Positions 1 to 45,861 of a stretch of DNA of 45,861 bases are shown here, in pieces (the stretch's first letter is position 1; each line of letters opens with the position of its first letter). The translations under genes and the position numbers were made by a program. A model generated the notes under the pieces. It saw nothing but the letters and a program-made list of their open reading frames with translations. It had not been told where the DNA came from and made no database searches. The stretch covers positions 1-45,861 of the forward strand of contig JAHAYJ010000069.1 of NCBI GenBank assembly GCA_018384375.1, written 5' to 3'. The DNA comes from Lachnospiraceae bacterium (GTDB lineage: Bacteria; Bacillota; Clostridia; Lachnospirales; Lachnospiraceae).

Positions 1-61
1 ACGGACGCTAAGTCCAAGAAAGGAAGACGACATACCGATTGCTCCATCATTATACAGCTAA
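1..61 (+). CDS. possible C-terminal end of an upstream gene (partial)
   Basis: Frame 2 is open from the window edge to a TAA at 59-61 and gives about 19 residues ending in PIAPSLYS. Nothing in it identifies a family. It may be the tail of a gene lying before the WXG100 gene, but so short an open frame can occur by chance. The 78 bases that follow hold only the ribosome binding site of the next gene. Confidence 0.25.
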   Translation, partial: RTLSPRKEDDIPIAPSLYS

Positions 62-139
62 GCAACAAGATGGATAATTCCTTACTGGCTGTAAGGTTTA
101 TTAACCATAAATATATTGTAGTAGAAAGGAGAAACAGAT

Positions 140-454
140 ATGGAAGGAATTTTAAAGGTAACACCGGAGAAGCTGATTCAGTCTTCCGGAGAATTCGCGG
201 ATATGGGAGGACAAATGAAAAATCTGACCGGTGAAATGATGTCACTGGTGCAGGGAATGAAGGGAATCTGGCAGGGAGAAGCTGCTTCTGCTTACAGCGG
301 AAAGTTTAGTTCTCTCCAGACAGATATGGACAAGCTGTGCCGGATGGTACAGGAGCATGCGGCAGATTTACAGGAAATGGCCGGACACTACCAGAGTGCA
401 GAAACCGGAAATGCAGAGCAGGGAGGCAGTCTGCAGGCCAATGTCATTTCCTAG
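140..454 (+). CDS. WXG100 family protein (ESAT-6-like)
   Basis: This 104-residue protein has the size and helix-turn-helix layout of WXG100 proteins, small helical-hairpin substrates or partners of type VII secretion. The turn carries the signature as W-Q-G at about residue 45 (KGIWQGEAASAY), with amphipathic helices on each side and an acidic/Gln-rich tail. AAAGGAG lies 8-10 bases before the ATG. It overlaps the next gene by 14 bases and the third gene is a lipase-fold protein, so the three look like a small co-translated secretion-associated unit. No EssC-type ATPase is visible in the window. Confidence 0.85.
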   Translation: MEGILKVTPEKLIQSSGEFADMGGQMKNLTGEMMSLVQGMKGIWQGEAASAYSGKFSSLQTDMDKLCRMVQEHAADLQEMAGHYQSAETGNAEQGGSLQANVIS

Positions 455-1103
455 TAAGCTTTTGCTGACAGGAGTGCTTGTCATAGGTCTTCTTTTGGTC
501 ATAGAAGGGAGAAGGATGAGAGAAATGGAAAGAATGATCAGCTACATGGAAGAAAAATATGGAGAAGCCTTCTCCCCGGTACAGCCGTTTGGCGGGCAGC
601 TTGGAAAGAACCTGGATGCGTTGGAACTGAAAAGTGAAAAGTTCAAAGGAGGCGGAATTCTGGTTCGGAGAATATACCTGAAAGAACAGGAAGTTATGCA
701 GGACAATTACCTTGCCTTTCTTTTGGAAAGGGAAATCACCTGCCGGATTGCTGCAGCAGCGGAGCAGGCATTTGGAGAGAGCAGTGTAGTTTATCAAATC
801 CCGGAGCTGGTGTTTCCTGCAGACTTTCCGGCTAAAATGTCTGCAGAAGAATTTCTGAGAAATCCCTGGTCAATGGTGAAGGTGACAATTATGCCTGCAG
901 CTGCAGAAGATCGTCCGGCAGAAAAGGCAGATATTTTTTTTTCGATCCTGAAAGAGAAAGGCTATATCATTGGAGGAACTGTCCTTTTTTCTTCCGGGCA
1001 GAGACTGATCTTTTCAATGGGTGAGGAGGGAACGATCAGATATCTGGAATGGAGGGAGAGAGAAGGATGGGGTCTGAAAGACAGCTGTCTGAAGCGGAAA
1101 TAA
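441..1103 (+). CDS. membrane-anchored protein of unknown function next to WXG100 gene
   Basis: An ATG at 357 is available in this frame, but the ATG at 441 (MSFPSKLLLTG) is preferred. It follows GGGAGG, overlaps the WXG100 stop only slightly, and places a hydrophobic helix at residues 6-21. The 220-residue product then has a short basic stretch (EGRRMREMERM) and a soluble domain of mixed helix and strand. I do not recognise the family. The topology suggests one N-terminal membrane anchor with the bulk outside the cell. Its position between a WXG100 protein and a lipase-fold protein suggests a chaperone, immunity or surface role in the same unit; that is inference. It overlaps the next gene by 37 bases. 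Confidence 0.6.
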   Translation: MSFPSKLLLTGVLVIGLLLVIEGRRMREMERMISYMEEKYGEAFSPVQPFGGQLGKNLDALELKSEKFKGGGILVRRIYLKEQEVMQDNYLAFLLEREITCRIAAAAEQAFGESSVVYQIPELVFPADFPAKMSAEEFLRNPWSMVKVTIMPAAAEDRPAEKADIFFSILKEKGYIIGGTVLFSSGQRLIFSMGEEGTIRYLEWREREGWGLKDSCLKRK

Positions 1104-2446
1104 GTATGGTGCTGGACACCTTTATGTATCTTGATTACAGAGAGGCACAGGAGGGAACCAGTTTGAGAAATATTGTGAAGGATTTGGAGCATCACCCTGA
1201 TTATGGCGCTGGAGGAATTCATTATGGAGAATACCGGATCTTATGTGAAGCTGTAGAAAATGATGCCGTAGGGAATCTGATCATTGGCTGTCAGAGTAGG
1301 GCGATGGGGTATCATTCCGGTACGGCAGCCTGCACCTTTTCTTCCCCGGATCAGGAGAACATCTATGTGGTGTTCCGTGGAACAGGAGATGGAGAATGGC
1401 CGGATAACGGGGTGGGAATGACCCAGAGTGTCACACCGCAGCAACAGGAGGCATTGCAATATTTTGAAGAAGTGATAGAAAAAATGAATATCGATGAAGG
1501 GCAGCATCTGGTGGTTACAGGCCATTCCAAGGGAGGAAATAAGGCGCAGTTTGTGACAATGGAGACGAAGTGGGAGACGCTGATCGATGTCTGTTATTCT
1601 GTAGATGGACAAGGCTTTTCGGAAAAAGCAATTATCAGGTGGAAGGATAAGTACGGAGAGGAGGGGTATCAGGAGCGTACCGGGAAATTGAGAGGAATCC
1701 ATGGTGAAAATGATTATGTCAGTGTTTTGGGCAATTCCATTATTTCCAAAGAAAATATCCGGTATGTAAAGACACCGGTGGATAAGAGTAATTTCGCAGG
1801 GTATCACGATATTAAATATATGTTTGCAACCAGGGAATATAATGCGGCAACGAAAAGCTATATTACACAGTTTCATGGAAGGAAAAACGAAGATGCGATG
1901 GGACAGGGAGAACTTGGAAAATATGCTGCGGCTCTTTCACAGGATGTAATGGAGCTTGCGCCTGAGAAGCGGGACGGTTGTGCTGCGGTAGTCATGCAGA
2001 TGATGGAGTCCTGTGCCGGAGTAAAGGAGGGAATCAACGGGGAAAAGCTGACTCTTTCTGACATTACCGATTTCACTTTTATGGGTATTCCGCTTATTGC
2101 AGGGAGCCTGTTAAAGGGAGAGGAGGGAAAAGGCCTGCTCCGGGCGGTTCAAAACAAAGAAACATTTACCGGTGCTTTGAGCGGAAATATAATTCTGCAG
2201 GTAAATGAGCGGGAACTGAGAGAATGTGGGAAGGAGCTGGAACAGCTTGCATCACAGTTCAGGGCTCTGGAGCTGCGGTTGCACGAAGCAGCAAAAAAGG
2301 TTCCTCTTTATATGAAAGGGAGTGCCGTTTTGTATCACAGGATAGAGCTTTCAGCAGACAGAGTGAAGGATCTGGGAGAAAAGCTTCTGGAAGCGGCAAT
2401 TCTGCAGGAACAGATCGGGAATGCCTATTTACGGTGGCAGGATTGA
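1067..2446 (+). CDS. Mbeg1-like (DUF2974-type) lipase-fold protein
   Basis: This 459-residue protein has an alpha/beta-hydrolase core of the Mbeg1/DUF2974 type. A strand and VVFRGTGDGEW resemble the lipase class 3 oxyanion region, followed by the nucleophile elbow G-H-S-K-G with Ser about residue 154 (VVTGHSKGGNKAQF), and later FAGYHDIKYMF. The C-terminal 120 residues are helical and charged, like WXG/LXG-type bundles. The start at 1067 is chosen because GGAGGGAGAGAGAAGG sits directly before it; an ATG at 1049 is possible. Proteins of this fold near WXG100 genes are often predicted surface or secreted hydrolases. No signal peptide is seen, consistent with type VII-like export or a cytosolic role. 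The substrate is unknown. Confidence 0.7.
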   Translation: MGSERQLSEAEISMVLDTFMYLDYREAQEGTSLRNIVKDLEHHPDYGAGGIHYGEYRILCEAVENDAVGNLIIGCQSRAMGYHSGTAACTFSSPDQENIYVVFRGTGDGEWPDNGVGMTQSVTPQQQEALQYFEEVIEKMNIDEGQHLVVTGHSKGGNKAQFVTMETKWETLIDVCYSVDGQGFSEKAIIRWKDKYGEEGYQERTGKLRGIHGENDYVSVLGNSIISKENIRYVKTPVDKSNFAGYHDIKYMFATREYNAATKSYITQFHGRKNEDAMGQGELGKYAAALSQDVMELAPEKRDGCAAVVMQMMESCAGVKEGINGEKLTLSDITDFTFMGIPLIAGSLLKGEEGKGLLRAVQNKETFTGALSGNIILQVNERELRECGKELEQLASQFRALELRLHEAAKKVPLYMKGSAVLYHRIELSADRVKDLGEKLLEAAILQEQIGNAYLRWQD

Positions 2447-2519
2447 TTTTTTATGGGAAATTCAGTAAGATAAGGGAGTCGGTAAAACCGATAGAAATTC
2501 CGCACAGGAGGAGAAAAGC

Positions 2520-3413
2520 ATGGAGGTAAAAAACCCCGGAAAATCGGATCAGATCACCCGAGATTATCTGGATTCTCTGCTTCTTGAGATGCGACATCTT
2601 GACAGCAAAAAACCGGATACCACCTTAAGGCTTTACGGAGAGGTGTTTGACACCCCCATTATGATGGCCGCCTTATCCCATTTGAACAATATTCATGAGC
2701 ATGGTATGGCAGAAATGGCAAAGGGAGCAGTACTCGCCAATGCGGTAAACTGGGCCGGGATGGGTGAGAAGGAAGAACTTGAGGAAATTGTGGGAACGGG
2801 AGCCAGGACCATTAAGATCATAAAGCCCTATGCGGATAATGACATCATCTTTGACAGAATGGCACATGCAGAAAAATGCGGAGTTCTGGCAGTTGGGATG
2901 GATATTGACCATGCATTTAACGGAAAAGGGGAATATGACAAGGTTCTGGGCTATGAGATGGCGCCTAAGAGCCTTGAGGAGATCAGAGGCTTTGTAAAGG
3001 CAACGAAGCTTCCCTTTGTTGTAAAAGGGGTACTCAGCAAACAGGATGCCTACAAATGTGTGGAAGCAGGCGTAAAGGGAATTGTGGTTTCTCATCATCA
3101 TGGAATTATGGATTATGCAATACCACCTCTTATGGCACTGCCGGAAATCGTGAAAGCGGTAAACGGACAGATACCGATTTTTGTGGACTGCGGAATTCAA
3201 AGCGGTATGGATGCATTTAAGGCACTTGCACTGGGAGCAACGGCAGTATCTGTGGGACGCGGAATCATGCCCCAGCTTGGCGGAAAGGGCGCAGAGGGAG
3301 TAAGGGAAAGAATCATTGAGATGAATGAAGAACTAAAGGGCGTTATGGCAAGAACAGGCTGCTGTGACCTTGCGCACATGGATACTTCTGTCATATGGAA
3401 CACAAATAGGTGA
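2520..3413 (+). CDS. FMN-dependent alpha-hydroxy-acid dehydrogenase/oxidase
   Basis: This is a TIM-barrel flavoprotein of the lactate/glycolate oxidase family, which oxidises 2-hydroxy acids to 2-keto acids with FMN. Visible family elements are the N-terminal IMMAALSH, the barrel-strand lysine in LPFVVKGVLS, the active-site segment normally SNHGGRQ but here S-H-H-H-G-I-M-D, and the FMN phosphate site (FVDCGIQSGMDAFKALALGATAVSVGR). At 297 residues it is shorter than the usual 350-390, like other clostridial members. The altered active-site segment makes the substrate uncertain. CAGGAGGAG precedes the ATG. It runs toward the AraC gene, with only nine bases between the two stops. Confidence 0.85.
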   Translation: MEVKNPGKSDQITRDYLDSLLLEMRHLDSKKPDTTLRLYGEVFDTPIMMAALSHLNNIHEHGMAEMAKGAVLANAVNWAGMGEKEELEEIVGTGARTIKIIKPYADNDIIFDRMAHAEKCGVLAVGMDIDHAFNGKGEYDKVLGYEMAPKSLEEIRGFVKATKLPFVVKGVLSKQDAYKCVEAGVKGIVVSHHHGIMDYAIPPLMALPEIVKAVNGQIPIFVDCGIQSGMDAFKALALGATAVSVGRGIMPQLGGKGAEGVRERIIEMNEELKGVMARTGCCDLAHMDTSVIWNTNR

Positions 3414-3422
3414 TATAAGTGA

Positions 3423-4388
3423 CTAAATGGTCATCATATCAAAAGAATTGCTTGTGGGATCCTGCTTCAGGTTCTTCTTAAACTCACTGGGAGTACACTT
3501 CAAGTACTGTTTAAAAACCTTATTGAAATAACTAGCGTTATTAAAACCGACGGAGAATGCCAGCTCTGATATGGAATGAGAAATGGGATCGTCGCTCTGG
3601 ATCATGCTTGCTGCCCTGAAAATGCGGTACTTCATCAGGTATTCGATAGGAGTGAGCTCCAGAGTCCGTTTAAAGCAGCGGCAGCACTCACTTTTGCTGA
3701 TGTGAATGGAGGAAGCGAGTTCATCCAGTGTTATGTGCTCTGCATAATGACTTTCGATATAGAGAATGGCCTCCTTCACACGGGATTCATCCAGTGAAAG
3801 ACTGCCGTTTTTATAGGTTTTAACATTTTGAGGGATCACATTTTCAAGTAAAGTAACCCACAGCTGACATAAGTAGGACTTTGTTACCAGCTCATAGCCG
3901 TATTTTTTGGTCATGTTGACGGCAATCACCGAATTGATCGCATCCAGAATTTTTTCGGCTACAGGATCCTGTTCATCCAGAAGCATCGTCCGGAAGACAG
4001 GGGAACTGAGTATGGGAGACAAATATTTTCCGGACATAACGGTATTTCCATAACCGAACAAAAAAGAGGGATGGAAAATCGTTGAATACAGATTGCAGCT
4101 GGCGTCCGGATCAGCAGACTGAATCGAGTGCATGGTATTCTGATTGATCAGAATGCCCTGCCCTGCCTTCAGTCTTATTTTTTTGTCATCGGTGAAAAAA
4201 TCAGCCTCGCCATGATTGACAATAATAACCTCAAATTCCGGGTGCCAATGCCAGCGGATGCGCTGCATATACATCTTAGCCAGCTCAATAAAATAAACAT
4301 GAACAGGATACCCGATTTCGGTATCGGTAAGCGTTCTGTTCGTGTAATAATTTGGGTCGGGATTGGAAGGTGTTGAAGGTGGCTGCAT
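3423..4388 (-). CDS. AraC family transcriptional regulator
   Basis: This 321-residue regulator has an N-terminal cupin-like sensor domain (around residues 40-110, with RWHWHPEFEVIIVNHG typical of the first strand) and a C-terminal pair of helix-turn-helix motifs at about residues 205-310 (LDELASSIHISKSECCRCFKR, then ISELAFSVGFNNASYFNKVFK, ending in a CTPSEFKK signature). AraC proteins of this type usually sense a sugar or small metabolite and act on neighbouring or divergent genes. Its own start lies divergent from the S8 protease with about 180 bases between, so a shared control region is possible. The ligand is unknown. Confidence 0.9.
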   Translation of the reverse strand: MQPPSTPSNPDPNYYTNRTLTDTEIGYPVHVYFIELAKMYMQRIRWHWHPEFEVIIVNHGEADFFTDDKKIRLKAGQGILINQNTMHSIQSADPDASCNLYSTIFHPSFLFGYGNTVMSGKYLSPILSSPVFRTMLLDEQDPVAEKILDAINSVIAVNMTKKYGYELVTKSYLCQLWVTLLENVIPQNVKTYKNGSLSLDESRVKEAILYIESHYAEHITLDELASSIHISKSECCRCFKRTLELTPIEYLMKYRIFRAASMIQSDDPISHSISELAFSVGFNNASYFNKVFKQYLKCTPSEFKKNLKQDPTSNSFDMMTI

Positions 4389-4566
4389 GAAGGTCTCCTT
4401 GTTTCGTGATCATTACTGGGTTTTAATAGCTTTCAGCTATATTCTAAGCCAATTCAGATTGATGTTCAATATGGGAAAATGAATTTGTAAGAAAAATTTC
4501 TGCTTTCACTGTTTGGGATCAAGCTGCATAAAATATACAGGAATGAGCAGGAAGGCAGGGAGAAAA

Positions 4567-6381
4567 ATGGCAAATCAGAAGCTGGAAAATCTGCTCAACC
4601 TGGCACTGGAGCTTGAGGAAAATACGAGGGCAAGATCGGAGCAGCTGGATGTTGGCTTTACGAAGGCAACAAAAAGCTGGGAGCTGATCGTGAAGTATAA
4701 CGGAGATATCAGCAGACTTAAGAGCAATGTGATCCGAGTGGAGGAGCTGATCGCCGGATATGCGATCGTAACCATACCGGAGGAACTGATAGAGACCTTT
4801 ACCCTGCTTGATGAGGTGGAATATGTAGAAAAACCGAAAAGGCTGTATGCATCCACCCTTTTGGGAAGGCAGGCTTCCTGTATCTTTCCGGTGACAGTAA
4901 GAGAGCCGTTTTTGACAGGCAGAGGAACACTCATTGCGGTAATCGATTCCGGAATTGACTTTGAGAGCCCGGAGTTCAGGGATAATCAGGGAAGAACCAG
5001 AATTCAATATCTCTGGGATCAAACGCTGACACCGGAGCGTGTGAATGCACAGCTCCCGCAGGGATATGAGGAGTTTGACGGTATGGCAGCTCCGCCGGAA
5101 GGCTTTCAGACAGGCGTGGAGTTTTCCAAATACCGGATCGATGCAGCACTTGAAAGTCCCGTGCCGAAGAGAATCGTTCCCAGCACAGACACCTCCGGGC
5201 ACGGAACGGCAGTTGCCGCTATTGCAGCAGCAGGAGGCAGACTTAAGGAGGGGCGTTATCAGGGCATTGCGCCTGAGAGCGAACTGCTTATCATTAAGAT
5301 GGGAACACCGGCACCGGATTCCTTCCCCAGAACCACAGAACTGTTGCGCTCGCTTACCTATGCGGTAAAGAAAGCGGTAGAATTGGGAAAGCCGCTGGCT
5401 GTGAATTTAAGCTTTGGAAATACCTACGGCTCCCATGACGGCACCTCACTGGTGGAGCGGTTTCTTGACAATGTGGCGGAGATCGGGAGAACCGTTGTCT
5501 GTGTGGGAAGCGGAAATGAAGGCGCGGCGGGCGGTCATGTGGCAGGAAGCTTTGGGATGCAGGAGTCAGGAGGAGCCGCAAGAAGAATAGAGCTGAGCAT
5601 CGGAAATTATCAGACAGCTGTCAGTGTACAGTTGTGGAAAGACTACGCTGATCTTTTTGTAATAGAAGTGCTTTCTCCCGGAGGGGAGCGGGTGTTGATC
5701 AATGATCGCCAGATCGGTGGCAGGCAGTTTACCCTGGAAAATACAGAACTTCTTTTGTATATCGGGGAGCCTTCCCCCTATTCTGTCAATCAGGAAATTT
5801 ATTTTGATTTTCTACCTATTGAGAATTATGTAAACCAGGGTGTGTGGACATTTCAGATTAAGCCGGTGAAAACGGTTCTGGGAAATTATGATTTCTATCT
5901 GCCAAGCAATGCTGTGTTAAATGCAGGCACCCGCTTTTTTACACCGACACCTGAAAAAACACTCACCATACCCTCCACTGCGTCCAAGGTTATTACGGTG
6001 GGAGCCTATGACGTTTTCTACGAGTCGTATGCTGATTTTTCGGGAAGAGGCTATCCTCTTGAAAGCATCAGTGCCGGTAGAATTTCACAGGGAGATATCA
6101 AGCCGGACCTGGCCGCTCCCGGAACGGATATTGCGACGATCGGACCGGAAAACACCTATGTGGTGGTATCGGGTACCTCCTTTGCAGCCCCCTTTGTCAC
6201 GGGGAGTGCAGCCCTTTTGATGGAGTGGGGCATTGTCCGTGGGAATGACCGGTTTTTGTATGGAGAGAAGGTAAAGGCCTATTTCAGAAAAGGAGCAGGA
6301 CAGCTTCGGGGCGAAAGCAGATATCCCAATGATAAGGTAGGCTTTGGAAAGCTATGCCTGTCGGAGAGTCTGCCGGGGTAA
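4567..6381 (+). CDS. S8 family subtilisin-like serine protease
   Basis: The catalytic triad is complete: Asp in AVIDSGID at about residue 127, His in DTSGHGTAVA at about 212, and Ser in VSGTSFAAP at about 538, counted from the ATG at 4567. That start is chosen for the GGCAGGGAG just upstream; ATGs at 4513 and 4543 lack good sites. The 604-residue product has a roughly 120-residue N-terminal prodomain-like part and a 200-residue insertion between His and Ser, the arrangement of clostridial CspB/bacteroidal-type S8 peptidases. No signal peptide is evident, so it may be cytosolic or exported by a non-Sec route. It is monocistronic and meets the chemoreceptor gene tail to tail. Confidence 0.9.
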   Translation: MANQKLENLLNLALELEENTRARSEQLDVGFTKATKSWELIVKYNGDISRLKSNVIRVEELIAGYAIVTIPEELIETFTLLDEVEYVEKPKRLYASTLLGRQASCIFPVTVREPFLTGRGTLIAVIDSGIDFESPEFRDNQGRTRIQYLWDQTLTPERVNAQLPQGYEEFDGMAAPPEGFQTGVEFSKYRIDAALESPVPKRIVPSTDTSGHGTAVAAIAAAGGRLKEGRYQGIAPESELLIIKMGTPAPDSFPRTTELLRSLTYAVKKAVELGKPLAVNLSFGNTYGSHDGTSLVERFLDNVAEIGRTVVCVGSGNEGAAGGHVAGSFGMQESGGAARRIELSIGNYQTAVSVQLWKDYADLFVIEVLSPGGERVLINDRQIGGRQFTLENTELLLYIGEPSPYSVNQEIYFDFLPIENYVNQGVWTFQIKPVKTVLGNYDFYLPSNAVLNAGTRFFTPTPEKTLTIPSTASKVITVGAYDVFYESYADFSGRGYPLESISAGRISQGDIKPDLAAPGTDIATIGPENTYVVVSGTSFAAPFVTGSAALLMEWGIVRGNDRFLYGEKVKAYFRKGAGQLRGESRYPNDKVGFGKLCLSESLPG

Positions 6382-6392
6382 AAGACCGACCA

Positions 6393-7852
6393 CTACTTAG
6401 CCAATTCGACAAGCTGCTGCATTTTATCGGAAATCCTTGTCAGAATCTCTTTGTTTTCGATTTCTGAATGCATGGTTTGCGTTGCATGAGCGGATACTTC
6501 TTCGGAAACAGCAGAAATCGTCTGAACAGATTCGGCAATAACCTGGTTTGCAGCCTTCAGATCATCAATATCGCATATGAGCTGTTCCACGCTGCTGCGG
6601 ATGGAGAAGGTGTTATCCTGAATAGCAACGAAGCTGTCAGAGGCAACACCTGCAGCCTCCTTTTCATCCTTGATTCCGGAAATCATATGTTCAATGATAT
6701 TAATTACTTCGCTAATGGCAGCAGTTACATTCTGGATCAGTGCTGTGATGTGGGTAGTAGCATCCTTCGTTCTGGTAGCCATTCCGGTAATTTCTGTTGC
6801 AACAACAGCAAATCCTTTTCCGGCTTCTCCCGCACGTGCAGCTTCAATACTGGCATTCAGAGCCAGCATACTGGTCTGCGTGGTAATACCGTTAATCAGC
6901 TCTACAATGGAATGCATTTCCTCCATATGGTTAGTCAAAGCATTCAGCTTTTCCGCAACATTTTTACTGTTGGAAACGGAGAGTTCCACTTTTTCTGTAA
7001 GGGTCTCAATATGATGTCTGCCAAGCTCCAGGGCGGTTATGGTCTGCTTCATATTGTCGGTCATATCGGAAGCAGCATAGCTTACCGTATCAACTTTTTT
7101 CTGGATGGCTTCTGTCTGCTGCAGCTGCTCCTGTACAGTCTGTGCGGTGTCAGTAGCACCGGCGGTCACCTCCTGCATAGCAGCTTTGGTGGCAGCGGCA
7201 GCCTGATCTAAATGTTCAAGGTCATGATAGATTTCTTCAATGCCGGCTTTTAACTGCGCTGAGAGGTGTGAGATATCGGAGAGCACAGCTTCTGTCTGAT
7301 TCTGTGCCTGGGCTACATGTGCAAGCTTCTGTGCCGTATTTTGATTGAGTGTTTTTGCGGTGAAATAAGAATAATACCGATCAGTATCATTGCAACGACT
7401 TGAATGACGGCGAAATCCCTGCCGGAATAAGCAAATTTTCCCGTTGTTGCACCTAAGATGCTGATCAGAATGCTCTCAAAGACGGTTCCGGTATTGATCA
7501 TGATCATGTAGCGTGGATCGTTATAGATAGAAACAATGAGGATCATGGGAATTACAAAAATGAACATCAGACTATGATGAGAAGTAAACAAAATCAAAGT
7601 ATAAAACACAGCAAAACCGATTGCTACCAGATGCTTGATGGCAGGAGTTTCCTGATTGATCCGAAAGAAGCAATACTCAGCAATTACCGGAGCAAGTCCG
7701 ACAGCGGACACAAGTGCAACATAGCCCCAGCTGAGCGTCCCCTCCTGTGCCTGAAGAAGGCAGAATAGCAATATGACTGCTACATTGATCAGATGGGTGA
7801 TCATTGCGATCCGATTGTTACGCATAAGGTCAGATAGCTCTTTTTTATTCAT
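6393..7852 (-). pseudogene. methyl-accepting chemotaxis protein, broken by a frameshift
   Basis: The 5' half (7852 down to about 7370) encodes several hydrophobic segments of a membrane sensor without a large extracellular domain, starting at an ATG preceded by GGAGG. The 3' half encodes a methyl-accepting signalling domain, including the hairpin tip (LALNASIEAARAGEAGKGFAVVATEI). The frames differ: the first runs on to a stop near 7313, while the second frame read back across 7286-7370 gives TAKTLNQNTAQKLAHVAQ leading straight into the signalling domain. One indel near 7365-7375 would restore a receptor of about 485 residues. It could also be a sequencing error. The frame-2 ATG at 7286 is internal, so it is not a natural start. 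Confidence 0.8.
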
Positions 7853-7904
7853 AGATGGCCTCCATAGATAATCGTGGTAGTAAATAATGGTTACTAGCAT
7901 AAAT

Positions 7905-7933
7905 ATTGTACTATAGGAGGCTGGTTTTTACAA
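7905..7933 (-). promoter_or_regulatory. sigma-A promoter for the chemoreceptor gene
   Basis: On the minus strand TTGTAA (7933-7928) and TACAAT (7910-7905) are separated by exactly 17 bases. The start codon lies about 53 bases further on, after GGAGG. The broken receptor thus keeps an intact promoter. Confidence 0.6.
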
Positions 7934-7944
7934 GAATTACCATG

Positions 7945-8532
7945 TTAACCAACTGTTTTTCCGGTACGTTTGGCTATGACATTGGGAATGGAGGATTTGA
8001 CTGTAAGTATCAGGTATTCTATCATTTCATCCTCACTTCTTGCGTCTGTGCCCTGAAACCAGTCGATCAACATACCGGAAAGCGCATTGGTATAGAAATC
8101 ACAGAGAAAATCCTTAAAGCTTTTATCAAGTACAGTATCCATGCGAATCTCGATCTCCGTGATGAGTTTACTGATGACTCCGATAAGGTCAGGCGCAAGA
8201 AGAAGCTTCATGCCCTCCCTGCCAATGGCGTCATAAGCACAATTAATGATAAGCTTGTTCTGCTTGACATAGTCAAAGGTAAAACGCAGTACCTCATCAT
8301 AATCATTGATCAAATCGGACTTTTTGACAATTTCCACAGCCTCCCTGTCAAGCATCCAGCGCAGAAGTGCGTAGATGTCCTGAAAGTGGTAATAAAAGGT
8401 CTTGCGGTTGATGCCGCAGTCAGTGCAGATCTCACTGATCGTGATCCTTGAAAGCGGTTTGTTTTCCATGTGCCTTTTCAGGGAGGCAGCCATTGCCTGC
8501 ATGGTTTTCAGCGATGCTTCCGAATGCTTCAT
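7945..8532 (-). CDS. TetR/AcrR family transcriptional regulator
   Basis: This 195-residue protein has an N-terminal TetR helix-turn-helix at about residues 28-50 (ITISEICTDCGINRKTFYYHF) and a helical ligand/dimer domain of the DhaS/TetR_C type found in clostridia. It is the last gene of a run that reads MMPL transporter, surface protein, TetR. Regulators in this position commonly repress the transporter operon they travel with. A symmetric site just upstream of the MMPL promoter (14426-14451) is the natural candidate operator; binding by this protein is inference. Confidence 0.88.
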   Translation of the reverse strand: MKHSEASLKTMQAMAASLKRHMENKPLSRITISEICTDCGINRKTFYYHFQDIYALLRWMLDREAVEIVKKSDLINDYDEVLRFTFDYVKQNKLIINCAYDAIGREGMKLLLAPDLIGVISKLITEIEIRMDTVLDKSFKDFLCDFYTNALSGMLIDWFQGTDARSEDEMIEYLILTVKSSIPNVIAKRTGKTVG

Positions 8533-8593
8533 ATCTGATACCTCATCAAAAAGAAAAGTAACAGAAAAAGCATAGCGGGTTTTTAAGGAAAAA

Positions 8594-11500
8594 TCAACTG
8601 TTTTGTTTTGTCTTTCGATAACGTTTTTTGTTGTGCAGGATGTAGATCATAACCAAAATCAACAGTACTGCCAGAAAGCAGAGCGCAACGATTATGCCGA
8701 TGGGCAGCGTGGAAGGACGGCTCACACAGCTGAAGATAAATTCAGAATCCTCAATTGTAAACACATAATAGCTTCCATCTCTTTGGGCATCAATGGTATT
8801 CCAGGTTTGATTCTGATAGAGCTCCAGTGTCGGATTTTCCATTCCCTCCGGAATCAGAAAACGTATGGTATAGGGGCCGGTACAGGAGCCTGATATCGTC
8901 ACTTTCAGACAGACAGCCTGGGTTTGTGCATCTGCCGGATATGCATCTACCTGGGTAACGGTCAAATGATCTTCTGCGGTAAAAATTCCTTCTGCCAGAA
9001 GCAGAGGACGGTTACCGGTGGTCTGGGCGCTCTCAATGGTAGTAATGTAGTTATCATAGACAGCTTCAATGGTCTGATCAAAGGTAATGTCAGTACGGTC
9101 AAACGCTTCCCAGGTTCCGACCTTCCCATTTTTTTCGGGAACGGCAGGGATTGCGGAAGCAGGCAGGCTTTCTCCGTAATTAAGAGCAATTGTGGATACA
9201 GGCTGGCCGTCAGCTTCAAATTTCAAATACAGTTTTTCAAATATTTCGGGTGTCTCTTCCAGACACATAAATTCTTCATAAGATAGACTCTCTGCGTGTG
9301 AGCTGTAGCTGATGCCGTCAATCCCGGCAGCTTCTCCTTCCACAAAGTAGCAGCCGGTTACCTCTTCTATGGAGTCCACAGTTCCGGCAATGGAACCCAG
9401 ATAATTTTCTCCGTCTTCAATCTTGATCATGCTCCGGCAGTCTGTAATCGTGGTTCCGAAGCCCGCAATGCCACCGATTTTGTCTGCTCCGGAAAGCGTG
9501 CATTTGGAGCTGCTTGAACGGATGGAGGAAGAGGAGGAGCCGGCGATACCGCCAATCTTGCTGCCATCGCTCCTGATGTCTCCGGAGTTTAGGCATTCCA
9601 TAATACTTCCGAGACTCATTTCACCGGCAATCCCTCCAATACAATCCTTCTTGCCGTTAATACTGCCTTGGTTTTGACACTGGCGCACAACAATTCTTTC
9701 TTTATATCGGAAATTCAGAGTAGAATTGTCATTAAAATGCAGGTCGTCCTCCGGGTCCAGATCATTTTCACGGGAGAGGGAACCGGAGATGCCGCCCACA
9801 TTTAAGTCACCGTTTATCGTTCCACTGTTTATGCAGTTCATGACCTTTCCGGTAATATCATTCAGTGTGTCTTCATCAGACACATCGGTTACAACCTCAT
9901 CAGGATCGGTAGTCTGGGGATTTGTCAACAGATCGGTGATCACATTCAGTTCATCATTAATTGCCTGCATGTCATCCAGAATCAGCTGGCTTTCATCATC
10001 CACCAGGGAATTCAACAGTCTGGTATTGTCGATAATGCTGGAAAAACTGCTGTTCAGGGAGCTTTGTGCGGAAAAGATCCGCTCACTGATCCTGGAGGTC
10101 TGGTCCCTGGCAGCTCTTTGCAAAGTTTCCAGAAGGTCAGAAGCATCCTCATAAACATTCTGCTGTGCGTCATTCAGACTTTTCTCAACCTCGGTCCGGT
10201 CGATATTGTATTGATAGTCATCAAGGTCAAATCCGGTGGGAGTAGGCCAGCTTTCCCATCCCGTAGGGAGAGGATATCCCGGCGAGGCAGTAGGAATTGC
10301 CGTCGGGGAAGGAGATGGTGTCGGGGTAGGAGATGAGCTTGGTAATTCTCCCGGATTCCCGGCAAATACCCGGACTGTCCGGATGACAGGTGGCATCTGC
10401 ATCAGTCTTTCGGAGACAAAGACTTCTGTTTCCTTTTGAAATTGAGTCTGGTCAATGATTTCCACACGCGCTGAATGTCCAGTAGTCCCGGTTGGCGCAG
10501 GAGAAGGTGAACCCTCCGGCGTAGGGGAAGGTGAACTCTCCGGCGTGGGGTAAGGTGTACTTCCCGGCGTGGGAGAAGGTGTACCCTCCGGTGTAGGAGA
10601 GGGCGTGCCCTCCGGTGAGGCAGAGGGGGTTCCCTCCGGTGTAGTGCTTGGTGTGGGGATAGAATCCAGGAAATCCAGGGAGATCGGTTGGGGAGAGGAC
10701 AAGGTCAGTGAGTCCAAATCCGTTAACTGCGAAAAATCATCCCCTGCCTGAACCAGAATGGAATCCACTGCCCGTTGTGCATTTTCCACAGCATCAAGCA
10801 GCTTGTCGGTCTGATCGGAAATGTTTGAGGATGCAGCGCCGGCATCGGAATCGAGCTTGGTGAGAAGATCGTGGAGCTTATCAAATTCCTGATCCAGCTT
10901 TTGAAGGGTATCCTCTGTGTATTCCAGCTCGCTGCTGGGTTCCATCTGTCCCGCAATACCGCCGATGTCCTTACGACCGTTCAGTGTGCCATAATTAACA
11001 CAGCCTTCAATGTAGCCGGTCTGACTTCCTGCAATGCCGCCGATGTTATAGCCAACATGCTGATAGCCCACGTTCCCTTCGTTGATACAGGCGCGGATCA
11101 TACCGGAGTTTTCCCCTGCAATGCCGCCGATATCGGTGACAAATGCAGCGTTTTCGGTGGTGAGAATATTGGTCAGTGTAGCATCCAGATTAATGGAGGT
11201 AAGATCAATACTGTTATCCGATGGAGTGGTGTTGACACTGCAGTGGCTGGTGCAGTTTTTGATGCTGCCTTTATTGGAGCCTGTAATGCCGCCCGTCAGG
11301 TGGCTGCCATATACGGTTCCCTCGGAAATGCAATCCGAGATAATGCCGCTTACTTCATTTACGCCTGCAATACCACCTACCTGACTAGAGCCACTGACAC
11401 TGCCGGAAACATGGCATCCGCTGATCAGACCATAATTGCAGCCGGCAAGGAGAGCAAGCCCGGAATGATCCTCATCAGAAACTGCTCTGCCGGATACGGA

Positions 11501-11893
11501 TAACTGGTAGATCTCACCGCTTTCCTGCACATAGCGGAACAGTCCGGCAAAGTTGCTGCCGGCGTCAAGTGTGAAACCGCTGATCGTATGTCCCTGTCCC
11601 AGGAAAATACCGCCAAAGGTTGGGATGGGCGAAAAGTCGGTGCCACGAAGATCAATGTCATTATCCAGGATGAAAAGCTTATCTTGCGACCAGGTATCTG
11701 TGGTACAGTTTGCGGCAAAGGTAAGAAGATCCTGTGCTGTGGATATATGAATGGCATTTTCTGTATCGACGAAAGAGGCTTCCGGGGAAGCATAAGCGTT
11801 CAATCTGGTAAGACAGGGCAGAGCACAGAGAAGAAGGGCGAGTATGGCTGCTGCCGTCTGTTTCTTTTTAAAATGGATCAATCGGTTATTCAT
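8594..11893 (-). CDS. large GLUG-repeat surface protein with Pro/Thr linker and C-terminal anchor
   Basis: The ATG at 11893 has AAGGAG nine bases upstream and gives about 1099 residues. A Sec signal peptide (KKKQTAAAILALLLCALPCL) comes first, then many GLUG-like beta-helix repeats (for example SQVGGIAGVNEVSGIISDC, NIGGIAGSQTGYIEGCVN), coiled-coil segments (DKLHDLLTKLDSD), two Pro/Thr/Ser-rich linkers, a second GLUG block, a beta-rich domain, and a transmembrane helix (PIGIIVALCFLAVLLILVMI) with a basic tail. No LPXTG motif is present; the protein is held by its own helix. Its start overlaps the MMPL stop by eight bases, so the two are co-translated and probably act together at the envelope. 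Confidence 0.85.
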   Translation of the reverse strand: MNNRLIHFKKKQTAAAILALLLCALPCLTRLNAYASPEASFVDTENAIHISTAQDLLTFAANCTTDTWSQDKLFILDNDIDLRGTDFSPIPTFGGIFLGQGHTISGFTLDAGSNFAGLFRYVQESGEIYQLSVSGRAVSDEDHSGLALLAGCNYGLISGCHVSGSVSGSSQVGGIAGVNEVSGIISDCISEGTVYGSHLTGGITGSNKGSIKNCTSHCSVNTTPSDNSIDLTSINLDATLTNILTTENAAFVTDIGGIAGENSGMIRACINEGNVGYQHVGYNIGGIAGSQTGYIEGCVNYGTLNGRKDIGGIAGQMEPSSELEYTEDTLQKLDQEFDKLHDLLTKLDSDAGAASSNISDQTDKLLDAVENAQRAVDSILVQAGDDFSQLTDLDSLTLSSPQPISLDFLDSIPTPSTTPEGTPSASPEGTPSPTPEGTPSPTPGSTPYPTPESSPSPTPEGSPSPAPTGTTGHSARVEIIDQTQFQKETEVFVSERLMQMPPVIRTVRVFAGNPGELPSSSPTPTPSPSPTAIPTASPGYPLPTGWESWPTPTGFDLDDYQYNIDRTEVEKSLNDAQQNVYEDASDLLETLQRAARDQTSRISERIFSAQSSLNSSFSSIIDNTRLLNSLVDDESQLILDDMQAINDELNVITDLLTNPQTTDPDEVVTDVSDEDTLNDITGKVMNCINSGTINGDLNVGGISGSLSRENDLDPEDDLHFNDNSTLNFRYKERIVVRQCQNQGSINGKKDCIGGIAGEMSLGSIMECLNSGDIRSDGSKIGGIAGSSSSSIRSSSSKCTLSGADKIGGIAGFGTTITDCRSMIKIEDGENYLGSIAGTVDSIEEVTGCYFVEGEAAGIDGISYSSHAESLSYEEFMCLEETPEIFEKLYLKFEADGQPVSTIALNYGESLPASAIPAVPEKNGKVGTWEAFDRTDITFDQTIEAVYDNYITTIESAQTTGNRPLLLAEGIFTAEDHLTVTQVDAYPADAQTQAVCLKVTISGSCTGPYTIRFLIPEGMENPTLELYQNQTWNTIDAQRDGSYYVFTIEDSEFIFSCVSRPSTLPIGIIVALCFLAVLLILVMIYILHNKKRYRKTKQNS
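10496..10650. repeat. 24-bp minisatellite encoding TPEGTPSP-type octapeptides
   Basis: Units of 24 bp repeat about six to seven times inside the surface protein gene. On the minus strand they encode eight-residue units such as TPEGTPSP, TPESSPSP and TPEGSPSP. The repeats are imperfect. They form an extended spacer and are a place where copy number could vary between strains. A second, shorter Pro/Thr-rich stretch lies at about 10230-10345. Confidence 0.8.
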
Positions 11894-14336
11894 CTTGTTG
11901 TTCTCCTTCCTGATCTGCGGCCTCAAGCAGAACTGCTTTCCCGGAGGTGACGGTGGCTTCCATATCCCCTTTGATCACGCCGGAAAAGGTACCTTCCAGA
12001 GTTCCGTTTACCTTACCGCGAAGATAGCCATGGACACGAACGGTTCCCGTATAGGATTTAGGGGAAAGGTTGATCCGGTTCAATTCAAAGCTGGTGCGTT
12101 CAATAATATTGTCTCCAAGTACCAGGATCTGTGGCAGTACGCCAAGTACCAGAAAGATGGAGATGATGGTACCTCTGCTTAAACAATCCCCGATGGCGGC
12201 AATAATCGGATTGGTAGTCATCTGTCCGATCAGAGCACCGGCGACAGCCAGAATGGAGCCGGAGGTAAAGATGGTAGGAAAGGCTTCGTTCAGAGCTTCG
12301 ACAATTGCCTCCTTCGGATGCATTTCCTGCTTCAGATCTTTATAGTGGCTTGATATTACAATTGCATAGTCAATATTTGCTCCCATCTGAATGGAGTTGA
12401 CGATCAGATAGCTCAGGAAATAGAGCGGCTCCTCATAGAGAGTAGGGAAGGAAAAGTTGATCCAGATACTTCCCTGAATTACCAGGATCAGCAGAACAGG
12501 CAGCCCTGCCGATTTAAAGGTAAACAGCAGGATTACTATAACAAACAGGGCAGAGAGAACACTGATCAGAATATTATCCTCTGCAAAAGAGGAGGACAGA
12601 TCATAGTCACTGGTGGAATTGCCCACTACATAAACATCGCTGTCATAGTATCTTGCCGCTTCCTGATGAATGACCTTCAGAAAATCAAAGGTTTCCTGGC
12701 TTTCCTCCGGAAGATTCAGATAAACTACAAGTCGGGTATATTCATCAGTCTTTAGCTGCAGTTTTGCTTTTTCCAGCTGGTCGAACAGCTCATCCAGAGA
12801 AGCCTGAATGTCACCCTTCAGAGTGATATTGCCTGCTTCCATTTGATCCTTCATAAACAGGAACATATCAAACAGAGGAACCTCGTATTGATCCAGGCCG
12901 TTTAAAAACTGACCGTATTGATCATCATTTACGGCATAGGCAGAATAGAGCAGCTTGGAAAGCTCATATTCAATGCCTGCCAGTTCGGAAAATTCCCTTG
13001 GATTCAGGGCTGAGGTCAGCATATAGCCGTCCATGGCCTCCGTGTTGGCAAGTCCGGTTGCAGATTTTACTTCCGGATAGCCCTCCAGGGTATTCAAAAG
13101 AGCGCCCTCTGACCGATAATCTCCGGAAGGAATGATAACGGCTACCATGTTACTGGTGCCGAAGGTATTCTTAATTTTCTGATAGGCGATCTGGCTTTCA
13201 TTCTGCTTTGTGGTAGTCAGATCGGTAAAGCTATAGCAGTAAGGACATTTCCCGGAAAGAACAGCAGCGATGACAAGAACAACCACAAAGATAGGAGGGA
13301 TGATAAAGCGCGTCCCTACAGCCAGCTTTCCTACTGCAGTGATGGAAGGAAGAATCTTGCGATGCTTGGTCTTGTCGATCAGATTGCTGAACAGCATAAG
13401 CAGTCCGGGCATTAACGTAAATACCGATAAAAGGCTTAATAGAATTGCCTTGATCAATACGGTGGCAAGATCGATACCGATGCGGAAATGCATGAAGGCA
13501 AGAGCAGCCAGACCGGAAATCGTGGTAAGAGAGGAGGAGGAAATTTCCGGGATCGCTTTGCTAAGGGCAGCAATACAGGCCTCTCTGGATGGCAGGGTCT
13601 CGTGCTCATCACTGAAGCGATGGCAGAGGATAATGGCATAGTCGATTGCCAGAGCAAGCTGCAGAACAACTGTCACGGAGTTAGAGATAAAGGAAATGGT
13701 TCCGCATAAAAAATTGGTTCCCATATTTAATATGGCAGCTACACCGAAGGTAGCGATCAGAACGGGAACCTCTGCATAAGCGCGAGAGGTGATGGTCAGG
13801 ACGATCACGATGATGATAGCGGCTATAACGATAATGACCTGCATTTCCTCCTGCAGACTGGCGGCGTCATCAGCACCCACTTCCGTGTCTATATAGGTAT
13901 CGTAACCTGCAAGCAGTTCCTCAACGCGATGCAGTGCAAGGATACTGATCTGCTCGTCGCTTGTCCCGTCAAAGGTGATATCAAACAGAGCGGAAGAGTT
14001 GATATAGTGATCTTCCGTATCATCAAAGGTGATGCCGGAAACCCCTTCGATCTTTTCCATATCCTCCTTCAATTGTTCTGCGGTTTCATAGGTGATATTG
14101 GATACCATGACCCTTGCGGAACCGTAGGTGACAAACTCATCATTCATCAGGGTAAGGCCCTGCCTGGTTTCTGTCTCTTCCGGAAGATAGGTGGTAATGT
14201 CATTTTCAACATTTACCCAGCCTGTGGAAAAGAAGCAGAATACAATGGCAAATATGTATAAAAGAAAAAACAGGTTACGTTTATCTACGATAAAGGTAGC
14301 CAGCTTTTCCATAGGGGTTGCCTTATTTTTCTCCAT
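11886..14336 (-). CDS. MMPL/RND family transporter with bactofilin-like C-terminal tail
   Basis: This 816-residue protein is built as two MMPL halves. The first transmembrane helix is near residue 20, then come an extracellular domain, a helix bundle of about five segments (around 165-330), a second large extracellular domain, and another helix bundle near 580-740. RND/MMPL proteins export lipids, lipopeptides or hydrophobic compounds using the proton gradient. Unusually, the cytoplasmic C-terminus (about residues 755-800) reads VRVHGYLRGKVNGTLEGTFSGVIKGDMEA, the alternating G-x-V-x-G rhythm of a bactofilin beta-helix. It is first in an operon with the surface protein and TetR regulator. The substrate cannot be told. 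Confidence 0.9.
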   Translation of the reverse strand: MEKNKATPMEKLATFIVDKRNLFFLLYIFAIVFCFFSTGWVNVENDITTYLPEETETRQGLTLMNDEFVTYGSARVMVSNITYETAEQLKEDMEKIEGVSGITFDDTEDHYINSSALFDITFDGTSDEQISILALHRVEELLAGYDTYIDTEVGADDAASLQEEMQVIIVIAAIIIVIVLTITSRAYAEVPVLIATFGVAAILNMGTNFLCGTISFISNSVTVVLQLALAIDYAIILCHRFSDEHETLPSREACIAALSKAIPEISSSSLTTISGLAALAFMHFRIGIDLATVLIKAILLSLLSVFTLMPGLLMLFSNLIDKTKHRKILPSITAVGKLAVGTRFIIPPIFVVVLVIAAVLSGKCPYCYSFTDLTTTKQNESQIAYQKIKNTFGTSNMVAVIIPSGDYRSEGALLNTLEGYPEVKSATGLANTEAMDGYMLTSALNPREFSELAGIEYELSKLLYSAYAVNDDQYGQFLNGLDQYEVPLFDMFLFMKDQMEAGNITLKGDIQASLDELFDQLEKAKLQLKTDEYTRLVVYLNLPEESQETFDFLKVIHQEAARYYDSDVYVVGNSTSDYDLSSSFAEDNILISVLSALFVIVILLFTFKSAGLPVLLILVIQGSIWINFSFPTLYEEPLYFLSYLIVNSIQMGANIDYAIVISSHYKDLKQEMHPKEAIVEALNEAFPTIFTSGSILAVAGALIGQMTTNPIIAAIGDCLSRGTIISIFLVLGVLPQILVLGDNIIERTSFELNRINLSPKSYTGTVRVHGYLRGKVNGTLEGTFSGVIKGDMEATVTSGKAVLLEAADQEGEQQDE

Positions 14337-14392
14337 GTAAATTCATTCCTTTCATCTGAGCAATTGGTACAGAGTATCTTTGCTTTCACAAA

Positions 14393-14420
14393 ATTATAGA
14401 GCAGAAAGAAAAAATATCAA
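14393..14420 (-). promoter_or_regulatory. promoter of the MMPL operon
   Basis: On the minus strand TTGATA (14420-14415) and TATAAT (14398-14393) are 16 bases apart, about 57 bases before the MMPL start codon. The inverted repeat at 14426-14451 abuts its upstream edge. Confidence 0.55.
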
Positions 14421-14425
14421 TACCC

Positions 14426-14451
14426 AAAATGGGACATTTGTCCGGTATTTT
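14426..14451. promoter_or_regulatory. inverted-repeat candidate operator for the TetR regulator
   Basis: The core GGACA-TT-TGTCC is a perfect palindrome and is flanked symmetrically by AAAAT and ATTTT, making a 26-bp dyad typical in size for TetR dimers. It lies between the divergent MMPL and methyltransferase genes, just upstream of the MMPL -35 box. The link to the TetR gene at 7945 rests on operon logic only. Confidence 0.5.
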
Positions 14452-14528
14452 CCCTATATTATTCTGTGGAAAAAATACGAGGAATCTGTTATTTTAGAAG
14501 AGAAAAGAAGGATGAAAGAGGAGAGACG

Positions 14529-15926
14529 ATGCTGCCCGAACAATTTAGGAACAGGATGAAGCAAATGTTAAAGGAGGAATATCCTGCGTTTGAGAACAGT
14601 TATGCAAAGCCGAGCTGTCAGTCCCTCAGGATCAATGAACTGAAGGGGGATGTAAATAAGGTCTGCGGAAAGACAGACTTTCTTGAGGACAGGGTTCCCT
14701 GGGCAGAGGACGGCTATTATTATAAAGAGGAAGGAAGACCGGGAAAGCATCCCTTCCATGAGGCGGGGGTTTACTATATCCAGGAAGCAAGCGCTATGGC
14801 GCCGGTTATGGCTCTACAGCCAAAGGCAGGGGAAAAAATACTGGATCTTTGTGCAGCTCCGGGTGGAAAGAGTACCCAGATTGCAGCAGCCATGAAAGGA
14901 CAGGGGCTTCTGGTCTGTAATGAAATTCATTCTCAGAGGGCAAAGATCCTGTCAGAAAATATTGAGAGAATGGGAGTGGTGAATGCGCTTGTCACCAATC
15001 ATGAGCCGGCTGTTCTGGAGACCCATTTTCAGGAATATTTTGACAGAATTCTGGTAGATGCTCCCTGCTCCGGGGAAGGAATGTTCCGTAAAAATGAGGA
15101 AGCGGTGAAGGAATGGAGTCCGGAAAATGTTTCCATGTGTGCAGGAAGGCAGCTGGATATTTTAGAAAGTGCAGCCGGGATGCTGCGCCCCGGCGGGACA
15201 ATGGTTTATTCTACCTGTACCTTTGCACCTTCGGAGGATGAAGGAACGATCAACAGCTTTCTTGCAGAGCATCTTGAATTCAGCCTGGTGGAAATTCCGC
15301 AATTTGCCGGGATGGAACCGGGGAATCCCGCATATCTTAAGAACAGCTGCGATAGGGATACTATCACGGAAGAAAGCAGGAAAATACGAAACGAGCTTAC
15401 GAAGACAGTGAGGCTTTGGCCGCATAAGCTTAAGGGAGAAGGACATTTTATGGCATGCCTGAGAAAGGAGGGTGTCCTGACCGGAGAGACCTTCAGCACC
15501 GGAGGAGTCCAGAAAGGATTTCCCGAGGGAGAATGCAGGGAATGGCTGGAATTTGAAAAGCAGTATCTACGGAAAGAGCTTGCAGGGCAATATCTGAAAT
15601 TTGGAGACCAGCTGTACCTGATGCCTGAGAATATGCCTTCTCTGAAAGGGCTTAAGGTGCTGCGTGCAGGACTTCATCTTGGAACGATTAAGAAGGATCG
15701 TTTTGAACCTTCCCATGCCCTGGCACTCAGCTTAAGACCCGAGGAGGCAGTCCTCACACACGATTTGACCGTTAAGGAGGCAGAAGAATATCTCTCCGGA
15801 CAGACCTTTCAGGCAGAAGGAGAAAAGGGCTGGTATCTGATCTCAGTGGAAGGATATAGCCTCGGATGGGGAAAACTGGCAGGTGGTATCATGAAAAATC
15901 ATTATCCCAAAGGACTACGAAAATGA
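14529..15926 (+). CDS. RsmF/RsmB-type rRNA cytosine-C5 methyltransferase
   Basis: It transfers a methyl group from S-adenosylmethionine to a cytosine C5 in RNA, probably 16S rRNA. The SAM site reads LDLCAAPGGKSTQIA at about residues 104-118. The two catalytic cysteines are visible as VDAPCSGEG (Cys about 180, release) and STCTF (Cys about 230, nucleophile). The C-terminal half carries the extra RsmF-type domain (around residues 300-460, PUA-like). The start at 14529 follows AAAGAGGAGAG; the ATG at 14466 has no site. The length of 465 residues is normal for the RsmF group. It is divergent from the MMPL operon. Confidence 0.92.
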   Translation: MLPEQFRNRMKQMLKEEYPAFENSYAKPSCQSLRINELKGDVNKVCGKTDFLEDRVPWAEDGYYYKEEGRPGKHPFHEAGVYYIQEASAMAPVMALQPKAGEKILDLCAAPGGKSTQIAAAMKGQGLLVCNEIHSQRAKILSENIERMGVVNALVTNHEPAVLETHFQEYFDRILVDAPCSGEGMFRKNEEAVKEWSPENVSMCAGRQLDILESAAGMLRPGGTMVYSTCTFAPSEDEGTINSFLAEHLEFSLVEIPQFAGMEPGNPAYLKNSCDRDTITEESRKIRNELTKTVRLWPHKLKGEGHFMACLRKEGVLTGETFSTGGVQKGFPEGECREWLEFEKQYLRKELAGQYLKFGDQLYLMPENMPSLKGLKVLRAGLHLGTIKKDRFEPSHALALSLRPEEAVLTHDLTVKEAEEYLSGQTFQAEGEKGWYLISVEGYSLGWGKLAGGIMKNHYPKGLRK

Positions 15927-15927
15927 G

Positions 15928-15955
15928 TTGAAAAAAACGAAACAGAAAGTATAAT
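15928..15955 (+). promoter_or_regulatory. promoter of the TPR lipoprotein gene
   Basis: TTGAAA (15928-15933) and TATAAT (15950-15955) are 16 bases apart, 43 bases before the ATG. It starts right after the stop of the methyltransferase gene. Confidence 0.6.
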
Positions 15956-15998
15956 GATAATAAAGGCACTTTTAAGAGGAAGATTGTGGAGAACATGA

Positions 15999-17045
15999 AT
16001 GAAGAATAAACGGATTTGGGCAGCAGCTGTAGCAATATCTGTAATTCTGCTTTCCGGCTGCAAAGCAGCGGGAAAGAATGAAAATCTGAATGCAGGTATG
16101 GAGCAGATCGCTGCATTGGAATATGACAATGCCCTTGCAAGCTTCGAGGCGGCAAGAGCCGCAGGAGAAAATGAGCGACTGATCAGCAGGGGAGAGGGAC
16201 TTGCCTACATGGGAAAGACCATGTACGACGAAGCGGCGCAGGCGTTTGAGGAGGCTCTTGCGGGAAGTGATGGAAGAATCGGTGACCTTGATTATGATAT
16301 CAACTATTATCTGGCAACTGCATATTACAAGCAGGGAGACGGGGAAAAGGCGATTGCAGTTTATGATGCCATCACAGCGCTGAGGGAGGATGAGAAGGAC
16401 GCCTATTATCTGCGTGGTGTACTTTATACCGAACAGGGAAATCTGGATCAGGCAAAGGAGGATTTTGACAGGACGATTGCTTTAGATTCGGCGGATTATG
16501 ACAGACTGATTGAAATTTACGGAGTTCTTGATGCAGGTGGCTATAAGGAAACCGGACAGGAATATCTGCAGGCAGCGATGGATGCAGGAACCAAGGGAAT
16601 GACCAATTATGAAAAGGGAAGGATCTGCTATTATCTTGAGGACTACGAGAATGCCAGAACCTATCTGGAGAAGGCAAGAGATGAGAGTGGTTATGAGGCG
16701 GTCCTATTTCTCGGAAAGACCTATGAAACGCTTGGAGATAACAATTATGCCATCAGTGTTTACAACACTTATCTGGAAAGCGGGGAAGCAAATCCTCAAG
16801 TATTGAACCAGCTGGGACTCTGTAAGATGCAGACGGGAGACTATGAAGGCGCTCTTGCTGCTTTCCAGTCGGCAATGAAAATTGAAGACAACGGTATGAT
16901 GCAGATTCTTAAGATGAATGAAATTATTGCCTATGAACGGCTTTGCGATTACAAGAAGGCTACCGTTCTGATGGAAAGCTACCTGAAAACCTATCCGGAT
17001 GACGAAGCGGCACAGCGGGAATACATCTTTTTACAGACCCGGTAA
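15999..17045 (+). CDS. tetratricopeptide-repeat lipoprotein
   Basis: This 348-residue protein has a lipoprotein signal peptide with lipobox L-L-S-G-C (Cys 21), then a chain of about eight TPR motifs (for example ALASFEAARAAGENERLISRG, DAYYLRGVLYTEQGNLDQA, NQLGLCKMQTGDYEGALAAF). TPR solenoids act as protein-binding scaffolds. As a lipoprotein it should sit on the outer face of the membrane and may help assemble or monitor an envelope complex. GTGGAG precedes the ATG and it has its own promoter. No specific partner can be named from the neighbours. Confidence 0.9.
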   Translation: MKNKRIWAAAVAISVILLSGCKAAGKNENLNAGMEQIAALEYDNALASFEAARAAGENERLISRGEGLAYMGKTMYDEAAQAFEEALAGSDGRIGDLDYDINYYLATAYYKQGDGEKAIAVYDAITALREDEKDAYYLRGVLYTEQGNLDQAKEDFDRTIALDSADYDRLIEIYGVLDAGGYKETGQEYLQAAMDAGTKGMTNYEKGRICYYLEDYENARTYLEKARDESGYEAVLFLGKTYETLGDNNYAISVYNTYLESGEANPQVLNQLGLCKMQTGDYEGALAAFQSAMKIEDNGMMQILKMNEIIAYERLCDYKKATVLMESYLKTYPDDEAAQREYIFLQTR

Positions 17046-17059
17046 TTAACGGAAAATCA

Positions 17060-17107
17060 ACACAACATATTATGTTAATTATTTTATGTTAACACAATAT
17101 GTTGTGT
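17060..17107 (+). promoter_or_regulatory. tandem NrdR boxes upstream of nrdD
   Basis: Two 16-bp sites, ACACAACATATTATGT (17060-17075) and ACACAATATGTTGTGT (17092-17107), match the NrdR box consensus (acaCwAtATaTwGtGt) with two and about one departures. They are 32 bp apart start to start, three helical turns, the usual spacing for cooperative NrdR binding. They end six bases before the -35 box of nrdD. NrdR is the ATP/dATP-sensing repressor of ribonucleotide reductase genes; its own gene is not in the window. The 12-bp arms also form a hairpin followed by T residues, so the same DNA may terminate the gene before. Confidence 0.85.
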
Positions 17108-17113
17108 TTTTTG

Positions 17114-17142
17114 TTGACTTTTATTTCCTGAAATGCTACACT
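17114..17142 (+). promoter_or_regulatory. sigma-A promoter of nrdD with extended -10
   Basis: TTGACT (17114-17119) is 17 bases from TACACT (17137-17142), with a TG one base before the -10 box. A leader of about 85 bases leads to the start codon at 17236, with GGAGGGG just ahead of it. Confidence 0.75.
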
Positions 17143-17235
17143 TTTAATAAGCGGTGTTTTTATTGTTATGTAAACCGTATGGGGTTGCAAGAAGCATTGC
17201 ATGAAGTAATTTAGGTAAATGGAGGGGACTTTTTG

Positions 17236-19629
17236 ATGTTTCAGGTTATCAAAAGAGAAGGAGAACTGGCAGATTTTACTTTGACAAAGATCAGTGATGC
17301 GATCATGAAAGCATTTAATGCCACGGATGTGCAGTACAATAATGACGTGGTAGATCTGCTTGCACTTCGCGTTACGGCAGACTTTCAGGGAAAGGTAAAG
17401 GACGAGTGTATTCACGTTGAGGATATTCAGGACAGCGTGGAGAAGGTCCTGGAGCAGGCTGGCTATACCGAGGCTGCAAAGGCATATATTCTGTACCGCA
17501 AGCAGCGGGAGAAAATGCGTACCATGAAGTCTACCATTCTTGACTATAAAGAGGTTGTGAACAGCTATGTAAAGGTGGAGGACTGGAGAGTAAAGGAGAA
17601 TTCCACTGTCACCTATTCGGTAGGAGGTTTGATCTTAAGCAACTCAGGGGCAGTGACTGCAAACTACTGGTTGTCAGAAATCTATGATGAAGAAATTGCA
17701 GAGGCACACAGAAATGCGGATATCCATATTCATGATCTGTCTATGCTGACTGGGTACTGTGCGGGCTGGTCCTTAAAGCAGCTGATCACAGAGGGGCTTG
17801 GAGGCATTACCGGCAAAATCACATCAGCACCCGCCGCACACCTTTCCGTGCTTTGCAATCAGATGGTAAATTTCCTTGGAATTATGCAGAATGAGTGGGC
17901 AGGTGCTCAGGCATTCTCCTCCTTTGATACCTATCTGGCACCTTTTGTAAAGGTGGACAACCTGTCCTATAAGGAAGTGAAAAAATGCATTGAGGCGTTT
18001 ATTTATGGTGTGAATACGCCCAGCCGCTGGGGAACACAGGCACCTTTTTCCAATATTACGCTTGACTGGACGGTTCCTGCTGACCTTGCGGAGCTTCCGG
18101 CGATCGTAGGCGGAAAGGAAATGGATTTTAAGTATAAAGACTGCAAGAAGGAAATGGATATGATCAACAAGGCCTTTATTGAGACCATGATCGAGGGGGA
18201 TGCCAACGGGAGAGGCTTCCAGTATCCGATTCCTACTTATTCCATCACCAGAGATTTTGACTGGTCGGATACAGAAAATAACCGTCTCCTCTTTGAAATG
18301 ACAGCAAAATACGGAACACCGTATTTCTCAAACTATATCAATTCCGATATGGAGCCCAGTGATGTGAGAAGTATGTGCTGCAGACTCCGCCTGGATCTCC
18401 GCGAGCTTCGCAAGAAGACAGGAGGCTATTTTGGATCCGGAGAAAGTACCGGAAGCGTGGGTGTTGTTACCATCAATATGCCCAGGATTGCATATTTGTC
18501 AACAAGCAAGGATGACTTTTATAAGCGTCTGAATAAGATGATGGATATTGCAGCAAGATCTCTGAAGATGAAGCGTGGTGTTATCACAAAGCTTCTGGAT
18601 GAAGGCTTGTATCCTTATACCAAGCGTTATCTTGGTTCCTTTGACAATCATTTTTCTACCATAGGTGTAATCGGTATGAATGAGGTTGGTTTAAATGCGA
18701 ACTGGCTGCGCGCGGATATGACAGATGTAAGAACGCAGGAATTTACCAAAGAGGTACTGAATCATATGAGAAATCGCCTTTCTGATTATCAGGAGCAGTA
18801 TGGCGACTTATATAATCTGGAGGCAACTCCGGCAGAAAGCACGACCTATCGTCTTGCAAAACATGACAAAAAGAGATGGCCTGCCATCAAGACGGCAGGA
18901 AAGCTTGGTGATACGCCTTATTACACCAATTCCTCACATCTTCCTGTTGATTATTCGGAGGACATTTTTGACGCGTTGGACATTCAGGATGAACTGCAGA
19001 CACTGTATACCTCGGGAACCGTATTCCATGCATTCCTGGGAGAGAAGCTTCCTGACTGGAAGGCAGCAGCAGATCTGATCAGAACCATTGCGGAAAATTA
19101 TAAATTGCCTTATTACACGCTTTCACCCACCTATTCCATCTGCAGAGAGCATGGATATCTTGCAGGAGAGCAGATGAAGTGCCCGATCTGTGGAAAGGTG
19201 ACTGAGGTTTACAGCCGTATCACCGGCTACTACAGACCGGTGCAGAACTGGAATGACGGCAAGCTACAGGAATATGCAAACCGTAAAACCTACAACATCG
19301 CAAAATCTGTTTTAAAGAGACCTGTGACAAGTGTTGTCACCTTGTCAGGCTATGAGGATGAGAAGGTGAGTGTGTCCGTGGAGGCACCGGAGCAGATTGC
19401 CTATCTGTTTACTACAAAAACCTGTCCCAACTGCAAGCTGGCAAAGGAATATCTGAAGGATTTTAAGTATATTTTAATTGATGCGGAAGAAAATATGGAA
19501 TTAGCAAACAAATATGGCATCATGCAGGCACCTACCTTAGTCATTGTAGATGGCGACAAGGTGAAAAAATATGTCAATGCATCCCGTATCAAGCAGTTTG
19601 CGGACAGTCAGAAGGAAGTACTCGTTTAG
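17236..19629 (+). CDS. nrdD: anaerobic (class III) ribonucleoside-triphosphate reductase with C-terminal thioredoxin-like domain
   Basis: It reduces ribonucleotides to deoxyribonucleotides without oxygen through a glycyl radical. In order: an ATP-cone regulatory domain (residues 1-95), the reductase barrel with active-site Cys 381/382 (RSMCCRLRLD), a zinc site with Cys 636, 649 and 652 (KCPICGK), and the glycyl radical loop with Gly 664 (RITGYYRPVQNW). Residues 715-797 are an added glutaredoxin/thioredoxin-like domain with C730-P-N-C733, likely the built-in reductant. The start at 17236 fits the GGAGGGG site; a TTG at 17233 is less likely. The activase gene nrdG, commonly adjacent, is not found in this window. 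It is regulated by the NrdR boxes upstream. Confidence 0.97.
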   Translation: MFQVIKREGELADFTLTKISDAIMKAFNATDVQYNNDVVDLLALRVTADFQGKVKDECIHVEDIQDSVEKVLEQAGYTEAAKAYILYRKQREKMRTMKSTILDYKEVVNSYVKVEDWRVKENSTVTYSVGGLILSNSGAVTANYWLSEIYDEEIAEAHRNADIHIHDLSMLTGYCAGWSLKQLITEGLGGITGKITSAPAAHLSVLCNQMVNFLGIMQNEWAGAQAFSSFDTYLAPFVKVDNLSYKEVKKCIEAFIYGVNTPSRWGTQAPFSNITLDWTVPADLAELPAIVGGKEMDFKYKDCKKEMDMINKAFIETMIEGDANGRGFQYPIPTYSITRDFDWSDTENNRLLFEMTAKYGTPYFSNYINSDMEPSDVRSMCCRLRLDLRELRKKTGGYFGSGESTGSVGVVTINMPRIAYLSTSKDDFYKRLNKMMDIAARSLKMKRGVITKLLDEGLYPYTKRYLGSFDNHFSTIGVIGMNEVGLNANWLRADMTDVRTQEFTKEVLNHMRNRLSDYQEQYGDLYNLEATPAESTTYRLAKHDKKRWPAIKTAGKLGDTPYYTNSSHLPVDYSEDIFDALDIQDELQTLYTSGTVFHAFLGEKLPDWKAAADLIRTIAENYKLPYYTLSPTYSICREHGYLAGEQMKCPICGKVTEVYSRITGYYRPVQNWNDGKLQEYANRKTYNIAKSVLKRPVTSVVTLSGYEDEKVSVSVEAPEQIAYLFTTKTCPNCKLAKEYLKDFKYILIDAEENMELANKYGIMQAPTLVIVDGDKVKKYVNASRIKQFADSQKEVLV

Positions 19630-19644
19630 AGCAGGAGACCGGAT

Positions 19645-20580
19645 ATGATTAACAAGTTGGTTGAGAAAATTAAGAAAACAGGTGCGCCTATCGTGGTTGG
19701 TTTGGACCCCATGATGAAATTTGTTCCGGAGCATATTCAGAAAAAGGCATTTGCGGAATACGGAGAGACCTTAGAGGGGGCTGCGGAAGCAATCTGGCAG
19801 TACAATAAAGAGATCGTTGATCATATTTATGATCTCATTCCGGCGGTGAAACCCCAGATTGCCATGTATGAGCAGTTTGGTATCCCGGGAATGATCGCCT
19901 TTAAGAAAACAGTGGATTACTGTAAGGAAAAGGATCTGGTAGTGATCGGTGACATCAAGAGAGGAGATATCGGTTCCACATCAGAGGCCTATGCAGTAGG
20001 CCATTTGGGAAAAGTGGCTGTGGGCAGTAAATCCTATTACGGATTTGATGAAGACTTTGCCACTGTGAACCCCTATCTTGGCTCAGACGGTGTCAATCCC
20101 TTTATCAAGGTATGTAAGGAGGAGAAAAAGGGATTGTTCATTCTGGTCAAGACCTCCAATCCAAGCAGCGGAGAGTTTCAGGACAGGCTTCTTTCGGATG
20201 AGGACAACAGACCGCTTTATGAAATTGTTGGTGAGCAGGTCGCAAAATGGGGACAGGAGCATATGGGAGATTCCTATAGCTATATCGGTGCAGTAGTGGG
20301 TGCTACTTATCCGGAGCAGGGAAAAATTCTCCGCAAGATCATGCCGAAAAGCTTCATTCTGGTGCCGGGGTACGGTGCACAGGGGGGAAAGGGTGCTGAT
20401 CTGGTTCATTTCTTTAACGAGGACGGTCTGGGTGCCATTGTAAATTCCTCCAGAGGCATCATTGCCGCTTACCAGCAGGAGAAATATGCAGACTTTGGGG
20501 CAGAGCATTTTGCCGAAGCCTCCAGGGCAGCGGTGGAGGATATGAAAGCGGATATTGCAGGAGCACTTGCAAACCGCTAG
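19645..20580 (+). CDS. pyrF: orotidine-5'-phosphate decarboxylase (long, type 2)
   Basis: The 311-residue enzyme converts orotidine monophosphate to UMP, the last step of pyrimidine synthesis. The catalytic K/D network is seen in VVIGDIKRGDIGSTSEAYA, the substrate strand in IVVGLDPMMKF, and the phosphate loop in ILVPGYGAQGGKGAD. The length places it in the type 2 (long) PyrF group. GCAGGAG precedes the ATG, and it follows nrdD by 15 bases, so the two are probably co-transcribed, pairing pyrimidine supply with dNTP production. No other pyr gene is close. Confidence 0.95.
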   Translation: MINKLVEKIKKTGAPIVVGLDPMMKFVPEHIQKKAFAEYGETLEGAAEAIWQYNKEIVDHIYDLIPAVKPQIAMYEQFGIPGMIAFKKTVDYCKEKDLVVIGDIKRGDIGSTSEAYAVGHLGKVAVGSKSYYGFDEDFATVNPYLGSDGVNPFIKVCKEEKKGLFILVKTSNPSSGEFQDRLLSDEDNRPLYEIVGEQVAKWGQEHMGDSYSYIGAVVGATYPEQGKILRKIMPKSFILVPGYGAQGGKGADLVHFFNEDGLGAIVNSSRGIIAAYQQEKYADFGAEHFAEASRAAVEDMKADIAGALANR

Positions 20581-20650
20581 GTATGAATGAGTTTGAATAA
20601 TGAAAGCAACTCAAAGAATGCCGTATTTATGCGGTTTCTGAGGCTTTTCA

Positions 20651-20712
20651 ATAACGATTTGATAACAAAATGATAACACTGTGATAAATTGCATTATTGA
20701 TAAATAGTGCAA
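20651..20712. repeat. 11-bp iterated GATAA motifs and inverted repeat (possible attachment region)
   Basis: GATAAC/GATAAA occurs at 20661, 20672 and 20683, exactly 11 bp apart, one helical turn. Immediately after, 20689-20712 forms a near-perfect inverted repeat, TTGCATTATT-GATA-AATAGTGCAA. Such phased repeats beside a dyad resemble arm and core sites for a tyrosine integrase. The position between pyrF and the element's repressor fits a left end. No matching right end is in the window, so this stays a suggestion. Confidence 0.4.
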
Positions 20713-20746
20713 ATGGTTAACAGGTGTGGTTTCAGATAAGACAATA

Positions 20747-20791
20747 AAAGGTCTTGTCGAGCTAATGAAAAATTAGCTTGGCAAGGCCTTT
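20747..20791. terminator. bidirectional terminator between pyrF and the XRE gene
   Basis: Arms of 20 bases (20747-20766 and 20772-20791) pair with a few G-U or mismatched positions around the loop GAAAA. An A-run begins the left arm and a T-run ends the right arm, so it can stop transcription from both converging genes. Confidence 0.8.
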
Positions 20792-20834
20792 TTCTTTGCC
20801 TGAAAGTAAGCCGGTTGAAACGATTCGAAGAGCA

Positions 20835-21386
20835 TTATTTCTTCTTGTTTTCAGATTGGTCGATTTTTTTGCCCTCAGCAATAAGCATGTCGCTGAGTTC
20901 CTGAGGGATGACTTTTGCGAAATGAGTATGTGTTGTCTGACCAACAACTGGATAGTGATAGCGCCACTGGTCATATTCATCCTGGGTGATCTGCTTAGAC
21001 TCCAGTGCCTCTGCTTTATCCATCCAGTCCATCATCATATCATAGAGCTGGCTGCTGTCAGGAAAATGCTTTAAATCGAGATAAAGACGAGGCTGTCCGT
21101 CCTCTGCTTTCTCTATTTTAAGACCATAGCGGTCTTCAAGGGTAAAAAGAGTATGCATAAGACCAACATAGGAATCAATATCCGGTACTTTCAGTGCTTC
21201 CGGATTTACATCAAATGTATCTGCAAGTGCCTTAATAAGATTGTCTTTTGGAACACGGGTTTCTTTTTCATATTGAGCCATACGGACATCGGCGGATTTT
21301 TCATCAAAGCCAATCTGTCCTCCTACATATTTTTGAGTCATCCCGCGTTTGGTGCGGAAGAAATGGATTCTTTCTCCTATTGCCAT
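20835..21386 (-). CDS. XRE-family repressor of the integrative element
   Basis: This 183-residue protein begins with a Cro/C1-type helix-turn-helix (ERIHFFRTKRGMTQKYVGG and VRMAQYEKETRVPKDNLIKALA). A C-terminal half shared by regulators on Tn1549-like elements of gut clostridia follows (VPDIDSYVGLMHTLFTLEDRYGLKI). The ATG at 21386 is set by GGAAGGAG upstream; an ATG at 21404 has none. It is transcribed away from the excisionase/integrase genes from its own promoter at 21598-21570. Operator-like TAAACA motifs occur in both divergent promoters, so it probably controls itself and the excision genes. Confidence 0.85.
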   Translation of the reverse strand: MAIGERIHFFRTKRGMTQKYVGGQIGFDEKSADVRMAQYEKETRVPKDNLIKALADTFDVNPEALKVPDIDSYVGLMHTLFTLEDRYGLKIEKAEDGQPRLYLDLKHFPDSSQLYDMMMDWMDKAEALESKQITQDEYDQWRYHYPVVGQTTHTHFAKVIPQELSDMLIAEGKKIDQSENKKK

Positions 21387-21569
21387 GGTAATTGCTCCTT
21401 CCATTATGAAAAAATGCCGGATGTTTCATAATCTGTTAGCATTCGGCTCATCCCAAACATTCGCAAAACCGCATGATAAATCATCGTGCTTTCTCACTGC
21501 CATATTGCTAATTTTGCTTATTTTGGGGAGGTGGCTCTATTCGAGTCACCATACGAATAGATAATATGT

Positions 21570-21598
21570 ATTTTATCATATTTGTTTAGGACACTCAA
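21570..21598 (-). promoter_or_regulatory. promoter of the XRE repressor gene
   Basis: On the minus strand TTGAGT (21598-21593) and TAAAAT (21575-21570) are separated by 17 bases. The spacer contains CTAAACAAATATG, nearly the same as one half of the perfect operator at 21674-21691, so autorepression is likely. The untranslated leader of about 180 bases (21387-21569) holds no recognised gene or riboswitch. Confidence 0.65.
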
Positions 21599-21604
21599 GG
21601 ATAA

Positions 21605-21691
21605 ATTAAACAAAAAAGTTTAATTATTCGCTTGACTTTAACATAATTGTTTAGTATAATGCATTTTAACTACTTAAACAAATATGTTTAA
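21605..21691. promoter_or_regulatory. paired operators flanking the rightward promoter
   Basis: Two palindromes bracket the rightward promoter: ATTAAAC-N6-GTTTAAT at 21605-21624 and TTAAACA-AATA-TGTTTAA at 21674-21691. A half site TGTTTAG lies between the -35 and -10 boxes at 21648-21654. A further copy is in the leftward promoter. The shared TAAAC/GTTTA core points to a single helix-turn-helix repressor, presumably the XRE protein. Confidence 0.65.
21632..21660 (+). promoter_or_regulatory. rightward promoter toward excisionase/integrase
   Basis: TTGACT (21632-21637) and a consensus TATAAT (21655-21660) are 17 bases apart. It is a strong promoter by sequence and is flanked and overlapped by operators. 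The first recognisable gene downstream starts at 21897. Confidence 0.75.
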
Positions 21692-21699
21692 CATAAAAA

Positions 21700-21876
21700 T
21701 TGAATGATCGTCTGAGAAATGATTATGACTCCAAAAAGTATGCGAAGATCGAACGGGAGCGTGCGGAGGGAGTGAAAACGGCGCAGTCCAAAACAGTCAA
21801 CTTGGCTAACGAAACCAGAGGTTACCCGTCAGGAAAGTGTCAAAGGGAAACGGCAAGTGTTACAAAAACAAATTAA
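21700..21876 (+). other. open stretch between promoter and excisionase, possible gene remnant
   Basis: From TTG at 21700 the frame stays open for 58 codons (start LNDRLRNDYDSKKYAKIERE, later LANETRGYPSGKC) and ends at TAA 21876. It is charged and protein-like, but no ribosome binding site precedes it and I do not recognise it. It may be the 3' remains of an element gene or an untranslated leader. Confidence 0.25.
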
Positions 21877-21896
21877 GGAAAAGAGGTAAAACAATA

Positions 21897-22094
21897 ATGG
21901 AAAAAATGTTTTTAAGAGTATCCGATGTGGAAGAAATTTTGGATGTATCAGAAAGTTATGCGTATAAGTTAATTCGAAAACTTAATAAGGAAATGAAAGC
22001 TATGGGATTCCAGACAATTCCGGGAAGAATTGATACAAAATTCTTCTATGAACATTTTTATCAGACAAAGAATTTTGAAAGGGGAGATGCATAA
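21897..22094 (+). CDS. excisionase-like small DNA-binding protein
   Basis: This 65-residue protein has a MerR/excisionase-type winged helix start (LRVSDVEEILDVSESYAYKLIRKLNKEM) and then a basic stretch. Proteins of this kind bend att DNA and steer integrases toward excision. GAGGTAAAACAATA precedes the ATG. It ends one base before the GTG start of the integrase, a typical xis-int pair. It lies downstream of the repressor-controlled promoter at 21632-21660. Confidence 0.75.
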   Translation: MEKMFLRVSDVEEILDVSESYAYKLIRKLNKEMKAMGFQTIPGRIDTKFFYEHFYQTKNFERGDA

Positions 22095-22580
22095 GTGCCA
22101 GTTTATAAAAATGAGAAGAACGGTACCTGGTATGCAATGGTTCGATACAAGGATTGGACAGGTAAGAATAAGCAGAAATGTCAAAGAGGATTTGCGACAA
22201 AACGCGAGGCTTTGAATTGGGAAGCACAGTTCAAATTGCAGAAGTCATCGGATATTGATATGACGTTAGATTCTTTCTATGAATTATATGAGAAAGATGT
22301 CAGACCACGTTTGAAAGAGAATACGTGGATGACGAAGCAGGTGATTATTGAAAAGAAAATCCTTCCTTATTTAGGAAAAAGAAAAATGTCTGAAATTACG
22401 TCGAAAGATGTGATTGATTGGCAGAATGAAATGATGACATTGAAGAAACCAAATGGAGAATCACTCTCGCAGTGTTATTTGAAAACAGTTCATGCAGAAC
22501 TTAGTGCATTGTTCAATCATGCAGCAAAATATTATCAGTTGTATCTTCAATGCCATCATATAAAGGAGTGCATATGTTAG
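22095..22580 (+). pseudogene. tyrosine integrase, truncated
   Basis: The GTG at 22095 (site GGGGAG) starts a protein with the N-terminal arm-binding domain of Tn916-type integrases (YKNEKNGTWYAMVRYKDWTGK) and the core-binding SAM-like domain up to SALFNHAAKYYQL. The whole catalytic domain with its R-H-R-Y residues is missing. After about 22540 the sequence continues into a ParM-like gene in another frame, adding eleven foreign residues and a stop. It cannot be an active recombinase. Confidence 0.85.
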
Positions 22581-23026
22581 CAGATATTGGAAATGGTACG
22601 ATGAATACGCTTGTAATGACAAATGGTAGAGCAATGTCGGATCGCATGTATACGGATAAACTTGGTGTTCATCAGTGTGTGAAACGTATTTATAATGCGG
22701 TTCAGGCTGAATGTGGCAAGCTGCCGGATGAGAGCCTGATTGAAGATTTTATTCGAAATGGAAATGTTGATATATCCAATCGTATCTTATCAGTGATGAG
22801 GATTGAGGCTGAAAAGTATGCAGCTGAAATCTTTGATAAACTTAGCGAATATGAATATGATCCTGAATTGGTTAAGCTCCACATCATCGGTGGTGGTGGA
22901 TGCCTAATTAGAAATTTTGGAGCGTATGAGATGGGCACTGTAGAAATTATTCCAGATATTTGTGCAACGGCAAAGGGATATGAGAGTTTGTATATGACTC
23001 AGGCAAGAGCAAGAAAGGGAGCGTAA
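22574..23026 (+). pseudogene. C-terminal half of a ParM/StbA-like segregation actin
   Basis: The 150 residues match the second half of plasmid ParM-type actin-like ATPases: the phosphate-2 motif LADIGNGTMNTLVM, an AKYAAEIFDKL helix, and the adenosine motif LHIIGGGGCLIRNFG. The first half, with phosphate-1, is lost in the deletion that joined it to the integrase. The frame continues upstream to the junction (SSMPSYKGVH). An AAAGGAG lies before the internal ATG at 22574, so a fragment could still be made, but without half the nucleotide site it should not polymerise. Confidence 0.8.
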
Positions 23027-23039
23027 GCTCTCTTTTTTT
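23014..23039 (+). terminator. terminator overlapping the end of the ParM fragment
   Basis: AAAGGGAGC and GCTCTCTTT pair around the loop GTAA, followed by a T-run. The stop codon of the ParM fragment lies inside the hairpin loop. Confidence 0.6.
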
Positions 23040-23055
23040 GGTGGGGTAGATAGGG

Positions 23056-23418
23056 ATGAAAGATAAGAGAATAAGCCTGAGATTCAGGGCTGAAAATGAA
23101 CGGGATATGCAGGCATGGAAATTGCTTGAAGAAATGACACAGAAAGCAAATTTGTCGAAAAACTCAATTGTCATAGAACTGATTTTATCGAGTTCAAAGC
23201 AGCAGAATGATGCTGAGAGAATTGCTGAGTATATTGCGGAATTGGTTGCAGACAAGTTAGAGAATCGACTGATAGTATCGACAACCAGCGATGGAATGAA
23301 GAAGGCGATTGTTTCAAAGGATGAAAGAGGATTTCATCACGATGAACCAGAGCTAGTGTCAGATGAGCCAGAGTTTCTTGGTGAGGATGTACTCGATTTC
23401 CTTGACCTGTTTGGATAG
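23056..23418 (+). CDS. ParR-like partition adaptor
   Basis: This 120-residue protein starts with a ribbon-helix-helix-like strand (KRISLRFRAENERDMQAWKLL), then KANLSKNSIVIELIL, and ends in an acidic tail (DEPEFLGEDVLDFLDLFG). Short RHH proteins with acidic, aromatic C-termini directly after a ParM gene act as ParR: they bind the centromere and cap the filament with the tail. The gene looks intact while its partner is broken, so it is probably now idle. TAGGG precedes the ATG. The family assignment rests on layout and context. Confidence 0.55.
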   Translation: MKDKRISLRFRAENERDMQAWKLLEEMTQKANLSKNSIVIELILSSSKQQNDAERIAEYIAELVADKLENRLIVSTTSDGMKKAIVSKDERGFHHDEPELVSDEPEFLGEDVLDFLDLFG

Positions 23419-23465
23419 GCATCACAATGATGCCAGACGGATAGCTGTGGCATCATTGTGATGCC
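23418..23465. repeat. two mirrored 17-bp palindromes after the ParR-like gene
   Basis: GGCATCACAATGATGCC (23418-23434) and GGCATCATTGTGATGCC (23449-23465) are exact reverse complements, and each is itself an imperfect palindrome (GGCATCA/TGATGCC). They can fold as one long hairpin or two short ones. There is no T-run, so a protein-binding site (partition or transfer) is as likely as a terminator. The remaining 23466-23598 shows no gene. Confidence 0.7.
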
Positions 23466-23598
23466 ACATTTCAAGGAAATCAAGGCAGATCATATCATGT
23501 CGAAGCGGATGTACTTCTGCAAGATATGACCTGTATACCTGCCAATAGTTGTTATTGTTGGCAGATAGCTCTCCGCAGGAGTCCCTCGGAAGAGCGCC

Positions 23599-23691
23599 TA
23601 CCTTTGATACACAGTGTCAAAGGTAATAAGGCGTTACTTTTGACAAAAGTAACAAAACTCCGGCGAATACGTCGGAACCCGCTTAGGCGGG
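23599..23691. other. candidate origin of transfer (stack of inverted repeats)
   Basis: Four dyads follow one another in 93 bases just before the relaxase gene: TACCTTTGA/TCAAAGGTA (23599-23625), GTTACTTTTG/CAAAAGTAAC (23633-23653), TCCGGCG/CGTCGGA (23659-23676, one mismatch) and CCCGC/GCGGG (23678-23691). An oriT normally lies directly upstream of its Mob relaxase and shows this hairpin build. The nick site cannot be fixed by eye. Confidence 0.6.
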
Positions 23692-23730
23692 CGGTACGAA
23701 AGAAAATCATTTTAGAAGGGAGAAATGCCT

Positions 23731-24345
23731 ATGGGTAAAACAATTTCATTTGTAAAAGGAAAAGGGAGTATATCCCATAATAATAGAGATTTTATTGCAG
23801 AGAATGTTGACCGACAAAGAACTGAATGGAATGTGGAGTATATTAAGCAGCCAATCAGAGAAGCTTATGATCAGCTCTTTGGTGAAGCGATAGCAGAATA
23901 TAATGCAAAGCAGAAACGAAAGGACCGGCAGGTTGCAGATTATTTGAAAGACATAAAAAACTCCGGCAATGGAGAGAAACAATTCTATGAGATTGTTGTT
24001 CAAATTGGAAAGAAGGATGATACTGGTGTCCTGGATTCAGAGGGGAATCTATCTGTAGACGCAAAAGCAGCAAGTGAAATATTGGATGAATATGCCAGAA
24101 GTTTTCAGGAACGCAATCCGAATCTGTATTTGTTTAATGCGGTTCTTCATATGGATGAAGCGACACCTCATTTGCATTTGGATTATATTCCTGTAGCACA
24201 TGGATATAAAACAAAGATGCATACAAGAAATAGTCTTACAAAGGCTTTACAGGAAATGGGGATTGCTCCGGCTGTTTCAAAGACAGATAATGAAACAACT
24301 CATTGGCAGGAAAGAGAACGCTCTTGTAGTTATTTGGATAAATAA
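23731..24345 (+). pseudogene. Mob-type relaxase, truncated
   Basis: The 204 residues carry the start of a Mob_Pre/MobL-type relaxase, including the metal-binding histidines in DEATPHLHLDYIPVA and the conserved KTKMHTRNSLTKALQEMG. The homologous region should continue after HWQERER for some 200 more residues, but here it breaks into SCSYLDK and a stop. AGAAGGGAG fixes the ATG at 23731. The catalytic HUH part is present while the C-terminal half is missing, so self-mobilisation is doubtful. The junction near 24320 marks the border to the cargo genes. Confidence 0.75.
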
Positions 24346-24380
24346 ATATAATTATATGTGTGGGCAAGGAGGAAGAGGTC

Positions 24381-25577
24381 ATGAAACCGAGAAGAGAACC
24401 TGGAGAAAAGACAAATGATGATGTGATACGGAAGATAATGCGGGAATATTCAAGCAGAGAGAATACGCTTGGCAATACTGCGATATCGAGATATGCCAAA
24501 GAAATGGGTTATAGTATCGGAAGAAATGCCATTGAGGGCTTTATGGCAAAAATGATGGTTAAACCATACGCAACCGAGGAAGAGTGCGATGAACTAATAC
24601 GGGAATGCTCTGCGGATGAACGAGAATTTTATTTTTGCAAGACCAATCTAGATGGTCGGCGTACCAAAGGCTATTGGATGATGGAAGCTTTATCTGATAG
24701 TGAATGGATGTATCTTGTTGATTCTGTATTATATAGCAAAATATTGACTAAAAAAGAAGCTGACAACCTGGCTAAAAGAATAACGCTTTTGGCTGGCAAG
24801 CAGTTATCTGACCTTACAAAATATCGTCATCGTATGGAAAACCAACCGTACTTTGTTGGAGATGAGGGTATAGACGAGAAAGTGGGACATATTGAAAGCA
24901 ATGTTCTAAAGCAGGTGCATCTGATAAGGACGGCAATAAAACAGAAGAAAAAGGTAAAATTTAATTTATGTGTCTATGACTATGGAAATCAGCAGGTGAG
25001 ACTTGTTCCCTATGGAAAACATGGAAAAGTGCTTCCAGAGACTCCGGAGAAGTATAAGGAAGATGTTCATAGAATATGTTCTCCGTTTGATGTCATATTT
25101 TCTAATGGACGCTATTATATGCTGGGAGCTGATCTTGAAACGGAAAGGAGAGCTGATTTAAAGTATAAATTGTACCGCATTGATCTTATGACAGACGTAT
25201 CCATAAATAGGGCAACTGCTATTACTAAAGAAGAGGCAGGGATTCAGGAACTGGAGGATTTATTTAAATATAGAATCGAAAATCCATATATGTTTACGGG
25301 GAAAGTGGAAAAGGTTAGAATCCGTGTGGATGCAGATCAATTCACACAGATTGTAGATTGGTTTTCTGATCGATTTGAGGTAGTAGGTTACGATGCAGAT
25401 GAAAGTAAGTACTATGATATTGAAGTGAAGGTAAATCTTAACAGTTTTACATACTGGGTTTTGCAATATAGCGGATGTGTTGAGGTACTTGATACTGGAA
25501 AGAAAGGGGACGATTCTTATAGAGGTCGCATTAAGGAGGCACTTGAAAAAGCATTAGAAAAGTATGTGGAGGATTAG
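24381..25577 (+). CDS. WYL-domain transcriptional regulator
   Basis: This 398-residue protein has an N-terminal winged-helix region (DDVIRKIMREYSSRENTLG, AISRYAKEMGYSIGRNAI) and a central WYL domain at about residues 190-290 with KVKFNLCVYDYGNQ and the motif region FSNGRYYMLGADL. A C-terminal WCX-like domain follows (VRIRVDADQFTQIVDWF). WYL proteins bind nucleic acid or nucleotide-like ligands and often regulate defence genes. AAGGAGGAAGAGG precedes the ATG. It is followed after two bases by an EEP enzyme and a terminator, a two-gene operon. It is the first intact gene of the cargo region. Confidence 0.88.
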   Translation: MKPRREPGEKTNDDVIRKIMREYSSRENTLGNTAISRYAKEMGYSIGRNAIEGFMAKMMVKPYATEEECDELIRECSADEREFYFCKTNLDGRRTKGYWMMEALSDSEWMYLVDSVLYSKILTKKEADNLAKRITLLAGKQLSDLTKYRHRMENQPYFVGDEGIDEKVGHIESNVLKQVHLIRTAIKQKKKVKFNLCVYDYGNQQVRLVPYGKHGKVLPETPEKYKEDVHRICSPFDVIFSNGRYYMLGADLETERRADLKYKLYRIDLMTDVSINRATAITKEEAGIQELEDLFKYRIENPYMFTGKVEKVRIRVDADQFTQIVDWFSDRFEVVGYDADESKYYDIEVKVNLNSFTYWVLQYSGCVEVLDTGKKGDDSYRGRIKEALEKALEKYVED

Positions 25578-25579
25578 TA

Positions 25580-26389
25580 ATGAAGGTAGTTACGTGGAAT
25601 ATTAATAGATTTGATGGAGTGTGGGATTGGTATAAGGAAAAAAGAGATTTGCCAATGCCTCAACGGAAAGAATGTGCAAATAAAATTACTGAAAAGCTTT
25701 CTGAATTATTAACAACTATGGAAGATATTGCGATTCTTCAAGAAGTCCCATATCGTGGTGCCGATTGGGAAGATGAATGGAATGAACATTGGAAGTCATT
25801 TTTGAATGAGAGGTTCAAAGTTATGCTATGGTTTGATAATGAGCCTAAAAGGAAAGATTTCAATTATAGTTCTTCAAAGAACGTTACAATAGCTATCACA
25901 AAAAAAGGCAGTAACTGGGCTATTAGATCATATGAATCAAGAGCCGTAAAATTTGGAAAGACAAATGGATATAGTGATTATGTTAACAGATACATTGAAC
26001 TTGTTAACGGGAATATGTCTCTTTTAGGATTTCATTTATCTTCAGATAAAGATGGTGAGGAACAGTGGAAGCAAATTCATTCAGTTTCTGATAGTTCAAT
26101 GTTTTCTTTTATAGTTGGTGATTTTAATGTAAACGATTTTCTATATCCGTTACAGGATGATTTACGTCGATTAGAAAAAAACTATGATCGTATGATTGAT
26201 AAGGATGTAATAACGCAAAATCAAACATTAGCATCTTTGGATAATATCTTTGTTAAAAAGGGGTTTTGTTCGAATACAAAGATATCCATTTTAGATTATT
26301 GCTACATTCCCAAATGTGATGGGTTTGGAGATTCTGTTCGCAAAATGAGATGTTCTGATCATCATGCATGTATATGTGAAATATATTAA
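25580..26389 (+). CDS. endonuclease/exonuclease/phosphatase (EEP) family protein
   Basis: The 269-residue product has all EEP superfamily motifs: VVTWNINRF at the N-terminus (Asn), AILQEVPY (metal-binding Glu), VGDFNVND (catalytic Asp/Asn), ASLDNIFV, and the final SDHHACICEI (Asp-His). EEP enzymes hydrolyse phosphodiester or phosphomonoester bonds in nucleic acids, lipids or nucleotides with Mg2+. No extra domain or signal peptide is present, so it is cytosolic. GGAGG overlaps the end of the WYL gene, giving tight coupling. The substrate is unknown; the WYL partner suggests a stress- or damage-induced nuclease or repair enzyme. Confidence 0.85.
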   Translation: MKVVTWNINRFDGVWDWYKEKRDLPMPQRKECANKITEKLSELLTTMEDIAILQEVPYRGADWEDEWNEHWKSFLNERFKVMLWFDNEPKRKDFNYSSSKNVTIAITKKGSNWAIRSYESRAVKFGKTNGYSDYVNRYIELVNGNMSLLGFHLSSDKDGEEQWKQIHSVSDSSMFSFIVGDFNVNDFLYPLQDDLRRLEKNYDRMIDKDVITQNQTLASLDNIFVKKGFCSNTKISILDYCYIPKCDGFGDSVRKMRCSDHHACICEIY

Positions 26390-26401
26390 ATCTATTGAAA
26401 A

Positions 26402-26427
26402 AGAGAGCCCACCGGCTCCCTTTTTTT
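26402..26427 (+). terminator. terminator closing the WYL-EEP operon
   Basis: AGAGAGCC pairs with GGCTCCCT (one mismatch) around a CACC loop and is followed by seven T. The gap after it, 26428-26526, holds a TTTATAAACAGGT motif seen again at about 28375. Confidence 0.85.
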
Positions 26428-26526
26428 GTCAAAAAAACTGAACTTTCTTGTTTGTGAAGGTTTATAAACAGGTTAAAGGTGTATTTATATTGTGTAATCA
26501 ATTAGAAGGAAAGGAGTTAATCCCAA

Positions 26527-26731
26527 ATGAAAACATACAAATTTACACAAGAGCATTTTCAAAGTCTCGGTGACCGTTATGTGAAAAGCATTGAATACGC
26601 ATTTGATGCGTTTGAAAAAGTTCAGAATTTATCTATGAGGAAATGATAATTAAGTTGGAGAAATCGCAAAAGAAGATGAGGCTATAAATATGGTGGAGAA
26701 TGAGATTCTGCTGAAAGGAGGCAAGGCGTGA
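26527..26731 (+). pseudogene. small gene broken by frameshift
   Basis: GGAAAGGAG leads to ATG 26527 and a 39-residue frame (MKTYKFTQEHFQSLGDRYVK) that stops at 26646. The +1 frame from 26654 continues as VGEIAKEDEAINMVENEILL up to a stop at 26731, in keeping with a single gene of about 65 codons disrupted near 26645. I do not recognise the family. Confidence 0.4.
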
Positions 26732-26895
26732 AATACAACAAAAATAAGAATATACAGGTATCTTTTACCATAAGGGAACGTCTGTATTTTAAGTTCAAGA
26801 CGTTTTGTAAAGCGGAAAAGAAAATGCCGGCAACGGTGTTAAAAGGATTCATTAAAAGCTATGTTGATGACAGAGAAAAAGAAAATGATAAATGA
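26728..26895 (+). CDS. small basic protein, possible ribbon-helix-helix DNA binder
   Basis: GTG at 26728 is preceded by AAAGGAGG, one of the best ribosome binding sites here. The 55-residue product starts with a strand-like IQVSFTIRERLYFKF, then helices (ATVLKGFIKSYVDD) and a charged tail. This is the layout of CopG/Arc-type proteins, but it is too short to be certain. Confidence 0.55.
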   Translation: MKYNKNKNIQVSFTIRERLYFKFKTFCKAEKKMPATVLKGFIKSYVDDREKENDK

Positions 26896-26909
26896 GGAGG
26901 ATATTAGCT

Positions 26910-27044
26910 ATGCTTAGGGTGGTATTGATGATCTATCTTGGGATGCAGATAGGTGTTCCTGTTTGGTATTACATCATATGTGGGTTGATTTTATTTATTG
27001 ACGCAATAAAGATTGGAGTACAGATACAAAAGAATAGAGAATGA
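26910..27044 (+). CDS. small single-span or two-span membrane protein
   Basis: ATG 26910 lies after TGAGGAGG at good distance. The 44-residue product is hydrophobic (VVLMIYLGMQIGVPVWYYII, then CGLILFIDAIKIGVQI) with a short basic end. It overlaps the next small ORF by one base (ATGATG), so it is likely translated. Function unknown. Confidence 0.5.
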   Translation: MLRVVLMIYLGMQIGVPVWYYIICGLILFIDAIKIGVQIQKNRE

Positions 27045-27169
27045 TGCCAATTCGCAATAAGGAAAAAATAGTAGTTTGGTATAGTGTGTTGGAAAAGCGT
27101 ACACAAGATGTAATCGAGATGGAACGAAAGAAGAGTATAGAGGTACTGCAGAAGATAAAGTCTGAATGA
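27044..27169 (+). CDS. small charged helical protein
   Basis: The 41-residue frame (start MPIRNKEKIVVWYSVLEKRT) starts in overlap with the previous stop and ends in ATGA overlap with an alternative start of the next gene. It is rich in Lys and Glu and should be one amphipathic helix. No family is recognised; the evidence is coupling only. Confidence 0.4.
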   Translation: MPIRNKEKIVVWYSVLEKRTQDVIEMERKKSIEVLQKIKSE

Positions 27170-27189
27170 CACAAAGAAAGGATATAAAA

Positions 27190-27960
27190 ATGAGAAAAAG
27201 AATAATGGCTATTAATGCAAATGATATGGGTGGAAAAACTGGGCATCTCATGAGTCACCGGTATTTTAACAATCGGGATAGAAGATATCATATTGATTGG
27301 AGATATTGGGCAAAGCAGGTAGATAAAACTGAGACTTGGAACAGCCTGAAAAAATATATTTTGAAAAAGAGTCCGGATATATTGGTTGTTGAAGAGATGC
27401 TGGTCAGCAGTTATGAGAATATTGATTTTATAGGTGAACTGGCAGAAATGGGGTATTCATATGTGGAAGAGTGTCTTCCGGAGAGAGGCAATTATTCGTT
27501 GACTATGACATTCTTCCGTGAAGGCAATCCTGAGTATGTCAGCTCGCCCGGAAATTATCGGGAGAACAGGAGTGTAATCTGCAAAGATGACGAATTACTT
27601 ATATGCGGTAGTCATTTTCCCAGTGAATCCGATGAGGTGTTTTTGAAACATATGGGAGATTTTGTGGTAGCACATTTGGGGGAAGACTTCCTGCTTATTG
27701 GAGATCTGAATGCAAACGATCCAACTAGAGGAAATAAGCAAATGGTCAACAAGCTGCTGAATGAGGGGGCTGTGGATCTTTGGACGGCGGCAGGTAATGA
27801 TGAACATACGCCGACAGAGGCACAGTATCAGGGCAGGTTGGACTATGCCATAGCATCCCCGTCTCTTGCTAAGAAGGTAGAGAATATTGAGATTGATCCG
27901 TTCTTAATGGATGCAGGCATTACGGATCACGCAGCGGTTATAGTAGATATAGTAAACTAA
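27190..27960 (+). CDS. second EEP-family phosphoesterase
   Basis: The 256-residue protein has the EEP motifs IMAINANDM (Asn), ILVVEEML (Glu), LLIGDLNANDP (Asp/Asn), GRLDYAIAS (Asp) and GITDHAAVIVDI (Asp-His). It is clearly different from the protein at 25580, with little similarity outside the motifs, so this is not a simple duplication. The start at 27190 follows AAAGAAAGGA; an ATG at 27166 overlaps the previous stop and is an alternative. The substrate is unknown; the next genes are HAD phosphatases, which suggests processing of nucleic-acid ends or nucleotides. Confidence 0.8.
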   Translation: MRKRIMAINANDMGGKTGHLMSHRYFNNRDRRYHIDWRYWAKQVDKTETWNSLKKYILKKSPDILVVEEMLVSSYENIDFIGELAEMGYSYVEECLPERGNYSLTMTFFREGNPEYVSSPGNYRENRSVICKDDELLICGSHFPSESDEVFLKHMGDFVVAHLGEDFLLIGDLNANDPTRGNKQMVNKLLNEGAVDLWTAAGNDEHTPTEAQYQGRLDYAIASPSLAKKVENIEIDPFLMDAGITDHAAVIVDIVN

Positions 27961-28008
27961 CGGTTTACTGACAGTGTATTTGTGATAGTTCATAATAAGG
28001 AGATACTC

Positions 28009-28350
28009 ATGGATAGAAGTCGGATCATAGCGGTAGATTTTGATGGCACGTTGTGCTTTTCTGCCTGGCCTGATGTCGGGGAACCAAATCATCTGCTTAT
28101 TGACTATTTGAAGAAACAGAAAAAGTTAGGAAATAAGCTAATCCTCTGGACGTGTCGATCAGGGGTGGCTTTAGAAAAGGCGGTTTCCTGGTGCAGAGAA
28201 GTGGCACATCTTGAATTTGACGCGGTAAATGACAATGTACCGGAGGTGATTGATTACTACGGAAACAATTCGCGAAAGATTTCCTGTGACATTTATATTG
28301 ATGATAAAGCCTGTGTGCCGGATGATTTTTGTGTCATACAAGACGAATAA
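28009..28350 (+). CDS. HAD-superfamily phosphatase, phage-type
   Basis: This 113-residue minimal HAD domain has motif I DFDGTL (nucleophile Asp 11 and acid Asp 13 by position), motif II T in LILWTCRSG, and the late acidic motif DIYIDDKA. Such compact HADs of the IAVDFDGTLCFSAWPDVGEPN kind are common in phages and mobile elements of Firmicutes and are presumed small-molecule or polynucleotide phosphatases. AAGGAG lies seven bases before the ATG. No cap domain is present, so a large substrate could reach the active site. Confidence 0.85.
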   Translation: MDRSRIIAVDFDGTLCFSAWPDVGEPNHLLIDYLKKQKKLGNKLILWTCRSGVALEKAVSWCREVAHLEFDAVNDNVPEVIDYYGNNSRKISCDIYIDDKACVPDDFCVIQDE

Positions 28351-28464
28351 ATCTCAACAACGGCTTTTGTGTACATTTATAAACAGGTCTGAAAGTATAA
28401 TCAAACATGAAAATGAAGGGCTGACTTGTACAGTTATAATAGTATCAAGAAGGAGTGAAACAAT

Positions 28465-28647
28465 ATGAGTTTTGTAGTGTTTCTTGATGTGGATGGAGTT
28501 TTGAACACCAGAACGACCTGTGAGCGTGCACCATCAGAAATGTACAAAGGTATTGATGAAGCAAGAATTAAGATTCTGGCAAATGCAAGATATCTTATGC
28601 CGACACTTACAACTGTAAAGGTATGTATAGCGTCCTCAAGTGATTGA
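28465..28647 (+). pseudogene. truncated copy of the Swiss-army-knife-type HAD gene
   Basis: The 60 codons (start MSFVVFLDVDGVLNTRTTC) are a close relative of the beginning of the intact gene at 40851. The frame ends in S-S-D-stop exactly where the intact gene has S-S-D-W, so a TGG to TGA change, on top of a shortened middle, is the simplest explanation. AGAAGGAG still precedes the ATG. The 85 bases after it contain no further homologous coding that I can follow. Confidence 0.65.
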
Positions 28648-28732
28648 GGGCATATTTGAAGGCTTAATAGAATTATAGCGACATTTTTTTGAAGATAGAT
28701 TTTGCCTTTGGACAGATTGGAGAGGATAAAGA

Positions 28733-31579
28733 GTGAGATACTATGAATTTGCAATTAGAGGAGTTGCGAAAGATATAAAGGAGCTGCTACAGAATAAGGA
28801 GTGTCTTAGAGAGCATAGATATGGGAGTCCAATTTTTGCTGTTAACAGTTATATGTATCGCAATTTAAAAAATAACGTTGGTTTTTTAGCCTATAGGCAA
28901 GAAACGGATGATAAGATTTTAGCAGTTTTGTTTTTGGATGAAAAGAGAGAGACTCTGGAAAATGCGTATGACTATATTATCGAAGTATTAGAAGGTGTAT
29001 TTGAAATTAAAAGGATACAATTGATACCAAGTGAAATCACCATGTATGAATTTTTGGACTGTTACAGAGAGGCCAAAAGAAGAGATTATGATAATCATGG
29101 AAATAGATTTATAGAGTTGTCAAACTTATTTATATATGAATATTATATGGATAATTCAAAATCATATCATTTTAAATTTGAGGAAAAGATCATACCTGAA
29201 ATCAAAACTGAAATAAATGCAATTTATGATAAAGAATTTATTGAAGAACTTTCAAATATAGAACTGCATTCGAACAATACTGAATACCAAGGAAACTTGG
29301 TTCATTACATAATTTCAAGTAGGAGTGTCGAAGCGGCATGTGATATGACGGAGATACTTGCTCATAATTTGATAAAAGCAAATCGCATAAGTAGCAGACG
29401 AATGGAAGTCATTAGTGAAATTGAACCAGACTTATACAAGGTAAATAATCGTTTGGAAGAGATTATAGAGAATAACTATGGGGGCGTAATTGTATTTGAT
29501 TTATTAGAGAAGTTTGGATGCGATCCTGTGGAGTATCAGATGAATTGCAAATATATCGAAAAGCTTGTGAAAAGATATAAGAATGATTGTCTATTTGTAT
29601 TTACATACAATATGGACAATCCGGGATTTTCGTATTATCTTCTGCCTCAATTAAGAAGATATGTGCTTCCGGTTATGCTTCGAGAAGGTACCGGTGACAG
29701 AAAAGCGGCTGCAAGTTATTTGAAAGAATTGATAAAAAAATCTGAATATGCAAAGTATGCTAAACAGGCTAATGAGTTCATGAAATTATTTCCAGGAACT
29801 AAGTTTACTCAAACGGATGTATTAACAGCCTATGAGCAGTTTGAATCTTGGTGTCTAAATAAGAATGTGTTACAAGCTTATGATTACAACATTGCGGAAG
29901 ATTTCATGTTAGATAGGGATGAAAACGTGGAATCTTCCTCAGAGAAACTGGATAAAATGATTGGCTTGGGAATTGTGAAAGAGCAGATAAAAGCTATTTT
30001 GGCAAGGAATGTTGTAGAAAAGGAGAGAAAAAAGAGACTAGGAAACAGTTATAAGTCAGGTACAATGCACATGATATTTGGAGGGAATCCTGGCACTGCC
30101 AAAACCACAGTTGCAAAACTGTTTGCCGGAATTGCAAAAGAAAAGGGGATTCTGAAAAGCGGAGCCTTTGTGGAGCGCGGAGGAATGGATTTGAGTGGTT
30201 TGGGATGTGTCGAGGCTATCAGAGAAGCATTTCTTGCTGCAAAGGGTGGTGTTTTGTTCATTGACGAAGCGTATTCTATGGTGTGCGACACTGCCGTAAC
30301 AGTTTTTATTCAAGAGATGGAAAACAGAAGAGATGATGTGATTGTTATCCTGGCAGGCTATAATGAGCGAATGCACGAGTTTATGAAAATCAACGAAGGC
30401 TTAAAAAGCAGGATACCGCATTGGATTGATTTTCCTGACTATACTGCAGATGAACTTACGGACATCTTCAAATTGATGACACAGGAACGGGGCTTCCGTG
30501 TTACAGATGAGGCTATAAAAGAAGCGCATTATATTTTTGAGAAGGTAAGAAGTACTGATAACTTCGGCAATGGAAGATATGTAAGAAATCTGATTGATAG
30601 AGCATCGCAGAATCAGGCGGTAAGATTGCTTTCGGATGGAAAGGATGCAAGTGATTTAAAGAAGGGCGAACTTTTTCTGATAACAAAAAATGATATAAGT
30701 ATGCTGGAAGAAGGAATGAAGAAAGAACGGGAAGCAGGAACTGCAAGAAAAGAACTTGATAACATGATAGGACTTGCTTCCGTGAAAGAGATTATTCATA
30801 AGGCAATTGCTCATTACAAGCTGAATAAGCTCTGCATTGATAAAGGGATTGCAAGAGAAAAGGCATCTTTACATATGGTTTTTACCGGCAACCCCGGTAC
30901 AGCAAAGACCTCTGTAGCAAGGTTATTTGCAGAGATTATGAAGGATGAAAAGGTTCTGTCTACAGGAGTTTTTGTGGAAGTGGGGCGAGCGGATCTTGTC
31001 GGTGACCATGTGGGATCTACAGCTCCGCTGGTCAAGAAAAAGTTTAAAGAAGCACAAGGAGGTGTTCTATTTATAGACGAAGCGTATTCGCTTTGTGATA
31101 GCTATGAAAATGGTTTTGGAGATGAAGCGATCAATACTCTTGTGCAGGAAATGGAGAACCATAGAGATGATGTGATTGTAATCTTTGCCGGATATACTGA
31201 GCCGATGCGTCGGTTCCTTGATAGAAATCCGGGAATGCTTTCAAGAATTGCTTTTCAAGTAGAATTTGAGGATTATTCTACTGATGAATTATGTGACATT
31301 ACCAGACTTATGGTATCCCAAAAGCAGATGATCATTACGGATGAAGCTATGAACAAATTGAGGAAAAACTTCGATATGATACGAGAGGATAGCGATTATG
31401 GAAACGGCCGATTTGTGCGCAAGACTTTGGAGGAAGCAGAGATGAATTTGGCAGAAAGGATATTGCAGTTTAAGGAGTCGGAGATTACGGCAGAGCTAAT
31501 CACCACCATTGAAGAGTGCGACATTCCGGATCTGAGTACCAGAAAGAAGACAATCAAGAGGATGGGGTTTGCATGCTAA
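28733..31579 (+). CDS. large protein with two CbxX/SpoVK-type AAA+ domains
   Basis: A GTG at 28733 with GGAGAGG upstream starts a 948-residue protein. Residues 1 to about 400 form a mixed alpha/beta domain of unknown family. Then come two AAA+ modules of the CbxX/CfxQ/SpoVK class: the first with Walker A GNPGTAKTTVAK (about 450) and Walker B GGVLFIDEAYSM (about 505), the second with GNPGTAKTSVAR (about 718) and GGVLFIDEAYSL (about 775). The family remodels protein complexes, as in RuBisCO activase CbbX, and is also seen in type VII EccA. Both ATP sites look intact. The N-terminal domain probably selects the client. Confidence 0.88.
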   Translation: MRYYEFAIRGVAKDIKELLQNKECLREHRYGSPIFAVNSYMYRNLKNNVGFLAYRQETDDKILAVLFLDEKRETLENAYDYIIEVLEGVFEIKRIQLIPSEITMYEFLDCYREAKRRDYDNHGNRFIELSNLFIYEYYMDNSKSYHFKFEEKIIPEIKTEINAIYDKEFIEELSNIELHSNNTEYQGNLVHYIISSRSVEAACDMTEILAHNLIKANRISSRRMEVISEIEPDLYKVNNRLEEIIENNYGGVIVFDLLEKFGCDPVEYQMNCKYIEKLVKRYKNDCLFVFTYNMDNPGFSYYLLPQLRRYVLPVMLREGTGDRKAAASYLKELIKKSEYAKYAKQANEFMKLFPGTKFTQTDVLTAYEQFESWCLNKNVLQAYDYNIAEDFMLDRDENVESSSEKLDKMIGLGIVKEQIKAILARNVVEKERKKRLGNSYKSGTMHMIFGGNPGTAKTTVAKLFAGIAKEKGILKSGAFVERGGMDLSGLGCVEAIREAFLAAKGGVLFIDEAYSMVCDTAVTVFIQEMENRRDDVIVILAGYNERMHEFMKINEGLKSRIPHWIDFPDYTADELTDIFKLMTQERGFRVTDEAIKEAHYIFEKVRSTDNFGNGRYVRNLIDRASQNQAVRLLSDGKDASDLKKGELFLITKNDISMLEEGMKKEREAGTARKELDNMIGLASVKEIIHKAIAHYKLNKLCIDKGIAREKASLHMVFTGNPGTAKTSVARLFAEIMKDEKVLSTGVFVEVGRADLVGDHVGSTAPLVKKKFKEAQGGVLFIDEAYSLCDSYENGFGDEAINTLVQEMENHRDDVIVIFAGYTEPMRRFLDRNPGMLSRIAFQVEFEDYSTDELCDITRLMVSQKQMIITDEAMNKLRKNFDMIREDSDYGNGRFVRKTLEEAEMNLAERILQFKESEITAELITTIEECDIPDLSTRKKTIKRMGFAC

Positions 31580-32079
31580 TGTATAGAAGAAATCGGTATC
31601 TTGATGAATTAGGAATACCGCGCAGCTTATACTGCGGAAATTTTGTTCGGGAGAAAAAGTTTTATAGGCTGCTTCAGCGGTATCGCTATGGATTTGATTA
31701 TCGTGATATTTTTAATATGGATGCATCCTTTGCCGAATGGTTATATTCACATATGCGGATGTATAAAGAAAATAGTGTCCACGATGATACTATGCACAGT
31801 GTCGTCTTTGACGAGAACGAATACACCATCGAGGAGGTAGTGGATTGGATTATTGAAAAGACAGGAGCGTTTCTAAAGTATAGTTATTACATGGATGCGC
31901 ATTTTGATTACAAAACAAATCATCCGATTATTGGAAAATTAATAGGTAAGTTTAATCCATCTGTCAGAGAATATTTGGAGGAGTACGATTGGTCTGAAGG
32001 TAATGAATACCAAATTGAAGAAGATTACATTAAGGCTGGTAGATTATTTTTAGAGATAATGGGATATTGCTGGATGTAG
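31573..32079 (+). CDS. unknown protein coupled to the AAA+ gene
   Basis: The ATG at 31573 overlaps the AAA+ stop (ATGCTAA); a second ATG at 31579 forms TAATG with it. Either gives about 168 residues, rich in Tyr, Asp and Glu (FDYRDIFNMDASFAEWLYSH, HFDYKTNHPIIGKLIGKF). No family is recognised. The tight overlap means it depends on translation of the AAA+ gene and may be its client or adaptor. Confidence 0.65.
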   Translation: MLMYRRNRYLDELGIPRSLYCGNFVREKKFYRLLQRYRYGFDYRDIFNMDASFAEWLYSHMRMYKENSVHDDTMHSVVFDENEYTIEEVVDWIIEKTGAFLKYSYYMDAHFDYKTNHPIIGKLIGKFNPSVREYLEEYDWSEGNEYQIEEDYIKAGRLFLEIMGYCWM

Positions 32080-32089
32080 GAAGGGTGGA

Positions 32090-32161
32090 ATGTATGATGA
32101 TGGATATTCCGTGTCGGATATACATGGATTTTTAGAAGCTTTTAGAGGTGAAATTTTATGA
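32090..32161 (+). CDS. tiny ORF coupled to the next gene (or remnant)
   Basis: A 23-codon frame (start MYDDGYSVSDIHGFLEAFRG) begins after GAAGGGTGG and ends in an ATGA overlap with the next gene. SDIHG resembles the first metal motif of the metallophosphoesterases further on, so this may be the front end of a lost gene. It may also be a leader peptide or chance. Confidence 0.3.
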   Translation: MYDDGYSVSDIHGFLEAFRGEIL

Positions 32162-33201
32162 TAGATGCAATGGATAAAAAAATATATTTTCCAAGAACAT
32201 TCAATGAACAGATGGCTTGGATTGCTGAAGAAGTTGAGCATATTATCAAATATAATGCTGAGCACAATATTAAAAAAAATATACAAGAAGAAGGGGTAGG
32301 TGCATACGGCCAAGCTGGTTATACGCATGCAATTAATCGTTTATTCGAAATTATCGAATCCGATCCTAAAAACAAAGCACTTTTGCAAGAAGTGTGTAAA
32401 GCGAAAAAGGAACTTATGGCATTTTTTTACGATGAACCTGGTGCACTGTCTGAAAAGCAAATATATGAATATTGGAATGCTTATTTACAATCATATATAG
32501 CGGAAATGGAATCGCATCCGATGCATTATGTTTTGATAAAGGGAATAGATGTAAGACAAGATGAAGAAGAGCAAAACAATAAGTTTCTTGGAATTTATGA
32601 TGGTCTGGCAAGGCTAGAGGACGCTTATGTAGTGGCAGTGCAGAAATTAGAAGAACAACATAAGAATATGACAGGTTTGCTGGGTGATAAGGTTGATTAT
32701 ATTGTAAAGCATGAAAAAATAATGATTAATGTTTTTGACGAGTTTACAGGGCGGTGGCATTATAATGTAAAACCGGAGCAGTTGTTTTGGCGAAAAAATG
32801 CCGATACAGATAATTATAAGATGGTAGAGTGCGTGTTTGATAATCCGTATATGTATGAGGTTAAACTTGATAAGATAAAAAGAACTTTATCAGGGGAAAG
32901 GTGTAGCGGTATGAGATTGGTTATCGATATGGATGATTCAGAGATTATTTATAAGGAGAGTGGTGAACTTCCGGAGCAATTCAGCGCATACGTTTTTGTT
33001 TATAGTAACTTTGATAATTCATACAGCACGATAGTTGGTTTTTATCATCCTTATTATGACAATAACAAAGGTGGTGTCTTTGATGGAATTGGAGCTTACA
33101 TGGAATGGGACCAAATTGTTGCGTGGAAATGCTTAGAGGGAATACGGGTAAATTGCATCTCAGAGGATGATACAAGGCAAAGATTTAATGATAGTAAATA
33201 G
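32158..33201 (+). CDS. unknown protein with a helical domain shared with 34072
   Basis: This 347-residue protein starts after AGAGGTG. Residues about 15-115 are helical and align with the whole of the small protein at 34072: both keep L-F-E-x-x-x-x-D-P-K-N, E-V-x-x-A, Y-W and Y-x-A-E-M in the same order. Residues about 180-335 form a beta-rich domain (HYNVKPEQLFWRKN, MVECVFDNPYMYEVKLD, AYVFVYSNFDNSYSTIVGF). No enzyme motif is seen. The shared domain suggests that both proteins contact the same partner. Confidence 0.7.
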   Translation: MIDAMDKKIYFPRTFNEQMAWIAEEVEHIIKYNAEHNIKKNIQEEGVGAYGQAGYTHAINRLFEIIESDPKNKALLQEVCKAKKELMAFFYDEPGALSEKQIYEYWNAYLQSYIAEMESHPMHYVLIKGIDVRQDEEEQNNKFLGIYDGLARLEDAYVVAVQKLEEQHKNMTGLLGDKVDYIVKHEKIMINVFDEFTGRWHYNVKPEQLFWRKNADTDNYKMVECVFDNPYMYEVKLDKIKRTLSGERCSGMRLVIDMDDSEIIYKESGELPEQFSAYVFVYSNFDNSYSTIVGFYHPYYDNNKGGVFDGIGAYMEWDQIVAWKCLEGIRVNCISEDDTRQRFNDSK

Positions 33202-33285
33202 AGAATAAAATGGATTCCGGTAACAGATAGATGTCCGGAAGAGTCTGGATTCGGATTGCGTCACGCAAATGTAATGGAGGATAAT

Positions 33286-33480
33286 ATGGATACATACTAT
33301 GTTTTTAAGGTCGGTATTGATGATATTGGAAGAGCAGTGGATGCCAATTCGTTTGTAGAGGCATTTGAAAAGGGCTTTCCGGGGTATGTTTTAAGTAGAG
33401 AAGTGAGTGAGAAAGAGTTTCCGGATATTATGATACAAGGAAGTAATGACACGAAGTATTATAGCCTAAGATTCGGATGA
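33286..33480 (+). CDS. small unknown protein
   Basis: The 64-residue frame (start MDTYYVFKVGIDDIGRAVDA) begins at an ATG with GGAGG six bases upstream; an ATG at 33256 has no site. It is acidic and mixed alpha/beta and unlike any family I know. After it, 33481-33665 is AT-rich with no gene and no convincing promoter, although TTGACA occurs at 33625. Confidence 0.5.
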   Translation: MDTYYVFKVGIDDIGRAVDANSFVEAFEKGFPGYVLSREVSEKEFPDIMIQGSNDTKYYSLRFG

Positions 33481-33665
33481 AAATTTGCATAAATAAAAGG
33501 AAATTGCATTGATGTGCCGAATACTATTAATACACATGTTTAATCATTTTTTCTTATATATCAATATTTGAGGCGTTGCCCCGGTACATGTAACATTTCA
33601 TAAATATCAACTGTATTAATCCATTTGACAAATTTAATATTGTATGCTTCAGAGGAGGGGGACGT

Positions 33666-34070
33666 ATGACATTATCAAAGTTAAAGGTTCTTATCATTGA
33701 TGACAGTGTTTATAAAGCAATGGACATTACACGAGCACTGGAGTTTTCTGGTGTGCGTGATATCACCCGTGTACGAAATCAAGAATCTGCATTTGAGATT
33801 CTATATCAAAGTGTTGAGGATAAAATGCCGTTTAATCTAATCGTGACCGATATGCACTATCCATTAGCAAAAGGAATGGAAGCAGATTATGATGCTGGTT
33901 TCATTTTGATAGAGCGGTTAAAGGAAGAAGAAATAAATATTCCCGTTATCATTTGTTCAAGTCGGAATTATAATGCCCCGGAGATTTTGGGAACTGTCTG
34001 GTATAACGAATTATGTGACTTGAACAGGGCTTTTAAAGAACTACTAAATAGCTTAGTGGAGGAAACTTAG
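33666..34070 (+). CDS. stand-alone receiver (REC) domain protein, lacking the conserved Lys
   Basis: The 134 residues fold as a response-regulator receiver: acidic pair Asp 12/Asp 13 (VLIIDDSVYKA), phosphoacceptor Asp 62 (LIVTDMHYPL) and the Ser/Thr position Ser 98 (VIICSSRNY). The lysine that normally follows strand 5 is missing; the segment reads GTVWYNELCDL. There is an unusual insertion after Asp 62 (KGMEADYDAGF). It has no output domain and no kinase nearby, so it may act as a binding switch. AGAGGAGGGGG precedes the ATG, and the next two genes follow with no gap. Confidence 0.8.
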   Translation: MTLSKLKVLIIDDSVYKAMDITRALEFSGVRDITRVRNQESAFEILYQSVEDKMPFNLIVTDMHYPLAKGMEADYDAGFILIERLKEEEINIPVIICSSRNYNAPEILGTVWYNELCDLNRAFKELLNSLVEET

Positions 34071-34071
34071 G

Positions 34072-34446
34072 ATGACAGAAGAACAGTGGTATCGTAAAAG
34101 TATTAATTGGCAAATGGCTAATATAGGAAACGAAGTGCGCCGTGCAATTCAGTGGGCGAGGAATGAGATGAAAGCAGGGAATGCAGAATTAGATGGTTAT
34201 GACTGCCAACATATAAAAGTTGCTCAGAAGTTATTTGAATACACCAAAAGGGACCCAAAGAACGTAGGACTTATTCGAGAAGTGGAAAATGCGGAGGCAG
34301 ATATGGATTTATTGATGGCTTATCCGGGTTGCCCGAATGAAGAGGAATGGAATCTAGAAGCAGAAGAGGTCTTAGATTACTGGCAGCAGTTTATGTATGC
34401 ATATGAGGCAGAAATGATGCATTCTGAAAGTGTGGAGGAGAAATGA
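34072..34446 (+). CDS. small helical protein, paralogous to the N-domain at 32158
   Basis: This 124-residue, acidic, all-helical protein starts one base after the REC gene stop and overlaps the ATPase-HD gene by four bases (ATGA). It matches residues 15-115 of the protein at 32158 (KLFEYTKRDPKNVGLIREVE against RLFEIIESDPKNKALLQEVC). Its place between the receiver and the ATPase suggests an adaptor between them. Confidence 0.7.
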   Translation: MTEEQWYRKSINWQMANIGNEVRRAIQWARNEMKAGNAELDGYDCQHIKVAQKLFEYTKRDPKNVGLIREVENAEADMDLLMAYPGCPNEEEWNLEAEEVLDYWQQFMYAYEAEMMHSESVEEK

Positions 34447-35816
34447 TTTGCGGAATTAACTTATTGATAGAGAAATTAATGGAGGAGGTTAAGCCGGTTG
34501 GATTAACCTTGGTTGCGGGACCCGAAAAGTCGGGAAAAACAGATTTGCTGGTTGAGATGGCTAAATATGTAGCAAAGGAGGAGAAACAAAAGGTTCTTTT
34601 CTTTTCCTTGGAACATGAGAAAGAAGAGCTGATTAACAAATACATAGGAAGTGATGTGCCGTTTGATATAGATGATACTCCAGGAATATCTATGTCTGAA
34701 GTAGAGAATAAGTGTAGAACTTACACACAAAATCATGGACTCAAAATGGTATTTATAGATTATTTCTTGCTTATGGAACCTGCGGTAAAAAGATGTTCCA
34801 GGGTAGAGGAAATAGAAACAAACATAAAAGATTTAAAGACATTAGCAAAAGATTTGAATATCGCAATAACAGTTATTGCGCCATTGATGCACTATGGTGC
34901 GTGTCGAAAGCCTGTAGTCTCTGATTTTAGAGAATATGGATTTCCTATTGAAAATATGGTGGATTCAATCTTTTTTATTTGGAGAGAAAACTGGACATAT
35001 GAAATTACTGTCTGGAGTCCGGAAGTTGCTGCAAAAGAAGCTGTTGCGTATAGATTCAAGGATGAATGGGGAGAAGTACTCGAACTGGATAGAAGAATGG
35101 AAGAACGCAAGAGAGCTCCTTTATTTGCCGAATGGGAAAAAGAAACCAAAAACATAATGTCAAATCTGGAGTTGTCGTTGGAGTTCGAAAAGTATGAGAG
35201 AGAGTTGCAGATAGCGTTAGACAAAGCAATATTACTCGCTGCAAAATATCATTCCGGTCAGAGGGACAAGCAGGGAGAAAGTTATATCTTACACCCGCTT
35301 CGGGTAATGTTACATACAACAGACTCTTTGAGTAGAATGACAGCTGTCTTGCATGATATTTTAGAGGATACAGAATGTACGGAGGATATCCTTAGAGAGG
35401 AAGGGATTCCGGAGAGTGTGATTGAAAATCTGCAATGTCTTTCTAGATGCAAGGATGAGGATTATTTTGCCTATATAAACAGAGTAAATCAAGATTACTT
35501 TTGTAAATGTATCAAGCAAAAAGATATTGAGGATAATCTGCGGGAGGGGTGTCCAGAATCCTTGGAAAAGAGATACAGAAGAGCATTGGAGATACTGAAA
35601 GAAAGAGGACCATACTACTTCCGCAAAGTGATAAAAGGCAATATAGATTTAGCATATTCTGTTCCCAAAGAGGATGGTAATGTATATGTGTACTGTGAAC
35701 AACCGGATGAGACATACTTTTTCAAAACAGCAATGATACGCAAGAACGATTTGGAGATTATAGGACACTATGGTTTTTCACAAGAGGAATTGCAGGAGAT
35801 TGTGGAAGAAATATAG
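34443..35816 (+). CDS. RecA/DnaB-like ATPase fused to an alarmone-hydrolase-like HD domain
   Basis: This 457-residue fusion has at residues 1-235 a RecA-fold ATPase of the DnaB C-terminal type, with Walker A AGPEKSGKTDLL (25-36) and Walker B KMVFIDYFLLM (101-111). Residues 255-370 match the RelA/SpoT/MESH1 HD hydrolase: H270 (AAKYHSGQ), HPLRV at 284, H304-D305 (AVLHDILEDT), E308-D309, and the last metal ligand D361 in IKQKDIEDNL, aligning with IKLADRLHNM. All metal ligands are there, so hydrolysis of ppGpp-like or other nucleotides is likely. No synthetase domain is present. The C-terminus (about 400-457) is unassigned. Confidence 0.8.
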   Translation: MICGINLLIEKLMEEVKPVGLTLVAGPEKSGKTDLLVEMAKYVAKEEKQKVLFFSLEHEKEELINKYIGSDVPFDIDDTPGISMSEVENKCRTYTQNHGLKMVFIDYFLLMEPAVKRCSRVEEIETNIKDLKTLAKDLNIAITVIAPLMHYGACRKPVVSDFREYGFPIENMVDSIFFIWRENWTYEITVWSPEVAAKEAVAYRFKDEWGEVLELDRRMEERKRAPLFAEWEKETKNIMSNLELSLEFEKYERELQIALDKAILLAAKYHSGQRDKQGESYILHPLRVMLHTTDSLSRMTAVLHDILEDTECTEDILREEGIPESVIENLQCLSRCKDEDYFAYINRVNQDYFCKCIKQKDIEDNLREGCPESLEKRYRRALEILKERGPYYFRKVIKGNIDLAYSVPKEDGNVYVYCEQPDETYFFKTAMIRKNDLEIIGHYGFSQEELQEIVEEI

Positions 35817-35840
35817 GATAATTATTAGGAATATAGCGGA

Positions 35841-36139
35841 ATGAGTAGAAGCTATAAGAAAACGCCGGTTGTTAAAGATGGGCAAGACAATGCAGGTTCG
35901 CGAAAGTGGTGGAAGAGACAAGCAAATAAAAAATCAGACGCGGTAAGTGGATTCAGAGAAAAAAATCAAAAGATTTTAGAAAAAGCGGAATAGATTCTTG
36001 GGCTATTTGTGATTATAGAACATATTGGCAGCGTAGCTGTGATATGGAATCAGATGATTTAGAGTTTTGGAAAAACTTTATTTTAGAAAGTGATATTATG
36101 AAATTTAAGGAATTACAAAAATATATATCTGTGATATCT
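35841..36139 (+). pseudogene. MSRSYKKTP-type small conserved gene, frameshifted
   Basis: An ATG at 35841 opens a 50-residue basic frame beginning MSRSYKKTPVV and containing KWWKRQANKK, a small conserved Firmicute and phage protein of unknown function. The expected following motif appears in another frame from 35996 (SWAICDYRTYW), open to 36139. One indel near 35990 splits the gene. No other gene is seen in 35817-36202. Confidence 0.6.
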
Positions 36140-36202
36140 AATTTTGCATAAAAGATGCGCAAGGTGGAGCATATATGATGCGTTTCAGTTATGGAGGTGA
36201 AA

Positions 36203-36547
36203 ATGTTGGATGTAAAAAACTATCAATTGGGATATGTATTAAGTCGAGGCAAAAGAGAACTAACGAGGTGCAAAGAAAGATTACATATAGTGGAAGGTAT
36301 TATTTTTGCTATTGAGCATCCGATTGATATTCTTGAAATAATGTTGGTTAGTGCAGATGGGAAGTCGAGTAAACAGAAGATGTGCGATGCTTTTGGTTTG
36401 TCCGGGCAGCAAGCGCAGGCTATAATTGATATGAGAATGCGGGCTTATCTCAAGACAGAGAAGAAAAAGCTAATAGAAGAATATCAAAAACTGTTGCAAG
36501 AACGTGTGGCAATGGCACACAATGTAGCGTGCAGAGAGGTGATATAA
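36203..36547 (+). CDS. orphan protein matching the DNA gyrase A C-gate/coiled-coil region
   Basis: The 114 residues align with the GyrA/ParC segment around the C-gate: RLHIVEGIIFAIEHPIDILE corresponds to R-A-H-I-L-E-G-L-x-x-A-L-D-x-I-D, and FGLSGQQAQAIIDMRMRAYL to FxLSExQAQAILDMRLxxL, then KKKLIEEYQKLL. The catalytic winged helix with the Tyr and the beta-pinwheel domain are absent. It is a complete frame with GGAGGTG before the ATG at 36203 (an ATG at 36191 is less likely) and is followed after one base by an unknown gene, so it is not just debris. It could dimerise through this region or poison or inhibit gyrase. Confidence 0.7.
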   Translation: MLDVKNYQLGYVLSRGKRELTRCKERLHIVEGIIFAIEHPIDILEIMLVSADGKSSKQKMCDAFGLSGQQAQAIIDMRMRAYLKTEKKKLIEEYQKLLQERVAMAHNVACREVI

Positions 36548-36548
36548 G

Positions 36549-37670
36549 ATGCGACAAGTAATAGGATTGAAAGATATTTGGGAGTTAGAAAATCTGGTAG
36601 AACAAGTTGTTGTAGATATGCGAGCTACGGGATATTTATACACAAGTGACGGTGATAGTATTTCGTTGGAATTAAGTGTTGAAGACAGATGTAGGATGCT
36701 GGATGAACATATTGCATCTCTATCAGCAGATGTCTTCAACTTTGTATCAAATCCTACGTTGACCCAAATTACATTCAAAGAAGCTGTTGAGATGGAAGTG
36801 GAAGATATATATCAATTGTATTTGTCTCCGGAGATATTGCTGAAAGTAAGAGGGATATTAAGAAAAGATCCAAGATTATGCTATAGCCAAATCGTTGCGG
36901 ATGAAGTCACTGATGAGATGTTGAATCAGTATATAGCTGTCAGATGGAAGGAGAATCTGAAAATCTGGACACTTCAGCGTGAGGCTTCCCAAAGTCTGTT
37001 ATCAGCAAAAGGTAGCGAATTGACAGAAAATAGAAAAGAATGGTTATCAGAATTAGCAAGGGTTGCAGAGTCTGATATTGCGTATGGAAATACCGTGTAT
37101 CCTAAATTAGTTTGTTCGGAGCGGGATGGAATTGTCGAAAGAGATTACTACTTTTGGCATCATGAAATAGGAAATATTCAGACTCTTACATATCAGTATT
37201 TACCTCAAAATAAATTAATATATCGATATTCCCAGAACCATGATGTGAAAAGTTGCAGAAGCATTGATGAGGTATTGGAAGTGGTTGCAACAAATCCCGA
37301 TAGTTTTAGTTTGGCGGGTTATGAGAGTGATTATAGCAAACAGGAAATAGCATTTATAAACAAATACCTGACAAATATGAAAAATGCAGTGAAAATTCTT
37401 CAGATAGAGCGTACGGAATGTTACGCAGTATTAGAATTGGATTATTCGAAATTTTTGGGACATACCCAAGTGGGAGAAGTTGTTTTAATAGAAAAACAAG
37501 GTGATACCTCCATAGTGGCATGTGGCTGGGATGATTATGTTACAAAACTACAATTTACAAATGAAGGCTTTACGGTGTTAGAAACAAATTTGGAAAGTGC
37601 ACAGCTATATTATACAGAGGCGATAATAAAAGATTTGTATAGAAGCCTATGGAAGAAGATTAGTGAATAG
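36549..37670 (+). CDS. unknown protein paired with the gyrase-A-like gene
   Basis: This 373-residue protein starts one base after the stop of the gyrase-like gene. The first 160 residues are mainly helical and acidic; the rest is mixed (RDYYFWHHEIGNIQTLTYQY, CYAVLELDYSKFLGHTQVGE). No catalytic motif is evident and I do not recognise a family. The tight coupling implies the two products work together. Confidence 0.65.
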   Translation: MRQVIGLKDIWELENLVEQVVVDMRATGYLYTSDGDSISLELSVEDRCRMLDEHIASLSADVFNFVSNPTLTQITFKEAVEMEVEDIYQLYLSPEILLKVRGILRKDPRLCYSQIVADEVTDEMLNQYIAVRWKENLKIWTLQREASQSLLSAKGSELTENRKEWLSELARVAESDIAYGNTVYPKLVCSERDGIVERDYYFWHHEIGNIQTLTYQYLPQNKLIYRYSQNHDVKSCRSIDEVLEVVATNPDSFSLAGYESDYSKQEIAFINKYLTNMKNAVKILQIERTECYAVLELDYSKFLGHTQVGEVVLIEKQGDTSIVACGWDDYVTKLQFTNEGFTVLETNLESAQLYYTEAIIKDLYRSLWKKISE

Positions 37671-37695
37671 TGGTTGAAGAAGGAGAGCAAATAAG

Positions 37696-37836
37696 ATGTT
37701 CATAGCGGATAGAAGAACTCAAAATATCGAGATTTTTAAGGATACAGAAAAATTATGTAAGACTAATCCCAAATTGAAAAATGCAATTACAGAATCTACT
37801 ACTAGGCAATATATTGTGAAAGAAGGAGAGTTGTAG
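37696..37836 (+). pseudogene. N-terminal remnant of a PARG-like macrodomain protein
   Basis: The 46-residue frame (RTQNIEIFKDTEKLCKTNPK, then AITESTTRQYIVKEGEL) resembles the conserved beginning of microbial poly(ADP-ribose) glycohydrolase-like proteins (TIGR02452/DUF2263), which remove ADP-ribose. The catalytic macrodomain that should follow is missing; a stop comes at 37836 and the phosphatase gene starts 25 bases on. AAGGAGAG precedes the ATG. The identification rests on a short match from memory. Confidence 0.45.
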
Positions 37837-37861
37837 ATGAGGTGAAACGAGGATAAAGATT

Positions 37862-38563
37862 ATGCATTATGTGATGGGAGACATACATAATGAAGTGGAT
37901 AAACTTCAAAGTGTGTTGAAACAAATAGATATTACTAAAGATGATGAATTAATAATACTGGGTGATGTGTTTGACAGAGGTGGAGCTAATCCGGATCCTG
38001 TCGGAGTTTATTTTACCCTTTCCGGTCTGCAAGGAAAGGTGACTTGGATTAGAGGCAATCATGATGAGTGGCTTGCTAAATACATATATGATTATTTTTC
38101 AAAATCAGAAAGAAAGCAGAAAAAAATGTGGCCTTACTCTTATAATTCTTTCGATTTGATGCTTTCGCGGCTTACCAGGGTAGATATGCTAGATATTGCC
38201 GATATTATTATGAAACTGCCTGTACAAAAAGATATGGTAATAGATAATAAGCGTTATTTGTTTGCACATGCAATGACATCATATCCATCAGTATCTGAAT
38301 CAAGTGAATATCATCTAATGGGGAACTATGATTATGACTACTTCTTGCTTGATGGCATAGAAGGATATATCTCTATGTGTGGGCATACTCCAACAGGGAA
38401 TATCTTATGGAATAAAGATCGAAATCTGTATATGGATGAATATCAGAAATCAATATGGCACAACACGAAAGAGAATGTTTATTTACTTGATTGTGGATGC
38501 GGTCTTCCAGGAGGACGACTCGCATGCATTTGTCTGGAAACGGGAGAGAGATTTTATGCATAA
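37862..38563 (+). CDS. metallophosphoesterase 1 (PPP/calcineurin-like)
   Basis: This 233-residue enzyme has all metal motifs: GDIHN, LGDVFDRGG, RGNHDEW, FAHAM (His) and CGHTPTGN. The C-terminal LDCGCGLPGGRLACICLETG is shared with the next gene. Family members act as lambda-type protein phosphatases or nucleoside polyphosphatases (ApaH/PrpE). It is the first of four such genes in a row; the first two are the most alike, suggesting tandem duplication. The start follows GAGGTGAAACGAGG. Confidence 0.9.
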   Translation: MHYVMGDIHNEVDKLQSVLKQIDITKDDELIILGDVFDRGGANPDPVGVYFTLSGLQGKVTWIRGNHDEWLAKYIYDYFSKSERKQKKMWPYSYNSFDLMLSRLTRVDMLDIADIIMKLPVQKDMVIDNKRYLFAHAMTSYPSVSESSEYHLMGNYDYDYFLLDGIEGYISMCGHTPTGNILWNKDRNLYMDEYQKSIWHNTKENVYLLDCGCGLPGGRLACICLETGERFYA

Positions 38564-38577
38564 GGAGGCGATTCTTT

Positions 38578-39327
38578 ATGGCTACATATGTTATTTCAGA
38601 TATTCACGGACAATATGACATGTTTATGGAATTACTTGATAAGATTAAGCTTAAGGAAAAAGACACGCTTTATATTTTAGGAGATGTGATTGATCGCGGA
38701 CCACATCCAATAAAGACACTCATGAAGCTCATGGAAATGCCAAACGTTATATGTATGGTTGGAAACCATGAGCTTATGGCATTAGAATGTCTGGAATTTC
38801 TTAGTAAGGAAATTACGGATATGTCCATAGAGGAACTGGATGAAAAGATGCTGGATAATCTTGTGACATGGCAATATAATGGCAGTAAATCAACTATTGA
38901 TGAATTTAGAAAACTGGATGCGGATACAAAACAAGAGGTGATAGAATTTATAAAAGAGTTACTGATATATGAAGAGATATCGGTTAATAACAAAAACTAT
39001 CTTCTAATCCACGCAGGCTTAGGAAACTATTCACAGGAAAAGGATATAGAAGATTATTCACTCCATGAACTGATATGGATGAGGGCTGATTATAGTTTGA
39101 AATATTTCGAAGACACATTTGTTATAACAGGTCATACTCCGACACAGACAATCAAAGACAATCCTAATCCCGGCTTTGTTTACAGGCATAATAATCATAT
39201 AGCTATCGATTGCGGAGCGCATTATCCGGGTGGCAGGCTTGCAGCCATATGTCTGGACACAGGAGAAGAGTATTATTCGTCGCCTAATGGAGAGGAGAAA
39301 TTGAAACATGATATATGCAATGAGTGA
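38578..39327 (+). CDS. metallophosphoesterase 2 (PPP/calcineurin-like)
   Basis: This 249-residue enzyme has SDIHGQ, LGDVIDRGP, VGNHELM, IHAGLG and TGHTPTQ. It ends in a CGAHYPGGRLAAICLDTG segment shared with gene 1. The ATG at 38578 follows AAGGAGG, which itself overlaps the stop of gene 1. It is most like PrpE/ApaH-type Ser/Thr phosphatases that also split dinucleoside tetraphosphates. Its end overlaps the next gene by 20 bases. Confidence 0.9.
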   Translation: MATYVISDIHGQYDMFMELLDKIKLKEKDTLYILGDVIDRGPHPIKTLMKLMEMPNVICMVGNHELMALECLEFLSKEITDMSIEELDEKMLDNLVTWQYNGSKSTIDEFRKLDADTKQEVIEFIKELLIYEEISVNNKNYLLIHAGLGNYSQEKDIEDYSLHELIWMRADYSLKYFEDTFVITGHTPTQTIKDNPNPGFVYRHNNHIAIDCGAHYPGGRLAAICLDTGEEYYSSPNGEEKLKHDICNE

Positions 39328-40132
39328 CATACATGGGTGTATAGAGGAACTTCAAAAGCAGATGGACCAGGTAGATCTTAGTGGAGATAATCGCATTGTA
39401 TTTCTTGGAGATTATATAGATTACGGTGATAGCTCCTATCAGGTTTTGCAATATATTTGGGAGTTGCAGAAGAAGTACGGTGATAAAAAAGTCGTTGTTC
39501 TAAAAGGGAATCATGAGCAAATGTTTTTAGATTGGATTGATGATTATAGAAATATATATTCTGACGGTTCGGAAGACTATATGACCTTCAATGATTGGCT
39601 GCGGACGGATTTCGAGCAAGGTGCAAAGACAATAAGTACTTTTATTTCGAGTAGGCAGATGGAGTTTTTGAATCAGATATCAAGAACCTGTTCCATGGAA
39701 ACAATCAACAGAGAAGCGGTACAGATGATTCTTTCTAGGCATGAGAATTTGATTCAGTGGATTAAAAATATGCCTTTGTATTATGAATCGGAAAAGCAGA
39801 TCTTTGTTCATGCTGGGGTAGATGAAGATGCGGGAGAGTATTGGATGTGGGGAACATCCGAAAATACTCTCCTTGGTAAATTTCCTGCGACGAAAGGAAA
39901 GTTCTATAAAACGATAATAGCAGGGCATGTCGGAACCGGCTCCAGGGATCTTGCTGATGATTGTAATTATCATGATGTTTATTTCGACGGAGAGAGTCAC
40001 TACTTTGTTGACGGATCAGTATATAAAGGTGGAAAACTGATTTTGTTAGCTTATGATGAGGATGAAGACAAGTATTATCAAATTGAGAATGGAAGGAAGA
40101 TACCGGTCAAAAAATTCTTTAAATATTCTTAA
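39308..40132 (+). CDS. metallophosphoesterase 3 (PPP/calcineurin-like)
   Basis: This 274-residue enzyme has MSDIHGC, LGDYIDYGDSS (Tyr in place of the Arg of DRG), KGNHEQM, VHAGVD and AGHVGTG. A helical insertion (about residues 75-140) sits between the GNHE and HAG motifs, longer than in genes 1 and 2. The changed DRG motif suggests a different phosphate-binding mode and perhaps a different substrate. AGGAGAAATTGAAAC precedes the start, inside gene 2. Confidence 0.88.
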   Translation: MIYAMSDIHGCIEELQKQMDQVDLSGDNRIVFLGDYIDYGDSSYQVLQYIWELQKKYGDKKVVVLKGNHEQMFLDWIDDYRNIYSDGSEDYMTFNDWLRTDFEQGAKTISTFISSRQMEFLNQISRTCSMETINREAVQMILSRHENLIQWIKNMPLYYESEKQIFVHAGVDEDAGEYWMWGTSENTLLGKFPATKGKFYKTIIAGHVGTGSRDLADDCNYHDVYFDGESHYFVDGSVYKGGKLILLAYDEDEDKYYQIENGRKIPVKKFFKYS

Positions 40133-40146
40133 GGAGGATCAAGGGA

Positions 40147-40833
40147 ATGAGCTTTGTTATTTCTGGAGATATTCATGGGACTTTAGATATTGGAAAGTTA
40201 ATAAAGTTTTTCGGGGAACGTGAAGGTAAATACTCAAAAGAGGATTATTTAATTATTTGCGGAGATGTAGGGGTATGTGGTTTCTCTGCTCAAAATGAAG
40301 CTGAAACAAGAAAGATATTACGAAATTTGCCGGTTACCATTTTATTTATTGATGGAAATCATGAAAATTTTGAACAGTTAAATTCCTATGCAGTAGAAGA
40401 ATGGAATGGAGGAAAAGTTCATTTTATTGAAAGTGATATTATTCATCTGATGCGTGGACAGGTTTATAATATTGATGGAACAACATTCTTTACTTTTGGT
40501 GGGGCATATAGCATTGATAAGTTGTATAGAACGGAAGGCATTTCATGGTTTCCTGAGGAAATGCCAACAAGAGAAGAATATGAGGAAGGTTTTAACAATC
40601 TGGAAAAAGTTGATTTCAAAGTAGATTATATTTTTAGTCATACTGCTCCCAGAGAAGTTGCAGCATCAATGGGTTATGGAGAGATGTCCGATGATGAAAT
40701 AGAACTGAGGCAATATCTTCAACGTGTTGCGGACTTCACAGAATTTGATGCATGGTATTTCGGACATTTCCACGAAGATACTGGAGTGGAAGATATGTTT
40801 TATTGTCTGTATGATGATGTGGTTGTATTATAA
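40147..40833 (+). CDS. metallophosphoesterase 4 (divergent)
   Basis: This 228-residue enzyme belongs to a more distant branch: GDIHGT, ICGDVGVCG, DGNHENF, FSHTAPREV and YFGHFHED. The HTAP and GHFH motifs are those of phage and clostridial phosphodiesterase-type members, so it may cut diesters, unlike genes 1-3. AAGGAGG lies ten bases before the ATG. It runs in the same operon and is followed after 17 bases by a HAD gene. Confidence 0.87.
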   Translation: MSFVISGDIHGTLDIGKLIKFFGEREGKYSKEDYLIICGDVGVCGFSAQNEAETRKILRNLPVTILFIDGNHENFEQLNSYAVEEWNGGKVHFIESDIIHLMRGQVYNIDGTTFFTFGGAYSIDKLYRTEGISWFPEEMPTREEYEEGFNNLEKVDFKVDYIFSHTAPREVAASMGYGEMSDDEIELRQYLQRVADFTEFDAWYFGHFHEDTGVEDMFYCLYDDVVVL

Positions 40834-40850
40834 CGCGAGGAGGAAAAAGG

Positions 40851-41327
40851 ATGTCATTTGCAGTATTTTTAGATGTTGACGGAGTGCTGAATTCGAGAAC
40901 TACTTGTGAACGGACTCCGGATTATCATGTTGGTATTGATGATTTAAGAGTCGCTGTTCTTGCCGGAGCAATTAAAAAGTATGGACCAACAGAGATAGTT
41001 TTATCATCTGATTGGAAAGAACTTAGACCGGAAGCAGATGATTATGTTTATTTAATTTCTAAGCTTGCAAAATATGGTTTGGAATTGGCTGGGAAGACAA
41101 CAGATCATTACAATAACAGAGGAGAAGGGATTCAATATTATTTGGAATCTCATCCGGAAATAGATGAATATGTAGTTCTAGATGATAATGAATTTGATTT
41201 TCGTGATTATCCTAATATATGGGAGAGACTGCTTCTTACAAATGGAATTGAAAGAGTAAAATTTGCGTCTAAAACGCCTGCAATTGAGGCAATTCTTTTT
41301 ATGGATTATATAAAGGAAGTTTCGTAG
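40851..41327 (+). CDS. HAD-domain protein of Swiss-army-knife RNA-repair type
   Basis: This 158-residue protein has HAD motif I FLDVDGVLNSR, motif II VLSSDW and a late acidic motif VVLDDNEFDF. The combination FLDVDGVLN...SSDW...LDDN is that of the HAD domain described in bacterial multi-domain RNA repair proteins (PF18143 type), presumed to remove phosphates from RNA ends. The intact copy here contrasts with the truncated copy at 28465. AGGAGG lies before the ATG. Confidence 0.8.
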   Translation: MSFAVFLDVDGVLNSRTTCERTPDYHVGIDDLRVAVLAGAIKKYGPTEIVLSSDWKELRPEADDYVYLISKLAKYGLELAGKTTDHYNNRGEGIQYYLESHPEIDEYVVLDDNEFDFRDYPNIWERLLLTNGIERVKFASKTPAIEAILFMDYIKEVS

Positions 41328-41374
41328 AGGGAACCGTATAGAAATTGATATTATTTAGAAAGGGTGTAAACGAA

Positions 41375-42040
41375 ATGAATACAGAAATAGAGAAGTATTT
41401 TAAACCCAATATAACAGCCACGTTTATAAATTCGAATGGAAAGAGACAATTGGTTTCAGCATATGATGATATACGTATAGAAGTAGCAAAGTGTCAATAC
41501 AAAGAAAAGCCGATGTATATTGCTAGTATTATATCTTACGTAAGTGGATTTCTTAATATGATAAGTGATGATGATGTCAATAATAAGCCGAAACTGAACA
41601 GTATAAGATTAGGAGGAAGTCATCATGCTGTACTTGACAGAGCAATAATTATTAATGGTTGTGAATGGCAACCTCCAATATATGATGTAAATAAAAAGTG
41701 CTATACTTTTTGGGATGATAAGTATGATGTGATAAAAGAATGTTTTGACTTGAATTATGCAAGTGACATAGTTTGGATGAAGTTTACAGAAGATGGTTAT
41801 TTAGGTGTAGTAGCAGATGGCTTTGATGTTAATTTTAGCTATGATAATTCGTCAGGCAGATTAATAAGGGTACTAGATAAGACAAAAAAGTGGAATGACT
41901 CTTGTGTTATTGTGTTTCCAATTACAAAAGAATTATTAGAGCTTAAATCAAGAAAGGAAATAGAAACAGGAATTGGAAATTATTTAATTGCGAAAGGTGT
42001 CCCTATAATAGATTATTATTCGCATAATAATTTTCTGTAA
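41375..42040 (+). CDS. unknown protein, last gene of the phosphatase run
   Basis: This 221-residue protein begins at an ATG after AAAGGGTG; an upstream ATG at 41345 is less likely. It is mixed alpha/beta, rich in Asn, Lys and Tyr (KYFKPNITATFINSNGKRQL, GYLGVVADGFDVNFSYDN). I do not recognise a family. After it an imperfect hairpin (TACTCG/CGAGTA, 42041-42062) without a T-run precedes the promoter of the next unit. Confidence 0.6.
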   Translation: MNTEIEKYFKPNITATFINSNGKRQLVSAYDDIRIEVAKCQYKEKPMYIASIISYVSGFLNMISDDDVNNKPKLNSIRLGGSHHAVLDRAIIINGCEWQPPIYDVNKKCYTFWDDKYDVIKECFDLNYASDIVWMKFTEDGYLGVVADGFDVNFSYDNSSGRLIRVLDKTKKWNDSCVIVFPITKELLELKSRKEIETGIGNYLIAKGVPIIDYYSHNNFL

Positions 42041-42175
42041 TACTCGATGAGCTTAGCGAGTATGGTGAGTGATAAATTCTTTGACTATATTTCTTCCGAT
42101 GAAAAAAGTAGGTTCACATTTACGTTCACATTACGATTTTGTCCACACTTCTATATTGAGAATTTCAAAATAGAA

Positions 42176-42204
42176 TTGAATAATTCAAAAGCGTTTGATA
42201 TAAT
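42176..42204 (+). promoter_or_regulatory. promoter of the restriction-modification module
   Basis: TTGAAT (42176-42181) and a consensus TATAAT (42199-42204) are 17 bases apart, with TG one base before the -10 box. It lies 44 bases before the controller gene and marks a new transcription unit. Confidence 0.75.
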
Positions 42205-42248
42205 TTATTTGCACTGGTAATACGTATATTTGGTGGAAAGGCAATGCT

Positions 42249-42461
42249 ATGAAAGTGAATTATAATAAATTATGGAAGTTACTAATTGACTTAAATATGA
42301 GTAAATCACAACTGAGAGAAAAGGCAGGAGTAACGACAAATGTGATTGCAAAAATGGGAAAAAATGACAATGTTTCTACGGAAGCATTATGTAAGATTTG
42401 TAAAGCACTTGATTGTCGGCTTGATGATATTATGGAATTGGTAGATGAAGTTAGTGCGTAA
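42249..42461 (+). CDS. XRE-type small regulator (restriction-modification controller-like)
   Basis: The 70-residue helix-turn-helix protein (KLLIDLNMSKSQLREKAGVT, AKMGKNDNVSTEALCKICKA) is a Cro/C1-type domain with a short tail, the size of restriction controller proteins. It is the first gene behind the strong promoter and is followed after 30 bases by the methylase. It could delay endonuclease expression or repress its own promoter. No clear operator is seen beyond AT-rich dyads. Confidence 0.8.
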   Translation: MKVNYNKLWKLLIDLNMSKSQLREKAGVTTNVIAKMGKNDNVSTEALCKICKALDCRLDDIMELVDEVSA

Positions 42462-42491
42462 GGAATAAAAAATGAAAGATAGGATGAAAAA

Positions 42492-43526
42492 ATGTACACA
42501 TCAATAGAGCTATTTGCAGGAGCCGGTGGACTGGCATTAGGAGTTGAAAAGGCAGGATTCGATACAATTGGATTAATAGAATTTGATAAAGATGCGGCTG
42601 ACACTTTAAAGAAAAATCGCCCGAATTGGAATGTTATTCATGATGATATTGCAAATATTTCGTCACAAGACTTAGAAGAGTATTTTGGAATTAAGTCTGG
42701 TGAATTAGACTTGTTATCCGGAGGAGCACCTTGCCAGGCATTTTCTTATGCGGGAAAGAGATTAGGTCTTGAAGATGCAAGAGGAACATTGTTTTATCAC
42801 TATGCGTTATTTTTAGAAAAGTTACAGCCCAAGATGTTTCTGTTTGAAAATGTAAGAGGATTGTTGACTCATGATAGGGGAAAAACATATGCTACAATGC
42901 TCGAAATTTTTGCTAACGCAGGTTATACAATTGTTAAGCAAGTTCTGAATGCTTGGGATTATGGTGCACCGCAGAAAAGAGAACGATTGATTACAATCGG
43001 AATTAGAAATGATTTGGTAGATAAGACAGAGTATCAATTCCCTAAGCCACATGAATATAAACCGGTATTAAGAGATGTTTTATTGGATTGTCCCGAAGGT
43101 CCAGGCGTTCCATATGGAGAGAAGAAGCGTAAGATTTTTGAACTTGTTCCCCCGGGAGGATATTGGAGAGATATTGACCCGGAAGTGGCAAAAGAATATA
43201 TGAAGAGTTGTTGGGAAATGGAAGGTGGAAGAACCGGAATCTTAAGAAGGATGAGTTTGGACGAGCCGTCGCTGACAGTCCTTACATCGCCATCACAGAA
43301 GCAAACAGAAAGATGTCATCCGCTTGAAGCAAGACCTTTTACAGTAAGGGAAAATGCAAGATGTCAAATGTTCCCGGATGAGTGGGAGTTTTGTGGAAAT
43401 GTTTCGTCACAGTATAAGCAAGTGGGGAATGCAGTACCGGTGAGTTTGGCATATGAAGTAGCAAGAGAAATTTATAATTCATTACAATTACTTGAAAAAA
43501 ACGAAAGGACTAAAAAGGCTATATGA
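42492..43526 (+). CDS. C5-cytosine DNA methyltransferase
   Basis: This 344-residue type II methylase has motif I ELFAGAGGLALG, the catalytic Cys 81 in GGAPCQAFS, E119-N-V121 (FENVRGL), motif VIII (QKRERLITIG) and motif IX/X at the end (QVGNAVPVSLAYEVA). The variable region around 190-270 sets the target. It overlaps the endonuclease gene by four bases, so modification and restriction are translated together. Its target should equal that of the endonuclease, likely a GGNCC-type site. Confidence 0.95.
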   Translation: MYTSIELFAGAGGLALGVEKAGFDTIGLIEFDKDAADTLKKNRPNWNVIHDDIANISSQDLEEYFGIKSGELDLLSGGAPCQAFSYAGKRLGLEDARGTLFYHYALFLEKLQPKMFLFENVRGLLTHDRGKTYATMLEIFANAGYTIVKQVLNAWDYGAPQKRERLITIGIRNDLVDKTEYQFPKPHEYKPVLRDVLLDCPEGPGVPYGEKKRKIFELVPPGGYWRDIDPEVAKEYMKSCWEMEGGRTGILRRMSLDEPSLTVLTSPSQKQTERCHPLEARPFTVRENARCQMFPDEWEFCGNVSSQYKQVGNAVPVSLAYEVAREIYNSLQLLEKNERTKKAI

Positions 43527-44416
43527 AATCATGGGGATTAAGTTTTATTACGGAAGACAACTTTAAGAAGCATGTTGCAGCAACTATAGAAAAGTATGGG
43601 GAAAAGCTGGAGTCATTTGATATAAAAAGATTCAACAAGAATATTGTTGACCCGATTAAATTGATTTTTGATAAAACTGTTTACCAGACTTCTTGGAAGG
43701 AAATGGTGGGTAATGAAATTTTTAGACAGAGAGATAAATCCAATAATAATGACATTGGATATTTTCATCAGAGAATATTCCAGTACATTGATAAGTGCCA
43801 TGTTCCAGAGAACGGCAAAGAAGGTGGTTGGGATGTAATATATCAAAATCCGGACGGGATAGTGTTGCCGGATGGCGATGTGGTACATACAGTATATGTG
43901 GAGATGAAGAATAAGCATAATACTATGAATTCTGCATCTTCCGGAAAAACATATATTAAGATGCAGAGTCAGTTGTTGGATGACGATGATTGTGCATGCT
44001 TTTTAGTTGAGGCTATTGCACAAAGAAGCCAGAATATCAAATGGGAAACAACTGTAGACCAGAAGAGGGTATCGCACAGAAGAATTCGTCGAGTTAGCTT
44101 AGACCAGTTCTATGCATTAGTTACCGGGGAGCAAGATGCATTTTATCAAATGTGTATGATTCTTCCGGAAGTTATTAGTGATGTGGTAACTAATAGTGAA
44201 TCTAAGGTGCCTCATGATACCGTTTTGGAGGAACTGAAGAATATTGCAAATTCGATGGGTGAGACGGATGAAGATGTTGCAATGGCGATTGCAATATATC
44301 TGTTAGGTTTCAATTCTTACAATGGATTTGCGAAGCTCATTCAGGATAAAGGGGAGCCTGATGAAAATATGTTGAAGCGAATTTATGCGTATGCGAAAGG
44401 AATTGGGAAGATATAG
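43523..44416 (+). CDS. type II restriction endonuclease, Eco47II family
   Basis: This 297-residue protein matches the Eco47II/Sau96I group, whose members cut GGNCC or related sites. The PD-(D/E)xK core is visible as D104 (EGGWDVIYQ) and E127-x-K129 in TVYVEMKNKHNTMN, a motif typical of the family. It overlaps the methylase stop by four bases. The gene shows no interruption, so the system is probably active. The exact site should be checked by comparing the methylase target region. Confidence 0.88.
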   Translation: MKSWGLSFITEDNFKKHVAATIEKYGEKLESFDIKRFNKNIVDPIKLIFDKTVYQTSWKEMVGNEIFRQRDKSNNNDIGYFHQRIFQYIDKCHVPENGKEGGWDVIYQNPDGIVLPDGDVVHTVYVEMKNKHNTMNSASSGKTYIKMQSQLLDDDDCACFLVEAIAQRSQNIKWETTVDQKRVSHRRIRRVSLDQFYALVTGEQDAFYQMCMILPEVISDVVTNSESKVPHDTVLEELKNIANSMGETDEDVAMAIAIYLLGFNSYNGFAKLIQDKGEPDENMLKRIYAYAKGIGKI

Positions 44417-44439
44417 TTTGAGTGGAAAGGATGAGGAAT

Positions 44440-45309
44440 ATGTTTTATTCTCCATTACGATATCCAGGTGGCAAAGGAAAACTTGAACCATTTATGGAAA
44501 TGTTGATCGAACAAACGGGACATACAGGTGGAATTTATATTGAGCCATTTGCAGGCGGAGCTGGCATAGCATTGGAATTATTGGAAAAGAATGTGGTAAG
44601 TGAGATAGTTATTAATGATTTGGATAAGGGAATTTATTCGTTTTGGAGAGCTATGCTGACAGAAACGGATAGGTTTGTTAATGATATCTTGAATGCCAAA
44701 TTCAGTATAGAGGAATGGAATAGACAGCGAGTTTTTATAAACAATAGCGACAAGTATAGTTACGAACTTGGCTTTGCAACTTTTTATTTAAATCGAACAA
44801 ATCGCTCGGGAATTATAAAAGGTGGAGTGATTGGTGGGATTGAACAGAGTGGAAATTGGAAAATGGATGCACGTTTTAATAAACAAGCGCTAGTTGAACG
44901 TATTGTTAAGATTGCAAAGAGAAGGGATAGTATTCATTTATATAATAAAGATGTTACTTCCTTTATTAGACATTATTTACCTAAATATGAAGAAAATGCT
45001 TTTGTTTATTTTGATCCACCGTATTTTGGAAAAGGAAAGCAACTATATCTGAATTTCTTTTCGTACAAGGATCATGTTAGAATTGAAAAAATGATAAATG
45101 AACATGTGCATTGCGATTGGGTTATCACATACGATGATGTGCAGGAAATTGCAGATATATATCACGAGCATACATTGAGGCGGTTTGATTTGAATTACAG
45201 TGCCGCTGTAAAAAGGAAGGCAAGCGAAATAATTATATTTAGAAGAGGTGATATGGTGCCTACAATTGAACAACTTACAGAAAGAAAAATTTGCGTAAAT
45301 TTGCGGTAG
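44440..45309 (+). CDS. D12-class adenine DNA methyltransferase (Dam-like)
   Basis: The 289-residue N6-adenine methylase begins SPLRYPGGKGKL, then motif I (YIEPFAGGAGIALELL), the insertion FYLNRTNRSGIIKGG, and catalytic DPPY in VYFDPPYFGKG. The start is set at ATG 44440 after AAGGATGAGG; GTG 44422 and ATG 44431 are alternatives. It follows the endonuclease by 23 bases, so the module has two methylases with different chemistry; the adenine one may serve another enzyme or the ATPase that follows. Confidence 0.9.
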   Translation: MFYSPLRYPGGKGKLEPFMEMLIEQTGHTGGIYIEPFAGGAGIALELLEKNVVSEIVINDLDKGIYSFWRAMLTETDRFVNDILNAKFSIEEWNRQRVFINNSDKYSYELGFATFYLNRTNRSGIIKGGVIGGIEQSGNWKMDARFNKQALVERIVKIAKRRDSIHLYNKDVTSFIRHYLPKYEENAFVYFDPPYFGKGKQLYLNFFSYKDHVRIEKMINEHVHCDWVITYDDVQEIADIYHEHTLRRFDLNYSAAVKRKASEIIIFRRGDMVPTIEQLTERKICVNLR

Positions 45310-45318
45310 GAGAAAAGT

Positions 45319-45861
45319 ATGTATAGCTTATTAAAAATCAATAATTTTAGGCAATTTAATGATACGGAAATAGTGTTGGGGAAGAGATTAACAGTTATTG
45401 CAGGGAAGAACTCAACGGGAAAATCAACGATTCTTGGAATTCTGGCCAATAGTGGAGAGCTGAAAAAGAAAGATGGAATGACTTATGCGAATGGGCAATT
45501 TAGAGCTGAATTTGGTGAAATATTTCATGGTAGCAAGAAATTTGATGCTTCTGGCTCTGACAGAATTCATATAGATGTTGTGGATGACAATGGAAATAAG
45601 ATTGATTATAGAAAATTTCGTACCGCTTGGCAGAATGATAATGGTAAAGAACGTTTTAGAGTAATACCATTGAAACTATTTGAAGATGGTAAAAAGACAG
45701 AAGCAAAGATGCAGATACCAGTGATATATTTGGGGTTGTCCAGATTATTTCCAATAGGTGAAGCGAATGAAGATAATATCACAACGAAAAGAATAAATTT
45801 TGTTGATGATAGTCAGAATGAATGGTTTGTTGAGGCATATGCGAAGATATTATCTATATAT
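45319..45861 (+). CDS. AAA ATPase (SMC/OLD-like), cut by the window edge
   Basis: The first 181 residues are seen and the frame runs off the end. It begins LLKINNFRQFNDTEIVLG with Walker A AGKNSTGKSTILG at about residues 34-46, the front of an ABC/OLD-type ATPase as in many anti-phage systems. AGGAGAAAAGT lies before the ATG and the preceding stop is only ten bases away, so it belongs to the restriction-modification operon. The nuclease (Toprim) or other partner would lie outside the window. Confidence 0.8.
   Translation, partial: MYSLLKINNFRQFNDTEIVLGKRLTVIAGKNSTGKSTILGILANSGELKKKDGMTYANGQFRAEFGEIFHGSKKFDASGSDRIHIDVVDDNGNKIDYRKFRTAWQNDNGKERFRVIPLKLFEDGKKTEAKMQIPVIYLGLSRLFPIGEANEDNITTKRINFVDDSQNEWFVEAYAKILSIY

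Follow-up and report, generated by a model that had tools for sequence, protein, structure and literature searches.

A recurring metallophosphoesterase and HAD phosphatase core with changing partner genes in Lachnospiraceae

Gene content of the island

The window, a stretch of 45,861 nucleotides from a Lachnospiraceae bacterium (contig JAHAYJ010000069.1), is the whole contig, so the right end of the island it carries is open. The genes named for this island by an earlier sequence-only reading occupy 24,360-41,327, every one of them on the + strand, and since the gene calls are backed by profile, structure-library or neighbour matches, this single-strand inventory can be taken as real. The features are as follows:

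22095-24345, +, mobilizable-element remnants (Pfam matches and short ORFs), among them the next four
22095-22580, +, integrase N-terminus, 161 aa (Pfam Phage_int_SAM_3, 5e-21)
22550-23026, +, ParM-like C-terminus, 158 aa (Pfam MreB-like_C, 3.7e-6)
23056-23418, +, 120-aa protein
23725-24345, +, Mob_Pre relaxase N-terminus, 206 aa (Pfam Mob_Pre, 5.8e-14)
24360-25577, +, WYL-domain regulator, 405 aa (Pfam WYL 23.2 bits, cut-off 21.8; PADLOC WYL 3.2e-16)
25580-26389, +, EEP1, endonuclease/exonuclease/phosphatase fold (Pfam PF03372 Exo_endo_phos 22.0 bits, cut-off 24.5)
27166-27960, +, EEP2, 21 bp 5' of HAD1 (Pfam PF03372 32.2 bits, 1.1e-7)
27982-28350, +, HAD1, BT0820-like HAD phosphatase (NCBIfam BT0820 HAD 2.2e-25; PHROG 24386 3.1e-37)
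28465-28647, +, truncated HAD_SAK copy, first 40 aa (40 aa aligned with the full HAD_SAK gene at 68% identity)
28733-31579, +, double AAA+ protein, CbbX/CfxQ-like, with an N-terminal region of ~390 aa (Pfam AAA 2.5e-26, AAA_lid_6 3.5e-28; CbbX 1.9e-53)
31516-32079, +, g187, of a family found again in the G219 and G044 islands
32158-33201, +, g347, its N-terminal domain common to g124 and a protein of locus L113
33666-34070, +, stand-alone receiver-like protein (Pfam Response_reg 30.3 bits, cut-off 30.2)
34072-34446, +, g124, paralogous to the N-terminal domain of g347
34443-35816, +, RecA/DnaB-like ATPase fused to a SpoT/MESH1-type HD hydrolase (DnaB_C 3.6e-31; motifs present)
35841-35993, +, 'MSRSYK' protein, small and basic, from the recurrent family F8 (match to a G177 homolog, 5e-6)
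36191-36547, +, stand-alone GyrA C-gate-like segment (PF00521 DNA_topoisoIV positions 319-416 of 432, 43.9 bits, 1.9e-11)
36549-37670, +, g373, no relatives found in profile or neighbour searches
37696-37836, +, PARG N-terminal remnant, 46 aa
37834-41332, +, MPE1-MPE4 plus HAD block (94.9% identity over 3.5 kb to contig G213:C90, of another genus)
37862-38563, +, MPE1, ApaH/lambda-phosphatase-like metallophosphoesterase (Pfam Metallophos)
38491-39327, +, MPE2, ApaH/NinI-like (Pfam Metallophos; PHROG NinI-like phosphatase 2.6e-50)
39308-40132, +, MPE3 (Pfam Metallophos; 799 bp matched in G044 at 80.6% DNA identity)
40147-40833, +, MPE4 (Pfam Metallophos)
40851-41327, +, HAD_SAK_2 phosphatase, full (Pfam 4.5e-16)

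The WYL regulator and the restriction-modification module described earlier at the two ends of the island are both present, the WYL gene ending 2 bp before EEP1 and the module (C5 methyltransferase and Eco47II) lying 3' of the island from 42,249. A location on a mobile element had also been proposed; mobile-element genes do adjoin the island, but the integrase, the ParM-like gene and the relaxase are all short or truncated remnants. Intergenic gaps measure at most 25 bp across 36191-42040. The Rfam scan returned zero structured RNAs at the gathering threshold, and apart from the duplicated AAA and short repeat pairs measuring 22-40 nt no intergenic repeat family was found; with these as the only repeats between genes, a cassette-recombination mechanism was dropped.

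The enzymes listed in the sequence-only reading are borne out: two unlike EEP enzymes, EEP1 retaining the N, E, GDFN and SDH motifs despite its sub-cut-off score, three HAD-type genes, one of them truncated, and four metallophosphoesterases, all with Pfam Metallophos matches (1.5e-11 to 8.6e-18) and metal motifs. HAD1 reaches 89.6 bits in NCBIfam, under the cut-off of 165, and has no match in Pfam, while EEP2 and HAD_SAK gave no match against PDB sequences at the limits set. MPE1-3 share about 23-35% identity with one another, MPE4 being more distant, and the true start of MPE2 is probably the ATG at 38578.

The remaining assignments, namely the double AAA+ protein, the receiver, the gyrase A-derived protein, the alarmone-hydrolase-like HD domain on a RecA-like ATPase and the PARG-like remnant, hold as well. 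The N-terminal region of the AAA+ protein has a mean pLDDT of 48.5 in its AlphaFold model and was left out of the interpretation. The HD_4 domain of the fusion scores 22.8 bits in Pfam (cut-off 27.2), its best solved relative being the (p)ppApp hydrolase 7smg (3.4e-21), and none among the matches listed spans both parts of the fusion. The receiver is a candidate cRec (cyclic-phosphate receiver), a divergent kind that would be linked to WYL, RNA or ADPr enzymes and not to kinases. In relatives its homologs are linked to PARG and MPE genes: the one in G209 has PARG on one side and MPE2 on the other, and in L108 MPE1 is nearby. Its sole Pfam match, however, is the ordinary Response_reg, and Pfam includes a cREC model. 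The GyrA segment covers model positions 319-416 of PF00521, and so not the active-site part. The PARG remnant resembles the N-terminal ends of three complete PARG-type proteins near relatives (7e-9, 4e-4 and 8e-4), and the full-length PARG homolog of L053 matches solved PARGs at 5e-23.

Recurrence in related genomes

The sequence-only reading had treated these genes as one joint system and asked whether the neighbours recur elsewhere; in relatives they do, but as a core with accessories and not as one 16-kb system. Of 299 genomes from this family, five carry strong matches to HAD_SAK, the Swiss-army-knife HAD, and all five are within the nine carriers of MPE1-like genes (P 6.5e-9, or 2.2e-7 without the window's genome, uncorrected for phylogeny). 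Two of these nine, G193 and G367, match MPE2 better, and in the strict MPE1 set of six genomes the overlap is still 5/5. All six strong HAD_SAK matches outside the window (two of them partial genes) lie on MPE-bearing contigs, five with MPE1 on the contig and the sixth (G177:C3) beside an MPE2 homolog. The HAD1 family is widespread (29/299 genomes), occurs mostly away from MPE1 and overlaps with it weakly (4/9 MPE1-like genomes; P 0.006, or 0.03 without the window's genome); core genes were found at none of eight HAD1 loci away from MPE1, and a WYL relative at one.

Of 14 MPE1 loci in other genomes, seven hold non-MPE island families, compared with one of the 63 control loci (P 1e-5), and at least two MPE families occur at ten of the former and two of the latter (P 5e-8). 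This test includes L021, L022, L037-L039, L054 and L120-L123, with the ATPase-HD query left out; L117 was omitted as a duplicate of G209:C49 (same MPE1 position). The control loci had been picked up through other anchors or through weak matches to MPE, and many belong to taxa further removed; the single positive one, L123, holds relatives of WYL, AAA+ and MPE2/4 and has the look of a sister island. On a narrower set the counts are 8/13 against 0/54, including a RelA/SpoT cross-match in L116. The AAA+ match in L106 is a short piece, and L112-L115 are 81-97% alike in DNA, so that these loci are not independent.

Relatives carry the same repertoire rearranged (MPE1-4, HAD, double AAA+, WYL, PARG, receiver and the gyrase-A C-gate module), mostly on one strand. 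Sub-blocks persist, with MPE1-2-3-4-HAD in G213:C90, MPE1-2-3 in L111 and MPE1-2 in G219. In both G044 and G219 the island lies 3' of the same uvrD-like and rumA-like genes (named by eye), which indicates a chromosomal site, and in G219 an AAA_33 P-loop protein stands directly 5' of MPE1. The double AAA+ homolog of G213 is 66% identical over 947 aa, and the GyrA C-gate module occurs in island proteins of G061, G044, L113 and L114. The window, G177, G213 and G209 each have EEP genes beside HAD genes, those of G177 and G213 being adjacent to HAD1 as in the window. Same-cluster WYL proteins were found at six other loci (32 compared), and a WYL search of 45 genomes returned five matches at 1e-5 besides the window's own; the two below 1e-15 lie within the G044 island and, in G219:C33, off the MPE1 contig. 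PARG is found away from MPE1 in G083, G075:C146 and G053, with other island genes in 0/2 loci fetched, and alongside MPE and AAA+ relatives in G075:C155.

Other members recur less or not at all. EEP1 has no relatives in the other 143 genomes searched (144 including its own), and the four genes of the restriction-modification module have no match across 13 MPE1 loci, for which reason the module was dropped as an island member. An RdRP-like gene, whose protein has no match to PDB sequences at the limits set, occurs in nine genomes, five of them without MPE1, and the loci of those five matched no island queries beyond RdRP/F12, one having no match at all. One fixed 16-kb operon was dropped, gene order mostly differing among relatives while sub-blocks persist. 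With EEP1 found here only, the ATPase-HD fusion unmatched among the matches listed, HAD1 widespread, the restriction-modification genes non-recurrent, PARG and one HAD copy reduced to remnants and the mobile-element genes truncated, the locus is not one fixed system. The island consists of a core of two to four ApaH-like metallophosphoesterases and a Swiss-army-knife HAD phosphatase, with accessories in varying combinations (WYL, double AAA+, EEP, PARG, receiver-like protein and alarmone-type HD hydrolase), and the association of these genes is non-random.

Possible functions

On these gene identities, catalytic motifs, recurring neighbours and the common block, a tentative functional reading can be built. 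The island may be a modular, laterally moving set of hydrolases whose most likely role would be to reverse chemical damage to RNA ends or to remove toxic or signal nucleotides that arise in conflicts with phages, toxin-antitoxin systems or interbacterial toxins. Against this reading stand the mostly unconserved gene order, EEP1 and the HD fusion having no counterpart in the genomes searched or among the matches listed, the PARG and HAD remnants, and the receiver's match to the ordinary Response_reg; phage attack could be the trigger and RNA or DNA ends the substrate, as proposed earlier. The hydrolase set is probably under WYL control. The WYL protein would bind a nucleotide-like ligand, releasing expression, upon which the EEP, MPE and HAD enzymes may strip cyclic, terminal or cap-like phosphates, and the HD domain could take the 3'-pyrophosphate off (p)ppApp/(p)ppGpp or tRNA ends delivered by the RecA-like ATPase. 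HD hydrolases of this type act on tRNA ends. PARG, in relatives where it is intact, would remove ADP-ribose, and the AAA+ protein might release stalled complexes. A more elaborate version seems quite unlikely: sister islands would add to the ApaH-like array and Swiss-army HAD core PARG, a VWA protein of Ro/TROVE-like type, and a homolog of eukaryote-type RNA-dependent RNA polymerases along with its own partner, RNA being healed, de-ADP-ribosylated and perhaps recopied under WYL, and the GyrA C-gate would serve as a portable domain for dimerization or for contact with gyrase.

The hydrolases might instead serve mobile elements by breaking down the nucleotides of host defence (cyclic oligonucleotides, cADPR, alarmones), which appears unlikely. 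Mobile-element remnants do border the island, an excerpt of PMC7824862 proposes such a role for phage enzymes, calcineurin-like ones among them, and Clostridioides phages have MPE1 homologs at about 27%. Close MPE1 relatives, however, come from bacterial genome contigs, and IMG/VR viral contigs hold nothing close to the ATPase-HD, EEP1 and MPE1 queries, the best MPE1 match there being 40% over 67 aa. The best MPE1 match in a phage collection, MT835968.1 at 47%, is an unverified faecal scaffold, as is MT835651.1, which is 90-100% identical to a Fusicatenibacter island in most common genes, an EEP gene and one neighbour differing. With no close IMG/VR match and MT835651.1 of this nature, a phage origin was dropped, and the chromosomal site in G044 and G219 also speaks against a role in serving mobile elements.

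It is rather improbable that MPE1-4 act on phosphoproteins, against kinase-based signalling or toxins, with HAD and EEP as unrelated passengers. The best solved match of MPE1 is a Ser/Thr phosphatase, PP2A and Ap4A hydrolases being listed too, MPE2 is NinI-like in PHROG, and ApaH-like enzymes can act as protein phosphatases too, which counts against a nucleotide or RNA reading; the nearest solved relatives of MPE2 are nonetheless Ap4A hydrolases, and HAD as a core partner, together with the pairing of EEP and HAD, would point to nucleotides or nucleic acid. Unlikely, too, is a hot spot that gathers unrelated small genes with no joint function. The mostly unconserved order, the remnants, the many members of unassigned family and the occurrence of HAD1, PARG and the RdRP-like gene outside islands would fit such a place, whereas the specific HAD_SAK-MPE1 co-occurrence, the 95% identical block in another genus, the short gaps over 36191-42040 and the single strand used in most relatives argue against it.

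The recurring phosphatase core with changing partners suggests an undescribed RNA- or nucleotide-damage response. If this reading is true, a major gut bacterial family would possess a combinatorial system that undoes damage to RNA or nucleotides and includes several phosphatases inherited together, and alarmone, cap-like and ADP-ribose chemistry would be linked in one locus. As MPE1-4 and HAD occur together, the substrate question is testable on one small block.

Comparison with known systems

Conflict RNA-repair systems with a Swiss-army-knife HAD were reportedly described by Burroughs and Aravind in 2016. PADLOC, run on nine island and WYL proteins (MPE1, MPE3, MPE4 and HAD1 left out), named no anti-phage system among them, its matches being WYL and weak ATPase similarity to IetA, TRIP13, RtcR and mad8, and no title or abstract opening was found that describes this gene set or island. 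RNA repair or ADP-ribose clearing by Swiss-army HAD, calcineurin-like and HD phosphatases, cRec and WYL is predicted in excerpts of PMC7824862 and PMC9503650. Like the conflict RNA-repair systems as excerpted from PMC7824862, the island has HAD_SAK, calcineurin-like and HD phosphatases, a receiver-like protein and WYL; unlike them, it has four consecutive metallophosphoesterases and a double AAA+ protein. End-processing phosphatases of the RNA-repair kind (HAD_SAK or calcineurin-like) are thus present, and the 30 window proteins gave no Pfam match to an RNA ligase (RtcB or ATP-grasp), polynucleotide kinase or nucleotidyltransferase; with no ligase or kinase among them, RNA sealing would need other genes.

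ARG-centred systems are predicted, in the excerpt of PMC9503650, to counter viral ADP-ribosylation, actinobacteria, planctomycetes and proteobacteria being named there. The island shares with them, as excerpted, WYL, a calcineurin-like phosphatase, an alarmone-type HD, HAD and variable modules round a core, the WYL regulator corresponding to their WYL or Nudix transcription factor. Unlike them, it has a PARG-type gene in place of the ARG (ADP-ribosylglycohydrolase) domain, which was absent from the Pfam scan of the 30 window proteins, PARG itself being here only the 46-aa remnant. A small alarmone hydrolase can neutralize the products of toxSAS toxins, according to the excerpt of PMC11782079, and like the toxSAS-SAH toxin-antitoxin pairs described there the island has an SAH/MESH1-type HD hydrolase (HD_4 below cut-off), which unlike theirs is fused to a RecA-like ATPase; no toxSAS alarmone synthetase was matched among the 30 window proteins. 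With bacterial ApaH/lambda-type phosphatases, finally, the metallophosphoesterases share the fold and metal motifs, but here they are clustered paralogs.

Gene content of the island

The window spans a complete contig (45,861 bp) of a 3.11 Mb genome in 125 contigs, and from 21 kb onward, past a pyrF-like gene, its G+C content is lower (0.33-0.41, against about 0.45 before). The genes that flank the hydrolase island on either side are as follows.

Features flanking the hydrolase genes
after the pyrF-like gene: integrase N-terminus, short mobility gene
after the pyrF-like gene: ParM-like C-terminus, short mobility gene
after the pyrF-like gene: Mob_Pre relaxase N-terminus, short mobility gene
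24,360-25,577, + strand: WYL regulator, ending 2 bp before EEP1
past 42.2 kb: Eco47II-type restriction-modification module and D12 methylase
45319-45861: OLD-like ATPase, start only, cut by the contig end

A sequence-only reading had proposed a joint damage-response island between the WYL regulator and the restriction-modification module (25580-41327). The genes it named are present downstream of the WYL regulator, + strand throughout, and its labels are backed by Pfam, NCBIfam, PHROGs and PDB searches. Intergenic gaps do not exceed 25 bp from the GyrA piece to the gene g231 (36,191-42,040), and spacing is similarly tight from the receiver-like protein (REC) through g124, a paralog of the N-terminal domain of the protein g347, to the ATPase-HD hydrolase fusion. 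Pfam matches are weak for EEP1, an endonuclease/exonuclease/phosphatase-fold enzyme (22.0 bits vs 24.5), for HD_4 (22.8 vs 27.2) and for the receiver (30.3 vs 30.2); EEP1 has intact N, E, GDFN and SDH motifs, and for the HD domain a PDB search gave a (p)ppApp hydrolase at 3.4e-21. The N-terminal parts of full-length PARG-type proteins near relatives match the 46-aa PARG remnant, and one of these proteins matches solved PARGs at 5e-23. The GyrA piece (36191-36547) covers positions 319-416, towards the end of the DNA_topoisoIV model, a module fused to other island proteins in genome G044 and loci L113/L114. Such C-gate-like segments, stand-alone or fused, lie at L093:12235-13125, L113:4199-5395 and window 36191-36547, and the gyrase active site is absent from them.

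Three tiny overlapping ORFs (26728-27169) run up to the second such enzyme, EEP2. By eye, one is possibly a ribbon-helix-helix protein, one a membrane peptide and one an ORF of 42 aa, and together they could form a toxin-antitoxin-like leader. At the far end, the N-terminal part of the OLD-like ATPase is similar to the PtuA/AriA/GajA defence ATPases, and the island may extend into a defence gene there.

Recurrence of the island in relatives

Across 299 genomes of the same family, at a threshold of E 1e-20 or better, MPE1-like metallophosphoesterases were matched in 9 genomes, two of them (G193, G367) nearer to MPE2, and the Swiss-army-knife HAD phosphatase (HAD_SAK) in 5. All five HAD_SAK carriers fall within the MPE1-like carriers (P 6.5e-9; 2.2e-7 once the window's genome is left out; kinship ignored in both), and likewise within the six strict MPE1 genomes. 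Because weaker HAD_SAK relatives in 13 further genomes show zero overlap with MPE1-like carriers, the link to MPE1 concerns this HAD_SAK subfamily. Six strong HAD_SAK copies occur outside the window, those in G061 and G177:C42 being partial; five share a contig with MPE1, 2-27 kb apart, and the sixth (G177:C3) adjoins an MPE2 homolog.

A scan for MPE1 covering 84,980 species' genomes gave at least 50 loci, of which at least 15 match at 40% or more, one duplicate and one partial among them. Eleven of 15 are labelled Lachnospiraceae, Eisenbergiella or Fusicatenibacter, the remainder being one Butyrivibrio, one Ruminococcus sp., one Muribaculaceae MAG and one unclassified bacterium. Non-MPE island families were found at 7 of 14 of these MPE1 loci, compared with 1 of 63 controls (P 1e-5, kinship ignored), and two or more MPE families at 10 of 14 vs 2 of 63 (P 5e-8, kinship ignored), so that the expected recurrence of neighbours beyond chance is borne out. 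At the DNA level, the block of MPE1-4 and HAD_SAK (37,834-41,332) shares 94.9% identity over 3,499 bp with a contig from a different genus. Immediately upstream of the block, that contig also has 431 bp of g347 at 99%.

ORFs were clustered over 32 loci, with MPE1-like genes as anchor and two loci recruited by AAA+. MPE1 was found at 21 loci, MPE2 at 17, MPE3 at 12 and MPE4 at 6, followed by WYL (7), AAA+ (6), HAD_SAK (6), PARG (5, including the window's remnant), and REC, the BT0820-like phosphatase HAD1, g187 and g347/g124 (3 each). Gene order mostly differs between loci. Sub-blocks persist, namely MPE1-2-3-4-HAD in G213:C90, MPE1-2-3 in L111 and MPE1-2 in G219; EEP adjoins HAD in the window, G177, G213 and G209, and PARG, REC and MPE2 follow in direct succession in G209. 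From these kept sub-blocks and the otherwise variable order, the island is therefore a core of MPEs and HAD_SAK, often with AAA+ and WYL, to which exchangeable accessories are added; HAD1 (29/299 genomes), the RNA-dependent RNA polymerase (RdRP)-like gene described below and PARG are also found alone. The evidence supports a joint system smaller than the one originally proposed, namely this core, and the function put forward for it is plausible.

Sister islands

Locus L086 encodes a ~1,150-aa protein homologous to eukaryote-type RNA-dependent RNA polymerases (4676-8116; PF05183, 4.9e-15; DFDGD motif) and its ~330-aa partner (8113-9096). Both genes also occur in sister islands G209:C49, G061:C13 and G177:C42, as pieces only in G061 and G177. 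At 1e-6, the RdRP-like gene is present in 9/299 genomes, four of them MPE1-positive, and the same search of the window's genome gave no match.

In two genera the island is preceded by the same uvrD-like and rumA-like genes (clusters F30 and F31, named by eye), a common flank which suggests a chromosomal hot spot.

Islands downstream of uvrD-like/rumA-like genes
L089/L090 (G219:C47)
L100/L093 (G044:C34)

Metallophosphoesterases are fused to HD at L105:3333-5003 and to a GNAT acetyltransferase at L107:12151-13665. G209 encodes a Ro/TROVE-like DUF2828/DUF7788 VWA protein (L099:16227-17855), and a homolog from the G213 island clusters with it. At L228 9375-10480, in G171, a HAD1 homolog is immediately preceded by a WYL relative (27%, 8e-18), and no MPE was matched in the 20 kb examined. 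L123 (1685-15535), recruited by a weak MPE match, holds relatives of WYL, AAA+ and MPE2/MPE4 and looks like a sister island that lacks a close MPE1. The genes of L206 (MT835651.1), labelled 'Bacteriophage sp.', are mostly 90-100% identical to those of the Fusicatenibacter chromosomal island, and the record seems to be mislabelled or to represent packaged host DNA.

Function and relation to known systems

Published work offers parallels: WYL proteins are predicted nucleotide-like ligand sensors governing defence (PMC4012209), Swiss-army HAD, calcineurin-like and HD phosphatases of phages are predicted to clean RNA ends (PMC7824862), predicted ADP-ribose-countering systems combine WYL, calcineurin-like, alarmone-type HD and HAD genes (PMC9503650), and toxSAS products are neutralized by a small alarmone hydrolase (PMC11782079). 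On these grounds the most likely role of the island is to reverse damage or to clear signals, for which we infer substrates and trigger alike. Neither ligase nor kinase was found in the Pfam scan of 30 window proteins, so the island may fall short of a complete RNA-repair pathway and do no more than heal ends or clear nucleotides.

A PADLOC scan of nine island or WYL proteins returned no named system, and the titles and abstract openings searched held no account of this island. RNA-repair operons, ARG systems and toxSAS modules are similar in working, but their defining ligase, ARG and toxin, respectively, are missing here.
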